NCBI GenBank assembly: GCA_017461605.1
Contig: JAFTXN010000001.1
Coordinates: 53,371 to 117,370 of the forward strand
Reading direction: 5' to 3'
DNA: 64,000 nucleotides
Origin: Bacteroidaceae bacterium
GTDB lineage: Bacteria; Bacteroidota; Bacteroidia; Bacteroidales; Bacteroidaceae
The notes beneath the pieces were generated by a model that was not told the origin of the DNA, did not search any database, and saw nothing but the letters and a program-made list of their open reading frames with translations. Of this stretch, positions 1 through 64,000 are shown in pieces; within the stretch, counting starts at the first letter, position 1; each line of letters begins with the position of its first letter. Made by a program: the position numbers and the translations under genes.

Positions 1-502
1 TTCCCGTATTCTTCGGCGACGCAATCACATTTTTCACCCACAACACATCGCCCGGCTGCAGGGAGTCGGCTGCCGTGCGCATCAACGACAGACGCACCCG
101 CCGGCCACAGCCATCACCGCGCAGCACGGTTGCCACAGCCTGAAAGGTCTTGGCCGTCGTGCGAGGTGTCTCCACAATCATCACCCTGCGCGTCTCGGCT
201 TCGGGGCACCATTCCGCCACCTCCGACGTTCGTTCGGCCAACAGCGATACCGCCCCCAGCAGAACTGCTGCCGCACTGAAAGACACATGGAAGAACGGGC
301 GATGCAACGGTACGGCTCGCACAAAGGCACACACCGCGGCCGTCACGACCATTACCGCCAAAGCTGCGACGAGCCACCCCACATAAGGGTGCAGCCAAGC
401 ATGTCCCGCCTCGCCCAGCGCAATGCCGACACACAGCGGAAGCACCAGGCGCAACAACACGTTGGTGTCAAGAATATGCTCATAGGGACGCAGCCTTCGC
501 AT
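1..502 (-). CDS. comEC: ComEC/Rec2-family competence channel protein, N-terminal part (cut by window edge)
   Basis: The minus frame is open from an ATG at 502 to the window edge, giving about 167 residues with no stop. It starts MRRLRPYEHILDTNVLLRLV and has two or three hydrophobic stretches (residues about 16-60 and 75-90), then a soluble region with a short oligonucleotide-binding-like segment (LQPGDVLWVKN). This is the layout of the N-terminal DUF4131/ComEC region of Bacteroidales ComEC proteins, which form the inner-membrane channel for incoming single-stranded DNA. The channel and metallo-lactamase domains would lie beyond the edge. It follows recQ by 79 bp on the same strand, so it may be the last gene of a recJ-recQ-comEC unit. 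The family call rests on the N-terminus only. Confidence 0.72.
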   Translation of the reverse strand, partial: MRRLRPYEHILDTNVLLRLVLPLCVGIALGEAGHAWLHPYVGWLVAALAVMVVTAAVCAFVRAVPLHRPFFHVSFSAAAVLLGAVSLLAERTSEVAEWCPEAETRRVMIVETPRTTAKTFQAVATVLRGDGCGRRVRLSLMRTAADSLQPGDVLWVKNVIASPKNTG

Positions 503-581
503 AAGGGGTTGGGGGATTTATTTCGTGTTTACACAGGAGAGTTCTCGGCAGGGGGGATTTTCGGAAAACAATGGCCGAAAA

Positions 582-2618
582 TCAGGATTTCTCGCAACAG
601 ATGCATCCGTCGCGCATCACCACTCCTTCTTCGCACATCAGCAGTTCCATGGCCGCCTGACGCACCTCGGCACTGCATCCGTCGCTCCGCAACTCCGACG
701 GGTGATGCGGTCGACCGTCGGAGAGCACTTGCAGAAACCTTTTCAGCAGAGCGGACGGCTCTACCTGCGTTTCACGGCGCGACAAGCACACATCGCAGCG
801 GCCACAATCGGCAGCGGAACGGTCGTCAAAATAGTCGAGCAGGTAGCGCGAGCGGCACACCTCCTCACCACCGGCATAATCGAGCATGGCACGAATGCGA
901 TCCTCGTATTGCTGTTTTCGCTCCTCGTAGACAGCCTCCGGAATGTTCAGTTCCGAACTGTCCACACGGCGCGTCTGATAGGTGATGTGCGCCACCCGTT
1001 TGCGCGGAACATAATGTAAAATGCGTTGGTGGTTCAGCGCTTTCAGCACTTCGTACACCTGCGTTTCCGACAGCTCCGTGTGTTGCGCCATCTCCTTTTC
1101 GCTAATAAACACATATTCTGCAAAGATTCCGGCATAGCGTCGCAGCAGGCAATGCAGCACCTTGTCGGCCTCGGCACCCATGCGATACAAACGGTAAAGC
1201 TCATCACGATTGAGCAGAAACATCACACGCGACACCGAGTCGTCTTCCTCGCGATAGGTGATGTAGCCCGACTGCTCCAACAGCGACAGCGCACTGGCCA
1301 CAGGCGTCGGGAAATGTCGATAAGTGGTACAGAATTTTTCCAAACGAAACTCGTAGGTAACGCGAAAGCCATCGCCCACCGCCAGTTGGAAGAAGTAAGC
1401 CAGCTCGTCGTAGATGCGACGCACAAAGTCGCGCTCGGGAAACGTCTCGGGCACACGGCGCAACATGGTGGCGCGGTCGTGGCGGCCGAAAAGCAGCACC
1501 GCATACGCTGTAAGCCCATCGCGTCCGGCGCGACCCGCTTCCTGAAAATAGGCTTCCACACTGTCGGGAGGGTCAAGGTGTATCACAAGGCGCACATCGG
1601 GTTTGTCGATACCCATACCGAAAGCGTTGGTAGCCACCATCACTCGCGTCTCACCGCTCTGCCATGCCTGTTGCCGCACATCCTTGTCGAGATTGGTCAG
1701 ACCGGCATGATAATAGAGTGCCGACACACCTTCGTCTTTCAGCATGCGGGCCACCTCCTTCGTACCCTGCCGACTGCGCGTGTAGACGATGGCCGAACCC
1801 TCCACACTGCGGAGGATGTGCAACAACTCGCCTTCCTTGTCCTCGGTGGTACGCACCACGTAACGCAGATTGGGACGTGCAAAACTCATGCGGTGCACGT
1901 TGTGTTCGGCAAAGGCGAGCCGACACTGAATGTCCTCGACCACGCGACGGGTCGCCGTAGCCGTGAGGGCCAGCACAGGAGCATCGGGCACCAACTTGCG
2001 AAGCTCGGCAATCTGCAGATAGGCCGGACGGAAGTCGTAGCCCCACTGCGAGATGCAATGGGCCTCGTCCACCGTGATGAAGCTCACCTTCATGCGTCGG
2101 AGCTTGGTCTGAAAAATAGGAGAAGCCAGGCGCTCGGGCGAAACATAGAGGAACTTATATCCCCCCAGCACGCAGTTGTCCAAGTGTCGCAACACATCGT
2201 CGTGCGAGAGGCCGGAGTAGATGGCTGTGGCCTTGATACCTCGCATCCGCAAGTGCTCCACCTGATCCTTCATCAAGGCTATGAGCGGCGTGACCACAAG
2301 GCACATCCCGGGCATCGCAAGGGCCGGAATCTGAAAGGCGATGCTCTTTCCACCCCCTGTAGGCATAAGTCCCAGCGTATCGCGACCAGCCACAATGTCG
2401 CGAATGATATCGAGCTGGATGCCGCGAAAATCCTCATACCCCCAATAGCCACGCAGCAGACGTCGGAACAGATCGTCACCGACGGGTTCACCGGGTTCGG
2501 GCAGTGCCACTTCGCCGTCGGCGATGAAGCGGTCGGCAGCAAAAACGGCCTCCTGACTTTCGTGCAAAGCATCTGAAAGTCCGGCGGCCGTAAAGGGATG
2601 TTCCGGAATAGGTTTCAT
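582..2618 (-). CDS. recQ: ATP-dependent DNA helicase RecQ
   Basis: This 678-residue superfamily 2 helicase unwinds DNA 3' to 5' in recombination and fork repair. The Walker A region TGGGKS lies near residues 87-92, DEAH at 184-187 followed by the RecQ aromatic loop CISQWGYDFRP, and the helicase C domain includes YFQEAGRAGRDG. The RecQ zinc site is complete: C588, then C605, C608 and C611 in the usual C-x16-C-x2-C-x2-C spacing. A winged-helix-like tail follows, with no recognisable HRDC domain. About 45 residues precede the helicase core; no better start is visible. It begins 27 bp after recJ, so the two are probably cotranscribed. Confidence 0.96.
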   Translation of the reverse strand: MKPIPEHPFTAAGLSDALHESQEAVFAADRFIADGEVALPEPGEPVGDDLFRRLLRGYWGYEDFRGIQLDIIRDIVAGRDTLGLMPTGGGKSIAFQIPALAMPGMCLVVTPLIALMKDQVEHLRMRGIKATAIYSGLSHDDVLRHLDNCVLGGYKFLYVSPERLASPIFQTKLRRMKVSFITVDEAHCISQWGYDFRPAYLQIAELRKLVPDAPVLALTATATRRVVEDIQCRLAFAEHNVHRMSFARPNLRYVVRTTEDKEGELLHILRSVEGSAIVYTRSRQGTKEVARMLKDEGVSALYYHAGLTNLDKDVRQQAWQSGETRVMVATNAFGMGIDKPDVRLVIHLDPPDSVEAYFQEAGRAGRDGLTAYAVLLFGRHDRATMLRRVPETFPERDFVRRIYDELAYFFQLAVGDGFRVTYEFRLEKFCTTYRHFPTPVASALSLLEQSGYITYREEDDSVSRVMFLLNRDELYRLYRMGAEADKVLHCLLRRYAGIFAEYVFISEKEMAQHTELSETQVYEVLKALNHQRILHYVPRKRVAHITYQTRRVDSSELNIPEAVYEERKQQYEDRIRAMLDYAGGEEVCRSRYLLDYFDDRSAADCGRCDVCLSRRETQVEPSALLKRFLQVLSDGRPHHPSELRSDGCSAEVRQAAMELLMCEEGVVMRDGCICCEKS

Positions 2619-2645
2619 AACATGATATGTTGCAATGGGAAGCGT

Positions 2646-4364
2646 CTACTCGCAAGGGCGAATATCCTCGATTTGCAGTTGCACCTCACCGCGTTTGTGT
2701 GTGTTTTCCTCGATGGCATAACAGATGTCGAAAGCACGTTTCGTCTTGATGTAGCGTGCCTGCGAGCTTTGTCCGAAAGCAATGCCGTTCATCACGTTGT
2801 TGCTCTTGTCGTCCACAAGTTCGAGCTTGATATGTTCTTGCCCACGTCCCACCACCTTGGAAGTGCCGTAGTCGTACACACGATGGGTGCAGAAGAGCGG
2901 CCGTGCATTGCCCGGTCCGAAAGGTCCGAAGCGCTTCAACTGAAGATAGAAGTCGAAATTCACGTCCTTGAAATCGAGCACGCCATCTATGTCGAGGAAA
3001 GCCTCGGTCTGCTCGTCCAGGATATGCTCTGCCACGTAGGCTTCGAAGCGTCGGCTGAACTCCTCCACGTTCTCGGCTCGCATGGTCAGACCTGCGGCAT
3101 AGGTGTGTCCACCAAAGTTCTCCAGCAAATCGGCACAACTCTGCACGGCTCTATACACATCGAAGCCGGCCACCGATCGGGCCGAGCCGGTAGCCATTCC
3201 CTCGGAGCGCGTCAGCACCACGGCGGGGCGATAGTACAACTCGGTGAGGCGCGACGCCACTATACCGATGACACCCTTGTGCCAAGCTTCGTTGTAGATC
3301 ACTATGGAGCGCAGATTGTCGAGTTCCGGCACGGTTTTCACCAACTCGATGGCCTCTTCCGTCATCTGCTTGTCCAGGTCCTTGCGTGCCTCATTGTAGA
3401 GGTTAATGCGCCCGGCGCGTTCCATGGCTGCGGCATAATCCTTCTCCACCAGCAACTCCACGGCTTCGCGTCCATTCTGCATTCTTCCGGAAGCATTGAT
3501 GCGTGGTCCGATCTTGAAGATGATGTCGTTGATCGAGAGTTCGCGATCTGCCAACCCACACATCTCGATGATGGCTTGCAAGCCGATACTCGGGTGCGAA
3601 TTGAGGCAACGCAGCCCATGGCAGGCCAAAATTCTGTTCTCACCCATGATGGGCACAATGTCGGAGGCGATGCTCACGGCACAAAGGTCGAGCAACGGGA
3701 CGAGCTTGTTGAACTCGATACCATTGCTGAGCGCAAATGCCTGCATGAGTTTGAACCCCACGCCACACCCGGAGAGATGCGTGTAGGGGTAGTGGTTGTC
3801 CTTACGCTTGGGGTTGAGAATGGCGATGGCCGGGGGCAGAATTTCGTCCGGCACGTGGTGATCGCAGATAATGAAGTCCACACCCAGCTCTTGGGCATAG
3901 GTGATTTCCTCCACGGCCTTGATTCCGCAATCCAGCACGATGACAAGCCTGACCCCGGTTTCGGCTGCGTAGTCCACACCCTTCTTGGATATGCCATAAC
4001 CTTCTTCATATCTGTCGGGGATGTAGAAATCCACATTGCTGTAGTACTGACGCAGGAACTTGAAGACGAGCGCCACGGCCGTGCAGCCGTCGACGTCGTA
4101 ATCGCCGTAGACCAATATGCGCTCCTTCCGGCCCATCGCAATATTGATGCGGTTCACTGCCAACTGCATGTCGTCCATCAGGAAGGGGTCGTGCAAGTCG
4201 GTGAGCTGCGGGCGGAAAAACTTATTGGCCTCGGCCTGCGTCGTGACACCACGGGCCGGAAGCAGTCGCGCCAGCGCCGGATGTATGTGCTGCTGTGCTG
4301 CGATTTGCTCCGCCCATGCGGCTTCTTCGGGCGCAGGTTGCGAGTAGTTCCACTTGTAATTCAT
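2646..4364 (-). CDS. recJ: Single-stranded-DNA-specific 5'-3' exonuclease RecJ
   Basis: RecJ degrades 5'-ended single-stranded DNA in recombination and mismatch repair. The DHH superfamily motifs are present: GDYDVDG near residue 90, LDCG, then ICDHHVPDE, and the C-terminal DHHA1 region with GGHTYAAG. The start is placed at 4364 (MNYKWNYSQP), giving 572 residues, the usual length in this phylum; the frame continues upstream for 30 codons but those residues do not look like RecJ. It is the promoter-proximal gene of recJ-recQ(-comEC), all of which handle single-stranded DNA. Confidence 0.96.
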   Translation of the reverse strand: MNYKWNYSQPAPEEAAWAEQIAAQQHIHPALARLLPARGVTTQAEANKFFRPQLTDLHDPFLMDDMQLAVNRINIAMGRKERILVYGDYDVDGCTAVALVFKFLRQYYSNVDFYIPDRYEEGYGISKKGVDYAAETGVRLVIVLDCGIKAVEEITYAQELGVDFIICDHHVPDEILPPAIAILNPKRKDNHYPYTHLSGCGVGFKLMQAFALSNGIEFNKLVPLLDLCAVSIASDIVPIMGENRILACHGLRCLNSHPSIGLQAIIEMCGLADRELSINDIIFKIGPRINASGRMQNGREAVELLVEKDYAAAMERAGRINLYNEARKDLDKQMTEEAIELVKTVPELDNLRSIVIYNEAWHKGVIGIVASRLTELYYRPAVVLTRSEGMATGSARSVAGFDVYRAVQSCADLLENFGGHTYAAGLTMRAENVEEFSRRFEAYVAEHILDEQTEAFLDIDGVLDFKDVNFDFYLQLKRFGPFGPGNARPLFCTHRVYDYGTSKVVGRGQEHIKLELVDDKSNNVMNGIAFGQSSQARYIKTKRAFDICYAIEENTHKRGEVQLQIEDIRPCE

Positions 4365-4658
4365 TGATATATTGTCTTTTTTTATTCTTGCGCAGGGGGA
4401 GTGCAAACTTCCGTTGGGCATGTCCGTTTTTCCGGTTGCCACGTTCGCACCCAATTTAGCAAGCTAAGATAAGCAAAAAAGCCGGGACCGACCGCATGAT
4501 TTCGGAAAAAGAAAATCGGAACGGCTTGTGTTTCTTCTCTCAGCGCTCCTGTACACATATAAATATAACGCGTGCGCGCACGCGCGGCCGAGCGAGAAAC
4601 GCACACTGCGAACCGGCATCACGCATCGGCTGCCGGCATTGCAGAAATGCGCTGCATA
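4365..4658. other. Intergenic region upstream of recJ
   Basis: No gene is seen here. The region contains a 16-bp perfect alternating purine-pyrimidine palindrome at 4569-4584 (CGCGTGCGCGCACGCG), which is a Z-DNA-prone sequence. I see no clear TAnnTTTG promoter for recJ in it. Confidence 0.5.
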
Positions 4659-4706
4659 AAGCCGATGCGGGCACAACGTATATTTTCGTTGTGCCCGCAT
4701 CAGCTT
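4659..4706 (-). terminator. Probable terminator of the tyrosine-kinase gene
   Basis: A 15-bp perfect inverted repeat (4664-4678 and 4687-4701, GATGCGGGCACAACG arms) encloses an 8-nt A/T loop. A G-T pair and further complementary bases extend it. It lies 30 bp downstream of the wzc stop codon, so it probably ends that minus-strand transcript. Confidence 0.75.
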
Positions 4707-4735
4707 ATAGAGGCTTCCGAGGTTGTGCGGTCGGC

Positions 4736-7129
4736 TTACTTCTTGCGACCGAACAAGCCTTTGCGTTTCTTCTGTGCGCCGTAGCCATATCCGTAGCCGT
4801 ATCCATAACCGTAGGAACGGCGTGCGTTGGCATCGTTGAGCACTATGCAGAGGTTGCGGAACTTCTTTTCTTTGTACATCTTCTCTATCTCGGGCAGGAA
4901 GTCGCGTTCCTGAACCCCCACACGCACCACATAGAGCGTCATATCGGCCACGCGTGCCACCAACGAGGCATCGGCCACGGCTACAACAGGGGTGGTGTCG
5001 ATGATGACGTAGTCGTACATATCGCGAAGCATCTCCACCATTTCCTCGAAGCGATGCGACATCAGCAGCTCGGAGGGGTTGGGCGGCAGAAGGCCGGCAG
5101 GCAGGAAGTCGACGCCTTGCGAAACGGCATCGGCCACGATGAGATCCTGCAGATCCACTTCGCCTTCCTCGGCAGCGAGGTAGGTGGTGAGGCCGTCGGT
5201 CTTGCCGAACATGGCACTCTGTGTGCGCTTGCGGATATCAGCATCGATGAGGAGCACACGCTTTCCGGCCATGGCGAAGACCACTGCGAGGTTACGCGAG
5301 ATGAAGCTCTTTCCCTGGTCGGGCGTGGTGGAAGTGGTCACAAGCACTTTGGCGGTACGCTTCATGAAGTTCAAGCCGTAGCGCAGCAAGCGGAAAGCTT
5401 CCACAACGGGTTCGTCGGGGCTGCACTGTGTCACCAGCGCCTGCTCGCCCTTGTTGCCATCCCAGCGCGGCACTTCGCCGACAATGGGCACGGTGGTGTG
5501 TTTCTCCACATCGCGACGGCCGGTCACCGTAACATCGAACAAGGCTTTCAGCCAAAGCACGGCGGAGGGGATGAGCAGGCCGAGCAACAGAGCGATGGCC
5601 ATGATGATGCTCTTGCGCGGGCTGATGGGATATGGTGAACCGAGGGGTGGCTCCACCAAACGCACGTTGGCTTCGTTGATGGCCAACTGCAACGCCACTT
5701 CCTCGCGCTTGTTGAGCAGATAGGTATAGAGGGCTTCTTTCAGGGCTTGCTGGCGCTGAATGTCCATGCCATATTTTTCCTGCTCGGGCACATTGCCCAC
5801 TCTGCCGGACAGCCGGGCCTCGTGAGCGCGCGCCTCGCGCAGTTCAATCTTCATAGAGTTGACATGTCCCTGCAGCGATGCGATGATGGACGAGCGCAGC
5901 GAAGCCAACTTGACATCGTATTCGTTGATGGCCGGAGAGTTTTCGCTGGAGTTGGCCGCCAACTGATTGCGCTTGAGCATCATGTTGTTGTATTCGGAGA
6001 TTTGTGCATCAAATCCTGCACCGCTCAGACCGGAAACGGCCGGTATCACATCGTTCTTGTTGGTGGTGCTGCGGAGATGGTCCGCCAGGAATTGAGCCAC
6101 CGAGAGTTGGGTTTCGAGTTCGATGGAGCGACGGCGTGCCTCGCTGCTCTCTTGTGCAAAGAGCTGCGCATCGGTCTGGAGGTTCACCAGGCGGTTGCGC
6201 TGCTTGAAGTCAGCCAACTTGTTTTCCACCTCGCCGAGCTCACTACCGATGAGTGCGATACGGCTGTCGATGAAACGGGCGGTGCTTTGCGCCACGCGGT
6301 TCTTGTTGTCCACCACATCGCGCTTGTAGGCATTGAACACCTCATTGAGAATATCCTCAGCGCGAGCACTGCTCATGTCGCTACATGAAATCACGATGAG
6401 CGAGCTTTCCTTGTCGTATTCGGTGGCACTGACACGAGCCTGATAGATGTTGGCTGCAATCTTCTTGGGCAGACGGGTTACCTTAATCTCCTGTTCAGTC
6501 GGGAACTCCTTGTAGGCAGCATTCTTCACGATGCGCAGCGCTCCCACGGGAGTGGATACCACTTCGCCCACACGCACTTTCTTTTCACCGGGAATGCTTT
6601 CGCCTCTCTTCACGAAGTTGGCCAACAGGCATGTGTTGGCATCGAGAATGCTCACGCTGAACTGCAACATCTCGTCGGTGGGTTTCTGAAACTCCACTTC
6701 GAAGGGACGCTCACGATAGAGGGTAACATCGTGCAGGTTCTCCTCGGTGGTGTAATCGACATCGAGCTTCAGACTGTCGACCACGCGCTCCATGAGTCGG
6801 TGCGAGGTGAGAATGAAGATCTCGTTCTTCAGATTGTTTCCCACACTGATACCGTTGAGTTCGAGCAGGGTACTCATGTTGCTGCGACCCTTACGCCCAC
6901 CAACGCCCGACATACCCGAGGGCTCGGCATCCTCGATGAGCATTACCGTCTGTCGCTGGTAAACTCTGGACTGTCGCTGCTGATAGAGCCAGCCCAAGCC
7001 CAAGCAAATAATTACCGAAAGCAGGAACCACTTCCAGTAAATCAGGAATGTGGACCAGCACAACTTGACGATGGGAATCAGTTGCACATCTTCTCCCTCT
7101 TCGGTGTTACGCAATTTGTTGTCTTCCAT
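4736..7129 (-). CDS. Polysaccharide co-polymerase / tyrosine autokinase (Wzc-like)
   Basis: This 797-residue inner-membrane protein has the Wzz-kinase fusion layout. It has a TM helix near residues 30-48, a long periplasmic coiled-coil region (about 150-500), a second TM near 510-530 (KSIIMAIALLLGLLIPSAVLW) and a C-terminal BY-kinase. Kinase motifs are a Walker A (TTPDQGKSF), Walker A' (VLLIDADIRK) and Walker B-like (YDYVIIDTTP). It ends in a tyrosine cluster of six Gly-Tyr repeats before a basic tail. Such proteins set polysaccharide chain length and cycle by Tyr phosphorylation. No Wza export lipoprotein gene is adjacent, which is unusual. It has its own promoter at 7203-7210. Confidence 0.92.
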   Translation of the reverse strand: MEDNKLRNTEEGEDVQLIPIVKLCWSTFLIYWKWFLLSVIICLGLGWLYQQRQSRVYQRQTVMLIEDAEPSGMSGVGGRKGRSNMSTLLELNGISVGNNLKNEIFILTSHRLMERVVDSLKLDVDYTTEENLHDVTLYRERPFEVEFQKPTDEMLQFSVSILDANTCLLANFVKRGESIPGEKKVRVGEVVSTPVGALRIVKNAAYKEFPTEQEIKVTRLPKKIAANIYQARVSATEYDKESSLIVISCSDMSSARAEDILNEVFNAYKRDVVDNKNRVAQSTARFIDSRIALIGSELGEVENKLADFKQRNRLVNLQTDAQLFAQESSEARRRSIELETQLSVAQFLADHLRSTTNKNDVIPAVSGLSGAGFDAQISEYNNMMLKRNQLAANSSENSPAINEYDVKLASLRSSIIASLQGHVNSMKIELREARAHEARLSGRVGNVPEQEKYGMDIQRQQALKEALYTYLLNKREEVALQLAINEANVRLVEPPLGSPYPISPRKSIIMAIALLLGLLIPSAVLWLKALFDVTVTGRRDVEKHTTVPIVGEVPRWDGNKGEQALVTQCSPDEPVVEAFRLLRYGLNFMKRTAKVLVTTSTTPDQGKSFISRNLAVVFAMAGKRVLLIDADIRKRTQSAMFGKTDGLTTYLAAEEGEVDLQDLIVADAVSQGVDFLPAGLLPPNPSELLMSHRFEEMVEMLRDMYDYVIIDTTPVVAVADASLVARVADMTLYVVRVGVQERDFLPEIEKMYKEKKFRNLCIVLNDANARRSYGYGYGYGYGYGAQKKRKGLFGRKK
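4778..4813 (-). repeat. Hexanucleotide (Gly-Tyr) repeat in the kinase C-terminus
   Basis: Six consecutive Gly-Tyr codon pairs make a 36-bp degenerate 6-bp tandem repeat encoding the autophosphorylation tyrosine cluster. Loss or gain of a unit would keep frame and change the number of tyrosines. Confidence 0.8.
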
Positions 7130-7202
7130 TATTATTGTTTAGAATGTTTCGGAAAATGCACCTCGCAACCGCATCCGCAGCCAAGGTACGCCAATTTCGT
7201 TG

Positions 7203-7210
7203 CAAAGATA
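7203..7210 (-). promoter_or_regulatory. Promoter -7 element for the tyrosine-kinase gene
   Basis: On the minus strand this reads TATCTTTG, a match to the Bacteroidetes TAnnTTTG box, 74 bp before the ATG. The 17 bp directly upstream (minus-strand CGCTCACCTTTCAC) recur in front of fkp and the GH92 gene. Confidence 0.65.
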
Positions 7211-7368
7211 GTGAAAGGTGAGCGAAAAGGGAATGAAAGAACGTAGTTATTTCAAATTCACTTTCCCGAGCCGCATCCGTTTCTTTACAAAAACTTCAAA
7301 AAGCCGGCTGCTGCGCCCGATTTCTTGCCATTCCCGAGGCGCAACCGCTCCGCCCAACGTGCTTTCGG

Positions 7369-7662
7369 CTGACACTTTGTCGAAAAATCGCGCCTTAGCT
7401 GCGCAAAAATTCACACGGCGTTTAGAAATTTCTACAAGCACTGCACAAAATTCTGCAAGGCGAGTGCAGAATCGGGAAAAGCCTTCGGGATTTTCACGGT
7501 ATGCCGAGCCGCAGCTGAATTTCGTAAAACAAAATTCTGCAAGGCGAGCGCAGAATCGGGAAAAGCCTTCGGGATTTTCACGGTATGCCGAGCCGCAGCT
7601 GAATTTCGTAAAACAAAATTCTGCAAGGCGAGCGCAGAATCGGGAAAAGCCGACCTGAAAAT
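7369..7662. repeat. 21-bp phased modular array, 14 units, including an 84-bp tandem repeat
   Basis: Fourteen units follow in exact 21-bp register. The first begins CTGACACTTTGTCG. Unit 3 contains ACACGGCGTTTAGAAA and unit 4 CTACAAGCACTGCAC. From 7453 an 84-bp segment, itself four 21-bp units, is repeated at 7537 and partly at 7621, nearly identically. A related copy of the 84-bp segment lies at 42843-42926. The array lies between the divergent wzc promoter and the outer-membrane protein gene. Confidence 0.85.
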
Positions 7663-7900
7663 CCCCACCAATTTCCGCCGTCCGAACATGGATTTCTCAT
7701 TTTTTTGAAAAAAAATTTGATTTTCTTGTAACAAATGGCATTCTCATGTGTTAGTATATATGAGGGCGTACTCCGAAGTTGCGCTTTCCGCGATGCCGCT
7801 CCCACCAATGGCCGGACCTGATCCACGCATCTCCGACCCAAAGAGCGCATCCGGCAAGGGTTACAAGGAACTGTCTGAAGTAATTAACATTATTTAAGAT
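7663..7900. other. Intergenic region upstream of the outer-membrane protein gene
   Basis: No convincing gene is seen. The region contains long A and T runs around 7700-7725 and no clear hairpin. Confidence 0.4.
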
Positions 7901-7936
7901 GGGGGGGTAAAATTCCACCTTGCGGACTTACCTTTG
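7901..7936 (+). promoter_or_regulatory. Promoter of the outer-membrane protein gene, with G7 tract
   Basis: TACCTTTG at 7929-7936 matches the -7 box. A run of seven G bases at 7901-7907 sits about where the -33 box should be. No good TTTG box is seen, so promoter spacing could be sensitive to the tract length. Confidence 0.6.
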
Positions 7937-8021
7937 CACGAGCATTAAGAGCCAATCATATCCGCCTTGCAGAATGTTTGCCCTGCCCTCCTCTGAAATC
8001 AGAAAAACACACCTATAAGTC

Positions 8022-10865
8022 ATGAAGCGATTCTCATTTCTCCTCCTGCTGTCGGCCATCGGCATGATGCACGCCGCAGCACAGCAGTTCGGCATCACAG
8101 GCCGCGTCACCGACAACGGAACACCGGCCGCGCCGCTCCCATTGGCGCGCGTGCAGTTGCTGAGCACCGACTCCACCGAGCTGGCCTCGCAGAGCACCGG
8201 CAACAAGGGCACCTTTGCCTTTGCGCCAAAGCAGGCCGGCAGATACATTGTCCGCGTGTCGTTCCTCGGTTTTCGAGACATCTTCCGCAATGTGCAGCTC
8301 ACCAAGCAGAAGCCCTCCGCACGCCTGGGCGACCTGCAACTGGTGCCGGCCGACGTGCAGCTGGGCGAAGCCACCGTTTCGGCCCTCAGTCAGCAACTCA
8401 CCATCAAGGCCGACACGTTCATCTACAATTCCTCCGCATTCCGCGTGCCGCCCGGCGCATCGCTCGCCGCGCTGGTGAAGCAGTTGCCGGGGCTGTCCAC
8501 CGACGCCGATGGCAACCTCACGTTTCAGGGCAAAGCCGTCTCGAGCATCCTCATCAATGGCAAACCGCTCTTCAGCGACACCCAGACCGCGCTGGCCGAC
8601 CTTCCGGCAGCCGCCGTGCAGAACGTGAAAGCCTACGACAAGACTTCGGACGATGCGGAGTTCACGGGAAAAGTTGAAGTGGACAAGGCGACAGTGCTCG
8701 ACCTCACCATCAAAAAAGAGTATATGGCTTCGTGGAATCTCAACCTCGATGCCGGAGGTGGCACAAACGAGCGATGGACCGGCCGCGCCTTTGCCAGCAC
8801 CTTCACTGACCGTCGACGCCTGGCGCTCTATGCTTCGGGAAACAACATCAGCGAGGGCCAACACGTGGACGAGAACGGCAACTGGCGCCACTATGCCAAC
8901 CCAACCGGCAAATACGTGTATAGAAATGTGGGCGGTATGTTCTCGTGGGACAACGGTCTGAAGAACAAAGACGGAGGCTACTTCCGCATCAGTGCCGATG
9001 CCAAGCTGCAACACAACAACCGTAACCGCCATCGCGTGGATGAGACAGAGCGTTTCCTGACCGCCGGCACGCAATATCAATATGTGGACCAAAATCGCCA
9101 CGACCGCTATCGCATGGCCGATGCCAACGTGGCTGTGATTTGGAACATCGATACGCTCAATCGCCTCAGCATCTCTGCCCGCTACCACTACGGCGACGAC
9201 AACGGTTTCCAGCGTCAGTATGCTTCGCTCTACAGTGCGCGCCCCTATCTCTCCAATCCTTATGCCGGTCTTGTGCCTCCGCTCGCCCACGACAGCCTGA
9301 GAAAAATCGGCGTAAACGGTCAGGATCTTTACGAGACCGACTCCGGCCGCGGCCAAAACTATCAGATTTACGGCTTCTACACTCGCCGTTTTGCCAAACC
9401 CGGTCGCTATTTTCAGGCTCGCCTCTTTCATCGTAATGGTTACACACGGGATTATGGCGACCGCTTGGAGCGTTACACCTACTACCATCCCGACGCTCCG
9501 CAGTCCGAGGTGATCAGCCGCGATGCCGGCGGCGACCGTTCGGAAGACATGTTTACGTATATCGACATGGAGTATGAAGAACCGGTGAGCAAGCACATCA
9601 ATCTTGGCATGGGTTACACCTTTTACCATGAGAAGTCTAAAGGACTCTACAACCTCTACCGCCTGAGTCGCTATGCCGAGTACAACAATATGAACCTGCC
9701 CATCGGTGCTCGTCCCACCACGCAGGATTCGCTGGATGCAGTGCGCGACATTGCCAACTCCTTCTACAGCAAAGATAGCGGCATCTGCAACACGCTCTCG
9801 GGTAAGGTTAGCGGTCGCTGGGACAAGGTGGAAACCGAAGCCTATGTCTCGGCAGAGCATTGCGACGAGCAGCTCGATTACGACCGCAACGGCGAGCACT
9901 ACGATCCCGAGCGCAACCTTTGGCGATGGAATACTTTTGCCACGCTTCGCTGGAAGCCGCGCAAGGGACGCGACTTCTACTTTTCCTACCACGGACGCAC
10001 GCGTGACATCCCCCTAAACCAACTTCTGCCCATCACCGACAGCCGCGACCCGATGCACCAAAACATTCAGAATCCCCACTTGAAGAACGGCTGGTACAAC
10101 CGAGCGTACTTCCGCCTCAACTTCAACAAAGAGAAGACGGGCGCCAACTACAACGTCTATGGTGCGTTCGACAATACACACAACGAGGTAACAACCATCA
10201 GCCGCACCGACCCCGTTACAGGAGCTTACATCACTACCCGCGACAACGTGAACGGGAACTTCGGCACCACGCTCAGCTTCAGCACCACCCAGTTGCTCGA
10301 CACCGCCCGCCATTGGACGCTCAACGCCAGCATCTACAGCCGCTTCAGTCGCAGCAAGAGCTACGTGGGCAGCATGGGCGACGCCCTCGGACTGAGCCGC
10401 CTCCATTTCCTCAGCATTGTGCCGCGTGCCAACCTGCGCTACCGCCGCGACAAATGGAGCGTGGTGTTCAACACAGCCTATTACTACGAAGGCTCACACT
10501 ATCGCGAAACGCCGCAGTACGATCAAGACGGACACACCTACGAACTGACGCTCACGCCACAGTGGGAACTGCCTTTCGGCATGCGTCTGAGCGCCGACAT
10601 CACCTACTACGGCCGCACGGGCTACGCTTCCGAACTGCTCAACCACGACCAGTGGCTGCTCAACGCCTCCATCTCGCAAACCTTCCTCAAGAACAAGGCG
10701 CTCACCGTCACACTCCAAGCCACCGACCTGCTGCGCCAGCGCACGTCGGAGTATAGTAGCCTTTCCGCAACGGCACGCAGCTACTCGCGCACCGATGCCT
10801 TCCTGAGCTACGTGCTGCTGCAGGTGTCCTACAAGCTCAACATCAAGAAGGGCGACAAGCGCTGA
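8022..10865 (+). CDS. Outer-membrane beta-barrel protein with carboxypeptidase-regulatory-like domain (TonB-receptor related)
   Basis: This 947-residue protein starts with a signal peptide (MKRFSFLLLLSAIGMMHAAA, cleaved near AAAQQ). A CarboxypepD_reg-like beta-sandwich follows (residues about 24-100, GITGRVTDNGTP), then a plug-like section with ILINGKPLFSD and an AVQNVKAYDK segment near 200. A long C-terminal barrel rich in aromatic/polar beta strands ends in a conserved-looking final strand (FLSYVLLQVSYKLNIKK). This resembles the OMP_b-brl_3 group of SusC/TonB-receptor relatives. The substrate is unknown and no SusD partner is adjacent. It has its own promoter just upstream. Confidence 0.85.
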   Translation: MKRFSFLLLLSAIGMMHAAAQQFGITGRVTDNGTPAAPLPLARVQLLSTDSTELASQSTGNKGTFAFAPKQAGRYIVRVSFLGFRDIFRNVQLTKQKPSARLGDLQLVPADVQLGEATVSALSQQLTIKADTFIYNSSAFRVPPGASLAALVKQLPGLSTDADGNLTFQGKAVSSILINGKPLFSDTQTALADLPAAAVQNVKAYDKTSDDAEFTGKVEVDKATVLDLTIKKEYMASWNLNLDAGGGTNERWTGRAFASTFTDRRRLALYASGNNISEGQHVDENGNWRHYANPTGKYVYRNVGGMFSWDNGLKNKDGGYFRISADAKLQHNNRNRHRVDETERFLTAGTQYQYVDQNRHDRYRMADANVAVIWNIDTLNRLSISARYHYGDDNGFQRQYASLYSARPYLSNPYAGLVPPLAHDSLRKIGVNGQDLYETDSGRGQNYQIYGFYTRRFAKPGRYFQARLFHRNGYTRDYGDRLERYTYYHPDAPQSEVISRDAGGDRSEDMFTYIDMEYEEPVSKHINLGMGYTFYHEKSKGLYNLYRLSRYAEYNNMNLPIGARPTTQDSLDAVRDIANSFYSKDSGICNTLSGKVSGRWDKVETEAYVSAEHCDEQLDYDRNGEHYDPERNLWRWNTFATLRWKPRKGRDFYFSYHGRTRDIPLNQLLPITDSRDPMHQNIQNPHLKNGWYNRAYFRLNFNKEKTGANYNVYGAFDNTHNEVTTISRTDPVTGAYITTRDNVNGNFGTTLSFSTTQLLDTARHWTLNASIYSRFSRSKSYVGSMGDALGLSRLHFLSIVPRANLRYRRDKWSVVFNTAYYYEGSHYRETPQYDQDGHTYELTLTPQWELPFGMRLSADITYYGRTGYASELLNHDQWLLNASISQTFLKNKALTVTLQATDLLRQRTSEYSSLSATARSYSRTDAFLSYVLLQVSYKLNIKKGDKR

Positions 10866-10870
10866 TAATC

Positions 10871-10996
10871 GGCCGCGCAAGGCACGTTTTTCCGCAAGGC
10901 GTTTAGAAAATTCTACAAGCACTGCAGAATTTTCTAAACGCCTTGCAGATTTTTGTGGAATGCGCAGCCATTTTCGACAGTGCGCTGCAGGATGTG
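10871..10996. repeat. 21-bp phased modular array, 6 units
   Basis: Six units in 21-bp register start 5 bp after the stop codon. Units 2-4 make a long dyad at 10894-10946: arms GCAAGGCGTTTAGAAAATTC and its complement around an 11-nt ACAAGCACTGC centre. The same element occurs in opposite orientation at 21231-21281. The hairpin could also act as a terminator for the upstream gene. Confidence 0.85.
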
Positions 10997-11038
10997 CAAA
11001 AGTGCTTCTCATTTCCCCTTTCATCCGCAAAAAAGTTC

Positions 11039-11046
11039 TACCTTTG
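11039..11046 (+). promoter_or_regulatory. Promoter -7 element for pepT
   Basis: TACCTTTG matches TAnnTTTG and lies 69 bp before the pepT start codon. No strong -33 box is visible. Confidence 0.6.
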
Positions 11047-11114
11047 CTTTGCCATCTCCGAAAGCCGGAAGACGGCAGACGAAAAGCGCATCTTAAAACT
11101 CAAAACATACACTC

Positions 11115-12338
11115 ATGGATATTGTAAGCAGATTTCTGAAGTACGTAAGCTTCGACACGCAGTCCGCCGACGACGCCGGCAAAACTCCGAGCACCGACAA
11201 GCAGCTTGTGCTGGCCGAGTATCTGAAGCAGGAACTGACCGAGATTGGTCTGGAAGACATCGAGCTGGATGCCAACGGCTACCTCTATGCCACGCTTCCC
11301 GCCAACACTTCTCGCCAAGTGCCGACCATCGGTTTCATCGCACACATGGACACCAGCCCCGACTGTTCGGGAGCCGGCGTAAGCCCGCGCATCGTTGAGA
11401 AATACGACGGCGGCGACATCGTCCTGGACGCCGAAGCCGGCATCACCACGTCGCCCACGCGCTTTCCCGAGCTGAAAGAACACATCGGCGAGGACATCAT
11501 CGTGACCGACGGCCACACCCTGCTGGGTGCTGACGACAAAGCCGGCATCGCCGAGATTGTGCAGGCGATGGTTTTCCTGAAAAATCATCCTGAGATCGAG
11601 CACGGCCGCATCCGCGTGGGCTTCAATCCGGACGAGGAGATCGGACTCGGTGCTCACAAGTTTGACGTCGAGAAGTTCGGCTGCGAATGGGCCTATACCA
11701 TGGACGGTGGCGAACTGGGCGAGTTGGAATTTGAGAACTTCAACGCCGCTTCTGCCAAAGTGGAGGTAACCGGTGTGAGCGTGCATCCGGGTTACGCCAA
11801 AGGCAAGATGGTGAATGCCGCTCGCGTGGCTGCCGAATTTGTGGCGCAAGTACCGGCCGACGAAACGCCTGAGACGACGCAGGAATACGAGGGATTCTAT
11901 CACCTGCTGGGCATGGAAGGCGGTGTGGAGCATGCATCGCTCACCTACATCATTCGCGACCACGACCGCGCCAAGTTCGAAGCCCGCAAAGAGCGCTTCA
12001 CCGAAATCGCCGCCGCACTCAACGAGCGCTACGGCGAAGGCACGGTGCGCCTCACCCTGTCAGACCAATACTACAACATGCGTGAGAAAATCGAGCCCGT
12101 GATGCACGTCATCGACATTGCCAAGCAAGCCATGGAGGAAGTGGGCGTAAAACCGCGCGTACGCGCCATCCGTGGCGGCACCGACGGTGCGCAACTCTCG
12201 TTCATGGGTCTGCCCTGCCCCAACGTGTTTGCCGGCGGTCTCAACTTCCACGGCCCGCACGAGTTCCTGCCCATCCCGTCGCTGCAGAAGGCGAGCGAAG
12301 TGGTGGTGAAGATTTGCGAACTCACAGCCAAGCGATAA
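11115..12338 (+). CDS. pepT: Peptidase T (tripeptide aminopeptidase)
   Basis: This cytoplasmic M20-family di-zinc aminopeptidase removes the N-terminal residue of tripeptides. The 407-residue length is typical. The expected metal and catalytic residues are visible: H77 and D79 (AHMDTS), D140 (GADDKAG), the E174-E175 pair (NPDEE), D197 (TMDGGE) and H379 in NFHGPHEF near the C-terminus. The PepT dimerisation insert lies between. A strong hairpin follows the gene. Confidence 0.96.
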
Positions 12339-12376
12339 GCAAAACCACGGAAGCACCTCGCTTCCCGACACAAAGA

Positions 12377-12411
12377 AAGGCGAAACCTCGTGAAGGGGTT
12401 TCGCCTTTTTC
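12377..12411. terminator. Rho-independent terminator between convergent pepT and manA
   Basis: Perfect 12-bp arms (AAAGGCGAAACC at 12377-12388 and its complement at 12397-12408) are followed by T residues on the plus strand and A residues on the other side. It can serve both convergent genes. Confidence 0.9.
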
Positions 12412-12455
12412 GTATCCCTTGGCAACCGCCGGCCGCCAAGGTGAGAAACATTTTG

Positions 12456-13439
12456 TCACGATATGTAAACCTCCAGAAAGCCGAACGTGCTCGCGGCATC
12501 GGGCACAATGTCGACGTGCTTCGTAGAGGCCGGAATGAGCACCGTTTGCCCGGCCATGAGACCGAACTCGCGGCCCTCGGCATCGCGCAGCAGCGCACTG
12601 CCCTCGGTGGCCACAAGAATGGAGAAAGAGTCGGCCCCTTCGCGGTCGGCGCGCACCGTCCCCGTGGTGCTCCATCGGCGCACCGTGAAGTAAGGGCAGC
12701 GCACCAAGTCGGCAGGGCGACCATCGCTCAGGCTGTAGTGAGTGCGATAGTCGGCTTGCGCCTCATAATCCAATGCCTCGAGTGCTTGCTCGATGTGGAG
12801 CGGACGCTCGTTCCCCTCACGATCGACGCGCCCAAAGTCGTAGACACGATACGTAACGTCCATGCTCTGTTGTATCTCTACCAGCAAGTTTCCTGCCCCT
12901 ATGGAGTGGATGCGTCCGGCAGGGATGAAGAAACAATCGCCGGCATGGGTGGCGTGTCGGGCCAGCGTCTGCATGAGTGTGCCGTTCTCGATGGAATTGC
13001 GGCATTCGGCCACCGACGTGTTGCGTTGGAAGCCGGCCACCAGCGAAGCCTCCGGCTCACTCTCGAGCACATACCACATCTCCGTCTTGCCATTGGGGAA
13101 CCCCACGCGATGCGCCATCTCATCCGAAGGGTGCACCTGGATGCTCAGGTCCTGCGCCGAGTCGATGAATTTCACCAACAACGGAAAACGTGTGCCGTAT
13201 CGGCGCATCACCTCACCGCCCAACAAATCTGCGCCATAGGTATCGATGAGTTCAGGCAGAGTCAGTCCCTCCTCGTGTCCGGCAGCCACATGCGTCTCGT
13301 TGCCGTTGAGGGCCGAAATCTCCCAACTCTCACCTATGCCGCGCGTCGGCGGAAGATGCTTGAAGCCGGCCAGGCGATCGCCTCCCCAGATGGTAGGCTT
13401 CAGCAAGGGCTGAAAGAAAAGCGGTTCTATGTACGCCAT
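12456..13439 (-). CDS. manA: Mannose-6-phosphate isomerase, class I
   Basis: This zinc enzyme interconverts mannose-6-phosphate and fructose-6-phosphate and feeds GDP-mannose and GDP-fucose synthesis. In the 327-residue sequence the type I cupin metal ligands are visible: Q101 and H103 (IQVHPSD), E120 (KTEMWY) and H178 (PAGRIHSIGAG). GGDRLAGF near the N-terminus and the short form without the eukaryote-type insert fit the bacterial family. It has its own promoter at 13471. Confidence 0.94.
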   Translation of the reverse strand: MAYIEPLFFQPLLKPTIWGGDRLAGFKHLPPTRGIGESWEISALNGNETHVAAGHEEGLTLPELIDTYGADLLGGEVMRRYGTRFPLLVKFIDSAQDLSIQVHPSDEMAHRVGFPNGKTEMWYVLESEPEASLVAGFQRNTSVAECRNSIENGTLMQTLARHATHAGDCFFIPAGRIHSIGAGNLLVEIQQSMDVTYRVYDFGRVDREGNERPLHIEQALEALDYEAQADYRTHYSLSDGRPADLVRCPYFTVRRWSTTGTVRADREGADSFSILVATEGSALLRDAEGREFGLMAGQTVLIPASTKHVDIVPDAASTFGFLEVYIS

Positions 13440-13470
13440 ATTCCTATATACCTTTTACATTTTATGGGGA

Positions 13471-13478
13471 CAAAGTTA
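13471..13478 (-). promoter_or_regulatory. Promoter -7 element for manA
   Basis: The minus strand reads TAACTTTG, 32 bp before the ATG. The bases directly upstream (CACTCGCCTTGCAC on the minus strand) resemble the block shared by the wzc, fkp and GH92 promoters. Confidence 0.6.
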
Positions 13479-13527
13479 GTGCAAGGCGAGTGGAATACAA
13501 AGTAAAACGCGAAGCTTTTACTTTTAT

Positions 13528-13695
13528 TCCCGAGCCGAAGCCTAACTTGGGCGAAGCCACCGCTACATTCTGACACTTTGTCGAAAAAGCGGGCTTCGGA
13601 TGTGCAAAAATCTGCAGTGCTTGTAGAAAATTCTGCAGTGCTTGTAGAATTTTCTAAACGCCTTGCAGATTTCTTCGCAAAGCGTTCACAAAAAA
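13528..13695. repeat. 21-bp phased modular array, 8 units
   Basis: Eight units in register lie between the manA promoter and the 3' end of tRNA-Leu. They include the CTGACACTTTGTCG cap unit at 13570 and two successive CTGCAGTGCTTGTAG units at 13612 and 13633, followed by CTAAACGCCTTGCAG. The two leftmost units are weaker matches. Confidence 0.8.
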
Positions 13696-13733
13696 AGGCC
13701 GCCGAACTCAGAAAGTCGACAGCCTCATCTGGG

Positions 13734-13815
13734 TGCGCCTGATAGGACTCGAACCTACACGTCTCGCGACACCAGATCCTAAGTCTGGCGCGTCTACCAA
13801 TTTCGCCACAAGCGC
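13734..13815 (-). tRNA. tRNA-Leu, anticodon UAG
   Basis: The minus strand folds as a class II tRNA of 82 nt. The acceptor stem GCGCTTG pairs with CAGGCGC with one G-T pair. The anticodon stem CCAGA/TCTGG encloses loop CTTAGGA (anticodon TAG). A variable arm and the T arm GTAGG-TTCGAGT-CCTAT follow. The discriminator is A and the CCA end is not encoded. Confidence 0.95.
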
Positions 13816-13880
13816 AAAAAACACGGCGCGAAGATAGGGATTTTTTCGAAGACTCGCCGATGATGCTCGGCTTTTTTTCG

Positions 13881-13888
13881 TAATTTTG
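13881..13888 (+). promoter_or_regulatory. Promoter -7 element for parC
   Basis: TAATTTTG matches TAnnTTTG, 74 bp upstream of the chosen parC ATG. This argues against the longer reading frame starting at 13886, which would begin inside the promoter. Confidence 0.65.
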
Positions 13889-13954
13889 CCTCATTCGGGC
13901 AAAAACATGCAGTGCCCGGCAGAATTGTTAACCCCTTTTGCAACACTTACTCAC

Positions 13955-16642
13955 ATGAGCGAAGAGAACACCGAACTGCAAGAAGCGCATTCGTCCTACA
14001 CTCCGCAAGAGCAAAACCACGACGACACAACACACCAACTCTCCGGGATGTATCGCAACTGGTTTCTGGATTACGCCTCCTACGTTATCCTGGAACGCGC
14101 TGTGCCGCATCTGGGCGACGGACTAAAGCCCGTGCAACGCCGCATCCTGCACTCGATGAAGCGCCTCGATGACGGACGTTACAATAAGGTGGCCAACATC
14201 GTAGGACACACGATGCAATTTCACCCCCACGGAGACGCATCCATCGGCGATGCGCTCGTGCAACTCGGACAAAAGGACCTGCTCATCGACTGCCAAGGCA
14301 ACTGGGGTAACATACTGACCGGCGACCGCGCCGCTGCACCACGATACATCGAAGCACGCTTGTCGAAATTTGCCCTCGACGTGCTCTTCAACCCGAAAAC
14401 AACAGAATGGAAGTTGTCCTACGACGGCAGAAACAAGGAGCCCATTGCGCTACCCGTGAAGTTCCCCCTGCTGCTCGCACAAGGCGCTGAGGGTATTGCC
14501 GTGGGCTTATCTGCAAAGATACTCCCACACAACCTCGGCGAGATTTGCGACGCCGCCATTCAGTATTTGCACGGTGAGGAGTTCCACCTCTACCCCGATT
14601 TTCAGACCGGCGGTTCCATTGACGTGTCGCGCTACAACGACGGTATGCGAGGCGGAAGCGTAAAGGTGCGTGCGAAGATCGAAAAGCGCGACAGCAAGAC
14701 GCTCGTCATCACTGAGATTCCGTTTGGCAAGACCGTCTCGTCGCTCATCGAGAGCATACTCAAGGCAAACGAGAAAGGCAAGATAAAAATCCGCCGCGTC
14801 GACGACATCACTGCAGCCAAGGTGGAAATACCCATCCACCTCACTCCCGGAACTTCTTCAGACAAGGCCATCGATGCCCTCTATGCTTTCACAGATTGCG
14901 AAGTGAGCATCTCGCCCAACTGCTGCGTGATCGACGACAACAAACCTTGCTTCCTGACTGTGAGCGACGTGCTCCGACGCTCGGTCGACCACACCCGGGA
15001 ATTGCTCAAGCGCGAGCTGGAAATCCGCAGGGGAGAGCTGATGGAGAGCCTGCACTTCGCATCGCTCGAACGCATATTTATAGAAGAGCGCATCTATAAG
15101 GACCGTCAGTTCGAGAACGCTAAAAATATGGACGCGGCCTGCGAACATATCGACATGCGACTCACGCCCTTCTATCCGCAGATGGTGCGCGAGGTCACCA
15201 AGGAAGACATTCTCCGCCTCATGGAGATAAAAATGGCCCGCATTCTCAAGTTCAACAAGGATAAGGCCGAGGAACTCATAGCCCGCATCAAGGCAGAGAT
15301 AGACCAAATCGAGAAAGACCTGGCCAACATGGTGGAAGTTACGGCCAACTGGTACAAACTCATCCGTGAGAAGTACGCAGCCGCCCACCCACGTCTCACA
15401 GAGCTACGTTCGTTCGACACGATCGAGGCTACCAAGGTCATCGAAGCGAATGAGAAGTTGTACATCAACCGACAGGAGGGATTCATCGGCACAAGCCTTA
15501 AGAAGGACGAATTCGTCGAGAACTGCTCTCCCATCGACGATGTTATAATTTTCTACCGTGACGGCACCTACAAGGTAACCCGCGTGGCCGACAAGGTGTT
15601 CATAGGCGAGACGGAGCGGAGCCGCAAGGAGAAACGCAAGGCCGAAGTGTTGCACATCGCCGTCTTCAAGAAGAACGACAAGCGTACCATCTACAACGCT
15701 GTGTATCGCGACGGCAAGGCCGGCAGCTACTTCATCAAACGCTTCAACGTGACGTCCATCACCCACGACCGCGAGTACGATCTCACCACCGGCGAGCCGG
15801 GAAGCCGCGTGCACTATTTCACGGCCAATCCCAACGGTGAAGCCGAAGTCATAAAGGTCACGCTGAAACCGCAGCCCAAGCTAAAAAAAATATTCTTCGA
15901 TCGCGACTTCAGCGAAATCATGGTGAAAGGTCGCCAGTCGCGCGGCAATTTGCTCACAAAGCTCGACGTGCATCGCATCACGCTCAAGGCGCACGGCGCA
16001 TCCACGCTGGGCGGCCGCAAAGTGTGGTTTGACCACGACGTGCAGCGTCTCAATTACGACGAACGCGGACAGTACCTCGGCGAGTTCCATAGCGACGACC
16101 TCGTGCTTGTGGTGCTGAAAAACGGAGACTTCTACACCACAAACTTCGACGCGAACAACCATTATGAGAACAGCATCCTGCTCATCGAGAAGTTCGACGA
16201 GACGAAGGTATGGAGCGCGGTGCTTTTCGACGCCGACCAGCAGGGATTTCCGTATGCCAAGCGCTTCTGCTTCGAGCGCACTGCCGGAACGCGCCACCTC
16301 AACTTCATGGGCGAAAATCCCGACTCGCGCTTCGTGCTGCTCACGTCGCAAGTTTATCCTCGCATCCTCGTGACCTACGGCGGCGCAGACGCTTTCCGCG
16401 AAGCCTTGGAGGTGGATGTGGAACAATTCATCGGCGTCAAGAGCTTCAAGGCGAAAGGCAAGCGACTCACTACGTGCGCCGTGGAGAGCATTGTGGAACT
16501 TGAGCCGACGCGTTTCCCCGAGCCCGAAGCCGAACCGGAAGATGCCGAAACGCCCGAAGAAAACGAGACTGCCGACCCCGAAGAGCAGGAAAGCGAGAGC
16601 GAAGTGCGCGACGCCATCTTGGGACAGCAGCGACTGTTCTGA
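13955..16642 (+). CDS. parC: DNA topoisomerase IV subunit A
   Basis: This 895-residue type IIA topoisomerase subunit cleaves and religates DNA when daughter chromosomes are decatenated. The quinolone-resistance-type region HPHGDASIGDALV is near residues 90-102. The catalytic tyrosine is Y131 in AAAPRYIEARL. The long coiled C-gate segment and a beta-pinwheel-like C-terminal domain follow, ending in an acidic tail rich in Glu. The start MSEENTELQE is chosen because the promoter overlaps the upstream alternative. ParC rather than GyrA is favoured because the canonical GyrA box is not evident; parE is not adjacent. Confidence 0.93.
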   Translation: MSEENTELQEAHSSYTPQEQNHDDTTHQLSGMYRNWFLDYASYVILERAVPHLGDGLKPVQRRILHSMKRLDDGRYNKVANIVGHTMQFHPHGDASIGDALVQLGQKDLLIDCQGNWGNILTGDRAAAPRYIEARLSKFALDVLFNPKTTEWKLSYDGRNKEPIALPVKFPLLLAQGAEGIAVGLSAKILPHNLGEICDAAIQYLHGEEFHLYPDFQTGGSIDVSRYNDGMRGGSVKVRAKIEKRDSKTLVITEIPFGKTVSSLIESILKANEKGKIKIRRVDDITAAKVEIPIHLTPGTSSDKAIDALYAFTDCEVSISPNCCVIDDNKPCFLTVSDVLRRSVDHTRELLKRELEIRRGELMESLHFASLERIFIEERIYKDRQFENAKNMDAACEHIDMRLTPFYPQMVREVTKEDILRLMEIKMARILKFNKDKAEELIARIKAEIDQIEKDLANMVEVTANWYKLIREKYAAAHPRLTELRSFDTIEATKVIEANEKLYINRQEGFIGTSLKKDEFVENCSPIDDVIIFYRDGTYKVTRVADKVFIGETERSRKEKRKAEVLHIAVFKKNDKRTIYNAVYRDGKAGSYFIKRFNVTSITHDREYDLTTGEPGSRVHYFTANPNGEAEVIKVTLKPQPKLKKIFFDRDFSEIMVKGRQSRGNLLTKLDVHRITLKAHGASTLGGRKVWFDHDVQRLNYDERGQYLGEFHSDDLVLVVLKNGDFYTTNFDANNHYENSILLIEKFDETKVWSAVLFDADQQGFPYAKRFCFERTAGTRHLNFMGENPDSRFVLLTSQVYPRILVTYGGADAFREALEVDVEQFIGVKSFKAKGKRLTTCAVESIVELEPTRFPEPEAEPEDAETPEENETADPEEQESESEVRDAILGQQRLF

Positions 16643-16666
16643 CAATCATACAAGAGCACACCGCAT

Positions 16667-16715
16667 AAGGGCGGAAGCATGGTGAAAGTATTTCCCGTGC
16701 TTCCGCCCTTTTTTT
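16667..16715 (+). terminator. Rho-independent terminator of parC
   Basis: A 13-bp stem (AAGGGCGGAAGCA at 16667-16679 with its complement at 16698-16710) is followed by a T run. Confidence 0.92.
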
Positions 16716-16733
16716 GTGTTGCTCGGAAAAGGC

Positions 16734-16964
16734 AGTAGCGTGTTTCAAAAGTTATTTGCAGTGCTTGAAAAGTTCCCGGCAGTGCTTCAAAATTATATTG
16801 CAAGGCTTGCAATATATATATCATGCCTTGCAATATATATTTCAAGACTTGCAATATTTATCTCAAGGCATGAGATATAGTTTTGAAGCACGCTGAGGGA
16901 GTTTCTACGGCATGTGGGAAACTTCTCGGTGCTTGGCGATGACAATGCAAGCACTCGTATCTGT
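16734..16964. repeat. 21-bp phased modular array, 11 units (TTG/CAA arm type)
   Basis: Eleven units in 21-bp register fill the gap between the convergent parC and tcdA terminators. The clearest dyads are TTGCA-AGGCT-TGCAA (16798) and TCTCA-AGGCA-TGAGA (16861), each followed by ATAT-rich spacers. The sequence words differ from other arrays but the period is identical. Confidence 0.82.
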
Positions 16965-16976
16965 TGCGAAAAAGAG

Positions 16977-17019
16977 AGTGCGCATACCGACAGGGGGGTC
17001 TCCCTTCGGTATGCGCACT
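16977..17019 (-). terminator. Rho-independent terminator of the ansA-tcdA operon
   Basis: Perfect 14-bp arms (AGTGCGCATACCGA at 16977-16990 and its complement at 17006-17019) are followed on the minus strand by CTCTCTTTTTC. It lies 46 bp after the tcdA stop codon. Confidence 0.9.
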
Positions 17020-17064
17020 TTGTGCGATGCTTGAAGCCCGGCTGCAGAGGCAGCGCAGGGGGTG

Positions 17065-17871
17065 TTATTCTTCGGGTGAGGCCGATGCCTTTTTCCAAAT
17101 ATCCTGCACCACCAGTCCGGCCAGCGTGAAGCCGAAGATGGCTACGATGTGCGCCAGCGAGCCATTGGTGCGGGCTTTCACGCTCCCACCAAACACTTCG
17201 GGGGCTTCGTCGGCCGATGCTGCACCGGCATTCTGCAAGAGTTCTTCGCTGTACACACACTTCACCTTACGGCGCAGGCGCACTCCGTCACGCTTGAAGC
17301 GACGACGCAGCGCGGCAGCCAGCGGACAGCCACGCACTTTCCAGAACTCGGCCACGCTGATGCGCGTCGGGTCGAGCTTCAGCGCAGCACCCATGCTCGA
17401 CACCACCACGGCCGAAGTGCTTGCCGCATACTGCAGGAGGTGTGCCTTGTTTTCCAGACTGTCGATGGCATCCACCACATAGTGGTAGCCCTCGAGCGCA
17501 TAGGACGCAGCATTTTCGGGCGTGTAGAGCGCATGATGCGCCACGATTTCGGCCTCAGGGTTGATGGACAGCAAGCGCTCGCGAAGCACTTCCACCTTGG
17601 GGCGACCCACTGTCTGCGTGGTGGCTACGAGTTGGCGATTCAGGTTGGTGGGATTGACGACATCGGAGTCGACGATGGTGAGATGGCCGATGCCTGAGCG
17701 AATGAGGCTCTCGGCACACCAACCGCCCACACCGCCCACGCCAAACAGGATGACGCGCGCCGACTTCAGCGCTTCCACTGCAGAAGTGCCGAGCAGCAAT
17801 TCGGTGCGTTGATGCAATGCTTCCATATCTTCAGACTTATGTTTTCGGAGAACAAAATCGGCTTCTTCCAT
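17065..17871 (-). CDS. tcdA: tRNA threonylcarbamoyladenosine dehydratase (TcdA/CsdL, ThiF family)
   Basis: TcdA uses ATP to cyclise t6A at position 37 of ANN-decoding tRNAs into ct6A. In the 268-residue protein the ThiF/E1-type nucleotide site GVGGVGGW is near residues 44-51, followed by VDSDVVNPTNLNRQ, which is characteristic. The RxxRR-type basic stretch near 190-205 and the C-terminal hydrophobic segment fit the family. An alternative start at 17826 (MEALHQRTELL) would match E. coli length more closely. It follows the ABC permease gene by 3 bp and is the last gene before the terminator. Confidence 0.9.
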   Translation of the reverse strand: MEEADFVLRKHKSEDMEALHQRTELLLGTSAVEALKSARVILFGVGGVGGWCAESLIRSGIGHLTIVDSDVVNPTNLNRQLVATTQTVGRPKVEVLRERLLSINPEAEIVAHHALYTPENAASYALEGYHYVVDAIDSLENKAHLLQYAASTSAVVVSSMGAALKLDPTRISVAEFWKVRGCPLAAALRRRFKRDGVRLRRKVKCVYSEELLQNAGAASADEAPEVFGGSVKARTNGSLAHIVAIFGFTLAGLVVQDIWKKASASPEE

Positions 17872-17874
17872 TTG

Positions 17875-18891
17875 CTACGCGCTCTTCCGCCCCCTCAGCA
17901 GTATGTACATCACCACCGGCACCCCAATGACGGGTGTCAGGGCATTGATGGGCAGCACGCCACGTTCGCCGGGCAGACACGTAATCAGCAAGCAGAGCAG
18001 TGCCGTGTTGGCTCCCCACAAAGCTGTGAGGGGGAGCAGGCGTCGGTGGTCGGACGTAGAAATCAGGAGACGCGCTGCATGCGGAACGGCCAGGCCCACA
18101 AAAGCAATGGGACCGCAGAGCGCCGTCACGGCAGCCGTCAGCCAACTCGCCAACAGCAACACCCAGAAACGCATCCGCCGAACGCGAACGCCCAGATTGC
18201 CGGCATAATTGTCGCCAAGCAACAGCGCATTGAGGGGCTTGCAGAGCAGCATTGCCCCCACTAAACCCACGAATATCGTCACGGCATAGGCAGGAAGGCG
18301 CTCCAAGTTGACACCGCCGAAGTTGCCCATCCCCCAAATGATGTAGCTCTGCACACCTTGCTCCGTGGCATAGAAGTTCAGTAGCGATATGGCGGAGGAA
18401 ACCACGTAGCTCACCATGACACCCGTGATGAGGAGCATGAGTTTTCCACGTAGCAGGGCTGAACAGGCCAACAGCAGCAACGTCACTGCACAAGCACCGG
18501 CCAGCGCTGCAGCAATGATGAGCAGATAGCCCGACAGCACGAAGCCACCGGCCGATGCACTGCCTCCCATCAGCAACATGACAAGAGCCACGCCCAATGC
18601 CGCGCCCGAATTCACACCCAGGATGCCGGGGTCGGCCAATGGATTGGAGAAAAGTGTCTGCATGAGCAAGCCGCTCACAGCCAGCGCAGCGCCCGACAGC
18701 ACAGCCGTGCACACTTGTGGCAAACGGCTCTGCCATACGATGAAAGCCGCCACCGGATCGGCATCGGCTTCACAGAAAAGCGCGGCCAGCACATCGGCGG
18801 CCGGCAGGTGCACGCTGCCCCACAGGAGTCCGGCGGCCATCAGCAGCAATAGCACAACAAGCGACAGAACCATGGGATAGCGACGCAACAT
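17875..18891 (-). CDS. FecCD/BtuC-type ABC transporter permease
   Basis: This 338-residue polytopic protein has about ten hydrophobic segments and the FecCD family signatures LSGAALAVSGLLMQTLFSNPLADPG near residues 64-88 and GPIAFVGLAVPHAARL near 262-277. The family imports iron chelates, haem or cobalamin together with a periplasmic binding protein and a cytoplasmic ATPase. The binding lipoprotein is directly upstream (24 bp). The ATPase gene is not in this operon; the next gene is tcdA. Confidence 0.9.
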   Translation of the reverse strand: MLRRYPMVLSLVVLLLLMAAGLLWGSVHLPAADVLAALFCEADADPVAAFIVWQSRLPQVCTAVLSGAALAVSGLLMQTLFSNPLADPGILGVNSGAALGVALVMLLMGGSASAGGFVLSGYLLIIAAALAGACAVTLLLLACSALLRGKLMLLITGVMVSYVVSSAISLLNFYATEQGVQSYIIWGMGNFGGVNLERLPAYAVTIFVGLVGAMLLCKPLNALLLGDNYAGNLGVRVRRMRFWVLLLASWLTAAVTALCGPIAFVGLAVPHAARLLISTSDHRRLLPLTALWGANTALLCLLITCLPGERGVLPINALTPVIGVPVVMYILLRGRKSA

Positions 18892-18915
18892 AGGCAGGAA
18901 GAAAAAGAAGGAAGG

Positions 18916-20046
18916 TTAGTTCAGAGGCTTGAAATAACGCGGACGATACTCGGGTTGCAACTGCGGATGCAGGACGGCCGCTATGTCGGCCAGCAACAGG
19001 TCGGGGCGAAACGGGGCCTCTTCGTAGAAAGGTGTGCGAAAAGTGTTGCATCCGTAGATGCGCTTCTTCTGCCACGGACGAAAGCCTCTATAGGGTGGAA
19101 AGTCGGTGGACAAACTTCTGTATGTAATGTCGGAGGTTGCGCCATACTTGAGCAACCACACATCGGCCTCGCGGGCTTGGTGATATACCATTTCGAACGA
19201 CAAAGGTACAGAGCCGCTTCCCTTCACATGGGAGAACAGATAGGTGGCTCCGGCGTCGGCGTAGAGCTGTCCCATGGTGCTTTCTGCCCCCGGCACGTAC
19301 CACATGGCGCCCTCCTTGCGGTCGCACATCAACGTGGGGCGCATTTTCGTGGACTTGATACGCTCACGCAGACTCTCATAGCGGCGCTCCACCCCTGCAA
19401 ACATCGAATCGGCCACGGCCTCGCAGCCCATCAGGAGTCCGAAGAAGCGCATCCACTCGGCACGCCCCAGCGGCGAACTCTCCATGTAGTCGATGCACTC
19501 CACGATGGGGATGCCTGCTTCGGCGACGGCACCGTGTCCGGCATTCTCGAACGAAGAGAGAAACAGCGCATCGGCATCTGCCGACACAATGCGCTCCACC
19601 ACAGGTTGCATGGACGACCCCATGTCAAGGATATAGCCTTCGGCCAAAGCCTTTCGCAAACCTTCGTGCAGCAGATAGGCCGTATCACAAAGGCCGCAGA
19701 TGTTACCCACACAGCCAAGTTCGGCCAGCAGGGCAGCATGCACAGATGTGCCCACGATGACCCGGCGCAGCGGAGTGCGGAGCAGCGTTCCCTCCGGCAA
19801 GTTGCGAGGCACCCGACTGCTGCGAGGCACGAGCACATAGCGACGGAGCAAGCTCCCCTTGCGCCAAGCATCGCGCACCTCGGCAACGGTGTAACTGTCG
19901 GTGCGCTCCACCTGCAACAACGTGGCATGGCGAAAACTCAGCGAGTCGCCCTCAGCATGCTGCGCGAGAGGTGCGCGTCCGCAACCTGCGACCATCGCCA
20001 ACAGGAGTAGTAAGAGGGGAATTGTATAGAGGAAACGGACTTTCAT
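18916..20046 (-). CDS. Substrate-binding lipoprotein of a metal-chelate/cobalamin-type ABC transporter
   Basis: This 376-residue protein has a lipoprotein signal ending LAMVAGCGR, with the lipidated cysteine at C22. Two periplasmic-binding-protein lobes follow: the N-terminal lobe includes RVIVGTSVHAALLAELGC and the family's AxxPDxV-type position appears as ADADALFLSS. A helical backbone linker and the C-terminal lobe with TYLFSHVKGSG follow. The fold family (FecB/BtuF) binds iron chelates, haem or B12; which is not decided by sequence. It starts 4 bp after ansA and precedes the permease. Confidence 0.86.
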   Translation of the reverse strand: MKVRFLYTIPLLLLLLAMVAGCGRAPLAQHAEGDSLSFRHATLLQVERTDSYTVAEVRDAWRKGSLLRRYVLVPRSSRVPRNLPEGTLLRTPLRRVIVGTSVHAALLAELGCVGNICGLCDTAYLLHEGLRKALAEGYILDMGSSMQPVVERIVSADADALFLSSFENAGHGAVAEAGIPIVECIDYMESSPLGRAEWMRFFGLLMGCEAVADSMFAGVERRYESLRERIKSTKMRPTLMCDRKEGAMWYVPGAESTMGQLYADAGATYLFSHVKGSGSVPLSFEMVYHQAREADVWLLKYGATSDITYRSLSTDFPPYRGFRPWQKKRIYGCNTFRTPFYEEAPFRPDLLLADIAAVLHPQLQPEYRPRYFKPLN

Positions 20047-20050
20047 GACA

Positions 20051-21112
20051 TCAGAAATAGAATGCAGACGAGGTTTCTACATCTTTCGGAATGGTAACCT
20101 CGCCGGCGATGTTGGTGCTCATGAGCGTAATGATGCGCTCTCGCGAATAGCCGTGGCCGAGCAGAAACATCAGCTTCGTCACCACACACTCCAGCGTACA
20201 GTCATGCCCATTGAGCACACCGGCATCGAGCAGTTGGAGGCTGGTTTCGTAACGTCCCATCTCCACGCGCCCTTTCGAACACTGCGTGATGTTTACCACA
20301 ATGACTCCGCGCCGATGCAGTTCCTCGAGGCGCTCGTACAGCCACGGGGCTTGCGGCGCGTTGCCCGAACCATAGGTTTGCAGGATGACCGCTTTCAGTC
20401 CCGCGATGTGCAGGATGGTGTCCACCACCTCCTTGCGTATTCCCGGGAACAGGGTGAGGATCACCACGTTGTCGTCCATCAGAAAATGCGGCTTGAATTT
20501 AGCTTCGGGCGCAGGGCGTCGGATGAGATGCGTCTCGTAGACGATGTGAATGCCCGCCTGAGCCAGGGCCGGCAGGTTGTGAGAGCGAAATGCGTTGAAG
20601 CCTTCCGAATTGATCTTCGTGGTGCGGTTGCCTCGCAACAACTGGTTGTCGAAGTAGATGCACACCTCGGGCACCATGGGGCGTCCACCGGCATCTTTTG
20701 CCGCTGCAATCTCGATGGACGAGAGCAGGTTCTCCTTTCCATCGGTTCGCAGCTGACCGATGGGCAGTTGCGAGCCGGTGATGATGACCGGCTTGCCCAG
20801 ATTTTCGAGCATGAAGCTGAGGGCCGATGCCGTGTAGGCCATGGTGTCGGTGCCGTGCAGCAAAACAAATCCGTCGTATTGGTGATAATTCTCAGCAATG
20901 AGGCGCGCCATCTTGACCCAGTAGCGCGGTTCCATGTCGCTTGAGTCGATGGGCGGACCGAATGCCAGCGCATCGATGTTGTAGTTGAAACGTTTCAGCT
21001 CGGGAACCTGACGACGGAACTGCTCAAGGTTGAAATTCTCGAGTGCTCCCGTTTCGGGATTCTCAATCATTCCGATGGTTCCGCCCGTGTAGATGATAAG
21101 TATGGAAGGCAT
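20051..21112 (-). CDS. ansA: Type I L-asparaginase
   Basis: This 353-residue cytoplasmic enzyme hydrolyses asparagine to aspartate and ammonia. The N-terminal nucleophile motif YTGGTIGM is present with catalytic T12, and the second catalytic motif HGTDTMAYTA is near residues 85-94. The C-terminal domain shows LQTYGSGNAP, typical of AnsA-type enzymes. It heads a minus-strand run ansA, binding lipoprotein, permease, tcdA with gaps of 3-24 bp. Confidence 0.95.
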   Translation of the reverse strand: MPSILIIYTGGTIGMIENPETGALENFNLEQFRRQVPELKRFNYNIDALAFGPPIDSSDMEPRYWVKMARLIAENYHQYDGFVLLHGTDTMAYTASALSFMLENLGKPVIITGSQLPIGQLRTDGKENLLSSIEIAAAKDAGGRPMVPEVCIYFDNQLLRGNRTTKINSEGFNAFRSHNLPALAQAGIHIVYETHLIRRPAPEAKFKPHFLMDDNVVILTLFPGIRKEVVDTILHIAGLKAVILQTYGSGNAPQAPWLYERLEELHRRGVIVVNITQCSKGRVEMGRYETSLQLLDAGVLNGHDCTLECVVTKLMFLLGHGYSRERIITLMSTNIAGEVTIPKDVETSSAFYF

Positions 21113-21128
21113 CTTGTCGATTTTGGTG

Positions 21129-21136
21129 CAAAAATA
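21129..21136 (-). promoter_or_regulatory. Promoter -7 element for the ansA operon
   Basis: The minus strand reads TATTTTTG, 17 bp before the ansA ATG, so the leader would be very short. Confidence 0.55.
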
Positions 21137-21206
21137 CGGTTTTTTTCATACATATCAGCGATTTCCGGCTGCTATCCGGACATTCAGGAAAAGGAGCCAA
21201 AAATCT

Positions 21207-21290
21207 CGCAGTGCTTTGGGCATAAATCTGCAAGGCGTTTAGAAAATTCTGCAGTGCTTGTAGAATTTTCTAAACGCCTTGTAAATTATT
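21207..21290. repeat. 21-bp phased modular array, 4 units
   Basis: Four units in register contain CAAGGCGTTTAGAAAATTCT, GCAGTGCTTGT and the complementary arm. Together 21231-21281 form a 20-bp-stem dyad that is the 10894-10946 element inverted. It lies between the end of the LolE-like gene and the ansA promoter. Relative to the upstream gene it has the same orientation as the 10.9 kb copy. Confidence 0.85.
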
Positions 21291-21351
21291 GCTCCTCCCA
21301 AAGGGGATTTTTCAGCAAAGTGTAAGGGAAACGGGCCACCGCACGGCCGAA

Positions 21352-22572
21352 TCAGAGCAAGCGTTTGCTGAGATAGTGCACGGGATACCAAACGGAGAGG
21401 AAGCCCACCACAATAACGGTAGCCAACACCATCAGCACGTCCTGCCAATGCACGCTCACGGGATAGGCTTCGATGATGAAATTGCCCGAGGAGTCGCCGA
21501 GCCGCAACAGGCCGAAGGTTTGCTGCGCCCAGCACAGCAGCAAACCCAGCACCACGCCGATGACTGCGCCCAGCACGGAGATAAATCGGCCTTCGAACAG
21601 GAAAATCCGCACTATGAGGCGGTCGTCCGCCCCCAGATTGCGCAGTGTTGCCACATCGTCGCGCTTGTCTATGATCAGCATCGACACCGATCCGATGATA
21701 TTGAAGCAAGCCACCAACACGATGAAGGTGAGGAAGAAATAGGCGATGAGTTTTTCGATAGCCATGATGCCGAACACCTCCTCCTGCTGCTCCGCGCGGT
21801 CGAGCACTTGATAGTTTTCGCCCAAACGTTTGCGCAAGTCGGCTTTCACTCTGTCGGTGTCGGCCCCGGGTTTCAGTTTCAGCTCGAGCGAGGAGATATG
21901 TCCCGGCTGGTCAAACAGATGTTGCGCAAGGGAGAGCGACGTGAGCAGATAGTTTTCATCATATTTTCGCTGGCTCACGCTGAACACCACACCGGGTGAG
22001 AGAAGTTCGGCAGCGTTGAAATTTTGCGCAGGATTGGTCATATTGAGTTGCTCACCGCGTCGGGGGGCACACACCTGCAGCGTGCCATAATCCACACCGC
22101 CCATGTGACTCGCCAGACCGATGCCCGGCACACCATAATCCACTCCGGCGGCATGCAGCACGAAGTCGCCTTCGCCGTACAGGATGCTGCGAATCTCTGT
22201 GCTCTTCTCAAAATTTTCGTCAACGCCCTTGAGCGTTATCACCACGGGGCGACCGGCAAACAGAAGCATCGCATGGTCTTCCAGACAGGCCGAAGCCGAC
22301 TCTACATCAGGATGCGAGCGTGCCACACTCAGTCCCTGCGCTCCGGCTTGCATGAATTTCCCTTTGGCAGGCACTACCTGCAATTCAGGATCGAATGCCG
22401 TATACAGCGAACCGATGAGGTCGCGAAACCCATTGAATACAGAGAGTGTGCAGACCATTGCCAGCGTAGCCAAAGCCACTCCGCCAACCGATATGGCGGA
22501 GATAAAATTGATGGCATTGTGACTCTTTTTCGAGAAAAGGTATCGGCGAGCAATGAAGAAGGGGAAGTTCAT
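21352..22572 (-). CDS. LolC/LolE-type ABC transporter permease (MacB/FtsX superfamily)
   Basis: This 406-residue inner-membrane protein has a TM helix near residues 22-45 (INFISAISVGGVALATLAMVC), a large periplasmic domain (about 60-260) and three C-terminal TM helices. That is the topology of lipoprotein-releasing permeases. The FtsX-like signature includes NIIGSVSMLIIDKRDDVATLRNLGA. The start at 22572 (MNFPFFIARRYLFSKKS) matches the phylum's proteins better than the ATG six codons upstream. The partner ATPase LolD is not adjacent. It follows rbfA by 48 bp. Confidence 0.88.
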   Translation of the reverse strand: MNFPFFIARRYLFSKKSHNAINFISAISVGGVALATLAMVCTLSVFNGFRDLIGSLYTAFDPELQVVPAKGKFMQAGAQGLSVARSHPDVESASACLEDHAMLLFAGRPVVITLKGVDENFEKSTEIRSILYGEGDFVLHAAGVDYGVPGIGLASHMGGVDYGTLQVCAPRRGEQLNMTNPAQNFNAAELLSPGVVFSVSQRKYDENYLLTSLSLAQHLFDQPGHISSLELKLKPGADTDRVKADLRKRLGENYQVLDRAEQQEEVFGIMAIEKLIAYFFLTFIVLVACFNIIGSVSMLIIDKRDDVATLRNLGADDRLIVRIFLFEGRFISVLGAVIGVVLGLLLCWAQQTFGLLRLGDSSGNFIIEAYPVSVHWQDVLMVLATVIVVGFLSVWYPVHYLSKRLL

Positions 22573-22620
22573 AACACGGAGGGCTTGCACATTGTTGCGT
22601 GAAGCCGCGACAGCCTTGGG

Positions 22621-22956
22621 CTATCGGGCCAAAAGTTCGTCGATGTGCTCGATGTAGTCCAAAGAGTCGTCGACAAAGAATTTCAACTCGGGAATGATGC
22701 GCAACTGATGCCTTACGCGCGTTCCCAGCTCGTATCTCACTTCGCGTGCGTTGCGGTTGATATTTTCCAAAATCTCTGCGGCGCGTTCGGACGGGAACAC
22801 GCTGAGGTAGGCACGGCAAATGCTGAGATCGGGACTGATTCGGACAGCGCTCACACTCACGAGCACACCGTGCAGAGCCTGTGTCTGACGCTGAAAGATG
22901 TCGCTGAGTTCTTTCTGTATGAGGCGCGAAATTTTCTGTTGTCGTGTAGTTTCCAT
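22621..22956 (-). CDS. rbfA: 30S ribosome-binding factor A
   Basis: RbfA binds the immature 30S subunit and helps process the 16S rRNA 5' end. The 111-residue protein starts METTRQQKISRLIQKELSDI and has the KH-type core with VRISPDLSICRAYLSVFP, then VRYELGTRVRHQLRIIPELKFFVDDSLDY. The start at 22956 is chosen because the conserved helix begins there. A promoter lies just upstream; the LolE-like gene follows. Confidence 0.95.
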   Translation of the reverse strand: METTRQQKISRLIQKELSDIFQRQTQALHGVLVSVSAVRISPDLSICRAYLSVFPSERAAEILENINRNAREVRYELGTRVRHQLRIIPELKFFVDDSLDYIEHIDELLAR

Positions 22957-22980
22957 ATAGAATGCTTGATGAATTTCGGG

Positions 22981-22988
22981 CAAAGGTA
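22981..22988 (-). promoter_or_regulatory. Promoter -7 element for rbfA
   Basis: The minus strand reads TACCTTTG, 25 bp before the rbfA start codon. Confidence 0.6.
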
Positions 22989-23032
22989 ATAAAAAACCAT
23001 GTCTGCGAGGCCGATGCAAGGCCTGCAGGCAT

Positions 23033-23065
23033 AAAAAAAACGGAAAACCTTGTCAGATTTTCCGT
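23033..23065 (-). terminator. Rho-independent terminator of aroQ-O-methyltransferase
   Basis: Minus-strand arms ACGGAAAA and TTTTCCGT enclose a 10-nt loop and are followed by an eight-T run. The hairpin overlaps the end of the methyltransferase gene. Confidence 0.88.
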
Positions 23066-23691
23066 ATCAGGGTCAGGCCATCGCGCAGGGGCAGTATCAC
23101 TTTCTCCACCGAGGGGTCGGCTGCCACCATCGCATTAAACTCGCGAATACCCTCGGTCTGCGCATCTCCATCGTAGGCGGACTCGATCACGTGCCCATCC
23201 CACAACGTGTTGTCTGCGACGATGAAACCTCCGGCATTGAGGCGCGACATCACGAGCCGATAGTAGTCGGGATACTGACGCTTGTTGCCATCGATGAAAG
23301 CCATATCAAAACGATCAGGGCGGCCGGGCAGAATTTCCAAAACATCACCAATCACCATCTCGATGCGCGCGCCGAAAGGCGAGCCCTCGAACCAGGGACG
23401 TGTGAAGTCCTCTTGTTCGTCATTGATCTCGAAGGTAAGAATTTTTCCATCCGGGTCCATACCTTCGGCCATGCAGAGCGCCGAATAGCCGGAGTATGTA
23501 CCTATCTCCAACACGCTTTTGGGACGAATGAGCCTGCAGAGCATGCGCAGCAGCGTGCCTTGCAGATGTCCGGAAGCCATACGCGGACGCAGCAACTGTG
23601 TATGCGTGGCCCGATAGAGGCGGTGCAGATATTCGTGCTCGGGAGAGATGTGCGCCAGCACATAGTCCTCCAAATTATCGAAAGCCGGCAT
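23053..23691 (-). CDS. SAM-dependent O-methyltransferase (class I, YrrM/catechol-type)
   Basis: This 212-residue class I methyltransferase has motif I VLEIGTYSGYSAL near residues 60-72, an acidic post-beta2 residue (TFEIND) and DMAFIDGNK, followed by GGFIVADNTLWDG. These are the metal-dependent catechol-O-methyltransferase-like signatures (D..DN). The substrate is unknown. The start at 23691 overlaps the aroQ stop codon by one base (TGATG), so translation is probably coupled. Confidence 0.88.
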   Translation of the reverse strand: MPAFDNLEDYVLAHISPEHEYLHRLYRATHTQLLRPRMASGHLQGTLLRMLCRLIRPKSVLEIGTYSGYSALCMAEGMDPDGKILTFEINDEQEDFTRPWFEGSPFGARIEMVIGDVLEILPGRPDRFDMAFIDGNKRQYPDYYRLVMSRLNAGGFIVADNTLWDGHVIESAYDGDAQTEGIREFNAMVAADPSVEKVILPLRDGLTLIRKI

Positions 23692-24125
23692 CACTTCTCC
23701 TCTTTGCAAAGCGAAATCAGCGCTTCCACGCCCAAACGATAGGAGTCCATTCCGAAACCTGCAATCACGCCTCGGCAAGCTGCGGCAATCAAACTCCGAT
23801 GTCTGAACTCCTCACGGCCGTGAACGTTGCTGATGTGCACCTCCACCACGGGAACACTGAGCGAACGTATGGCATCGTGCAGGGCAACCGAAGTGTGCGT
23901 ATAGGCACCCGCATTCAGCACCACGCCGTCCACACATCCCTCGGCCACTTGCAGGCGGTCGATGAGAAAACCCTCCACATTGCTCTGATAATACTCCAAC
24001 TCCACTTCAGGAAAACGTGCACGCAACGCAGCCACGCACTCCTCCATGGTGGTATGACCATAAATGCCGGGCTCACGACTGCCCAAGCGATTCAGATTAG
24101 GGCCGTTTACTATTAAAATTTTCAT
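23691..24125 (-). CDS. aroQ: Type II 3-dehydroquinate dehydratase
   Basis: This enzyme performs the third step of the shikimate pathway, dehydrating 3-dehydroquinate. The 144-residue length is typical. Catalytic and binding residues are visible: N10 and R13 (NGPNLNRLG), Y22 (EPGIYG), N71 (NAGAYTHTS), H97 and H102 (EVHISNVHGRE). The start codon at 24125 opens the conserved MKILIVNGPN. The promoter on the minus strand is at 24179-24186. Confidence 0.97.
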   Translation of the reverse strand: MKILIVNGPNLNRLGSREPGIYGHTTMEECVAALRARFPEVELEYYQSNVEGFLIDRLQVAEGCVDGVVLNAGAYTHTSVALHDAIRSLSVPVVEVHISNVHGREEFRHRSLIAAACRGVIAGFGMDSYRLGVEALISLCKEEK

Positions 24126-24154
24126 AGGTCCGTTCTCATTTTTTTTGAAAACAT

Positions 24155-24186
24155 TACTTTTGCTTCGTCTTCGCGGCCCAAAATTA
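24155..24186. promoter_or_regulatory. Face-to-face promoters of aroQ (minus) and xerD (plus)
   Basis: TACTTTTG at 24155-24162 is a plus-strand -7 box for xerD. TAATTTTG on the minus strand at 24179-24186 is one for aroQ. They point toward each other, so the two 5' ends would overlap. Confidence 0.55.
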
Positions 24187-24228
24187 CAGCTATGCGGCCG
24201 AACATCCAAAGAAAGCATCCGAAAATCC

Positions 24229-25131
24229 ATGAATCTCATCGACAGATACGTAGCCCACATCGCGCTGGAGCGGGGTTTGGCGGAGAACACCCGCCAGGCT
24301 TATGCGGCAGACGTAACCCGCTTTTTGCTGTGGCTGCGTGAGGAGGAGGTTCGTCCCGAATGCGTCCGGTTGGAGCACCTGCACCGCTTTGCGTGGTCGC
24401 TGCACGACGTTGGAATTTCGGCACGCTCCACAGCGCGCATCCTCTCGGGTCTGCGATCTTTCTACCGCTTTCTGCGGCTCGACGGATACATCCAGTACGA
24501 TCCCACAGAGCTGCTCGAAACGCCCAAGATAGGCAAGCATTTGCCCGAAGTGCTGTCGGTGAACGAAATCGACCGCATCCAGGATGCCATCGACTTGTCG
24601 CAGCCGGAAGGGCATCGCGACCGCGCCATCGTGGAAGTGCTCTACAGTTGCGGACTCCGCGTGAGCGAACTCTGCAGCCTGCGCATATCGGATCTCGCAT
24701 TGGACGACGGATACATCCGCGTGCAGGGCAAAGGGAGCAAACAGCGACTCGTACCCATCGGGAGTCGTGCTCGCAAAGAACTGGACCTGTGGTTCATCGA
24801 TCGGAACGCACTGCCCATTCCTCCGGAAGAACAGGACTACGTCTTTGTCAGCATCCGCAGAAAACGGCACTTGTCGCGCATCACCGTGTTCCACTGGATA
24901 AAAGTCTACGCCGAGCGTGCCGGAATTTCCAAGCCCATCAGCCCACACACGTTCCGGCATTCGTTTGCCACCCACTTACTGGAGGGAGGCGCCAACCTGC
25001 GAGCCATACAAGCCATGTTGGGACATGAGAGTATCACCACCACAGAGATATACACGCACATCGACCGCAGCTTCTTGCGCGAGCAGATTCTGAGTTTCCA
25101 TCCGCGCAACCGAAAATCGGCCGAGGAGTAA
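24229..25131 (+). CDS. xerD: Tyrosine recombinase XerD/XerC
   Basis: The 300-residue length is typical of the chromosome-dimer-resolution recombinase. The N-terminal SAM-like core-binding domain spans about 1-90. The catalytic set is complete: R144 (CGLRVSELC), K168 (VQGKGSKQR), H240 and R243 (SPHTFRHSFATHLL), H266 (LGHESITTT) and nucleophile Y275 (EIYTHID). The start at 24229 gives MNLIDRYVAHIALERGL. XerD is favoured over XerC by overall similarity, but the two are close. Confidence 0.9.
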   Translation: MNLIDRYVAHIALERGLAENTRQAYAADVTRFLLWLREEEVRPECVRLEHLHRFAWSLHDVGISARSTARILSGLRSFYRFLRLDGYIQYDPTELLETPKIGKHLPEVLSVNEIDRIQDAIDLSQPEGHRDRAIVEVLYSCGLRVSELCSLRISDLALDDGYIRVQGKGSKQRLVPIGSRARKELDLWFIDRNALPIPPEEQDYVFVSIRRKRHLSRITVFHWIKVYAERAGISKPISPHTFRHSFATHLLEGGANLRAIQAMLGHESITTTEIYTHIDRSFLREQILSFHPRNRKSAEE

Positions 25132-25156
25132 GCAAATTCACCAATACATTATAACT

Positions 25157-26578
25157 ATGAAAAAAAGACTGTTTCTGTTATCGCTGGCCGCCTTCCTGCT
25201 GACGGCCACGGCCTTTGCCCAACAGCGCGCCAAGTATGTGTTCTACTTCATCGGCGACGGCATGGGCGTGAACCAAGTGAACGGAACCGAGACCTTCTAT
25301 GCCGCGCTCGAGGGCCGCATCGGCGTGAGTCCGCTGTGCTTCACCGGTTTTCCCCACGCGGGCTTCGTCACCACCTACTCGGCGACAAACGGCGTAACCG
25401 ACAGTGCGGCGGGCGGAACAGCCTTGGCCACGGGTCGGAAGACCAAGAACGGAGTGCTGGGCATGCTGCCCGATGCTGCCACTCCGGTGAACAGTGTTGC
25501 GGTATGGGCACAGCAAAACGGAAGTGCTGTCGGCATTGCCACGAGTGTGTCTGTCGACCATGCCACACCGGCATCCTTCTATGCCCACGTGCCCGACAGA
25601 AATATGTACTATGCCATCGGACAACAGCTCATCGCGACGGGCTTCGACTTCTATGCCGGTTCGGATTTTCTGCAGCCCATGCGCCACAGGGATGACACGC
25701 TGCCCAATCTCTACGAGCAGTGTGCAGAGGCCGGCTACACGCTTGTCAGAGGATACAAGGAGAGCCTGCGTCGCGGCCGGAATGCGGAGCGCATGATTTT
25801 GCTCCAGACCGAAGCAGCCTCAAAGCGCGAGCGCAAAAGCATCCCCTACGCCATCGATCGTGCCAAAGGCGACATGACGTTGCAGGAAATCACTCGCGCC
25901 GGCATCCGCTTCCTGTCCGGAAAGCAGAAGGAGGGCTTCTTCCTCATGGTCGAAGGGGGAAAGATCGACTGGGCATGCCACGACAATGATGCGGCTACCG
26001 TGTTTCGTGAGGTGAAAGACTTTGACGATGCCATCCGCGTGGCTTACGAATTCTACGAACAGCATCCCGACGAAACCCTCATCGTGGTTACGGCCGACCA
26101 CGAGACGGGGGGCATTGCACTGGGCACCGGGCCGTATCTCATGCACACACACCTGCTGCGTGGCCAACGCATCTCGGCCGATGCCTACACCAAGGAGCTG
26201 GACCGCCTCCGCAAGAAGTTGGGCGACAAGTTCACTTGGGAAGTGGCCAAAGCCAGTCTGACAGAGCATTTCGGCTTCTGGACCGATGTTCCCCTGACGC
26301 CGCAACACGAGGAGCGCCTCCGCAAGGCTTTCGACGACATTCGCCAAGGCATCGAGAGCGGTGAGGAAAATCTCTATGGCAAGCAGAGTGCACTGGCTGC
26401 GCGTGCCAAGCGCATCATCAACCAGTTGGCGCTGGTGGGATGGCAGAGCGGAGGCCACAGCAACGGAGTGGTGCCCGTGTTCGCCATAGGTGCAGGCGCC
26501 GAACTCTTTCATGGAAAAATGGACAACACGGAGATACCGCTCTGCATCGCACGAGCAGCCGGCTATTCCCACGACTGA
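25157..26578 (+). CDS. Secreted alkaline phosphatase (PhoA family)
   Basis: This 473-residue protein has a signal peptide (cleavage near AFAQQ). The phosphatase motifs are YFIGDGMGVNQ near 30-40, TDSAAGGTALATG with nucleophile S83, the WACHDND segment, and VTADHETGG with metal-binding His near 315. The C-terminal histidine is in GGHSNGVVPV. It is a periplasmic metallo-phosphomonoesterase. It begins 25 bp after xerD and is followed by two strong hairpins. Confidence 0.93.
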   Translation: MKKRLFLLSLAAFLLTATAFAQQRAKYVFYFIGDGMGVNQVNGTETFYAALEGRIGVSPLCFTGFPHAGFVTTYSATNGVTDSAAGGTALATGRKTKNGVLGMLPDAATPVNSVAVWAQQNGSAVGIATSVSVDHATPASFYAHVPDRNMYYAIGQQLIATGFDFYAGSDFLQPMRHRDDTLPNLYEQCAEAGYTLVRGYKESLRRGRNAERMILLQTEAASKRERKSIPYAIDRAKGDMTLQEITRAGIRFLSGKQKEGFFLMVEGGKIDWACHDNDAATVFREVKDFDDAIRVAYEFYEQHPDETLIVVTADHETGGIALGTGPYLMHTHLLRGQRISADAYTKELDRLRKKLGDKFTWEVAKASLTEHFGFWTDVPLTPQHEERLRKAFDDIRQGIESGEENLYGKQSALAARAKRIINQLALVGWQSGGHSNGVVPVFAIGAGAELFHGKMDNTEIPLCIARAAGYSHD

Positions 26579-26585
26579 ATGACAA

Positions 26586-26618
26586 CCTCGGGCAGGACGG
26601 AGAGCGTCCTGCCCGAGG
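26586..26618 (+). terminator. Hairpin downstream of the alkaline phosphatase
   Basis: Perfect 14-bp arms (CCTCGGGCAGGACG and its complement) enclose a 5-nt loop, 7 bp after the stop codon. No U run follows, so it may act as a 3' stabiliser or with the next palindrome. Confidence 0.65.
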
Positions 26619-26627
26619 CAAGACCCT

Positions 26628-26673
26628 ATAACAAACGGCGGCGCATGCTCGAGCATGCGCCGCCGTTTGTTAT
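26628..26673. repeat. 46-bp perfect palindrome between convergent genes
   Basis: The sequence from 26628 to 26650 is the exact reverse complement of 26651 to 26673, with no spacer at the centre (CATGCTC/GAGCATG). It lies between convergent phosphatase and HU genes and is probably a bidirectional terminator. A zero-loop palindrome of this length is unusual. Confidence 0.9.
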
Positions 26674-26684
26674 GCGAAGCGAAA

Positions 26685-26957
26685 TTATTTCACAGCTTCT
26701 GCCAATTCAGCACCGGCCTTGAACTTAATCACCTTCTTGGCTGCGATCTGGATCTTCTCCTTTGTAGCAGGATTGATACCCGTGCGAGCGAGACGTTCAT
26801 TCACTGCGAAAGTTCCGAAACCGATGAGAGCCACCTTGTCACCTGCCTTCAGAGCACCGGCAAGAGCGTTGAGAGTTGCATCGAGGGCCTTCTTGGCATC
26901 TGCCTTGCTGAGCTGAGCTTCGGCAGCAATAGCATTAACGAGATCTGTCTTGTTCAT
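26685..26957 (-). CDS. HU-family DNA-binding protein
   Basis: This 90-residue nucleoid protein starts MNKTDLVNAIAAEAQLSKAD. It has the HU dimerisation helices and the beta-arm region with the INPATKEKIQIAAKKVIKFK signature. HU bends and compacts DNA without strong sequence preference. It is transcribed alone from a promoter at 27005. Confidence 0.96.
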   Translation of the reverse strand: MNKTDLVNAIAAEAQLSKADAKKALDATLNALAGALKAGDKVALIGFGTFAVNERLARTGINPATKEKIQIAAKKVIKFKAGAELAEAVK

Positions 26958-27004
26958 AGAAAAATTTTATTAGGGTTTGAAAATGTATATCACCTATTTA
27001 GAGG

Positions 27005-27012
27005 CAAATATA
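27005..27012 (-). promoter_or_regulatory. Promoter -7 element for the HU gene
   Basis: The minus strand reads TATATTTG, 48 bp before the ATG. Confidence 0.6.
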
Positions 27013-27079
27013 TAGCAAGTTGAAACTTCTTCCAAGTTTTTTGCTTTTTTTTTGCCCTATCTGATAAAAAAAACATCCA

Positions 27080-27125
27080 AACCTCGCGAAACACCCCTTT
27101 CTACAAGCATTTCGCGAGGTTTTTC
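27080..27125 (+). terminator. Orphan rho-independent-type hairpin upstream of HU
   Basis: Arms AACCTCGCGAAA (27080-27091) and the complement (27110-27121) are followed by T residues on the plus strand; an A8 run precedes it on the other side. No annotated gene ends here, so it may mark an unrecognised small RNA or relic. Confidence 0.6.
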
Positions 27126-27154
27126 TGAAAAATCGTTGCCCAGTGTTGCGCACC

Positions 27155-27322
27155 CCGAGAGGCAACGGAAAAGTGCTGACACTTTGTCGGAAAAACGGGC
27201 CTGCGGAACGCAAAAATTTACACGGCGTTTAGAAAATTCTGCAGTGCTTGCAGATTTTTCTACAAGCACTGCAGAATTTTCCGCAAAGCCACCCCGTTTC
27301 TGCCATTGCGCAGCTGCTCCTG
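27155..27322. repeat. 21-bp phased modular array, 8 units
   Basis: Eight units in register include the CTGACACTTTGTCGG cap at 27176, ACACGGCGTTTAGAAAATT, the perfect dyad CTGCA-GTGCT-TGCAG at 27239 and CTACAAGCACTGCAG at 27260. The array lies between the HU promoter and the flippase gene. Confidence 0.84.
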
Positions 27323-27530
27323 CGTCGTCCCACCCACATTTGTGCAATGAGCGTTGGTGCATTCGGGAAATGTGCGTACATTTGCGCCGAGAGTTACAAC
27401 AATCCGTGTACGTCGGTTCATCTTTCCCTTTCGCCATGGGGAAACATTTCGGATGAGTCGACGTATTTTTGTGCAAAGATTTTGGATTTTCGCGTAATAA
27501 AAACAGAGTTTTCGCGTATATATATTATAA
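27323..27530 (+). promoter_or_regulatory. Leader of the flippase gene with candidate promoters
   Basis: Two TAnnTTTG matches are present, TACATTTG at 27377-27384 with TTGG 19 bp before it, and TATTTTTG at 27464-27471. Either could drive the flippase gene. No other gene is seen. Confidence 0.45.
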
Positions 27531-29054
27531 ATGCGTAACACCCATTCCGACATACCGGAACACACTCCGGAACATCGTCCTCTGCAGGGCGGAGCGCGGG
27601 CAGCCTCGCTGAAGCACGTGCTGAAGTACACAGGAATCTTCGGCAGCGTTCAGGTGCTTCAGCTCCTCATCTCCGTGGTGCGCGGCAAGTTTACGGCCGT
27701 GCTCATCGGCACCGGCGGTATGGGTCTGTCGGACCTCTATCACCGCACAAGCGAGTTGGTGAGCAGCGCCTCCAACCTGGGCATCGCTTTCAGCGCTGTG
27801 CGTCGTCTGGCCATGCTTCACGAGGAGGGCCGACGCGACGAGGCCGAACACTATGTGTGTGTGGTGCGTTCGTGGATGCTGCTGGCAGCACTGCTGGGCG
27901 CTGTGCTGTGCCTGGCATGCGCACCGTGGCTCAGCCGGATCGTGGCAAACGAAGCCTCCGGCCTTGCCGATTTTCGCCTCCTTGCTCCCGTAGTTTCGCT
28001 GAGCATCATAGCCGCCGGCGAAGTGGCAATACTCAAGGGAGCACAGCAGTTGAGAGCCTTGGCCATCAATGCCGTATGGACCGCCGTCGGAACCATCGTT
28101 TTCACCCTGCCGCTCTATGCGTTCTATGGCCTGCGCGGCATCGTGCCGGCCATGCTGGCCAACGCCGTCCTGCTGTTGGCATTGCAGCTGCGTGTATCGG
28201 CACACCTCTTCCCTTGGCGTATCAGCTTCGGACGTGCCTTTGTAGGCGAGGGCAAGCAATTGCTGCGTTTGGGAATGGCCTACGTGGTGGCAGGCGTGGT
28301 GGCCTCGGGTGCCGAAATGCTGGTCCGCGCTTTCCTCATCAAGACGGCATCGCTGACCGAAGCCGGTCTGTATGCCGTGGGGCTGACCCTGACCGTGAGC
28401 TACGCACGCATGGTTTTCGTTGCCATGGACAGCGACTACTTCCCCCGACTCTCGGCCACCATCGACCCGTTTGAAATGAACCGCACCGTGAACCGACAAA
28501 TCGACGTGCTGGTGCTGCTCATCGCTCCCTTTCTCATATTTTTCTGTCTGGTACTCCCCTTTGTCGTGCCCCTACTCTACACATCCGAATTCCTGCAGAC
28601 CATTCCGATGGTGCTATGCGCCATTTTCTACATGTTCTTCAAGGCCATCTACACCCCACCCGCCTACCTGCCCTTGGCACGTGGAGATGCCGGTCTCTAT
28701 ATGGTGATGGAGCTGACCTACAACGTGGTTTTCGCCACCCTGGTCGTGGTGGGCTACCGTGCTTACGGGCTGGCCGGTGCAGGAGTGGCGCTCTCGGTGG
28801 CCAACTTCGTAGACTTCCTGCTCATCACCGGCATCTACAGCAAGCGCTATGGCTTCCGCCTCGCTGCAGCCACGATGCGCCGCAGCCTGTTGCAGTTTGC
28901 CTTGCTGCTCTGCGGAGTCATCGCAGCATGGAGCCAAGATGCGTGGATACACTGGGGAGCGGGCGGCTTGGCACTGGCTGCTTCGGCCACGGCATCCTGC
29001 CTGCTGATTAAGCGCGAAGGCGGCATCCGGTTTGGGAGAAAGAGCTCGAAATAA
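27531..29054 (+). CDS. O-antigen translocase / polysaccharide flippase (Wzx-type, MOP superfamily)
   Basis: This 507-residue protein has about 12-14 hydrophobic segments in the MATE/polysaccharide-transporter pattern, starting KYTGIFGSVQVLQLLISVVRGK. The GLSDLYHRTSELVSSASNLGI segment and paired hydrophobic helices resemble the WzxE-type translocases that flip lipid-linked oligosaccharides across the inner membrane. It stands alone with its own leader and is distant from the capsule locus, so it may serve another glycan such as LPS or protein O-glycans. Confidence 0.85.
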   Translation: MRNTHSDIPEHTPEHRPLQGGARAASLKHVLKYTGIFGSVQVLQLLISVVRGKFTAVLIGTGGMGLSDLYHRTSELVSSASNLGIAFSAVRRLAMLHEEGRRDEAEHYVCVVRSWMLLAALLGAVLCLACAPWLSRIVANEASGLADFRLLAPVVSLSIIAAGEVAILKGAQQLRALAINAVWTAVGTIVFTLPLYAFYGLRGIVPAMLANAVLLLALQLRVSAHLFPWRISFGRAFVGEGKQLLRLGMAYVVAGVVASGAEMLVRAFLIKTASLTEAGLYAVGLTLTVSYARMVFVAMDSDYFPRLSATIDPFEMNRTVNRQIDVLVLLIAPFLIFFCLVLPFVVPLLYTSEFLQTIPMVLCAIFYMFFKAIYTPPAYLPLARGDAGLYMVMELTYNVVFATLVVVGYRAYGLAGAGVALSVANFVDFLLITGIYSKRYGFRLAAATMRRSLLQFALLLCGVIAAWSQDAWIHWGAGGLALAASATASCLLIKREGGIRFGRKSSK

Positions 29055-29128
29055 GGCTTCCCGTTTCTTTCAGAAGCCACTGCCGACACTCCGCAACCAT
29101 CTAACCATCAACGATAAGCACAAAAGAA

Positions 29129-29159
29129 AAGCGTTCGTTCCCTTTCGGATCGAACGCTT
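29129..29159. terminator. Terminator between convergent flippase and sirtuin genes
   Basis: Arms AAGCGTTCG and CGAACGCTT enclose a 13-nt loop, between the flippase stop and the sirtuin stop. A run of A and G bases precedes it, giving minus-strand T residues after it. Confidence 0.7.
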
Positions 29160-29200
29160 CCTGTTTGCGTAAACCTACGAACGGCTTTTTCGGGTTTTCT

Positions 29201-29923
29201 CTACCTCTCTCCGGTATTCCACTCGCGCAGCCGCTTCCACAACTCGGCCACGCCGCTCGACGCAACGTCGCGGATCACTTCCACCCTGCGATGCGTGGGT
29301 ACACTCACCTCTTTGGGATCGATGAGAAACACGGGCGCGGCATCCGGGGCATACTGCACCAATCCTGCAGCTGGATATACCGCAAGCGAAGAACCAATGA
29401 TGACAAATGCGTCGGCACGCTCCACCTCTGCCACCGCCTCAGTGAGCATCGGCACAGCCTCGCCAAACCACACAATCCAAGGCCGCAACAACGAGCCATC
29501 ACCGGCACGCTCGCCATGTGCCACATCCGGATGCTCGGCATCGAGGGTGCGGATGTGGAAAGGGTTGTCCGGATCGCGCGAAGAGCACACCTTCATCAGT
29601 TCGCCGTGGAGATGAATGACGTGCGACGAACCTGCACGTTCGTGCAAATCGTCCACGTTCTGTGTGATTACCGTGACGGAAAATTCGCACTCCATCTCAG
29701 CCAACAGCTCGTGCCCCCGGTTGGGCCGGGCCACCAGGAGCTGACGCCGCAGTCCGTTGTAGAAATCCGTCACCAGGTTGGGGTCGGCTGCCCATCCCTC
29801 GGGAGTAGCCACTGCTTCCACCGGATACTTTTCCCAAAGGCCACCGGCATCGCGGAAAGTGCTAAACCCACTTTCGGCACTCATGCCGGCACCTGTCAGC
29901 ACTACGATTCTCTTTTTCTCCAT
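29201..29923 (-). CDS. NAD-dependent protein deacylase, Sir2/CobB family
   Basis: This 240-residue sirtuin removes acyl groups from lysine using NAD. The NAD-binding motifs GAGMSAESGFSTFRD and TQNVDDLHERAG are present, with the catalytic His in HLHGE (about H106). The usual two CxxC zinc pairs are absent: only one cysteine is seen in the small domain (KVCSSRD). The CobB desuccinylase Tyr-x-x-Arg reads Y-N-G-L, followed by Arg one residue later. The start at 29923 opens MEKKRIVVLTGAG. It follows aguB by 57 bp. Confidence 0.9.
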   Translation of the reverse strand: MEKKRIVVLTGAGMSAESGFSTFRDAGGLWEKYPVEAVATPEGWAADPNLVTDFYNGLRRQLLVARPNRGHELLAEMECEFSVTVITQNVDDLHERAGSSHVIHLHGELMKVCSSRDPDNPFHIRTLDAEHPDVAHGERAGDGSLLRPWIVWFGEAVPMLTEAVAEVERADAFVIIGSSLAVYPAAGLVQYAPDAAPVFLIDPKEVSVPTHRRVEVIRDVASSGVAELWKRLREWNTGER

Positions 29924-29980
29924 CGTTCTTCTGTTTTTGCGCTCGGCCATCAAGGATTTGACGACCGATGTATCATTTTT

Positions 29981-30856
29981 CTAATCTCGGAAACGACGTT
30001 GCAAGTCGCCGAACTCCTCTATGCGGCGGTCGCGCAGGAAGGGCCACCAGCGACGCACATTTTCGCAACGTTGCATGTCGATTTCCACCACGATGTTCAC
30101 CTCCTCGTCCTTCGGGGCTCGATAGATGAACTCGCCTTGCGGACCTGCCACGAAGCTGCTCCCCCAGAAGCGGATGCCGGCCGTCTGTCCCGACGGGTCG
30201 GGTTCGAATCCCGTGCGGTTCACCGCAATCACGGGCAAGCCGTTGGCAACTGCATGACCGCGCTGCACGGTGGTCCAAGCCTCACGCTGACGCTCCTGCT
30301 CCTCGGGCGTGTCGCTGCTCTCGAAGCCTATGGCCGTGGGGAATATGAGGAGTTCGGCTCCCGATAGGGCCATGAGACGTGCACCCTCGGGGTACCATTG
30401 GTCCCAACAGACCTGCACTCCCAGACGTCCCACACTGGTATCGATGGGACGGAAGCCGAGATCGCCGGGCGTGAAGTAGAACTTCTCGTAATAGGCAGGA
30501 TCGTCGGGGATATGCATCTTGCGATATTTGCCGGCGATGCTGCCGTCTTTCTCAAACACCACGGCCGTGTTGTGATAGAGTCCGGGCGCACGGCGTTCGA
30601 AGAGCGAAGTTACCAACACCACTCCGTGCTGACGCGCCAGCGCTCCGTAGAATTCGGTGGAGCGTCCGGGGATGGGCTCGGCAAGGTTGAAATTCTCCGT
30701 ACTCTCCACCTGACAAAAGTAGAGGGAGTTATGCAGTTCCTGAAGCACCACGAGTTCGGCTCCCCGGGCTGCCACGTCGGCAATGTTGCGAGCCAGTTTT
30801 TGCATGTTCTGTTCCACATCTGCGGAACACGTCTGCTGAATGATACCTACCTTCAT
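29981..30856 (-). CDS. aguB: N-carbamoylputrescine amidase
   Basis: This 291-residue nitrilase-superfamily enzyme hydrolyses N-carbamoylputrescine to putrescine, ammonia and CO2. The Glu-Lys-Cys triad is visible: E40 (VVLQELHNSLYF), K113 (YRKMHIPDDP) and C150 (VCWDQWYPEGAR). The FYFTPGDLGF and NRTG-E segments are typical of AguB. It follows agmatine deiminase by 52 bp, which confirms the pathway. Confidence 0.96.
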   Translation of the reverse strand: MKVGIIQQTCSADVEQNMQKLARNIADVAARGAELVVLQELHNSLYFCQVESTENFNLAEPIPGRSTEFYGALARQHGVVLVTSLFERRAPGLYHNTAVVFEKDGSIAGKYRKMHIPDDPAYYEKFYFTPGDLGFRPIDTSVGRLGVQVCWDQWYPEGARLMALSGAELLIFPTAIGFESSDTPEEQERQREAWTTVQRGHAVANGLPVIAVNRTGFEPDPSGQTAGIRFWGSSFVAGPQGEFIYRAPKDEEVNIVVEIDMQRCENVRRWWPFLRDRRIEEFGDLQRRFRD

Positions 30857-30908
30857 AGAATTTTCGTTATTGTGTTTTGTTTCTTTCAGAGGGGATGTTC
30901 GTTTCCGC

Positions 30909-32048
30909 TTACGCCTTTTCGGGTTTTCTCACCACACCGCGCGGATATTGCATCGTGGCACAATGGAGCGAGCCGTGCTGACGGATGAGCGCGCAGCAAT
31001 CGATGCCCACCAGGTCGTGCTTGGGAAAAGCCTTTGCAATGGCTCGGCGAGCCTGTTCGTCGGTCTCGGCATTGCCGTAAGTAGGATAGAGCACAGCTGT
31101 GTCCATCACGAGATAATTGGCATAGGTGGCCGGCAATCGGTCGGTGCCGTCGTAGATAGCCGGAGCCATGGGCAGCGGCACCAGTCGGTACGGCCGGTTG
31201 TCGGCAGTGCGAAACGATTGCAACTGTTGCTCCATGGCTTTCAGCGCATTGTGGTGCTCGTCTTCGGCATTGGGACAGGAAACATACAGAATGGTGTCCG
31301 ACGGACAGAGACGCGCCAACGTATCGACGTGAGAGTCGGTGTCATCGCCGGCCATGTATCCGTGGTCCAGCCAAAGCACGCGGTCCGCCCCCAGACGCTC
31401 ACGGAGAATTTCCTCAATCTGTTCGCGGTTGTACTGAGGGTTTCTGTTGGGATTGAGCAGGCATTGCGACGTGGTGAGAAGCGTTCCGCGTCCGTCGCTC
31501 TCGATGCTGCCGCCTTCCAGTTCGAAGTCCAGGCAGTCCACATAGGTTCCCTGCAAATGTCCTTGCTTGCAGAGATTTCGCGTGATGGCATTGTCATTTT
31601 CGGCCTCGAACTTACCGCCCCAACCATTGAATCGGAAATCGAGCAACTCCGTTCCCTGCGGTCCTACGATGGAGAGCGGGGCATGGTCGCGCGCCCAAGT
31701 GTCGTCGGTCGGGCATTCGGCCACAACGATGTTGCACAGTGCACGCTGCGGCAGTCTTTCGACAAGTTTGCGCCGCACTTCCTCGGGTTCCGGAGTAGCA
31801 ATAAGCAACGTGGTGCGTGTGGCGATGGCGTACGCCAACCGCAAGTAGCATTCGTTCACCTCGTCGAGCATTTCTGCCCAGTCGGTGCCGGCATGCGGCC
31901 ATGTGAGCTGCACGCCGCTCTGCGGGTACCACTCGGCCACCATGCAGCGTTGCGAAATTTCCACGTCCTCGGGCGATGTCGATTGAAGGAAATAAGGATA
32001 ATCGGTATGCCGTCGCGGGTCGGCCGGTGTGTGTGTTACAAGTGCCAT
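30909..32048 (-). CDS. aguA: Agmatine deiminase
   Basis: This 379-residue guanidine-modifying enzyme converts agmatine to N-carbamoylputrescine. Visible motifs are WARDHAPL, FELEGGSIESDG, DTDSHVDTLAR and the nucleophile C363 in GSLHCATMQYPRG. The start is set at 32048 (MALVTHTPADPRR). The frame is open for another 256 codons upstream, but that part is array DNA and antisense to the nucleotidase gene. aguA-aguB-sirtuin probably form one transcript. Confidence 0.96.
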   Translation of the reverse strand: MALVTHTPADPRRHTDYPYFLQSTSPEDVEISQRCMVAEWYPQSGVQLTWPHAGTDWAEMLDEVNECYLRLAYAIATRTTLLIATPEPEEVRRKLVERLPQRALCNIVVAECPTDDTWARDHAPLSIVGPQGTELLDFRFNGWGGKFEAENDNAITRNLCKQGHLQGTYVDCLDFELEGGSIESDGRGTLLTTSQCLLNPNRNPQYNREQIEEILRERLGADRVLWLDHGYMAGDDTDSHVDTLARLCPSDTILYVSCPNAEDEHHNALKAMEQQLQSFRTADNRPYRLVPLPMAPAIYDGTDRLPATYANYLVMDTAVLYPTYGNAETDEQARRAIAKAFPKHDLVGIDCCALIRQHGSLHCATMQYPRGVVRKPEKA

Positions 32049-32086
32049 ATCGGGTGTTGATTTTTTCTTGTTGAGAGTTGATAAAA

Positions 32087-32233
32087 TGAAGCGGTTTGTG
32101 GCATTTTGCGCAAGCATTGCAGATTTACCGGCTAGGCCTGCCAGTTTTTTGGCAGTGCTTGCCAAAATTTTGGCAAGGCCTGCCGGTTTTGCCGAGAAGC
32201 ACCGAAAAAAGCCGACAATGCTTGCCGGCTTTT
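32087..32233. repeat. 21-bp phased modular array, 7 units (TGG/CCA arm type)
   Basis: Seven units in exact register fill the gap between the nucleotidase stop and aguA. The clearest is TGGCA-GTGCT-TGCCA at 32150, followed by AAAATTT and TGGCAAGGCCTGCCG. Spacers are T- or A-rich. Confidence 0.86.
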
Positions 32234-32242
32234 CAGATCGGC

Positions 32243-33937
32243 TTATGGCTGCATTTCGGCCCAAGAGGCATATTTGCGACCGCCGATGATGATTCTCTGC
32301 TCGGCATCGGCTTTTCCGCCAATGGTCTGTTGGTTCATGAGGTGTTGCACGAAAGCCTCGGTCGTGGCAGGCAGAACGACCTGCTTCAGTTCCTGTGCTT
32401 CGGGGAAGAACTTGGGCGAATAGCCGTCGCCGCCTGTGGTGATGAAGTCGTCGACCACAAGGATGTAGTGCGCATCGGGGAGCAGCTGTATACGACGACC
32501 GGAGGGCGCGGTGTGCCAAAGGGATTTCACACGAAGCGTTTCGACGGCATCGCATTCCATTTCCAAACCGCTCGTCTGCAACCAGCCATATCGCCGGTTG
32601 TGAAGGCCAAATTCCACCAAGGCCCGGATCTGTTCGCCGGTCAGCCTGTAGGCTCTCAGAACATTGCTGAAGGGCAACACTTCGCCCACGTCGAGCACTC
32701 GAACAGGGCCTTGCAGAAATCCGGTGCGGATGCTGCCGAAATGGCTCGCGCCTATCACTATCTCGTTGTGCGATGTCGGCACTGCTCGACGGTAGGCAGC
32801 GGCATAGGCCTCGCACACCAATGTGCCCACCTCGGACATGCGATATTTGTCATCACGGTTGTGCACCATCTCGGCCGAGGCCGTGGTGAGCTGCTTGCAG
32901 AGGGGCTGCCCACCCATCACAAGCGTATGGTTGAGCAATGAGTCGATACGTCCGGCGAAGGCCTTGGCCGCTCCGCTCAGCGCGATATCGGGACGCACGG
33001 GGCACACTTCCGGTGTTACCGACAGCACCTGCATTCGTGCGGTGTCCACTTCGATTTTCAGCACCGAGAGGCGCGCTCCCAGGCACAACCCCTGCACCAC
33101 CGGCAATCCATCGTTGATGGTTCCGCACACCGCTTGGTGACTGTGCCCTGTGATGAGGGCGTGCCACATCGGGTCGCGCAATGCTGCAGCGTGGGCGGAG
33201 TCCTCATCTTCCCACGCCGGAGCACCTTGCTTCATGCAGGTACCGATGTGTGTCAACAGGAGGCGGATATCGGCCTTGCCTACGGGAAAATCGGGCAATG
33301 CTTGCAGACTGTCCACCACTCGCGGATAACGACCGTCAAAAGTGAGGCCGGCAATTTTCGAACGGCTTGTCTGTTTCGGAGTACTCGAAGCCAGCAGACC
33401 GACAAGGCCTACCGTGATTTTCTTCTCACCCACCGCCACATCGGCCACGGCCCACGGACGGATGTAGTCGGGGATGCGACCCTCGGTATTCCGCACGTTG
33501 GCACACACATAGTCCATGTCCCATCCCTCAGGACGCAGGGGCGAACTCTTCCACTTGTCTGCCAGAGCAGCCTGTCCATCGTCGAATTCGTGATTTCCCA
33601 CGGCCGAAATCCTGATGCCCAGTCCGTCAAAGAGCGCAGGCATCAGGCGACCTTGCGTGGCCTTGTAGAAATAACTGCCACCGAAGTTATCACCGGCCGA
33701 AACGGTGAGATGATAAGGATAAACGGCTTTCAGCGAATCGAGGGTTTGCCACACGGCCGCCGCCCCGGGAATGCCTTTTCGCTCGTCGGGCACGAAGGAA
33801 CCGTGGAAGTCGTTGAGCGCAAACACGGCTACCGTCACCACGTCGCGGCGACCGGCTTCGGTACCTTGGTGCGCACTGCGGCAACTCACCGACAGCACGC
33901 ACGATAATATCAATGGTATATAGAAATGTCGAAACAT
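32243..33937 (-). CDS. 5'-nucleotidase/metallophosphoesterase lipoprotein (UshA-like)
   Basis: This 564-residue protein has a short lipoprotein signal ending LSVSCRSA (C19). The N-terminal calcineurin-like phosphoesterase domain shows LNDFHG near 42-46, SAGDNFGGS, GNHEFDDG, LLTHIG and ITGHSHQ. The C-terminal 5'-nucleotidase domain (about 330-540) has FGSIRTGFLQGPV and DDFITTGGDGY. The enzyme would remove phosphate from nucleotides at the cell surface or periplasm. It follows fkp by 19 bp. Confidence 0.92.
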   Translation of the reverse strand: MFRHFYIPLILSCVLSVSCRSAHQGTEAGRRDVVTVAVFALNDFHGSFVPDERKGIPGAAAVWQTLDSLKAVYPYHLTVSAGDNFGGSYFYKATQGRLMPALFDGLGIRISAVGNHEFDDGQAALADKWKSSPLRPEGWDMDYVCANVRNTEGRIPDYIRPWAVADVAVGEKKITVGLVGLLASSTPKQTSRSKIAGLTFDGRYPRVVDSLQALPDFPVGKADIRLLLTHIGTCMKQGAPAWEDEDSAHAAALRDPMWHALITGHSHQAVCGTINDGLPVVQGLCLGARLSVLKIEVDTARMQVLSVTPEVCPVRPDIALSGAAKAFAGRIDSLLNHTLVMGGQPLCKQLTTASAEMVHNRDDKYRMSEVGTLVCEAYAAAYRRAVPTSHNEIVIGASHFGSIRTGFLQGPVRVLDVGEVLPFSNVLRAYRLTGEQIRALVEFGLHNRRYGWLQTSGLEMECDAVETLRVKSLWHTAPSGRRIQLLPDAHYILVVDDFITTGGDGYSPKFFPEAQELKQVVLPATTEAFVQHLMNQQTIGGKADAEQRIIIGGRKYASWAEMQP

Positions 33938-33956
33938 GATGTTGATTTTTCCGGCC

Positions 33957-36821
33957 TTAACTGCGGCTAACCTGCAAGCCTTTCTTGGAAACGCTCATCT
34001 CAACAAAGCGAGCGTTGGGTGCCAACGGATTTTCGGTCAGCAACTCCCGAATGCGCAACGCGGCCTGCGGGTCTTTCGCCACCATATACATGAAACCGCC
34101 TCCGCCGGCACCGGGCAGCTTGTAGCCCAAGCAGAAATCGTCCACGCGGCGGCAGAGTTCGTCCACCGCAGGCGGATTGGTTCCGCTGTCGAGGAGTTTG
34201 TTTTGCTCCCAAGTGCGTCGTACCAACCGACCGTATTCCGAAAAATCGCCACGCTGCATCACCTCAAACAGAATGCCGGCGTGCTGTTTCATCTCCTGAA
34301 GCAGCGAGATGTGCTCGGTATTGTTGAGGAACATGCCTCGCACGATTTCGGCCAGGATGTGCTTGGCCGTGCGCGTAATTCCTGTGTAGTAAAGCAGATG
34401 ACAAGGGCGTAATTCCGGGTCTTTGAAGAGCGTATCCGGAAGCCAACGGGCCGAAGCCTCCTGTGCGAAGCCGGGCTCTGTGTGCAGCATCTTCACCCCA
34501 TGCAGAACGCCTCCGTATTGGTCTTGCCAGCCTCCGCCGGTGGTCAGAAGCTGTTCTAAAATGAGCGTGCGGCTGCAAATTTCATTCTTGTCCCATCCGA
34601 GACCGCAGAAGTCCGACACAGCGCCCAGCACAGTGGCTGCCAAAATACTGCTTGTGCCCAGGCCCGAACCGGCAGGCACAGCCGAAAGCAGCGTAACCTC
34701 TATGCCGGCACCGAAGTGCGCCAGCTGTTCTTCCAGCGTGGCAAAAGAATGTACGGAATACTCCGGCAAGAAACCGGCAAGCGCCAGGGCGGCCTTGGGA
34801 ATGGAGAAGGGAGAACCCACCTTGTTGAATCGACGCAGTTCGTCGTAGGTAGAAATACGCTCAATGGCTCCCAAATCGATGGAACGGCAGATGATGGCTC
34901 GTTCGTGCGACGGCTTGACGTAGACCTGCAAGGGAGGCAATCCGTTCAGCTCGATAGCCACATTGACAACGCTTCCGCCCACCAACAGACTGTAGGGCGG
35001 TGTGTCGGTCCAGCCTCCGGCCAAGTCGATACGCACCGGGCTGCGTCCCCAGACGATTTGGTCAGTGTGCGTCGTCATTCGCGGTTCGCAGCGATGGCGC
35101 AGCGCATTCTCGGTCAGACCTTCACGCAGCAGGCCAAAGGCTTTGGCTGCCTCAGCGTCGGAGTCGGCAGATGCTGAAGGCACTGCCGCCGACTGCAGGC
35201 GGTGATACTCCGAACGAAACATGGCATCGTGAATGCGCGTCATCAGCGGAGCATCCTCGGGAAGCGGTGCCGGCAACGGCAGACCGCCTGTGGAAAACCG
35301 CGCGGCCATGTCCTTGAGATTTACTTGGTAGAACACGCTTTTCTGCCAGTTTCGAGCAATGGCAGGATAGTTCTCGCAAGCATAGACTTCGCGCTGCCGA
35401 ACGAGCCGAACGAGGTTGGCGCTTGCCGCAATGCCATCGGCCGACAGGCGACGCAATGCACGCCATTCGTCGGCCATCGCAGCATCGGGAGCATCGCTCA
35501 GATACCACGTGAGCCAGCGTCCCAAGGCATCGACATCGGGCACAACGACAAAGAGAGGCGCCGCCTGTATGTCGGTAGCCCCGTCCAGATCGTCGACACC
35601 CAGTCCGCGTTTCTCCAACCACTGTTTCAGCGGTTGTCCGAGGTATTGCGTGTCGGCGTCGTGCGGCGCGCCACGGAAGGCGTCGCAGTAGCCGTAAGGC
35701 CGAAGCACATAGTGGGTTTCGCCGATGGGCGTGATGTCCACGCATTGCCCTTCGGCCAATTGCACCTCCCATCGGTTGACGGGCACACCCGTGATGACGT
35801 TGCGCGAAGCGTATTGCCACGTCTCAGCTACGCACGAGTTTTCGATCCAAACGTATTCGTTTTTCTCGCCGGGCCGGCTCTGCACACGTGCATTCTGTGT
35901 AAAGACCGACGGATGGTGTTTCACCTCCTTCTGAATGATGAGCCGCTGATCCTTCACGCGATTCTGAATGGCCATGGTGGAAGTGAGCAGCTCGGGAGTG
36001 GTTCCGAAATGATAAAACTCGCCTCCGGGCAGAGGCAGAATGGCTACGGAAAGATCGGAAAGCGTTTCGTCGGGGCGCGAAGGGTGCGTGCCGAGCGCGC
36101 AACCAAATTCGGAATATAAGTCATAGGCTCGGATGTCTTCGCCCGTGCCGCCACATTTCTGCACAAGGCGCTCCACAGCCCGATCGGAAAGCAGCCAAAC
36201 ACCGATGTCCATCAGCGAAAAATGCGTCTGCATGTAGCGTGCCTGTTCCTCGGTCGAGGGTTTTTGCAGCATGAAGTCGAGTCGATCGGGACTTTGGCGA
36301 TCCATCATGAAAACGCCGTGGTGTGAATTCTGCTCCGGGTCGCCCCACAAGCCGTAGCACACCACATCCGCCTCCGGCACCTCCTGCAACGGCTCGGTGG
36401 CTCGCAGCAACACGTCGCCCGAGGCGATGAGCGTGTGGAGGCCGGCAGGAGCTTTCTGCATGATGGCTTCGTAGAGCGGCATTTGGAGGGCAAGCAGGTC
36501 CTGCCCGATGCGCTGACCGCGCTCCCAACGGAACACCGGCACCGGTGTCAGCACTTTTCCACCCGTAGCATAAGCAGGAAGCCGACGGCTTTGTCCACCG
36601 GCGTGCAGCAGGATGCGCTTTTCGCTCGCAAGCCACCGGCCGAACGACAGCTCGGGGGCTTCGCTCCGATGACACTCGCCCAAAAGCCAGGCTGTGCCCC
36701 CGCCCGAACCTATCTTGCGTCCGGCAGGGTCGGAAGTGCAGTAACAAACAGCGGGATCGGCACCCGTAATCGTATGAAAGCCTTCCACGGTGTTGGGAGG
36801 CAGAGATAGAAGCTTCTTCAT
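33957..36821 (-). CDS. fkp: Bifunctional L-fucokinase / GDP-L-fucose pyrophosphorylase
   Basis: This 954-residue enzyme salvages L-fucose to GDP-fucose for surface glycans in Bacteroidales. The N-terminal guanylyltransferase half has GSGGGTA (38-44) and HAGGQSRRLPAY (from 73). A left-handed beta-helix-like middle follows (VWIENSCVAE). The C-terminal GHMP kinase half, beginning RSPVRIDLAGGWTDTPPY, has the ATP loop PAGSGLGTSS (716-725) and GAGGGG near 904-909. It is transcribed from 36882. It could supply GDP-fucose to the GT11 enzyme at 63 kb. Confidence 0.97.
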   Translation of the reverse strand: MKKLLSLPPNTVEGFHTITGADPAVCYCTSDPAGRKIGSGGGTAWLLGECHRSEAPELSFGRWLASEKRILLHAGGQSRRLPAYATGGKVLTPVPVFRWERGQRIGQDLLALQMPLYEAIMQKAPAGLHTLIASGDVLLRATEPLQEVPEADVVCYGLWGDPEQNSHHGVFMMDRQSPDRLDFMLQKPSTEEQARYMQTHFSLMDIGVWLLSDRAVERLVQKCGGTGEDIRAYDLYSEFGCALGTHPSRPDETLSDLSVAILPLPGGEFYHFGTTPELLTSTMAIQNRVKDQRLIIQKEVKHHPSVFTQNARVQSRPGEKNEYVWIENSCVAETWQYASRNVITGVPVNRWEVQLAEGQCVDITPIGETHYVLRPYGYCDAFRGAPHDADTQYLGQPLKQWLEKRGLGVDDLDGATDIQAAPLFVVVPDVDALGRWLTWYLSDAPDAAMADEWRALRRLSADGIAASANLVRLVRQREVYACENYPAIARNWQKSVFYQVNLKDMAARFSTGGLPLPAPLPEDAPLMTRIHDAMFRSEYHRLQSAAVPSASADSDAEAAKAFGLLREGLTENALRHRCEPRMTTHTDQIVWGRSPVRIDLAGGWTDTPPYSLLVGGSVVNVAIELNGLPPLQVYVKPSHERAIICRSIDLGAIERISTYDELRRFNKVGSPFSIPKAALALAGFLPEYSVHSFATLEEQLAHFGAGIEVTLLSAVPAGSGLGTSSILAATVLGAVSDFCGLGWDKNEICSRTLILEQLLTTGGGWQDQYGGVLHGVKMLHTEPGFAQEASARWLPDTLFKDPELRPCHLLYYTGITRTAKHILAEIVRGMFLNNTEHISLLQEMKQHAGILFEVMQRGDFSEYGRLVRRTWEQNKLLDSGTNPPAVDELCRRVDDFCLGYKLPGAGGGGFMYMVAKDPQAALRIRELLTENPLAPNARFVEMSVSKKGLQVSRS

Positions 36822-36881
36822 GCTTTCTTGGTTTTGTCAGAAGGTAATGAGCCCCCTTGCTCAAGGACTCCTCGTTTTCGG

Positions 36882-36889
36882 CAAAGATA
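36882..36889 (-). promoter_or_regulatory. Promoter -7 element for fkp
   Basis: The minus strand reads TATCTTTG, 61 bp before the ATG, preceded by CGCTCGCCTTTCAC. About 40 bp of further upstream sequence (36896-36935) also matches the wzc promoter region. Confidence 0.65.
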
Positions 36890-36942
36890 GTGAAAGGCGA
36901 GCGAAAAGGGCGTGAAAGAACGCAGTTATTTCACACGCACTT

Positions 36943-37131
36943 CTCAGAGCCACATCCGAAATTGCAGAAAGCCGAGGTTTGATTGCAGGCAGGTCGCAGC
37001 AAAAGTGGCAAAGCCTGCCACTTTTTTGGGAGTGCTTGCCACTTTTTTGGCAGGCCTTGCCAGTTATCTCGCCGTCCGCTGCAAAAGTTTCCCGAGAGCC
37101 TGCAGAAATATCCCGACGGCTCGCAGAAATA
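36943..37131. repeat. 21-bp phased modular array, 9 units (TGG/CCA arm type)
   Basis: Nine units keep exact 21-bp register. The best are TGGCA-AAGCC-TGCCA (37006), TGGGAGTGCTTGCCA (37027) and TGGCA-GGCCT-TGCCA (37048), each followed by CTTTTT or similar. Later units shift to TCCCG...GCAGAAATA words while holding the period. It lies between the fkp promoter and the plsC terminator. Confidence 0.87.
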
Positions 37132-37141
37132 CAAAACGACC

Positions 37142-37181
37142 GCGCCCGATGTCGAGCATGGCAGGCTCGGCATCGGGCGCG
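37142..37181 (-). terminator. Hairpin terminator downstream of plsC
   Basis: Arms GCGCCCGATG and CATCGGGCGC are extended by an inner CGAGC/GCTCG pair around a 7-nt loop. On the minus strand it is followed by GGTCGTTTTG. It lies 38 bp after the plsC stop. Confidence 0.78.
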
Positions 37182-37219
37182 GTATTTCTGTTTTCGGGAA
37201 TAGTCCGTCGGCAGACGGA

Positions 37220-37978
37220 TCATTGGTCCTTGTTCTGCACATAGCCCTGATGACGTTCGGGCAGTGCTTCCATGATGACGCGATAGGCCTCATCCATGGT
37301 GGCCTTCACAGCCTCGGGCCCGCTCTCCGCAGGTACAATCGGCCGGTGTATCACCAGGCGCATGGGGTGGCGGTTCACAAAATTGAAGCCGGCCATACGG
37401 GTGAGCACGTCGAACGAGCCGTCGATGGTCATCGGGACTACAGGCAGCCCGATGTCGTCGGCCAGCTGGAAAGCCCCCTTGCGGAACAAGCCCATGTGCC
37501 CAGTGAAAGTGCGGCTTCCCTCAGGGAACACCACCAACGACGTGCCGTCCTTCAGTGTGCGCCGTGCGCTGTCGATGGTGTGCCGGATGGCTTTCGGCCC
37601 CGACTTGTCGACAAAGATGAAGCCGGCTTTCTCGCAAGCGTAGCCCACGAGGGGAATTTTGCGCAGCGACTTCTTCATCATCCACTTGAAGTTGCGGTGC
37701 AGATAGCCATAGATCAGAAAAATGTCCATCGGGCCCTGATGATTGGCCACGAAGACATAGCTCTGTCCGGGTTGCAGGTGCTCACGTCCTTCCACCTTGA
37801 CGGGCAGCAGCAAGACGTTGCAGAATATCTTGGACCAAATGCGGCCGGGCCAATATCCCCAGAAATGAGCACTGAACAGCATGCAGCCCACGCTGACTAT
37901 GATGGCGGTCAGGCCGGTCACGACCAGCAAAATCGGGAGTGCGATGCAGAACTGATAAACTTTGTAGAGGATTTTCAT
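37220..37978 (-). CDS. plsC: 1-acyl-sn-glycerol-3-phosphate acyltransferase
   Basis: This 252-residue membrane-bound enzyme makes phosphatidic acid from lysophosphatidic acid. An N-terminal hydrophobic segment (about 8-35) is followed by the catalytic H-x4-D motif in NHQGPMD, near residue 77. The GFIFVDKS, FPEGSRTF and VPMTIDGS motifs of the PlsC family follow in order. It is the last gene of the minus-strand run that starts with the GT2 gene at 42480. Confidence 0.93.
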   Translation of the reverse strand: MKILYKVYQFCIALPILLVVTGLTAIIVSVGCMLFSAHFWGYWPGRIWSKIFCNVLLLPVKVEGREHLQPGQSYVFVANHQGPMDIFLIYGYLHRNFKWMMKKSLRKIPLVGYACEKAGFIFVDKSGPKAIRHTIDSARRTLKDGTSLVVFPEGSRTFTGHMGLFRKGAFQLADDIGLPVVPMTIDGSFDVLTRMAGFNFVNRHPMRLVIHRPIVPAESGPEAVKATMDEAYRVIMEALPERHQGYVQNKDQ

Positions 37979-38066
37979 GACTGCTTATTTTAATGTTTGT
38001 TCTTCGTGTGTAAGCTTTTCAAGAGTTGTTTCGGCATTGCTGCCATCCGATACGCATTCTCACGCA

Positions 38067-39227
38067 TCACTCGGCGCGTTGCAGGGTGATGAGGTTGATT
38101 TCCGGCCAAGCACCGAGGCGGAACGGCAACATCACTTCGCCGGCTCCCAGACTCACGTGCAGCGTTTGCCCCTGCGTGGTGTAAGTTCCGCCCCACTCCG
38201 GATAAAACCAGGCTGCGGGTGAGAAATTGCCTATCTTCAGTTGCATGCCGTGCGTATGCCCCGACAGGGTCAGCGGAATGTCTGTGTCGGGCACCACACG
38301 CCGCATCCAGTGCGACGGGTCGTGCGAGAGAAGCACCTTGAAGCATTCGGGCGAAAGTCCTTGCTGTGCCCGCGGCAGGTCGCCCAAAGCCGGAAACGGC
38401 GGACGGCCATCGTTCTCCACACCCACTATGGCCAGGCTGTCACCACAGCGATGTAGCAACACGTGCTCATTGAGCAGAAGTTTCCACCCCATGTTCCGTT
38501 CGCTCTCCTGCAACAAGCGCACATTTTCACGCCGCGCCTCGTCGCTCGGCCACGGGTAGTACGACAGATAATCGTGATTACCCATCACCGAGATGACACC
38601 GTCGGGGGCGCAGAATTGGGAGAGGATGTTCGCAAACTCCTTCAGTTCCTCAGCCCGAGTGTTCACTAAATCGCCCGTAAACACTACGACGTCGGGACGA
38701 GCGGCATTCACACTGTCTACAATGCGTTTCACCACATCAGCCTTGCCGCTCAGCGTTCCCAGATGCAGGTCCGAAATCTGCGCGATGCGATAGCCATGAA
38801 AAGCCCGCGGCAGTTGTGCGAAGGTATATGTGACGGGGCGCACCACCACCTGCTTGTAGCCCAACGTAAACCCATAGATGAGGGTTGCCATGCACGCTGC
38901 CGACAACACACCGCCCACAGCCAAAAGCGCCCGACGCACCGCCAATTTGCGCACCGGCACACGGAGCAACACGAAGAGACTCAACAGCAATTCGGGAAAG
39001 CCGAGTGTGAGGGTGCAGGTCAGTATCAAGGTGGTACGATAGGCCGTGTCGGGAGTGTAGCGTTCGCAGGCGGCCATCAGACATAGGGCAGCAAAAAGCA
39101 GCAAGTTGGGGAGGAGTATCATGAAACGCCACGGCCATCCCACACGGGGCTTCAGCAGAAATCGGTTCAGCACCCAGGCGGGGAAGAACAGCAGGAGAAA
39201 CAACGGGATGAGTATGCGGAATATCAT
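38067..39227 (-). CDS. Membrane-anchored metallophosphoesterase (YkuE/YaeI-like)
   Basis: This 386-residue protein has about four N-terminal hydrophobic helices (residues 1-125). A calcineurin-like phosphoesterase domain follows with all five metal motifs: ISDLHLG, FTGDLVN, GNHDY, LLSHDP and LSGHTHG. Homologues such as YkuE and LpxG-type enzymes act on membrane-surface substrates, but this one's substrate cannot be read from sequence. It lies 31 bp after the MetH-activation-like gene and 88 bp before plsC. Confidence 0.86.
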   Translation of the reverse strand: MIFRILIPLFLLLFFPAWVLNRFLLKPRVGWPWRFMILLPNLLLFAALCLMAACERYTPDTAYRTTLILTCTLTLGFPELLLSLFVLLRVPVRKLAVRRALLAVGGVLSAACMATLIYGFTLGYKQVVVRPVTYTFAQLPRAFHGYRIAQISDLHLGTLSGKADVVKRIVDSVNAARPDVVVFTGDLVNTRAEELKEFANILSQFCAPDGVISVMGNHDYLSYYPWPSDEARRENVRLLQESERNMGWKLLLNEHVLLHRCGDSLAIVGVENDGRPPFPALGDLPRAQQGLSPECFKVLLSHDPSHWMRRVVPDTDIPLTLSGHTHGMQLKIGNFSPAAWFYPEWGGTYTTQGQTLHVSLGAGEVMLPFRLGAWPEINLITLQRAE

Positions 39228-39258
39228 GGAGGTATCTGTTAAGTTTTTACATTGTATA

Positions 39259-40215
39259 TCAATCTCTGTGCGTCGTGTGTGGCACTCTGCAATTCAGATG
39301 GCGCGAGAGATACTTGCGGAGCGTGCTTTCAGGCAAACCGCGTCGAGCAGCGTAATCGGCCAGTTGGTCCTCGCCAATGCGTCCCACAGCGAAATGGCGT
39401 GCTTCCGCGTGCGACAGCATCAGACCGCTGACCGCAGCGTGGGGCTGCATCATTCCGTGCTCGGTGAGGCGAATGCCGATGGAAGCCATATCGAGAATTT
39501 CATCCAGCACGAAGTTGAAACTCAGGTCGGGCAGCGAAGGGTAGCCCACGGCAGGACGAAGACCACGATAGTCTTCTGCAAATAGCGCAGCCGCAGGCAG
39601 ACATTCCTGCGGTGCGTATCCCCACAGGTGGCGTCGCACCTCGAGATGCAGGTATTCGGCCGCGGCTTCGGCCAATCGGTCGCACAAGGTCTGACACAGC
39701 ATGCGCCGAAATGGATCGGCCTCATCGGTCGTCGGCAGTGCTGTTACTGCGGTGGCAAACAGACCGATGAATTTCTCAGACTCTGTCCGGGGATTTTCGC
39801 CCCCACCCTGCGGGCTCACGAAGTCGGCCAGGCAGTGACACAGACCATCGGCGGCATCGGGGCGCTGCTGTCGCAGCAACGGGAGCCGCTTCTCCGTTTT
39901 CCCCTCCTCAAGGAGCACCCACACATCGTCCTCGCAGCTTCGCGCAGGGAGCAAGGCGAATTTTGCCTTCGCCGTCAGCGATGCCCCTTCCCGATGAAGC
40001 CAACGCATGGCCTCGTCGTACAAGCGTACGGCCTCGGCGGCCTCACTCCTGTCGGCTTCGGGGAAATGGTCTATCCACTGTGTCCGACACGCCGGACAGC
40101 AATGCAAATCGGCCACACCCGAGAAGCGAGTGCGCAAGCCCCATGCGTGAAAAAAGTAGAGCCAGTTAACGTAAGGCACAAGGCTTGCCGAAGTGTATTC
40201 CTGCGACACATACAT
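39259..40215 (-). CDS. Stand-alone methionine-synthase (MetH) activation-domain protein
   Basis: This 318-residue protein resembles the C-terminal reactivation domain of cobalamin-dependent methionine synthase. The middle has DRLAEAAAEYLHLEVRR and WGYAPQE, followed by RPAVGYPSLPDLS and LTEHGMMQPHAAVSGLMLSH, the SAM-binding signatures of that domain. No homocysteine-, folate- or B12-binding modules are present. It would supply SAM for reductive reactivation to a MetH encoded elsewhere. The N-terminal 150 residues are less conserved. It lies between the phosphoesterase gene and pyrC. Confidence 0.85.
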   Translation of the reverse strand: MYVSQEYTSASLVPYVNWLYFFHAWGLRTRFSGVADLHCCPACRTQWIDHFPEADRSEAAEAVRLYDEAMRWLHREGASLTAKAKFALLPARSCEDDVWVLLEEGKTEKRLPLLRQQRPDAADGLCHCLADFVSPQGGGENPRTESEKFIGLFATAVTALPTTDEADPFRRMLCQTLCDRLAEAAAEYLHLEVRRHLWGYAPQECLPAAALFAEDYRGLRPAVGYPSLPDLSFNFVLDEILDMASIGIRLTEHGMMQPHAAVSGLMLSHAEARHFAVGRIGEDQLADYAARRGLPESTLRKYLSRHLNCRVPHTTHRD

Positions 40216-40252
40216 GGCGAAAGGCTTTTAGGATTTTTCTTTATCCCATCTG

Positions 40253-41593
40253 TCAATGGCAAAAGCTGACGGCCTGTCCTCGGAAGTCGGAGTCGGTGAT
40301 GTGGCCCTCGCTGTAAGCCAGGCAGCCATTGCAGTAGGTTTTCTCCACCGCCCATCTGAAGGTATGTCCCTCCAACGGACTCCATCCGCAACGGCTCTCG
40401 ATGCGATTGGGAGTGAGTTTCCACGACTGCCGACGCACCAGCACAATGTCGGCCTTGTAGCCTTCGCGCAAGTAACCTCGGTTCTCGATGCCGAAGATGC
40501 GAGCCGGATGGTGACACATCAGACGCACCACATCGGTCAAGCCGAGCACGCCCTCGTCCACCAAGCCCAGCATGGCGGGCAACGAGAACTGCACCATGGG
40601 CATGCCCGACACGGCTTTGGCCGCGCCTCCCTGCTTCTCACGGAGCAAATGGGGAGCATGGTCGGTGCCGATGGCCGAAATCCGCCCATCGGTCAGAGCC
40701 GCCCGAAGCGCCTCACGGTCGGCCGCCGTCTTGATGGCAGGATTGCACTTGATGCGTGCGCCCAATCGCGCATAGTCGGCATCGGTATAGAGCAAGTGCG
40801 GCACACAAGCCTCTGCGGTGATTCGGGCATCGGCATCGGCGGAGAAGAGTTCGAGTTCGCGAGCCGTGGAAACGTGCGCCACATGCAACCGCGCACCATA
40901 TTCGGTGGCTAGATTTACAGCCAGGGCGGTGGAGTTGTAACACGCCTCTTCCGAGCGTATGCGAGCATGGCAGCAGATGCCGGGTTCGGTGCCCAGTTCT
41001 GCAGTAAGCCGTGCCATATTTTCGTTGATGATGTCGGTATCCTCGCAATGGGTCATGATGGGCATTCGCACGGTGCTGAAAATCTCGCGAAGTGCTTCCT
41101 CCTTGTCCACAAGCATATTGCCGGTGGACGAGCCCATGAAGAGTTTTACGCCGGCCACCTTCCGCGGGTTGAGCGTGCGCAGCAACGGAACGTTGTCGGC
41201 CGTCGCACCAATGAAGAAGCCGTAGTTGACGCAGCACTTGCGGGCTGCGGTTTCCATCTTCTCATTCAGCGTTTCGGCAGAGGTAGTCTGCGGCACGGTG
41301 TTGGGCATGTCGAGCACCGTGGTCACGCCTCCGGCCAATGCCGCCCGACTCTCGGTGTACATATCAGCCTTGTGGGTAAGTCCCGGATCGCGGAAGTGAA
41401 CGTGCTCATCAATGACGCCGGGCAGCAAGAAGCACCCCGACGCATCCACAACGATGTCTGCCGGAATGGAAGGCACAGCCTCCACTCCCTCGATGATTTC
41501 CTCAATGCGGTCGTTGTCTATCAACACCGCTCCGACGAAGGTGCGGTTTTCGTTGACAATCGTAGCGTTTTTTATCAGCTTTCTGCGATGCAT
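40253..41593 (-). CDS. pyrC: Dihydroorotase
   Basis: This 446-residue amidohydrolase closes carbamoyl-aspartate to dihydroorotate in pyrimidine synthesis. The HxH metal motif is in GVIDEHVHFRDPGLTHK, the bridging lysine position in GVKLFMGSSTG, then MTHCED, VAHVSTA and GTDHAPH. The start at 41593 gives MHRRKLIKNATIVNE. Allantoinase is a related alternative, but the length and the neighbours (GT2 upstream, MetH-activation protein downstream) match the dihydroorotase operon of Bacteroidales. Confidence 0.93.
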   Translation of the reverse strand: MHRRKLIKNATIVNENRTFVGAVLIDNDRIEEIIEGVEAVPSIPADIVVDASGCFLLPGVIDEHVHFRDPGLTHKADMYTESRAALAGGVTTVLDMPNTVPQTTSAETLNEKMETAARKCCVNYGFFIGATADNVPLLRTLNPRKVAGVKLFMGSSTGNMLVDKEEALREIFSTVRMPIMTHCEDTDIINENMARLTAELGTEPGICCHARIRSEEACYNSTALAVNLATEYGARLHVAHVSTARELELFSADADARITAEACVPHLLYTDADYARLGARIKCNPAIKTAADREALRAALTDGRISAIGTDHAPHLLREKQGGAAKAVSGMPMVQFSLPAMLGLVDEGVLGLTDVVRLMCHHPARIFGIENRGYLREGYKADIVLVRRQSWKLTPNRIESRCGWSPLEGHTFRWAVEKTYCNGCLAYSEGHITDSDFRGQAVSFCH

Positions 41594-41736
41594 GGCGATG
41601 TTTGTCTGTGTGCCGCAAGGCACTACACATTATTATATATTATATACGCGCGTCCACACGAGGAAGACGCGCGAACGCAAAGTAAGTCAAAAAGATGTCG
41701 GCACGCACTTCCGAGGAAGCGGAGTGCCACCTACCA

Positions 41737-42480
41737 TCAGCGGCGAGGCTTGATCTTTCCTGTCAGGGCCGCCCAGCGCAACCGGATGACACCGAAGAGC
41801 GCTTCGCTAAAGATGCCACCGCTCATCTTGCTCGTACCGAGCTCTCTGTTCACAAAGATGACAGGCACCTCCTTGATGCGAAATCCCAGCTTATGGGCGG
41901 TAAACTTCATTTCTATCTGGAAAGCATATCCCTTGAAGCGTACAGCGTCCAGGTCGATGGTTTCGAGAACCTGCCGACGGTAGCACTTAAATCCGGCAGT
42001 GGTATCACAGATGGGCACACCGGTAATGAAGCGAACATACTTCGAGGCGAAATAGCTCATGAGCACTCTGCCCATCGGCCAGTTTACCACGTTAACTCCG
42101 CTCACATAGCGCGAGCCGATGGCCACGTCGTATCCGTCATCGGCACAAGCCGCATAGAGACGCGGCAGGTCGGCCGGCGCATGACTGAAGTCGGCATCCA
42201 TCTCAAACACATAGTCGTAGCCGTGTTCCATCGCCCACTTGAAGCCGGCGATGTAGGCCGTCCCGAGTCCCAACTTTCCCTTGCGCTGCACGAGGAAGAG
42301 GCGGTCGCCCTCTGTCTCCATCAGACGCTTGACAATGTCCGCCGTACCGTCGGGCGAACCATCGTCGATGATGAGTATGTGAAAACACTTCTCAAGCGCA
42401 AAGACGGCTCGGATGATGTTCTCGATGTTTTCCTTTTCATTGTACGTGGGAATGATTACCACGCTGTCGCTATTATGCAT
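41737..42480 (-). CDS. Polyprenyl-phosphate mannose synthase-like GT2 glycosyltransferase
   Basis: This 247-residue soluble GT2 enzyme has IIPTYNEKENI, the nucleotide site IIDDGSPDGTADI, the DxD-type EMDADFSHAP and the GSRYVSG segment typical of dolichyl-phosphate mannose synthases of the DPM1 type. The product would be a lipid-linked sugar donor at the inner membrane, likely mannose but not proven. It is the first gene of the run with pyrC and has a promoter at 42590. Confidence 0.9.
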   Translation of the reverse strand: MHNSDSVVIIPTYNEKENIENIIRAVFALEKCFHILIIDDGSPDGTADIVKRLMETEGDRLFLVQRKGKLGLGTAYIAGFKWAMEHGYDYVFEMDADFSHAPADLPRLYAACADDGYDVAIGSRYVSGVNVVNWPMGRVLMSYFASKYVRFITGVPICDTTAGFKCYRRQVLETIDLDAVRFKGYAFQIEMKFTAHKLGFRIKEVPVIFVNRELGTSKMSGGIFSEALFGVIRLRWAALTGKIKPRR

Positions 42481-42589
42481 ATTGCAGTATTAATAGGTTT
42501 GTATTTCATTGACGGACAACAGCCGTTGCTGCCTCGACGGAGCGAAACGGGAAACGACTTCGCACATCGCTACGCCCATCTTGACGAAG

Positions 42590-42597
42590 CAAAGATA
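42590..42597 (-). promoter_or_regulatory. Promoter -7 element for the GT2-pyrC-plsC operon
   Basis: The minus strand reads TATCTTTG, 110 bp before the GT2 start codon. Confidence 0.6.
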
Positions 42598-42758
42598 GAG
42601 CATGGAGCGCAAAACTCCAAATTTAAGAGCGCTGTACAAGCATTTATGCCCCCACGGCTGCCGCTCCGGAACATCCTGCCACCTTGCAAAACATCTCAAA
42701 CGAACTCCCAACACAACCGACAAGCCCACACGCCACCGCGCATTGTGTCAGAAATAGC
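42598..42758. other. Intergenic DNA between the GT2 promoter and the 42.8 kb array
   Basis: No gene is seen. The spacing (about 160 bp) between the promoter box and the array cap matches the wzc and HU loci. Confidence 0.4.
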
Positions 42759-42968
42759 TTGACACTTTGTCGGAAAATGGAGGCCGGCGCGAGCAAAAAT
42801 CTACACGGCGTTTAGAATTTTCTGCAAGCACTGCACAAAATTCTGCAAGGCGAGCGCAGAATCGGGAAAAGCCTTCGGGGGTTTCACGGTATGCCGAGCC
42901 GCAGCTGAATTTGGTGGGACAAAATTCTGCAAGCACTGCGCGAAAACGGAGAAAGCACACCGAGATGT
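42759..42968. repeat. 21-bp phased modular array, 10 units, with a copy of the 84-bp segment
   Basis: Ten units in register start with TTGACACTTTGTCGG and include ACACGGCGTTTAGAATTTT, CTGCAAGCACTGCAC and an 84-bp block (42843-42926) closely matching the tandem repeat at 7453-7641. The array ends at the GH92 stop region. Confidence 0.85.
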
Positions 42969-42988
42969 GCGCTCTCCCTCCGCACGCC

Positions 42989-45310
42989 TCAGGGGCGACG
43001 CCCCATTTTCAGTTCGAGCACACCGCCACGCATCAATTCCTCGTGCGTAAAGAAGAGATGCTTCAAGCGTTTTCCGTTCAGCGTGGCCGATTTCACATAT
43101 TTGTTCTTCCGACTGTTGTTCTCCGCGCGGATGGTGAAGGTGCGACCCTGCGGCAGCCGCAAGGTGCATTCGGCAAAAAGCGGACGGCCGATGGAATACA
43201 CCGGGATGCCGGGACATACCTGGTAGAAACCCATGGCATTGAGCAGATACCATGCCGACATCTGCCCACAATCCTCGTTGCCACACAGCCCGTCGGGCGC
43301 ATTCCGATAGAGCGTAAGCAGTATTTCGTCGACAACCTCCTGCGTGCGGTGGGGTGCTCCTGCATACGTATAGAGATGCGCCACGTGGTGGCAGGGTTCG
43401 TTGCCGTGTGCGTATTGGCCTATCAGACCGCTGATGTCCGAAGACACCAAATCGCCGGTCAGACGCGAAGATGCAGAGAACAGTTCGTCGAGTCGCTTCA
43501 CAAACTTTCGTTCGCCCCCCATCAGGTCGATCAGTCCACCGATGTCGTGCGGCACAAACCACAGCCACTGCCAGGCATTGCCCTCACAATAGTCGTCGGC
43601 ACGGTGTTCGGAGCGAAACGGGTCAAACGGTGTGCGCCATTCGCCCTTGGCCGTACGACCACGCATGAAGCCCGTTTTTGTGTCGTAGTATGCCCGATAG
43701 CTTTGCGCCATTTCGTCATAGATACGCCTACCGGCCGTGTCGCCGGCTGCCGCTGCCAAGCGAGCAATGCACCAATCGTCGTAGGCATACTCCAACGCCT
43801 TGGCCACACTTTCATTGGCGCTGTCGCAGGGAATATAGCCGTAGCGCCAGCGCATGCGCCGCTCGTCGGGCACCACGTCGCACACCCTGTATCTCGGCAC
43901 ACAAGCGGCCACACCTGTGGTGTCGGCTTGCGACAACTTCACACAAGCCCGATAAGCTGCCGCCACATCGAAATCGGCATTCCCCTTGGCCAGGGCATCT
44001 GCACAAAGTGAGGCAAAATGATAGCCCACCATGCAGCCGGTATAGTTGGCCGCACAGTCCCACTTAGGCACCAGTCCGCCCTCCTCACCCTTGCGGAGCA
44101 AATTGCGCAGATAGGCCGCATTCTGCTCGGGCGCAAGAATGGAATAGAGCGGATGCAGGGCGCGGAAAGTGTCCCACAGCGAAAATATGGTATAATTGGG
44201 ATCGGAAGGATTGCCTCGGTGCACCTGCAAATCCATGCCGCGATAACGCCCATCGGTGTCGCTGAACAACGAGGGTGCAATGTGGGCATGATAGAGCGCA
44301 GTGTAGAACTGTGTGCACAGATCGTTGGGCGAAAATTCGGCAGTACCCGCAACCACAGGTTGTACGCTGACAGAAGAGAGCACATCGTTCCAAGCCGCAC
44401 GAGCCTCGCGCCGCACGCGGTCGAAATCCCAATGAGGCAATTCGGCACGCAGGTTACCGAGCGCTCCCTCGTGGTCGACGGACGACACCGCCGTACGTAC
44501 CATCACCTGCTCACCTTCGGCCGTGGCAAACTGCAACAGCAACTTGCAACGCACATAGGGCCGACCATTCCGCAAGGCGGTGTCACGACGCAAGGTGTAG
44601 GAGAAAGGTTTGGAAAATTCGGCTACGAAAAACAACTCTCTGTCGTAAGCCCACCACAAGCTACGGCGATAAGCTCGCACGGTAGTGGCATTGACCACCT
44701 CCACCTGCACATCTTTCAGACGCTGATCCTGAATGCCATAATCGGCGTCCAGAATGAAACCGGCCTGATGCGAAGCCGGGAAGGTGTAACGATGGATTGC
44801 CGCACGCGGTGTGGCTGTGAGTTCGGCCAACACATCATAACGCTGAAGACGCACAGCATAATATCCCGGCTCGGCACGCTCGTCCTCGTGCGAGAAGGCC
44901 GAAGCATAGGGCATCACGTCGGGCGACGGATGGTCGGCACGGCTGCCCGTGCACTGGCGGCCCACAGTGGGCATCAACAGGAAGTCGCCAAAGTCGGCAC
45001 AGCCTGTGCCCGACAGCCGAGTGTGTGCAAAACCGTTGATGGTGGAGTCGGAATAGTGATACCCCGAACAAGCATCCCACCCGTTGCGGCGCGTGTCGGG
45101 TCCGGGCTGTATCATGCCATGCGGCACCACGGCTGCCGGATGCGTATGCCCATGGCCACCTGTTCCAATGAGCGGATTGACAAAATCCACCGGCTCGGGC
45201 ACAGCCTTACCATCGGTTTGCGCCACGGCCGAAGCACTGCAGCCCCACGCCACTGCGATAAGCACAACACCCCGCAAGTACTGGGAAAATCGAGAACACA
45301 ATGTTTTCAT
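42989..45310 (-). CDS. GH92-family glycoside hydrolase (putative alpha-mannosidase)
   Basis: This 773-residue secreted enzyme has a signal peptide (start set at 45310, MKTLCSRFSQYLRGVVL, cleavage near AVAQT). The N-terminal beta-sandwich begins with VNPLIGTGGHGHTHPAAVVPHGM, characteristic of GH92, with GFAHTRLSGTGC following. The (alpha/alpha)6 domain has SLWDTFRALHPL, EGNAWQWLWFVPHD and CGNEDCGQMSAWY, which carries the Glu/Asp catalytic residues. GH92 enzymes are calcium-dependent exo-alpha-mannosidases acting on N-glycans. It has its own promoter. Confidence 0.94.
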   Translation of the reverse strand: MKTLCSRFSQYLRGVVLIAVAWGCSASAVAQTDGKAVPEPVDFVNPLIGTGGHGHTHPAAVVPHGMIQPGPDTRRNGWDACSGYHYSDSTINGFAHTRLSGTGCADFGDFLLMPTVGRQCTGSRADHPSPDVMPYASAFSHEDERAEPGYYAVRLQRYDVLAELTATPRAAIHRYTFPASHQAGFILDADYGIQDQRLKDVQVEVVNATTVRAYRRSLWWAYDRELFFVAEFSKPFSYTLRRDTALRNGRPYVRCKLLLQFATAEGEQVMVRTAVSSVDHEGALGNLRAELPHWDFDRVRREARAAWNDVLSSVSVQPVVAGTAEFSPNDLCTQFYTALYHAHIAPSLFSDTDGRYRGMDLQVHRGNPSDPNYTIFSLWDTFRALHPLYSILAPEQNAAYLRNLLRKGEEGGLVPKWDCAANYTGCMVGYHFASLCADALAKGNADFDVAAAYRACVKLSQADTTGVAACVPRYRVCDVVPDERRMRWRYGYIPCDSANESVAKALEYAYDDWCIARLAAAAGDTAGRRIYDEMAQSYRAYYDTKTGFMRGRTAKGEWRTPFDPFRSEHRADDYCEGNAWQWLWFVPHDIGGLIDLMGGERKFVKRLDELFSASSRLTGDLVSSDISGLIGQYAHGNEPCHHVAHLYTYAGAPHRTQEVVDEILLTLYRNAPDGLCGNEDCGQMSAWYLLNAMGFYQVCPGIPVYSIGRPLFAECTLRLPQGRTFTIRAENNSRKNKYVKSATLNGKRLKHLFFTHEELMRGGVLELKMGRRP

Positions 45311-45330
45311 AGCTAAAAGAATGTTTTGCG

Positions 45331-45338
45331 CAAAGATA
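45331..45338 (-). promoter_or_regulatory. Promoter -7 element for the GH92 gene
   Basis: The minus strand reads TATCTTTG, 21 bp before the ATG, preceded by CGCTCGCCTTTCAC as at fkp and wzc. Confidence 0.62.
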
Positions 45339-45533
45339 GTGAAAGGCGAGCGGAATGCCTGCAAATCACGCAGCGAATTTGCAAAGGCATGCCCGACCGC
45401 ATCCCATCTTATCTTAAGATGCTACTTTGCCCATAATCTGCCACGCTCGGCCTCCTTCTTACCAAAGCACGTCCGCGCCTTTCTCACGACTACACACCAT
45501 GAGACGAAGCACTTTGACTCTTCCCGTACGGCA

Positions 45534-45570
45534 CAAAAAAAATCCCGAACACCTAGTAAGGCATTCGGGA
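45534..45570 (-). terminator. Rho-independent terminator of the amidase gene
   Basis: On the minus strand TCCCGAATGCCT pairs with AGGTGTTCGGGA (two G-T pairs) around a short loop and is followed by eight T residues. Confidence 0.9.
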
Positions 45571-45597
45571 AAGAGCTACATAAATTCATCAGCAGCC

Positions 45598-46065
45598 TCA
45601 AGCGGCTTCTTGACGCACCGGCCGCAGGTCGGCATACTCCTCGGCTGCATCGAAACAGGGACAAGCCTTGATACGTTCACACGCATCAACTCGGCCATTG
45701 GCGTTGCGATCGGGCGAAATGTCTCGGTGTCCCAGGATACGCGCCCCGGGATAATGCGTCAGCAACACACGCAATTGCGTCCGCAGGGCATTACGTTGCT
45801 CGGGCGTTCGGTTGTCGACGGCACGTCCTTGCGCATCGATGCCACCGATGTAAGCCACATGCACAGCATGCCTGTTGTGTCCAGCCACGCCGTTGGCAAC
45901 AAACAAGTCGTCGAGCAGTTTTACGATGTTTCCATTGGCACGAATCACATAATGGTAGCCGGGAGCCGTCCACCCACGGCGGCGAAATGCAGAAAGCAAC
46001 TGTTCGGGGGTGATGTGCTGAGGAGTTGCCGTGCAATGCACGAAAATGTTCTTAATAGTTCTCAT
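45598..46065 (-). CDS. N-acetylmuramoyl-L-alanine amidase (amidase_2, phage-lysozyme type)
   Basis: This 155-residue protein starts MRTIKNIFVHCTATPQHIT. The first zinc-ligand His is at H10 (VHCTAT), with further ligands near GHNRHAVHVAYIGG and GHRDISPDRN and a downstream Cys in KACPCFD. It resembles T7-lysozyme-type amidases that cut the muramyl-peptide bond. It has no signal peptide, which fits a phage-type or cassette gene. Together with DUF4248 genes such amidases often sit at Bacteroidales capsule loci and mobile elements. Confidence 0.9.
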   Translation of the reverse strand: MRTIKNIFVHCTATPQHITPEQLLSAFRRRGWTAPGYHYVIRANGNIVKLLDDLFVANGVAGHNRHAVHVAYIGGIDAQGRAVDNRTPEQRNALRTQLRVLLTHYPGARILGHRDISPDRNANGRVDACERIKACPCFDAAEEYADLRPVRQEAA

Positions 46066-46115
46066 ATTTGTTCTGTAAGGGATTTGGGGTTATCAAAAAA
46101 GCCGGCGAGCGTGTC

Positions 46116-46454
46116 TCAGCCGAAATAGAAATCAAGGATACGCGCCTGCCGAAGCGTGAAATAGTGCGTCCGAACCTTATAACCGGCTCGTGACAACTCA
46201 CCACGCAACTGCGGATCGCCCTTGATGGCACGGCGCAAATGTTGCAGTGCACTCCGACCACTGGCCGATGGGAAATAAGACTGTGCAAGGTCACGTTTCA
46301 GAAACATCCGCCGCTTGCGTGGTTTCTTTACAGAAGTCTGCGCATCGATCGAGGCGGCTTTCACTTCGACAGGAATTCGCTCCTGTGCTTGCGAACGGCA
46401 GATAGCACCTGCCGCAGGGTTGAAGAATTTGCTTAACATAGTTTTCTCACTCAT
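46116..46454 (-). CDS. DUF4248-type small protein
   Basis: The C-terminal 65 residues (KRDLAQSYFPSASGRSALQH, then RRAIKGDPQLRGELSRAGYK) match the pattern of DUF4248 proteins, small predicted DNA-binding-like proteins of Bacteroidales found beside HU genes and T7-type amidases. The N-terminal part is basic and low in complexity. The start is uncertain: 46454 gives 112 residues and 46439 is also possible. The molecular role is unknown. It shares an operon with the amidase (50 bp gap) and diverges from the S24 repressor. Confidence 0.7.
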   Translation of the reverse strand: MSEKTMLSKFFNPAAGAICRSQAQERIPVEVKAASIDAQTSVKKPRKRRMFLKRDLAQSYFPSASGRSALQHLRRAIKGDPQLRGELSRAGYKVRTHYFTLRQARILDFYFG

Positions 46455-46591
46455 TAGGTTTGTATTTATGATTTCACACTCACACGGCAGATAGAAATCT
46501 GCCGCTTCGCCCGTTTTTTTACGTCCACTTTCCGACACGCTTCAAAAAGTTTCTGTATTTTTGACCGGGCTTCATCTCCATCTGACAGGCG

Positions 46592-46599
46592 CAAAGATA
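46592..46599 (-). promoter_or_regulatory. Promoter -7 element for the DUF4248-amidase pair
   Basis: The minus strand reads TATCTTTG with a TTTG about 18 bp upstream, in the 203-bp divergent region before the repressor gene. Confidence 0.55.
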
Positions 46600-46657
46600 C
46601 AAATTTCTGTGCTAATACAAAATTCAGACAAAGTTTTCACAATTTATACTCCCCATT

Positions 46658-47329
46658 ATGGAATCACCGAAAGACATCTCCAGACGTTTCGTCCAGGCTT
46701 ACAAACTTCTGCTCGAACGCGGAAAAGTTGCAGATAAAAAGGACTTTGCCACCCAAATGGGCATCAGCGCCTCGCTCCTCACCGAAATCACAAAAGAGAG
46801 GAGCAACGTGGGCGCACGAACGCTTCAGAAAATTGTACAACTCTTCGGCGTATCCGGCGAATGGCTGCTCACGGGCGTGGGCGAGCCCTGGGACACAACC
46901 GGAAGCGGCTCGCCCAAGAACCTGGTAGCCGCAGCCGGAGGCATCCCCCTCATTCCGGTGGATGCCATGGCCGGTTTCGGACATGGCGAAGCCACTGTGC
47001 TCGAAGCCGAATGCGAGCGCTACTACGTGCCGGCCTTCCGTGGTGCCGATTTCCTCATCACCGTGAGCGGCGACTCCATGGCGCCACATTTTCTGAGCGG
47101 TGACGTGGTAGCCTGCAAGTACTTGCCACTTTCCGACCTCTTTTTCCAATGGGGCAAGACCTATGTCATCGACACCGAACAAGGGGCGCTCATCAAGCGC
47201 GTCGGTAAGGGCAGTCACGAGAACACCATCACCCTTATCTCCGACAACCCTGCCTACGAACCGTTCGAGATGAGGCGAAGCGGCATACGCCACATAGCAC
47301 TCGTGCTGGGCATTATCCGTAACGAATGA
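46658..47329 (+). CDS. LexA/CI-like repressor: HTH plus S24 peptidase domain
   Basis: This 223-residue protein has an N-terminal HTH (residues about 8-70, DFATQMGISASLLTEITKER) and a C-terminal S24 autoprotease. The likely cleavage site is A105-G106 (DAMAGFG), with nucleophile S140 (VSGDSMAPHFLSGD) and general base K180 (ALIKRV). This is the design of phage CI-type repressors that self-cleave on a RecA-ssDNA signal. It diverges from the DUF4248-amidase genes and precedes the hydrolase by 25 bp. Whether it controls them or acts more widely is unknown. Confidence 0.9.
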   Translation: MESPKDISRRFVQAYKLLLERGKVADKKDFATQMGISASLLTEITKERSNVGARTLQKIVQLFGVSGEWLLTGVGEPWDTTGSGSPKNLVAAAGGIPLIPVDAMAGFGHGEATVLEAECERYYVPAFRGADFLITVSGDSMAPHFLSGDVVACKYLPLSDLFFQWGKTYVIDTEQGALIKRVGKGSHENTITLISDNPAYEPFEMRRSGIRHIALVLGIIRNE

Positions 47330-47354
47330 AGCACTGCATATCTCAGTATACAGC

Positions 47355-48320
47355 ATGAAGCAGAAGCAAAACACCATACATTATATTATTATAGGTGCGA
47401 CCATGTTCTTGCTCTTCACGGCTGCAGGACTGGTGGGCGGTGCCATGTTTCTGCTCAACTTCGCCCTGACGCCCGAAAGCCGTGGCAAAGACGAAGCAGC
47501 CTCTCGCAAATTCATGTTCGAACGCTATGAGGGTCTGGAAGCATGGTACGACAGTCTGAATGCACACCAAGCCTTGCACGACACTTTCATCGTGCCGCGC
47601 GGAGACACGGTGCGCCTGCATGCCTACTACGTAAAGGCAGCCAAACCCACCCGACGCACGGCCCTGCTGGTGCATGGATATACCGACAACGCCATACGCA
47701 TCATGATGCTGGGACAGATGTATGAGCAAGCGCTTGGCATGAATGTGCTGATACCCGATTTGCGTTTTGCCGGCCGGAGCGGAGGAGACCACATACAGAT
47801 GGGATGGCTCGACAGGCTTGACCTGCAATGTTGGCTCGAAACCGTGCCGACGCTCTTCGGTGATTCGGCCACGGTGATGGTACACGGCATCTCGATGGGC
47901 GCTGCCGCCACCATGATGCTCGCAGGCGATTCGTTACCGACGCGCGTCCGTGCTTTTGTGGAAGACTGCGGATACACCTCGGCTTGGGACCAGTTTTCCA
48001 AAGAGCTGAAAGAGCAATTCGGGCTTCCCACATTCCCAATACTGCACATGGCTTCCGCCCTCTGTCGATGGAAGTACGGATGGACTTTCGGCGAGGCCTC
48101 TTCGCTCAACCAAGTGAAGAGATGCCGGCGTCCCATGTTGTTTATCCACGGCAGCGACGACACATTTGTCCCTACGGAAATGGTATACCGACTATACAAA
48201 GCAAAGCCGGCCCCCAAGGATTTGTGGATTGCACCTAACAGCCGACACGCAGCGGCCTACCGCGACCATCAGCAGGAATATACCGCGAGGATCGGCGCAT
48301 GGGCTGAGCGCTATCTGTAG
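47355..48320 (+). CDS. Membrane-anchored alpha/beta hydrolase
   Basis: This 321-residue protein has one N-terminal TM segment (about 10-36). The alpha/beta-hydrolase fold follows with the oxyanion HGYTDNA segment, the nucleophile elbow GISMGA (S180), the acid in FIHGSDDTFVP and the histidine in NSRHAAAY. It resembles the YqkD/BAAT-like S9-type esterases. The substrate is unknown. It lies between the repressor and GH20 genes, with gaps of 25 and 56 bp. Confidence 0.87.
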   Translation: MKQKQNTIHYIIIGATMFLLFTAAGLVGGAMFLLNFALTPESRGKDEAASRKFMFERYEGLEAWYDSLNAHQALHDTFIVPRGDTVRLHAYYVKAAKPTRRTALLVHGYTDNAIRIMMLGQMYEQALGMNVLIPDLRFAGRSGGDHIQMGWLDRLDLQCWLETVPTLFGDSATVMVHGISMGAAATMMLAGDSLPTRVRAFVEDCGYTSAWDQFSKELKEQFGLPTFPILHMASALCRWKYGWTFGEASSLNQVKRCRRPMLFIHGSDDTFVPTEMVYRLYKAKPAPKDLWIAPNSRHAAAYRDHQQEYTARIGAWAERYL

Positions 48321-48376
48321 GCCCGGCTGACAACATCATGAATTCGTCAACAAAAAAAACTAATACACATCACACC

Positions 48377-50908
48377 ATGAAAAACTTCTTAACCAAAACC
48401 CGTACGAGCCTGTTAGGTTTTTGCCTGTTATGGCTGTGCATCCCGATGATGGGTGCCGACGTACTGCCCCTCATCCCCTACCCCTCACAAGTGGAACGCC
48501 ATGATGGCACTTTGTCTGTCAACAGGCTTCAATGCATCACCTACACATCGGCAGAAACCCGCCAATTGGCAGAAGGCTTCGCTGCCGAACTGACAAAGGC
48601 TTCCGGCATCGCATTGCGCGTGGTGAAAGACACGCCAAAACATGCCGAAGCCGCCATACGCCTGCTGGCAGACAGCAAACAGCCTACCGAGGGATATACC
48701 CTGAACATCGACGCACAGGGAGTGCGCATCGGAGCCTCAACACGCGCCGGCCACTTCTATGCCCTGCAAACCCTGCGTCAGTTGCTGCCTCCCGCCATTT
48801 ACGGAGACAAGTGCGACACTTCTGCAGCCTGGACCCTGCCCTATGTGAGCATCACCGACGCACCGGCCATGGAGCACCGCGGTTTCATGCTCGACGTGGT
48901 ACGCCACTTCTTCACCGTGGAGGAAGTGAAACGCGCACTCGACATCATGGCATCCTACAAACTGAATCGCCTGCACTGGCATCTCACCGACGACCAGGGA
49001 TGGCGCATCTTCATCCCCGAATATCCACGTCTCACCTCGGTGGGCAGCATCCGCAAAGCCTCACTCACCAATCGCGGCAGCAGCCCCTACTTCTATGACG
49101 ACACCGAGTATGGACACGGCATGTGGTACACCCCCGAGCAGCTGCGCGAAGTGGCCGATTATGCAAAGCTGCTGAACATCGAAATCATACCCGAAGTGGA
49201 CCTGCCCGGACACATGGTGGCAGCCGTTACGGCCTATCCGGAATTCAGCTGCGACCCCACAAAGAGCTACGAGGTGCGTGTGGCGGCCGGGGTGTCGAAG
49301 GATGTGCTCAACATCGGCGACGACAAGGTGGTGGACTTCCTGAAGTGCGTGCTGGGTCATGTGGCCAAAGCCATCCCCGGCAAGTACGTACACATCGGTG
49401 GCGACGAGTGCCCAATGGATGTGTGGAAGAATCATCCCGACTGTTTGCGCCGTGTTCGCGAAAAGGGTTTGTCGGGTATCGAAGAGCTGCAAGCGTGGCT
49501 TGTCGAGGAACTTGGAACATTCCTCAAGGAAGAGCATGGCCGCGACATCGTAGTGTGGGATGAACTCCTCGCACATTGGCGACCGGAATTCAAGACCAAG
49601 CCCCTGCTCATGGCTTGGCGCGGACTGAAATACACCCGTGAGGCCGCCGACAAGGGATTTCGCTGTATCGCCGTGCCGAGTTATCCGCTCTACCTTGACT
49701 TGATGCAAGTGCACGTGCAAGATGCAGACATCGAAGAGGGCTACCAAGGTGGTTACGGCGACGAGCATGTGAACACCCTCGAACAGGTGTATGCCGTCAA
49801 TCCCGTGGCCGAACTCGAAGGACGCGAGGACTTTTGCGTGGGAACACAGGCCAATCTCTGGACCGAGTCGTGCTGCAACTTCCGCCAAGCGCAATATCAG
49901 ATGCTGCCCCGTCTCATCGGTCTGAGTGAGGTGGCATGGTTGCCGGCTGCGAAGAAGAGCTGGCCCGACTTCTTACAGCGTCTGCAACACCACGATGAAA
50001 AGCTCGACGCTGCCGGTCGCACTTATGCCAAACACTATTTTGAACCGACCCGTCACACTGCCGCTGAAGCAGCATGCATCGAGGCTCGTTCCATCATCGA
50101 GGCCGCGCATCCCGAGATGCCCGGACATCCTTCTGCTGCCGTGCTCGACCACCTGAAAACCGCACTTGCCAATGTCCAAGGAGCCACCGGCAACGCCCCG
50201 ACAGCCACTGCAGCCCTGCAAAAAGCCATCGCCGATTACAAGACTGCTCCCGTAGCAATGCCTCAGGCCGACCACATCTACCAGATCCGCTCTGCCGCGA
50301 CTTATTATAAGGCGATGTATCTTGGCGCTACCATGTACGAACGACAAGGCGCACTCCGCTTCCACTACACCCCACAGAACGAGCCCGAAGAGTTGTGGTT
50401 CTTCCGTCCACAGGCAGACGGTACGTTCATTGTTGAGAACTTCCTGACCGGCCGACGCATTCAGATGAGCGAACAGGGAGCTGATATTTATGCCTATACC
50501 ACCGGTGGAACTCCGCTCCGCATCCGCCCGGCCACACAACCCACGAAGCAATACACCTACAAGCCCGGAGCACTCTGCCTCACCGCCGACAATCTTTGTC
50601 TCTACGGTCGCTCTACCGGAGCCGTGATTGCCGGTGACAACCAGGCCCTATGCTATCCCGGCACATGGTATGTGGAGGAATGCACAGACTACCGCCTGCT
50701 CCTGCAATCCCTCTGCACAAAATGCGAACGCCTAAGCGAAAAAGCCGCAACCGGCTCAGCCGGAGCCATCACCCTCACGCAAGCCCAACAACTGCAGGAA
50801 GAAGTGATCAAGCCGGCACGCACACTACTGAAGAAGCACAACGTGAATGCCGATTCCTATCGCCGGTTGGCACAACGCTACTACCTCATCACGAGCAGTG
50901 CACAGTGA
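48377..50908 (+). CDS. Secreted beta-N-acetylhexosaminidase, GH20
   Basis: This 843-residue enzyme starts with a signal peptide (MKNFLTKTRTSLLGFCLLWL, cleaved near MMGAD). The GH20b domain covers about 30-160. The TIM barrel carries RGFMLDVVRHFF, HWHLTDDQGWR, PEVDLPGH and the catalytic pair D343-E344 in HIGGDECP. A C-terminal alpha-helical and beta-sandwich-like extension of about 250 residues may bind carbohydrate. The GH20 fold uses substrate-assisted catalysis. The ATG at 48338 is the alternative start; it puts 13 residues before the signal. It could release GlcNAc or GalNAc from mucin glycans, which fits the nearby GH92. Confidence 0.94.
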   Translation: MKNFLTKTRTSLLGFCLLWLCIPMMGADVLPLIPYPSQVERHDGTLSVNRLQCITYTSAETRQLAEGFAAELTKASGIALRVVKDTPKHAEAAIRLLADSKQPTEGYTLNIDAQGVRIGASTRAGHFYALQTLRQLLPPAIYGDKCDTSAAWTLPYVSITDAPAMEHRGFMLDVVRHFFTVEEVKRALDIMASYKLNRLHWHLTDDQGWRIFIPEYPRLTSVGSIRKASLTNRGSSPYFYDDTEYGHGMWYTPEQLREVADYAKLLNIEIIPEVDLPGHMVAAVTAYPEFSCDPTKSYEVRVAAGVSKDVLNIGDDKVVDFLKCVLGHVAKAIPGKYVHIGGDECPMDVWKNHPDCLRRVREKGLSGIEELQAWLVEELGTFLKEEHGRDIVVWDELLAHWRPEFKTKPLLMAWRGLKYTREAADKGFRCIAVPSYPLYLDLMQVHVQDADIEEGYQGGYGDEHVNTLEQVYAVNPVAELEGREDFCVGTQANLWTESCCNFRQAQYQMLPRLIGLSEVAWLPAAKKSWPDFLQRLQHHDEKLDAAGRTYAKHYFEPTRHTAAEAACIEARSIIEAAHPEMPGHPSAAVLDHLKTALANVQGATGNAPTATAALQKAIADYKTAPVAMPQADHIYQIRSAATYYKAMYLGATMYERQGALRFHYTPQNEPEELWFFRPQADGTFIVENFLTGRRIQMSEQGADIYAYTTGGTPLRIRPATQPTKQYTYKPGALCLTADNLCLYGRSTGAVIAGDNQALCYPGTWYVEECTDYRLLLQSLCTKCERLSEKAATGSAGAITLTQAQQLQEEVIKPARTLLKKHNVNADSYRRLAQRYYLITSSAQ

Positions 50909-50949
50909 ATACCACATAGTGCTTCGGCTCTAAAGCCCTAAGCACAAAC

Positions 50950-50999
50950 AAACCGCAAGGCCGCGACAACCAAATACGGATGTCGCGGCCTTGCGGTTT
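50950..50999 (+). terminator. Hairpin terminator downstream of GH20
   Basis: Perfect 19-bp arms (AAACCGCAAGGCCGCGACA and its complement) enclose a 12-nt loop. The U run is weak. Confidence 0.82.
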
Positions 51000-51102
51000 C
51001 ATAAGGCGGAAGCAGAAACTAAACACCATTAATAGACATCAAAAAAGAGATTTTTCGGCACACAGGCAGACCGCATGGCAACCGCAGAGACCATCTCATC
51101 TG

Positions 51103-51167
51103 TTCATACCCCTCCGCTTCGCTCGCCCCCACCTTAGGGGAGTTCCCGAAACGGTGAGGGGTATGAA
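51103..51167. repeat. MITE-like repeat with 12-bp terminal inverted repeats
   Basis: TTCATACCCCTC at 51103-51114 and GAGGGGTATGAA at 51156-51167 are exact inverted repeats flanking a GC-rich core (CGCTTCGCTCGCCCCCAC). Related partial copies occur at 52645-52700 and 54536-54592. Confidence 0.7.
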
Positions 51168-51254
51168 GCCATCGGTTACAGATAACCACCTGCCGTTATC
51201 CACTTTCTTACCCTTCTTCTGACAAATGATTTCTCACCAACTAAACATTCAGAT

Positions 51255-52517
51255 ATGAGCACAACTATCAAAGCCCTACTTCGGCCAAGTTCTGCAATGG
51301 GAAGCTCGGGCACCATTATCTATCGTGTATGCCGCCACCGACGCACTGCCATTGTTTCATCGGGGATACAAATCACTCAGCAGCTGTGGGACAGCGCATC
51401 ACAACAAATGACAGACTCCTGCGACATCCGGTTGAGGAAATCAGAGCAGGCCCAACAGATCAACGAATGCATCAAGTGTGACAAAAAGCTGCTTTACGAC
51501 ATTGCTACCCGGCTCCGAGAAACCAAGGGAGAGACCTTTACCGCCCATGATGTATGCGTACAATTTCGCCAATTACATCAGATGCCAAGTTTCCCAAAGT
51601 TCATACAACAAGAGATAGAGCGCTTGCAAAAGGACAAGCGATTCTCCACCGCGGAAAAATATCACACATCACTTCGACACCTACGTCGTTTCTTATCCAC
51701 CCCGGACATACCCATCAGTAGTTTGACGCCACAAATCATACAGCAATTTGAGGAGTATCTGCTCCTGCAACACGTCTGTCCTAACTCTGCATCGGCCTAC
51801 ATGCGTAGCCTCTCGGCCTGCTACCATCGTGCTATTAAGGCATTTGAGTTGCCCGACTCGCATCCTTTCGACAACGTCTTTACCGGTGTGGCACATACCC
51901 GAAAACGCGCCATCACGCAGAGTGTTCTGCGAAAAATCATTGATATGGATCCACCTCAGAGTATCAAAGCAGCCTTGGCACGCGATATTTTTCTGTTCAG
52001 CTTTTATGCACGTGGCATGTCTTTGGTTGACATCCTATACCTCCGCAAGGAGAACATTACCGGCAACATCCTATGCTATCAACGACGCAAGACAGGGCAG
52101 TGGTTGCAGATACATCTAGAACCATGTATGAAAGAAATCCTGAGACGCTATGCCTCTCCAACACGAACGACCCCCTACTTATTCCCCATCATTACGACCT
52201 CTGATGCAGAAACGGCTTACCACCAATACCGTCACTACCTGGCGGCCTACAATTACCAACTAAGAAACATCGGAAAACTCCTCAAACTTGACATACCCCT
52301 GACAGGATATGTCGCACGCCACACTTGGGCCACAGCAGCACGAAACAGTGGAATCGCCACGCCCATCATCAGTGCATGCCTGGGACATACATCCGAACGC
52401 ACCACACTCATCTACCTCGACTCACTTGACAACAACTTACTGGACAAAGCCAACAGAAAAATAATCGGGAAACTAAAGCACAAAAAAATCACCGCTCTTC
52501 GCAAGAGTGGTGAATAA
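51255..52517 (+). CDS. Tyrosine recombinase/integrase adjoining an invertible promoter
   Basis: This 420-residue recombinase has an N-terminal arm-binding-like domain (1-90), a SAM-like core-binding domain (about 110-220) and a catalytic domain. Catalytic positions are seen in SFYARGMSLVDIL (Arg), YQRRKTGQW (Lys), GYVARHTWATAA (variant of HxxR, Ala-Arg), LGHTSERTT (His) and the nucleophile Tyr in TLIYLDS. The last codons lie within the left inverted repeat at 52496-52516, and the stop survives inversion (TAA or TAG). Its position suggests it flips the adjacent promoter. Confidence 0.88.
   Translation: MSTTIKALLRPSSAMGSSGTIIYRVCRHRRTAIVSSGIQITQQLWDSASQQMTDSCDIRLRKSEQAQQINECIKCDKKLLYDIATRLRETKGETFTAHDVCVQFRQLHQMPSFPKFIQQEIERLQKDKRFSTAEKYHTSLRHLRRFLSTPDIPISSLTPQIIQQFEEYLLLQHVCPNSASAYMRSLSACYHRAIKAFELPDSHPFDNVFTGVAHTRKRAITQSVLRKIIDMDPPQSIKAALARDIFLFSFYARGMSLVDILYLRKENITGNILCYQRRKTGQWLQIHLEPCMKEILRRYASPTRTTPYLFPIITTSDAETAYHQYRHYLAAYNYQLRNIGKLLKLDIPLTGYVARHTWATAARNSGIATPIISACLGHTSERTTLIYLDSLDNNLLDKANRKIIGKLKHKKITALRKSGE
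52496..52516 (+). repeat. Left inverted repeat (recombination site)
   Basis: This 21-bp sequence starts TCTTCGCAAGAGTGGTGAAT and overlaps the last codons of the recombinase gene. It is an exact reverse complement of 52835-52855. A smaller dyad (TCTT CGC AAGA) lies inside it. Confidence 0.92.
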
Positions 52518-52524
52518 ACTTCTG

Positions 52525-52556
52525 CAAAGATAGAAAAGAAAAGCCACAAAAGCAAA
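52525..52556 (-). promoter_or_regulatory. Phase-variable promoter, full -33/-7 match
   Basis: On the minus strand TTTG (52556-52553), a 20-bp spacer and TATCTTTG (52532-52525) match the Bacteroidetes consensus in both boxes and spacing. Transcription would begin near the left repeat and run antisense into the recombinase gene. Confidence 0.78.
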
Positions 52557-52644
52557 TTCTCAAAACAAATATCAACAGTCCTTAACACAATGGCGCTCTT
52601 TGGAAAATCCAGAGGGTGAGATGCATAAACGGCTATGAACTAAG

Positions 52645-52700
52645 AAATACCCCCTCCGCTTCGCTCGTCCCCCTACATTATGGGGACAGCCCCATCCGGC
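52645..52700. repeat. Partial MITE-like repeat inside the invertible segment
   Basis: AAATACCCCCTCCGCTTCGC and the following GTCCCCCTACATTATGGGGA resemble the left half of the 51103-51167 element; the right inverted terminus is missing. Confidence 0.55.
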
Positions 52701-52742
52701 CCGATTGCCCACGATGTGCTCGATGCAAGCGCAAACAAAGAT

Positions 52743-52783
52743 GTTTGACATTTGTGCAACACTGTGTTTGACATGTTTGACAT
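52743..52783 (+). repeat. Three GTTTGACAT direct repeats
   Basis: GTTTGACAT occurs at 52743, 52766 and 52775, the last two abutting. It may be a binding site for a recombinase accessory factor or regulator, but this is a guess. Confidence 0.55.
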
Positions 52784-52834
52784 CGATCCTCCCGGTGGGG
52801 AATGCAAGTCGCTAGAAGTCAGCCATATGCAATC

Positions 52835-52855
52835 TATTCACCACTCTTGCGAAGA
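52835..52855 (-). repeat. Right inverted repeat (recombination site)
   Basis: TATTCACCACTCTTGCGAAG plus one base is the exact reverse complement of 52496-52516. It lies 178 bp before the upxY start. Confidence 0.92.
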
Positions 52856-53002
52856 CTGATGAAAAACCGACCATGTGGGGATCAGACTTGACACACATGA
52901 ACAAGGGAGTGCTTGCAGCTCCCGAAGGAAACAGTCTTACCATTGTTTCGTTCCGCCGAAATACGCTTTCGGGGTGTCTGAAAACTTTACACTCCGGCCT
53001 TA

Positions 53003-53029
53003 GCCTTTCAAGAAACTAAAGGTCTTTTT
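53003..53029 (+). terminator. Possible attenuator in the upxY leader
   Basis: CCTTT and AAAGG arms around a 9-nt loop are followed by TCTTTTTG immediately before the upxY start. It is a weak terminator-like structure in a leader where UpxY-type antiterminators are known to act. Confidence 0.3.
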
Positions 53030-53033
53030 GTTC

Positions 53034-53564
53034 ATGGAAGAAGCGTGGTTTGTCATAAGAGGGGTATTTGGTAAAGCAGGAGCCCTACATCATGTGCTTG
53101 ACGAATACGGAATAAGGAACTTCTATCCACTACGCTACCGCAAAGGAGACATTCACCGAAGACTCATCCCTGCCATTCCCAACCTGTGTTTCGTATACAC
53201 AAACCGCGAGAGAGTTTTCAACATCATCGATCACCTGGAAGAGCACCAAGACCTCTGTCGGTTTCTCACTCCCTACATCGATCCCATCACACACCAGATC
53301 ATGACCGTGCCCACCCATCAGATGGATAGATTTATATCAGCCTTCAACATCATGGGCGAACGAGCTATCTGGATCGATCCTCAAACAGCCAACTACCGTA
53401 AAGGAGACCGCGTGCGCATCGTGGGGGGCGACTTCAAAGGCATCGAAGGCCACATCGTGCGGTGCTACGGGCAGCAACGCGTGGCCGTTGTGTTGGAAGG
53501 TATTGCAGCCATTGCTACAGCATACATCCCTACCCCACTGCTCGAAAAGATACTACAGCCATGA
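53034..53564 (+). CDS. UpxY-family transcription antiterminator (NusG-like)
   Basis: This 176-residue protein starts MEEAWFVIRGVFGKAGALHH. It has a NusG N-terminal domain (about 1-110, with PAIPNLCFVYTNRERV) and a C-terminal KOW segment (KGDRVRIVGGDFKGIEGHIV). In Bacteroides, UpxY proteins are the first gene of capsule operons and prevent premature termination in their own leader. Here it follows the right inverted repeat by 178 bp and overlaps the next gene by 4 bp (ATGA). A TTG two codons upstream is less likely as the start. Confidence 0.92.
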   Translation: MEEAWFVIRGVFGKAGALHHVLDEYGIRNFYPLRYRKGDIHRRLIPAIPNLCFVYTNRERVFNIIDHLEEHQDLCRFLTPYIDPITHQIMTVPTHQMDRFISAFNIMGERAIWIDPQTANYRKGDRVRIVGGDFKGIEGHIVRCYGQQRVAVVLEGIAAIATAYIPTPLLEKILQP

Positions 53565-54508
53565 ACCCCAAGTATCTGCAGAAACTATCTCACGACCTGC
53601 TACAAACGAATTGTCATGGCGCAAGTGCGGAGAGACTTTGCAACATGACAAAGGCAGCTCTGCGGATATTGGCACTATTGGAAGTCGACGGCCGAGAAGG
53701 TGATTGGGGAAGCTATCAGACTTGGCGAAACAAACTGAAAGAGATCTACAATGCCCTGCAAAAGGCCATACTCAGTTCCCCCTCAACCGCCGACTGCGCC
53801 TACATGCTCAAAGCCATGCTTGACATCTCTGCTGAGAACATGGCACCAATCACACCGACAGAAAGAGAGACATGCGAAATCATGGCCAATAATCTGGTGG
53901 AAAACCACCTGAAGCGTATCAAGGGATATCTCGGAGAGATACATTGGGAGACACAAACAGCCATCCTCCACCTCATCATCACGCTGTATGCCTGCCAGCC
54001 GGATCCCGATGAACCCGCATTCTGTTTTCTGCAAGAGCAATTGGCAAATGAGACAGAACGAATGCAAACCGCCTCATCCCAACAGGTACAAACGCGCGAG
54101 GAAACAGTTGCACACATCGCACTTTTGGTCAGGAACCGCAATGCATTTTTAGACAAGAGTTATGACAACCTATTGAGCGAAGCCATCAGATGCAACATCG
54201 AGACTCCTATAAAAACAATACTAACCCAAGAATCAAGCCCTACGACAAGCCTCGGCGCACCAACAGAGCACCTGAACGCAAACGAAATCCGCTTTCTCTG
54301 CCTCTGCCATGACATTCTGAGCGAATGCATCTCAGCCGACCACTTTGGCAGACTGACCCACCAACTTGGCAACCTGTTCTCGCAACAAAGCCTCAGCACT
54401 CCTCCCGATACCGACTTAGGCAACCAAGTTCGCACCCAAGCCATCCTGCAAGGCATCACGGAAACGATGGCAGCCGCCCGACTCTGCATTTGTTGTAATT
54501 GCGGATAA
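53561..54508 (+). CDS. Unknown protein in the UpxZ position
   Basis: This 315-residue soluble, mostly alpha-helical protein starts MNPKYLQKLSHDLLQTNCHG. I do not recognise a confident domain. Its place directly after upxY with an ATGA overlap is where UpxZ, the trans-acting antagonist of other loci's UpxY proteins, is found in Bacteroides. Some helical segments (TAILHLIITLYACQPDPDEP) recall UpxZ, but the protein is about twice the usual length of about 160 residues. It ends in a cysteine-rich tail (RLCICCNCG). The lower GC region begins after it. Confidence 0.5.
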   Translation: MNPKYLQKLSHDLLQTNCHGASAERLCNMTKAALRILALLEVDGREGDWGSYQTWRNKLKEIYNALQKAILSSPSTADCAYMLKAMLDISAENMAPITPTERETCEIMANNLVENHLKRIKGYLGEIHWETQTAILHLIITLYACQPDPDEPAFCFLQEQLANETERMQTASSQQVQTREETVAHIALLVRNRNAFLDKSYDNLLSEAIRCNIETPIKTILTQESSPTTSLGAPTEHLNANEIRFLCLCHDILSECISADHFGRLTHQLGNLFSQQSLSTPPDTDLGNQVRTQAILQGITETMAAARLCICCNCG

Positions 54509-54535
54509 GCAAACACCTAAAATGGCCGAAACAAT

Positions 54536-54592
54536 CCGGACAGCGCTTCGCCCTAAGGTAAGGGAGATGCCCGTAGGGCAGAGGGGTATGAA
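54536..54592. repeat. Partial MITE-like repeat after the UpxZ-position gene
   Basis: GACAGCGCTTCGCCCTAAGG through GAGGGGTATGAA matches the right half of the 51103-51167 element. Confidence 0.55.
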
Positions 54593-55054
54593 AGAACAAA
54601 GCAAGCACAAATGCTCATCAACCCGGAGAGTTTCCGTATCGCAAAGCACTATTGCAGCATGGCAATAAAATCACCTTACTGCCATAGTTGCTGCCATATC
54701 CTAAACAATTGGGAACCTGACTTTTGCTACAGAAAATGGCAGCAGGGCAGTAAAACAGCAAATAAAAATCCCCTGTATGGATAAAAATCCTCGTAGTACT
54801 TTCTGAGGTGTATGACAGATTATCCCCAAGAGACCAAAGTCGGATGATATGCATTCAACAGACTGCACACCACATTATATCCATGACTATCAAAAACTTA
54901 AAAACCTGCAGATTTCGCCCCAGCTCATAGCCATCACATCACAGAGTGACAGATAAAACAGCAAAATAAAAACCCTGGGAACGTGCACTATTCCATTCAA
55001 AAGGAAAAGTATCTCGGAATCCTCCACGCTCCTGCTCTTCAGATTTCCCCAACC
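54593..55054. other. Leader region before the polysaccharide genes
   Basis: No gene is recognised. It is A/T-richer than the DNA to its left. GGCAGTAA at 54743 and TTACTGCC at 54677 are inverted but too far apart to call a hairpin. Confidence 0.4.
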
Positions 55055-56590
55055 ATGTCTCAGACCGGCACAAATAACAAACGGATAGCGAAGAATACGC
55101 TGATGCTGTACTTCCGGATGCTTCTACTAATGGGAGTCACCCTATATACATCTCGCGTTGTACTAAAGGTTCTGGGTGTTGAAGATTTTGGACTTTATTC
55201 TGTTGTAGGTTCGATTACTACATTCTTAGGGTTCATAAACACATCTATGACCGCAGCTGCACAAAGATTTCTGTCCTACTCAAAAGGAAAGGATTCTGCA
55301 GAAGGTCAAAATAAAACATTTAATTCGATATTTCTTTCTCAAACTCTTATAACTCTGCTCATACTTGTTGTGGGTGAGACTCTTGGAACTCTCTACATAC
55401 AAAACTTTCTAAATGTTGCACAAGAAAGACTACCGGCAGCACATATAGTCTTCCAGTGTTCACTCTTTGCTTTTCTATGTAAAGCCATATCAGTCCCATA
55501 TACCGCTTCTATAATTGCAAACGAACACATGAGTGCATATGCAAAAATCAGTATCATCGAAGGACTTTTCCTATTGCTTGTTGTAATTCTATTACCATTT
55601 GCAAATACGGATAAACTGATTTGTTATGCCATTTCAATGTTCGTTGTTACATTCTCTATACAATTATGTTATCGGCTTTATTGCAGAAAATATTTTTCGG
55701 AATGCCATATAAAGAGAAATTGGGATAGAAAGAGCATACGCAAGATTTTTAATTATGGAGGATGGAACCTCCTTGGGGCATTTTCTTCTGTTACCATAGA
55801 TCAAGGTGTCAACATTATACTAAATTCATTCTTTGGATTGATTGTTAATGCAGCTCGGGGTATAGCATTCCAAATTAGCGCAGCAGTATCATCCTTATCC
55901 GGTAATTTTCAACAAGCAATAAACCCTCAGATAGTCAAGTCCTATGCATGCAACGATTTCACTGGAATGCATAGCCTCATCATGAAAGGCACACGCTTAT
56001 CATTCTTCATGCTTTTTACGCTTGCAACACCCATTATGTTCAACCTTGAAAAGGTTTTATGTATTTGGCTCGGAGAGGTTCCCCCGTATACACTTCTGTT
56101 TTGCCAATTGGCCATAATCAATTCACTTATCACCTCATTTTCCGGCATGCTTTTAACAGGAGCTATGGCAACCGGAAATATAAAGAAATACCAAATAATC
56201 GTTGCCAGTATCAACCTGATGAATCTGCCATTATCATGGGGTTGCCTATATTTATATCCCAATCCCTATCTAACAATGTACATTATGATAGGCATCTCTA
56301 TCATAGCCTTTTGCACAAGATTATATCTGGTAAGCGAGCTGATACATCTGAGTAAAATTCAATTTATAAAAAAGGTCTTTGTACCTATCATCAAGGTGTG
56401 TACATTGACCCTTTCCATCTTATTCCTATTCTATCATTACATTGAGGTTCCATCCGGATTTATCCCCCTTATTCTTTTTATCAGTCTATGTCTGTGCGTA
56501 GTTCTTATCAGCATTTTCTTATTCGGGATTAACCAACAAGAGCGACAAATGGCATTGACTTTCATCAAAAAGAAAACTATGAGAAAATGA
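55055..56590 (+). CDS. wzx: Oligosaccharide flippase (Wzx)
   Basis: This 511-residue protein has about 12-14 hydrophobic helices. It starts MSQTGTNNKRIAKNTLMLYF, then TLYTSRVVLKVLGVEDFGLY, the common opening of capsule flippases in this phylum. It moves lipid-linked repeat units across the inner membrane. The ATG at 55055 is chosen; the frame is open from 54983. Base composition is much AT-richer than the left half of the window. It overlaps the next gene by 4 bp. Confidence 0.92.
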   Translation: MSQTGTNNKRIAKNTLMLYFRMLLLMGVTLYTSRVVLKVLGVEDFGLYSVVGSITTFLGFINTSMTAAAQRFLSYSKGKDSAEGQNKTFNSIFLSQTLITLLILVVGETLGTLYIQNFLNVAQERLPAAHIVFQCSLFAFLCKAISVPYTASIIANEHMSAYAKISIIEGLFLLLVVILLPFANTDKLICYAISMFVVTFSIQLCYRLYCRKYFSECHIKRNWDRKSIRKIFNYGGWNLLGAFSSVTIDQGVNIILNSFFGLIVNAARGIAFQISAAVSSLSGNFQQAINPQIVKSYACNDFTGMHSLIMKGTRLSFFMLFTLATPIMFNLEKVLCIWLGEVPPYTLLFCQLAIINSLITSFSGMLLTGAMATGNIKKYQIIVASINLMNLPLSWGCLYLYPNPYLTMYIMIGISIIAFCTRLYLVSELIHLSKIQFIKKVFVPIIKVCTLTLSILFLFYHYIEVPSGFIPLILFISLCLCVVLISIFLFGINQQERQMALTFIKKKTMRK

Positions 56591-57768
56591 AATTAGCCAA
56601 GAAAAAAGACTGTACGGCTTGCATGGCATGTATTGATAGTTGCTCTCACCAAGCACTCAGTTCATCTATCGATCCAGACGGATATTATCAGATTGATTTT
56701 GACACTAACAAATGTGTGGAGTGTGGCTTATGCACCCGAACATGCCCCGTGCTTTCACCCCCAAGGAAAAGCATTGAGGAGTCAAGACCATACGCGGCTT
56801 GGAACACCCATCAGAATTTAAGAAAAAAGAGTGCTTCGGGAGGTGCTTTTTCAGCAATTGCTTCTGCTATTCTTCAAGAAAGAGGAGTGGTTTACGGGGC
56901 AGCCATTGAGGGGTTTGAAATCAGACATAAAAGGATTGAGCGTATTGAAGATTTGCCACCACTATTGGGGAGCAAGTATCAACAGAGCATCATGAACGGG
57001 GTTTATAAGAGCATAATCCAAGATTTGAAAAATGGGCGCATTGTGCTCTTCTGCGGCATGGCTTGTCAAGTGGCCGGTCTGAAAGCCGTCTTAGGGAAGT
57101 GCAACACCGAAAACCTCTACACCATCGACACCATTTGCGGCGGCTTGTCCACTATGCTGCCCATGCTACAGCTAAAGCAAAGTGGAAGATACACCGGAAT
57201 TGTCTCCTTTCGAGACAAGGAGAATGGTTGGCAGAGCAAAGGTTTTCGTTATGCTCTGAAGATGCAAAAAACGGATGGAAGTGTTGAAAACCTTGGACTG
57301 GATAATCTTGTTCTGAATACATTTTCTTCGAAACTACTCAAACGCAGTTCGTGCCTTGACTGTCAATTCACGGGAAACAATCGCTACAGCGATTGCACCA
57401 TTGGCGACTTTTGGGGTGATGACAAATTTAAGGATCAACACTGTGAAGGACTCTCAATCTTAGTTACTCACAATGAACGTATATTTCCCTTACTGAAAAG
57501 AACAAACATCAGCATCACTCCCATCCGTTTTCATGATTTCATCCATGGAAACCATAATTACTATTGGACTCACTACCCACAAATAAGGCACTTCTTTAGT
57601 CGCAAAAGAGCACTGGCTGCAATGAGACAAGGAAAGAGTAATATTGCTGCACACTTAATGCGGCCAAATTCCATGGCCGGCATTTATATGAGAATATACC
57701 TCAAACTGAATTTTCTGTTGAGAAAATCCTTTATGCTTAAATTCCTAAAGACTCAGAAATATGTGTAA
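56587..57768 (+). CDS. Ferredoxin-type F420H2-dehydrogenase beta-subunit-like protein of polysaccharide loci
   Basis: This 393-residue protein has two 4Fe-4S motifs at the N-terminus (CTACMACIDSC near 9-19, and CVECGLCTRTCPV), followed by the FrhB/FdhB-like domain with KSASGGAFSAIA, FCGMACQVAGL and SDCTIGDFWG. Such proteins are commonly paired with polysaccharide pyruvyltransferase homologues in exopolysaccharide loci, presumably as flavin-dependent redox enzymes. The reaction is not known. It overlaps wzx by 4 bp and the pyruvyltransferase homologue by 8 bp. Confidence 0.87.
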   Translation: MKLAKKKDCTACMACIDSCSHQALSSSIDPDGYYQIDFDTNKCVECGLCTRTCPVLSPPRKSIEESRPYAAWNTHQNLRKKSASGGAFSAIASAILQERGVVYGAAIEGFEIRHKRIERIEDLPPLLGSKYQQSIMNGVYKSIIQDLKNGRIVLFCGMACQVAGLKAVLGKCNTENLYTIDTICGGLSTMLPMLQLKQSGRYTGIVSFRDKENGWQSKGFRYALKMQKTDGSVENLGLDNLVLNTFSSKLLKRSSCLDCQFTGNNRYSDCTIGDFWGDDKFKDQHCEGLSILVTHNERIFPLLKRTNISITPIRFHDFIHGNHNYYWTHYPQIRHFFSRKRALAAMRQGKSNIAAHLMRPNSMAGIYMRIYLKLNFLLRKSFMLKFLKTQKYV

Positions 57769-58843
57769 TAAGAGCGTAAATATCATCACCATTCACAACG
57801 AGCCTAATTATGGGGCATTGTTACAGGCTTATGCTTTGTATCATGTCATAGAGACTTTGGGATACACTCCAAGGATGATTAACTTGGGGATGCAATTCCG
57901 AAAATATCCCTATAATGTGCCTTATCGCATGCTGGTTGCCATACATAACTGGTTGAAAGGATATAATCATTGCTACCAAATTGCACAAAGTTTCTGCCAA
58001 AGAAACGAGCCTAATCTTTTGGGGGACTTCCAAACGGCTGAACAATTGCGAAACTATCCATGGGATGAGAATGACATCTATCTGGTAGGCAGCGACCAAG
58101 TGTGGAATCCCTTTATCACAGGCAATTTGCAACCGGCTTACACTCTGAGTTTCTTAGCAGATAAATGTATCAACCGTTACTCCTACGCTGCTTCTTTAGG
58201 ACACATCAAGGATGAAGCTCGGCGTGCTCAGAAATTGGACATTCAACATACGCTTAGGAAATTCAAGGAAATCACCGTACGCGAGCAGTTTGGGGTTGAG
58301 TTCTTGCAAAAGAATGGCATTCCTGCTACTGAAGTTGTCGACCCCACGTTGCTCGTTGATAGCTATGAACACCTTCTGCCTCGTAAAAAAGAAGATATTC
58401 CACAGATTTTGTATTTAGCTTTAGGCGAGGATGAGCCTATGAACCAATTCGCACAAGACGTGGCAAATAAATATCATCTACCTCTCAGGAAAGTATACGG
58501 GTATCTGCAACCCTCTCGCACAATCAACAAGAGGTTTCTGCCGGTGGAAGAATGGTTGTACCAAATTGCATGTTCAAGAGTGATTGTTACCAATAGTTTT
58601 CATGCCATGGTCTTTTCTGTGTTGTTCGGCCGCGATTTCTATGTCTATATCAGTAATCCTAGCAAGGTGTTCCGCATAGAAAACCTTCTCAAAAAACTAA
58701 ACTTGCATCAACGGATTGTTTCAAACATTGACCAAGTGCACCCTAATAGGCATCCGGCATATGATGAAATTACTCTCAAACTGGCAGAGTATCGCAAGTC
58801 ATCCTTAAACAAACTGAATGATATGCTCAAAGAAAACCTCTAA
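57761..58843 (+). CDS. Polysaccharide pyruvyltransferase-family protein
   Basis: This 360-residue protein starts with NIITIHNEPNYGALLQAYAL, characteristic of the PS_pyruv_trans family, with LVGSDQVWNP near residue 110 and RVIVTNSFHAMVFSVLFGRDFYV near 275. Members transfer pyruvate from phosphoenolpyruvate to sugars as ketals, though many are of unproven function. Its overlap with the ferredoxin-like protein suggests they act together on the glycan. Confidence 0.88.
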   Translation: MCNKSVNIITIHNEPNYGALLQAYALYHVIETLGYTPRMINLGMQFRKYPYNVPYRMLVAIHNWLKGYNHCYQIAQSFCQRNEPNLLGDFQTAEQLRNYPWDENDIYLVGSDQVWNPFITGNLQPAYTLSFLADKCINRYSYAASLGHIKDEARRAQKLDIQHTLRKFKEITVREQFGVEFLQKNGIPATEVVDPTLLVDSYEHLLPRKKEDIPQILYLALGEDEPMNQFAQDVANKYHLPLRKVYGYLQPSRTINKRFLPVEEWLYQIACSRVIVTNSFHAMVFSVLFGRDFYVYISNPSKVFRIENLLKKLNLHQRIVSNIDQVHPNRHPAYDEITLKLAEYRKSSLNKLNDMLKENL

Positions 58844-58858
58844 CAGAAACCAAGGATT

Positions 58859-60046
58859 ATGAAAATAGCCATTTGCAACGTTCAAGAATTCGACCCTACC
58901 ATCGGAGGTATTGAACGTGTGTCCGTTTCATTGGCCACGCAGTTGATAGCTTGTGGAATGAGTATCATCTTCGTGTCCTGCCGACGCTCCCCTTACTCAA
59001 AAGAGTACACTCTACCTGCATCGCAATTCTTTTTGCCCAATGATGCCGACTATGCGGAAGAAAACATCACCGCTTTGACGGATATTTTGAGGAAAGAACA
59101 GGTTGACATCATTCTTAATCAGAATGCTCACAGCCATCTTTTCAATAAATTTTGCGCCAAAGTCAAACAGAAAAGCGGTTTGCCCCTCATCTCCGTCCTC
59201 CATTTTTGTCCGGACATGCGAATACGAGCCAACCGAAATCGTATGGACTTTAAGTTCTTCAAATGGAAACAACTATCAGTCATTGCACTACGCGACATCG
59301 CCACACGGTGGCCTTTTCGCCTCTTTACGATGTATCCTCATCGGAAACTTTATAAGCATTTGTATAAAATCAGTGACCGAACAGTTCTGCTCAGTGAAAA
59401 GTTCTTTCATAGCTTCATGCATATAGCAGGAGTGAAAGATAACACACGCCTTCGTGCCATCAACAATATGCTTTCTTTCCCCTATCTAAGGCAAGAGAAT
59501 TTTCAGGAAAAGAAAAAGCAGATTCTCTTTTGCGGTAGGTTTTCCCCCCCAAAAAATCCCTACCGGGCACTTTATGTTTGGAAACAATTGCAGGAAGAAC
59601 TTACAGACTGGGGATTTGTCCTTATCGGTGACGGGCCTTTCAAAAAACGTTTGCAAGAGTTGAGTTCAGAATTAGGCTTGCAACGCACACGTTTCTTAGG
59701 ATTTCAGAACCCGGTTTCTTACTATAAAGAGAGTTCTCTAATGCTCTTGACAAGCAACTACGAAGGCTGGGGGCTGGTTCTTACAGAAGCCATGCAGTAT
59801 GGATGCGTACCCATCGCATTCAATAGTTTCGACAGCATTACGGATGTTATCTCACACAAGAAGAACGGAATACTTATCCCCCCTTTTAACGTTGACAAGA
59901 TGGCACAAGAAATTCTGTCACTCATCAGAAAAAATAAAATTCCACAATATGCCGATGAGGCCAACAAGAAAGTTGAGAAGTTCACCCCCGAGAACATCGG
60001 AACGGAGTGGATGGAGTTGTTTCAAGAAGTGTTATACCTGAATTAA
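58859..60046 (+). CDS. GT4-family glycosyltransferase
   Basis: This 395-residue retaining glycosyltransferase has GT-B fold signatures: PTIGGIERVSVSLATQL at the N-terminus, LFCGRFSPPKNPYRAL near 225, GDGPFKKRLQEL, and the C-terminal EGWGLVLTEAMQYGCVPIAF. Sugar specificity cannot be read from sequence. A C7-A6 homopolymer at 59544-59556 lies within the gene and could slip. Confidence 0.9.
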   Translation: MKIAICNVQEFDPTIGGIERVSVSLATQLIACGMSIIFVSCRRSPYSKEYTLPASQFFLPNDADYAEENITALTDILRKEQVDIILNQNAHSHLFNKFCAKVKQKSGLPLISVLHFCPDMRIRANRNRMDFKFFKWKQLSVIALRDIATRWPFRLFTMYPHRKLYKHLYKISDRTVLLSEKFFHSFMHIAGVKDNTRLRAINNMLSFPYLRQENFQEKKKQILFCGRFSPPKNPYRALYVWKQLQEELTDWGFVLIGDGPFKKRLQELSSELGLQRTRFLGFQNPVSYYKESSLMLLTSNYEGWGLVLTEAMQYGCVPIAFNSFDSITDVISHKKNGILIPPFNVDKMAQEILSLIRKNKIPQYADEANKKVEKFTPENIGTEWMELFQEVLYLN

Positions 60047-60057
60047 ATCTATAACTA

Positions 60058-61134
60058 ATGATTTTCACTCTACTGTTTTCAACCATTTTAGTTGCCATCC
60101 TTTCGAAACTATTCACCCAGAACGTATCAAAAAAACAACAAATTCAATTTCTGCTTTTGTGCATTGGATTCATTCTTTTTGCCGGTTTAAGAAGTTGGGA
60201 CACATTTGCTGATACAGATGCCTATTATGCCCATTTTTATAAAGTTTCTGACATTGGCAACTTTTGGCAAGTTCCTGAAGAGAGGTTTGAAACAGGATAT
60301 TTAATCTTTGAAAAGTTTTTTCATAAACATATATCATCTTCTCCTGAAGTTTTCATTCTGTTCATCTCATTTGTTGTTTTTAGCTCCGTATTCTTACTCT
60401 TCAAGAGAGAGGCTAAGAGCATTTGGTTTCCTGCGTACTTAATCGTTGGTTTATATCTCTTCACCAGCGGACTTGTTTGTCCTGTCAGACAATCATTGGC
60501 TACAGCTATTTGTATCTGGGGATATTTTGCACTAAAGGAAAAACGTGTCATCCTCTCTGTGCTACTAATTTTATTAGCCAGTACGATACACTCATCTGCC
60601 ATTTGTTTTCTTGTCATAGTTCCTGCAAGTTTTCTTTCTGTTAACCGAAAGAACTTCTTCCTTATAACTTTCTGTACTATTCTTTGCATAGGAAGTTTTG
60701 GAAGCATACTTGATTTTCTGGGGAAAGGAGACAGTGCATATTTACTTGACGAACAATATCAATTAGGAAATATACTTGATTTAATCAAGATTGCTTTAAT
60801 ACTTATTTTCTATCAATTATTTTATAAAGAAAATAAAGATAAAAACCGTTTACTGGTTTGGCTCTCCATAATATCCCTTTGCTCTGCTGTGATGTCTCTA
60901 AAAATCACAGCACTCAATCGAGCATGTTCTTATTTTGAATTATACTTGTTTATCTTATTGACAAATACGATTTATAACTTTTCACGCAGTAAAAGATTGC
61001 TATATCAATGCGCCTTATTGATGATTGGCTTTGTTTATCTCTATACTATCTACACCGAAAAACCTGGATGGAATAGAATCAACGAATACCATACTATTTG
61101 GGAACATCCATATCATCAGACAATCACCACATAA
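60058..61134 (+). CDS. EpsG-type polysaccharide polymerase (Wzy-like)
   Basis: This 358-residue polytopic protein has about ten hydrophobic helices. It has the EpsG family features FAGLRSWDTFADTDAYYAHF near 43-62 and PVRQSLATAICIWGYFAL near 145. Such proteins polymerise repeat units on the periplasmic side. Its location between glycosyltransferase genes supports a Wzy role. It is the only polymerase candidate in the locus. Confidence 0.85.
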   Translation: MIFTLLFSTILVAILSKLFTQNVSKKQQIQFLLLCIGFILFAGLRSWDTFADTDAYYAHFYKVSDIGNFWQVPEERFETGYLIFEKFFHKHISSSPEVFILFISFVVFSSVFLLFKREAKSIWFPAYLIVGLYLFTSGLVCPVRQSLATAICIWGYFALKEKRVILSVLLILLASTIHSSAICFLVIVPASFLSVNRKNFFLITFCTILCIGSFGSILDFLGKGDSAYLLDEQYQLGNILDLIKIALILIFYQLFYKENKDKNRLLVWLSIISLCSAVMSLKITALNRACSYFELYLFILLTNTIYNFSRSKRLLYQCALLMIGFVYLYTIYTEKPGWNRINEYHTIWEHPYHQTITT

Positions 61135-61169
61135 TAGATAATAAGCCATTCACAAAATCCCATTTGATA

Positions 61170-61958
61170 ATGAAAGTCGCTATTCTCTACATCTGCACAG
61201 GAAAGTATAATAAATTCTTCCCTGATTTTTACGCTTCTGCAGAAAAGTATTTTCTATCCGAAGAGGCTCAAAAGCACTATTTTGTCTGGACGGATGACAA
61301 AGCTTTGACAAAAGCCAAAAATGTTACCCTTATTTATAAAGAGTGTGCCGGATTTCCTGCAGATTCATTGTTTCGTTTTGAGATGTTCCTACAAGTCGAA
61401 ACTGAATTAATGGAGTTTGACTATATCTACTTCTTCAATGCCAACGCTCTATTCCTACGACCGGTCAGCCAAGATATACTACCAGACAATAGCGGTTTAG
61501 CCATGGGAATATGGCCCGGACGACGCGAACGGCAGCACCCCATGTTCTACCCGTATGAAAGAAATCGTCGTTCATTAGCTTATGTTGCTCCGTACGGGAA
61601 ACATTACACTTATTTTATGGGAGGAATAAATGGAGGATGTGCTGAGCACTATCTACAGATGATACGCACACTTAGCCATAACATCCGAGCTGATTACAAT
61701 AGAGGTATTGTCGCAAACGTGCATGACGAATCACATATTAATGCCTATCTAAGAACACACCCATGCAAAAAATTGGGACGCGAATACTGTCTTCCTGCAG
61801 AATGGCAAACCGATGAAGACACTCCTAAATTGATTCTTAGAAGCAAAGTGCTTATAGACCCGTACTTTAACAAAGGGAGAGACCATAGCTTGTGGGGAAA
61901 AGCTAAGAAGGGAGTTCGTATAGCTGTCAATGCTCTCAGGTGGTACTTGAAGGTTTAA
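61170..61958 (+). CDS. GT6-family glycosyltransferase (ABO blood-group transferase family)
   Basis: This 262-residue enzyme starts MKVAILYICTGKYNKFFPDF. Bacterial GT6 enzymes carry NXN in place of the mammalian metal-binding DXD, and here it is N90-A91-N92 in YIYFFNANALF. The family's YFMGGINGGCAEHY and VHDESHINAYL match mammalian ABO/alpha-1,3-Gal(NAc) transferase segments. The likely reaction is alpha-1,3 transfer of GalNAc or Gal onto a fucosylated galactose. The start at 61170 opens the conserved core; the longer frame overlaps the upstream gene. GT11 two genes downstream could make the acceptor. Confidence 0.92.
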   Translation: MKVAILYICTGKYNKFFPDFYASAEKYFLSEEAQKHYFVWTDDKALTKAKNVTLIYKECAGFPADSLFRFEMFLQVETELMEFDYIYFFNANALFLRPVSQDILPDNSGLAMGIWPGRRERQHPMFYPYERNRRSLAYVAPYGKHYTYFMGGINGGCAEHYLQMIRTLSHNIRADYNRGIVANVHDESHINAYLRTHPCKKLGREYCLPAEWQTDEDTPKLILRSKVLIDPYFNKGRDHSLWGKAKKGVRIAVNALRWYLKV

Positions 61959-61984
61959 TCTGAAACGTTCGTAAACCTATATAT

Positions 61985-62950
61985 ATGACAGAAAAAACTT
62001 ATTACCAGGAAATAGATATTGTTAAAGGAATTGCCATACTCCTTGTGATTTTGGGACATAGTTTCTGCAGTCACCCTCTCAATTTGGCAGAAAAACTCCC
62101 ATTATTAGGAGAAGTAGTACGCTCTTTTCAAATGCCATTGTTCTTTGTCGCATCTGGTTTCCTGTTCTCAACAAGGGGGGGGGTCTCTACACTCTTACGC
62201 AAGAAAGCTGCCAGACTGATTGTGCCGTATATTGCGTTCGGACTGCTTTCTATTTGCTTCCGCCACCTGTTCAGCTCCATCACAAATGGAGGGGAAGTCA
62301 CATGGGGCGTATCCTTGATAAAGATGCTTAATGGCGAGTATTACTGGTTTCTATACACTCTATTGTTAATTATGATTATTGTACAACTGGTTAGAAAATG
62401 GTGGATACTCTTATGTATCTGCGGTTTGTGCCTATGCCTATCTTTCACAGATTTCCGTTCCTTGAATTTTATGACCTTGGGCAAGGTGGCGTATTTTCTG
62501 CCATTCTTTGTTTTAGGCATACACATAAAATCCAACTATTCTTCGTTACTCTCATTTTACCAGCAACACAAAGCAATCACAACTTACATCTCAACAATCT
62601 TATTTGCCCTCTCATTTGTAAAACTCGGGGAGGGGATAGGGATTGTTATTACTCAATATATCTGCCCCTTATTGGGTATTATAATAGTTTGGATAGCATC
62701 TAAAGAAATAGCCGATAGAAGTTGGAAGATTAGAAATGTGTTCGTCCACTTTGGACACTACTCCTTGCAGTATTATTTAAATCATCTGCTAATTATGCTG
62801 CCTTTCTACATCTTGGCCAGCAAGATTTCAGAATGTCATCCACTCATTCCCTTGCTTCTCATTTTTTCTTGTGCAGTAGTAACCAGTTTTGTTATGCTAC
62901 GAATAGAACTGCAAACGAAATGTACACGTTTTCTATGTGGATTGAAATGA
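61985..62950 (+). CDS. Acyltransferase-3 family membrane O-acyltransferase (phase-variable candidate)
   Basis: This 321-residue protein has about ten TM helices. It starts with EIDIVKGIAILLVILGHSF, which carries the family histidine, and has RSFQMPLFFVASGFLFS, typical of OafA/WecH-type O-acetyltransferases. It would add acetyl or another acyl group to the repeat unit. A run of nine G bases at 62175-62183 (codons about 64-66) can slip and truncate the protein. It is in frame in this assembly. Confidence 0.88.
   Translation: MTEKTYYQEIDIVKGIAILLVILGHSFCSHPLNLAEKLPLLGEVVRSFQMPLFFVASGFLFSTRGGVSTLLRKKAARLIVPYIAFGLLSICFRHLFSSITNGGEVTWGVSLIKMLNGEYYWFLYTLLLIMIIVQLVRKWWILLCICGLCLCLSFTDFRSLNFMTLGKVAYFLPFFVLGIHIKSNYSSLLSFYQQHKAITTYISTILFALSFVKLGEGIGIVITQYICPLLGIIIVWIASKEIADRSWKIRNVFVHFGHYSLQYYLNHLLIMLPFYILASKISECHPLIPLLLIFSCAVVTSFVMLRIELQTKCTRFLCGLK
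62175..62183 (+). repeat. G9 homopolymer tract in the acyltransferase gene
   Basis: Nine consecutive G bases encode part of Thr-Arg-Gly-Gly-Val. Change by one base would frameshift the gene early. Confidence 0.85.
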
Positions 62951-63053
62951 CACATCTTTCTTTCCTCAGCGCACCAAACTTGGGCTATCGGGAAATTAGA
63001 GTAACCAATCCTAATTACAACCGAACGTCCTATCTCTAAAGTTCTATCATCTC

Positions 63054-63932
63054 ATGAAAATCATTAATATCTCCGGTGGCCTTGGCAACCAGATGTTTCA
63101 GTATGCATTCCTGCTGGCAATGCGCGAAGCTACAGGCGACGAGTGTCTGATGGATACGAGCAAGTATGCCACCTATAAGTTGCATAATGGTTTTGAATTG
63201 GCAGAAGTGTTCAATATCTCTGCTCGCTCTGCAACAAAGGAGGAACTGAAACGCGTAACGAGATATACCACCAATTATAAGTTGTCTCGTGTATTCCGAA
63301 AATTCCTTCCGAAGAAAAGGACTGAGGTGGTGGAGGAAACGCCATCATGTCGATATATGCCCAACGTGTTTGCCGAAGCCAAAGGCGACTTATTCTACGA
63401 AGGTATTTGGCAGAATGAAAAGTATTTCGGGCATGTGCGTCCATTGATTCTGAAAGAATTCACTTACAAAAATCGACTCTCCGAAGTAAATGCTTTGGCT
63501 ACACAAAAATTCTCCGAAAAACGAACGGTGAGTATCCATGTTCGTCGGGGCGACTATCTGAAACATAAGATTTACCTCGGCCTCTGCGGATTGGACTATT
63601 ATACCACAGCCATCCATTATGTGAAAAGAAAATATGGCACGGGGCTTCACTTTGCCATCTTCAGTAATGACATGGCATGGTGTCGGAAACACTTGCTGCC
63701 ACTAATCAATGAGTGTGAACATACGCTTGTGGATTGGAACAAGGGGGCTGAAAGCTACAACGACATCCGCCTGATGAGTGCCTGCAGCGTGAACATCATT
63801 GCCAATAGTAGCTTCTCTTGGTGGGCTGCTTATCTGAATGAACACCTCGAAAAAGAAGTGATTGCTCCAAAGACGTGGATCAATATGCCGATTGAATTTT
63901 GCATACAACTACCGAACTGGACTCTGTTCTAA
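63054..63932 (+). CDS. Alpha-1,2-fucosyltransferase, GT11
   Basis: This 292-residue enzyme starts MKIINISGGLGNQMFQYAFL, the GT11 donor-binding opening. It has the GDP-fucose HxRRGDY signature in SIHVRRGDYLKH near residue 160, then FSNDMAWC, and IANSSFSWWAAYLNE near 245. It transfers fucose alpha-1,2 to galactose, making an H-type structure. Together with GT6 this could generate a blood-group-like epitope. It is the last gene before the window edge. Confidence 0.94.
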   Translation: MKIINISGGLGNQMFQYAFLLAMREATGDECLMDTSKYATYKLHNGFELAEVFNISARSATKEELKRVTRYTTNYKLSRVFRKFLPKKRTEVVEETPSCRYMPNVFAEAKGDLFYEGIWQNEKYFGHVRPLILKEFTYKNRLSEVNALATQKFSEKRTVSIHVRRGDYLKHKIYLGLCGLDYYTTAIHYVKRKYGTGLHFAIFSNDMAWCRKHLLPLINECEHTLVDWNKGAESYNDIRLMSACSVNIIANSSFSWWAAYLNEHLEKEVIAPKTWINMPIEFCIQLPNWTLF

Positions 63933-63957
63933 GCGTAAAATAGGAAACTAAGAAATG

Positions 63958-63988
63958 GTAAATTCTTCAACGCATTGAAGAATTTTAC
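63958..63988 (+). terminator. Hairpin after the fucosyltransferase gene
   Basis: GTAAATTCTTCAA and TTGAAGAATTTTAC pair with one bulge around a CGCA loop. A run of T residues is not strong; it may be a weak terminator. Confidence 0.5.
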
Positions 63989-64000
63989 GTAAAAATCTTC

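What the first reader, a model, noticed from the sequence alone, without database searches (positions are those of the whole stretch)
7369..42968. Intergenic arrays built of modules in an exact 21-bp register
At least nine intergenic regions (7369-7662, 10871-10996, 13528-13695, 16734-16964, 21207-21290, 27155-27322, 32087-32233, 36943-37131, 42759-42968) can be cut into consecutive 21-nt units, about 77 in all. The register holds even where the words change. Units typically carry a GC-rich 15-nt part followed by a 6-nt A/T tract (AAAATT, ATTTT, CTTTTT). Twenty-one bp is two helical turns, so A/T tracts and dyads recur on one helix face, which predicts curvature or side-by-side protein binding. 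None is seen in the AT-rich capsule genes. I do not recognise a named family. Outer units of each array are weaker matches.
Basis: partly seen in the sequence, partly recalled or inferred. Interest (0 to 1): 0.9.

Follow-up and report, generated by a model that had tools for sequence, protein, structure and literature searches.

The report
Chromosome-wide 21-bp lattice of palindromic sites
The odd 21-letter repeats between genes are the visible tips of a faint repeating pattern, in step every 21 letters, that also runs through many of the genes by choice of synonymous codons and is missing from recently acquired DNA, as if the chromosome were written to be coated by one DNA-binding protein.

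Summary
The nine arrays are real: 77 units in one 21-bp register, to within a base. They are not purely intergenic. Synonymous third codon positions carry the same period in the window and 19 other stretches. A template learned from third positions alone is a dyad-symmetric core plus A/T tract (RCAWGSCWTGY + AAATTT), the anatomy of the array units, and holds on held-out DNA. Register runs from genes into spacers: 92 of 146 confident boundaries agree within 1 bp. In the window 31 of 32 genes left of 51 kb carry it, 0 of 9 in the integrase-led capsule island. It is maintained against a sister species. Of 40 genomes of the genus 16 have coding z>3 (9 have z>5), 0 of 15 from other families. Templates differ between genomes. 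Best reading: a sequence-specific, cooperative nucleoid filament, one dyad per two helical turns. The protein is unknown; my HU-HIG prediction failed, and hand-typed array words of most other genomes did not match their coding DNA best.

The parts
7369..7662 (.). array, 14 units of 21 bp (includes an 84-bp tandem of 4 units, 2.5 copies), between divergent genes
10871..10996 (.). array, 6 units, between co-directional genes
13528..13695 (.). array, 8 units, beside tRNA-Leu (13730-13816, -)
16734..16964 (.). array, 11 units (TTGCAAGGCTTGCAA type), between convergent genes
21207..21290 (.). array, 4 units
27155..27322 (.). array, 8 units, beside the HU gene
32087..32233 (.). array, 7 units (TGGCAGTGCTTGCCA type)
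36943..37131 (.). array, 9 units (TGGCAAAGCCTGCCA type); register slips by one base in the last three
42759..42968 (.). array, 10 units
582..50908 (.). lattice-bearing chromosome: 31 of 31 called genes of 300 bp or more from 582 to 50908 carry the 21-bp template at third codon positions with z of 4.0 or more against 8 synonymous shuffles; the truncated gene 2-502 has z 1.4
51255..63932 (+). lattice-free island: tyrosine integrase, then capsule/polysaccharide genes; 9 genes with z from -2.7 to 1.1

Best explanation
SHOWN: the resident chromosome carries a degenerate 21-bp dyad-symmetric site (here six A/T, AAATTT, plus a 15-nt core SSRCAWGSCWTGYSS) repeated head to tail in a shared register. 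The period is 21.0-21.1 bp, two turns of B-DNA, so the dyads lie on the same face. The template differs between species of the genus. INFERRED: an abundant homodimeric, sequence-specific DNA-binding protein binds each dyad and touches its neighbours, so that it coats long stretches as a filament. In this species the dominant 7.04-bp component suggests three contacts per 21 bp. Intergenic arrays would be high-affinity sites that nucleate and fix the register; genes are coated by spreading and have evolved codons that fit. The likely role is chromatin-like organisation of self DNA; newly acquired DNA is not yet adapted. The protein is not identified.
For: Third-position A/T correlation at 7n codons, z 19-23 at the first three lags against 20 synonymous shuffles; score z 17 window, 57 for 19 stretches (28 pooled). 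Coding-only template gain 1000 here and 1622 in G012 (best of six starts, ranges 521-1000 and 1042-1622) against at most 15 in the negative genome G004. Held out: own template on window third positions +415 (12 permuted templates mean 29, max 135); on own intergenic DNA, never used in its training, +116 (permuted max -660). Dyad symmetry appeared without being imposed in G012 (four starts agree) and here (spacers included in training). Register continuity: 92 of 146 confident boundaries within 1 bp, R 0.64, rotated control 0.21; G012 19 of 23, G062 25 of 33, and G026 39 of 44, though the G026 fit was started from its array word. Phase extrapolated from genes agrees within 2 bp at 18 of 18 array ends (gene-side confidence only 0.30-0.65). 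G012 phase coherence of the 21.04-bp wave between different genes 0.42 at 1 kb, 0.28 at 5 kb; opposite strands 0.50 for the 10.52-bp wave; five shuffles at 10.52 bp at most 0.11. Against sister species G019: 2,791 sites, both kinds of change beyond all 2,000 phase-shifted controls. Absent from integrase/capsule islands. Period CI 7.03-7.04 bp here (x3 = 21.1), 10.52-10.54 in G012 (x2 = 21.05).
Against: No protein was found; presence of HU-HIG proteins did not predict the coding signal (new genomes p = 0.71, all 40 p = 0.15; intergenic signal p = 0.04). Hand-typed array words score best on their own genome's coding DNA only for G012 (and the own word on G019); this genome scored best with G012's word. 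A pooled intergenic A/T template fitted own coding no better than 8 of 60 permuted ones. Register continuity was not significant in G019, G010, G016 and G014, and weak in G002, with their own fitted templates, which had not settled on one optimum. The G012 coding template gains nothing in absolute terms on G012 spacers (-25, permuted max -233). The rotated control is not quite flat (R 0.21). L031, L094 and L075 have 21-bp arrays without a coding signal. 3 of 8 held-out stretches have negative gain and 33 of 84 genes there are not above the shuffle threshold, including folP-like and SpoU-like genes. How selection could act on about 100,000 weak sites is unexplained.
Confidence: 0.6

Rival explanations
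1. A DNA-mechanical 'structural code': A/T positions phased with the helix bend or writhe the chromosome, as in the known 10-11-bp A-tract periodicity, without a sequence-specific reader.
For: A-tracts are spaced 21 bp in coding DNA; G012 and G010 have a strong 10.52-bp component; third-position encoding is known for the 10-11-bp signal (PMC4132750, passages).
Against: The template fixes C and G identities and a dyad, differs between congeneric genomes, and in this species has its main component at 7.04 bp, not 10.5. Coherence of the 21.04-bp wave reaches kilobases in G012.
Confidence: 0.2
2. A mutational or repair imprint: a positioned nucleoprotein modulates damage and repair with its own period, so the pattern is a scar, not a selected code.
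For: Seen in genes of unrelated functions (RecQ, RecJ, topoisomerase, RbfA, glycosidases); would explain slow build-up and absence from new islands. My comparison with G019 was not polarised and cannot tell mutation from selection.
Against: Needs a register fixed over evolutionary time; base-specific dyads of the same kind as the array words; in G012 even codon position 2 follows the template (A/T obs/exp 0.89-1.11).
Confidence: 0.12
3. Self-marking: the lattice is a 'self' signature read by a nuclease or silencing system that spares coated DNA, which would give each site a strong effect.
For: The capsule island and integrases lack it; templates differ between species of one genus; strong per-site selection would be explained (inference).
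Against: No such system was looked for; unlatticed islands are tolerated in the genome.
Confidence: 0.06
4. The arrays are ordinary dispersed repeats (REP/MITE-like) or terminators and the coding signal is unrelated.
For: Arrays share 94-197-nt families; units are palindromes with T-runs; some other Bacteroidales have arrays without a coding signal.
Against: Same register in genes and spacers; a template learned without arrays reproduces their anatomy; arrays lie between divergent, convergent and co-directional genes.
Confidence: 0.02

Closest known systems
Genome-wide 10-11-bp A-tract periodicity ('structural code'; PMC4132750, PMC3431218, passages read)
   Same: A/T phasing with the helix, mainly in third codon positions, persistent along some chromosomes, generally absent in phages
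   Different: here a 21-bp unit with a dyad-symmetric, base-specific, genome-specific template in register with intergenic arrays, and kilobase coherence in G012
Omega (ParB of pSM19035) heptad arrays, parS (PMC9499535, passages)
   Same: contiguous 7-bp sites bound by dimers in a left-handed spiral on nearly straight DNA; 3 x 7 bp = 21 bp matches the 7.04-bp component here (this arithmetic is mine)
   Different: six plasmid sites of 7-10 non-palindromic repeats, not a chromosome; no such protein identified here
DNA uptake sequences (USS; PMC7811141 seen only as a listing with the start of its abstract)
   Same: a short self signature spread over a genome
   Different: to my recollection separate sites, not a contiguous phased tiling
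REP/BIME intergenic palindromes (recalled, no paper read)
   Same: intergenic palindrome clusters
   Different: not known to continue into genes in a fixed register

Membership tests
10-11-bp A-tract periodicity (structural code) | dominant period 10-11 bp | tested here: not met
   this genome: 7.04 bp dominant, 10.54 minor; G012, G010 and G016 do have 10.5 bp
10-11-bp A-tract periodicity (structural code) | encoded preferentially at third codon positions | tested here: met
10-11-bp A-tract periodicity (structural code) | signal length about 100 bp, A/T steps only | tested here: not met
   r at 7n codons fades only at 200-300 bp here and is 0.07 at 588 bp in G012; C/G-specific dyad
Omega/RHH heptad arrays | 7-bp sequence period | tested here: met
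   Fourier peak 7.04 bp, CI 7.03-7.04; protein contacts themselves not tested
Omega/RHH heptad arrays | cognate ribbon-helix-helix protein | not tested
   no RHH search was run
HU-HIG protein as reader | presence predicts the coding lattice within the genus | tested here: not met
   written prediction failed on 20 new genomes, p = 0.71
REP/BIME | confined to intergenic DNA | tested here: not met
REP/BIME | associated RAYT transposase | not tested
   none
Rfam RNA families | match above gathering score in the arrays | tested here: not met
   the only match in the window is a tRNA

The most novel reading that the evidence does not exclude
Bacterial chromatin with a species-specific password: the resident chromosome, genes included, is a tiled binding site for one polymerising protein whose recognition sequence changes between species of one genus. 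Codon choice is subordinated to the coat, and uncoated foreign DNA is recognisable.
Probability: 0.35. Interest if true: 0.98.

Novelty: categorically new. Interest (0 to 1): 0.93.

Why it matters
If right, a bacterium writes a sequence-specific chromatin code through its genes. That would run against the common view (recalled) that most nucleoid proteins bind with little sequence specificity, give a new selective force on synonymous codons, and supply a gene-by-gene marker of horizontal transfer (the edge of the island at 51 kb is visible). The change of template within one genus poses a tractable question: what co-evolves with it.

Tried and rejected
(1) Protein heptads or amphipathic helices as cause of the 7-codon period: a weak signal of that kind exists at codon positions 1 and 2 (r about 0.01, kept by the shuffles), but the third-position signal is five times larger, vanishes in synonymous shuffles, and its phase is shared across genes and strands in G012.

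Canonical HU comparison: several extracted frames were wrong, nothing concluded.

(3) Word-swap test with array words typed from outputs: own-genome word best only for G012, and the own word for G019; negative for own, G026, G002, G010, G062, G016. G012's word has unspecified positions, which may favour it.

(4) Pooled intergenic A/T template on own coding: 8 of 60 permuted templates did as well; not supportive.

(5) Random-start fits for G010, G016, G014, G002 did not settle on one template; I draw no motif for them. G026's fit rose from 269 to 507 only when started from its array word, so its register test is not fully independent of the arrays.

(6) L032 and L047 looked like independent named genomes but are contigs of G012 and G010; not counted as replication.

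(7) Indel lengths against G019: 16 in coding and 28 in spacers, mostly 1-2 nt; no multiple-of-21 pattern seen.

(8) z-scores rest on 8-20 shuffles and are noisy on short loci: named loci repeated with new shuffles moved (L039 7.7 then 3.9, L060 3.7 then 9.0), and one locus reached -4.0.

(9) Literature: searches listed no report of a 21-bp lattice; the library holds open-licence PMC papers only. Searches were format errors, so PMC3940949 was seen only as a listing.
Full report
Setting. The window is 64 kb of contig C8 of a 2.06-Mb genome in 10 contigs, 81% complete. Its topoisomerase subunit A gene (13886-16642, PF00521) is nearest to Prevotella sp. MGM2, an uncultured Alloprevotella and uncultured Prevotellaceae (78-82% identity), so the organism is a Prevotella/Alloprevotella-like Bacteroidales. 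I called genes with a simple hexamer-scored caller of my own; no independent annotation was available.

The nine intervals fall into 77 consecutive 21-mers. Intergenic autocorrelation in the window has its highest z at 84, 21, 63 and 42 bp (9.9, 9.5, 7.3, 7.0 against 30 dinucleotide-preserving shuffles), and 19 other stretches of the genome have z 18.7 at lag 21. With the nine arrays removed, the window's remaining spacers still have z 5.6 at lag 21. One unit word has 234 matches genome-wide, 0 reversed, and 334 in the sister species G019, against 0-4 in each of 59 other relatives, where reversed controls do as well.

The unexpected part: genes carry it too. Coding DNA also peaks at 21, 42 and 63 bp (217 genes over 600 bp). 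Split by codon position, the A/T correlation sits in third positions: r = 0.053, 0.056, 0.047, 0.040, 0.035, 0.028 at 7, 14, 21, 28, 35, 42 codons, z 18.9, 20.0, 22.9 at the first three against 20 synonymous-codon shuffles. Position 1 reaches at most z 4.0; position 2 is fixed by the shuffle. Fourier analysis gives 7.04 bp (bootstrap CI 7.03-7.04) here, 7.05 in G019, and 10.52 bp in G012 and G010; these are harmonics of 21.0-21.1 bp, two turns of B-DNA.

How widespread. Of 40 genomes of the genus scored on 2-345 kb of coding DNA each, 16 have z above 3 for the coding signal and 9 above 5; of 15 genomes from other families of the order none exceeds 2.7; 50 kb of E. coli K-12 has z 0.9 (20 genomes of other families were fetched, 5 of them and G022 dropped for too little sequence). 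As z rests on 12 shuffles and a negative locus once reached -4.0, values of 3-4 are uncertain. Of the 80 named loci, four exceed 3 (L032, L039, L060, L047) and six in a repeat with new shuffles (L032, L060, L035, L033, L039, L104); L032 and L047 are the genomes G012 and G010. Coding and intergenic signal go together: Spearman 0.65 over 35 genomes, 0.67 (p = 0.0013) over 20 of the genus, 0.36 over 94 single loci. Caveat: uncalled coding DNA in 'intergenic' stretches can inflate this. L031, L094 and L075 have 21-bp arrays without a coding signal.

The template. I fitted a hidden-phase model in which phase advances one per base with rare slips. In G012, trained on third positions plus spacers without imposed symmetry, four random starts agree (gain 1747.7). 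The template is a palindrome, TA-n-CTCSGAG-n-TA plus eight free positions, and 98% of bases have a posterior above 0.5. Codon positions 1 and 2, not used in training, follow it (A/T observed/expected 0.77-1.21 and 0.89-1.11), so even amino-acid choice seems touched. In this genome the unconstrained fit, spacers included, is also palindromic. Trained on third positions alone, with symmetry imposed, the best of six starts (gains 521-1000; G004 at most 15) reads AAATTT plus SSRCAWGSCWTGYSS. It was learned from genes only.

Held-out tests. A template trained on 11 stretches gains +415 on the window's third positions (12 permuted templates: mean 29, maximum 135), +116 on own intergenic DNA (permuted maximum -660), +96 on G019 coding (permuted maximum -0.1) and +101 on G019 spacers (permuted maximum -37). 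The G012 template fails on this genome (-553), and this genome's template does worse than permuted ones on G012. On G012's own spacers the G012 coding template scores -25, better than permuted (maximum -233) but no gain in absolute terms. On eight further held-out stretches the own template gains +310 in sum (three of eight negative) against -283 to -310 for six shuffles; 51 of 84 genes of 150 codons or more exceed the 99th percentile of shuffles.

One register through genes and spacers. Using the coding-only template, I compared the phase extrapolated from third positions with the phase of the adjoining spacer. Of 146 confident boundaries (spacer posterior over 0.8, gene posterior over 0.4; the number of all boundaries was not printed), 65 agree exactly and 92 within 1 bp (R 0.64, nominal p about 1e-26). 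Rotating spacers by random 0-20 bp lowers R to 0.21, not quite flat. With coding-fitted templates of their own, G012 (19 of 23 within 1 bp) and G062 (25 of 33) agree, and so does G026 (39 of 44), whose fit was started from its array word; G002 is weak (12 of 22, p 0.01); G019, G010, G016 and G014 are not significant; the negative genome G004 gives one boundary. At the nine arrays the extrapolated phase agrees within 2 bp at 18 of 18 ends, with gene-side confidence of only 0.30-0.65. In G012 the 21.04-bp wave is coherent between different genes (0.42 at 1 kb, 0.28 at 5 kb; the 10.52-bp wave 0.39 and 0.03), and opposite-strand windows within 2.5 kb agree (0.50, 10.52-bp wave, 120 pairs), against at most 0.11 in five synonymous shuffles. 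It is therefore a property of the DNA, not of reading frames.

Maintained, and absent from newcomers. Over the syntenic part aligned to G019 (about 85% identity), third positions that are G/C where the template wants G/C differ less, and A/T there differ more, than under shifted phases: 2,791 sites, both statistics beyond all 2,000 controls. At the central position 9 of 161 G/C sites differ, against 18.5% overall. The direction of change was not polarised. In the window 31 of 32 genes (300 bp or more) before 51 kb have z of 4.0 or more; the exception is the truncated first gene. The nine genes after 51 kb, a tyrosine integrase followed mostly by capsule genes, have z between -2.7 and 1.1. Of the 33 unlatticed genes I scanned ten: two integrases, three polysaccharide genes, a VapE-like and a weak TIR-domain match, one without family, but also a folP-like and a SpoU-like gene.

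Reading. A contiguous, phased, dyad-symmetric, genome-specific site is what a homodimer that touches its neighbours every two turns would need. Spacers, less constrained, hold the best sites and would nucleate the coat. The 7.04-bp component here resembles the heptad spacing of the omega protein on parS (PMC9499535, passages). That it is a protein coat is inference. I could not name the protein: HU-HIG presence failed a written prediction. Known relatives in kind are the 10-11-bp periodic signals of bacteria (PMC4132750, PMC3431218, PMC7537859, passages), which share third-position encoding but, in the passages I saw, not the 21-bp dyad or the shared register. I found no report of this in searches.

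Confidence. Existence of a 21-bp lattice shared by genes and arrays in this genome: about 0.95. Sequence-specific cooperative protein as its reader: about 0.6. Function as chromatin or self mark: open.

Noticed in passing
window 27155-27322 and 7367-7567, 42787-42956: Synteny with the fetched G019 contig ends inside the array at 27155-27322, and the G019 array there also aligns with the arrays at 7369 and 42787: an array sits at a rearrangement breakpoint.
   Followed up: no
window 26685-26957 (-): A canonical HU gene (PF00216, E 7.9e-32) lies next to the array 27155-27322.
   Followed up: partly
window 51255-52517: Tyrosine integrase at the edge of the lattice-free capsule island; the lattice score could serve as a gene-by-gene detector of horizontal transfer.
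   Followed up: partly
window 7195-7227, 13463-13495, 36874-36906, 45323-45355: Four copies of a 33-nt repeat around GCAAAGATAGTGAAAGGCGAGCGAAA at or just upstream of the starts of four minus-strand genes, similar in wording to some array units (AAGGCGAGCG).
   Followed up: no
L075 12284, L094 9358, L031 1, L039 12480, L129 4351, L116 17238: Other Bacteroidales have 21-bp spacer arrays with quite different words, often dyads, some without a coding signal.
   Followed up: partly
window 7445-7651: 84-bp tandem repeat, exactly four 21-bp units, 2.5 copies at 99% matches.
   Followed up: no
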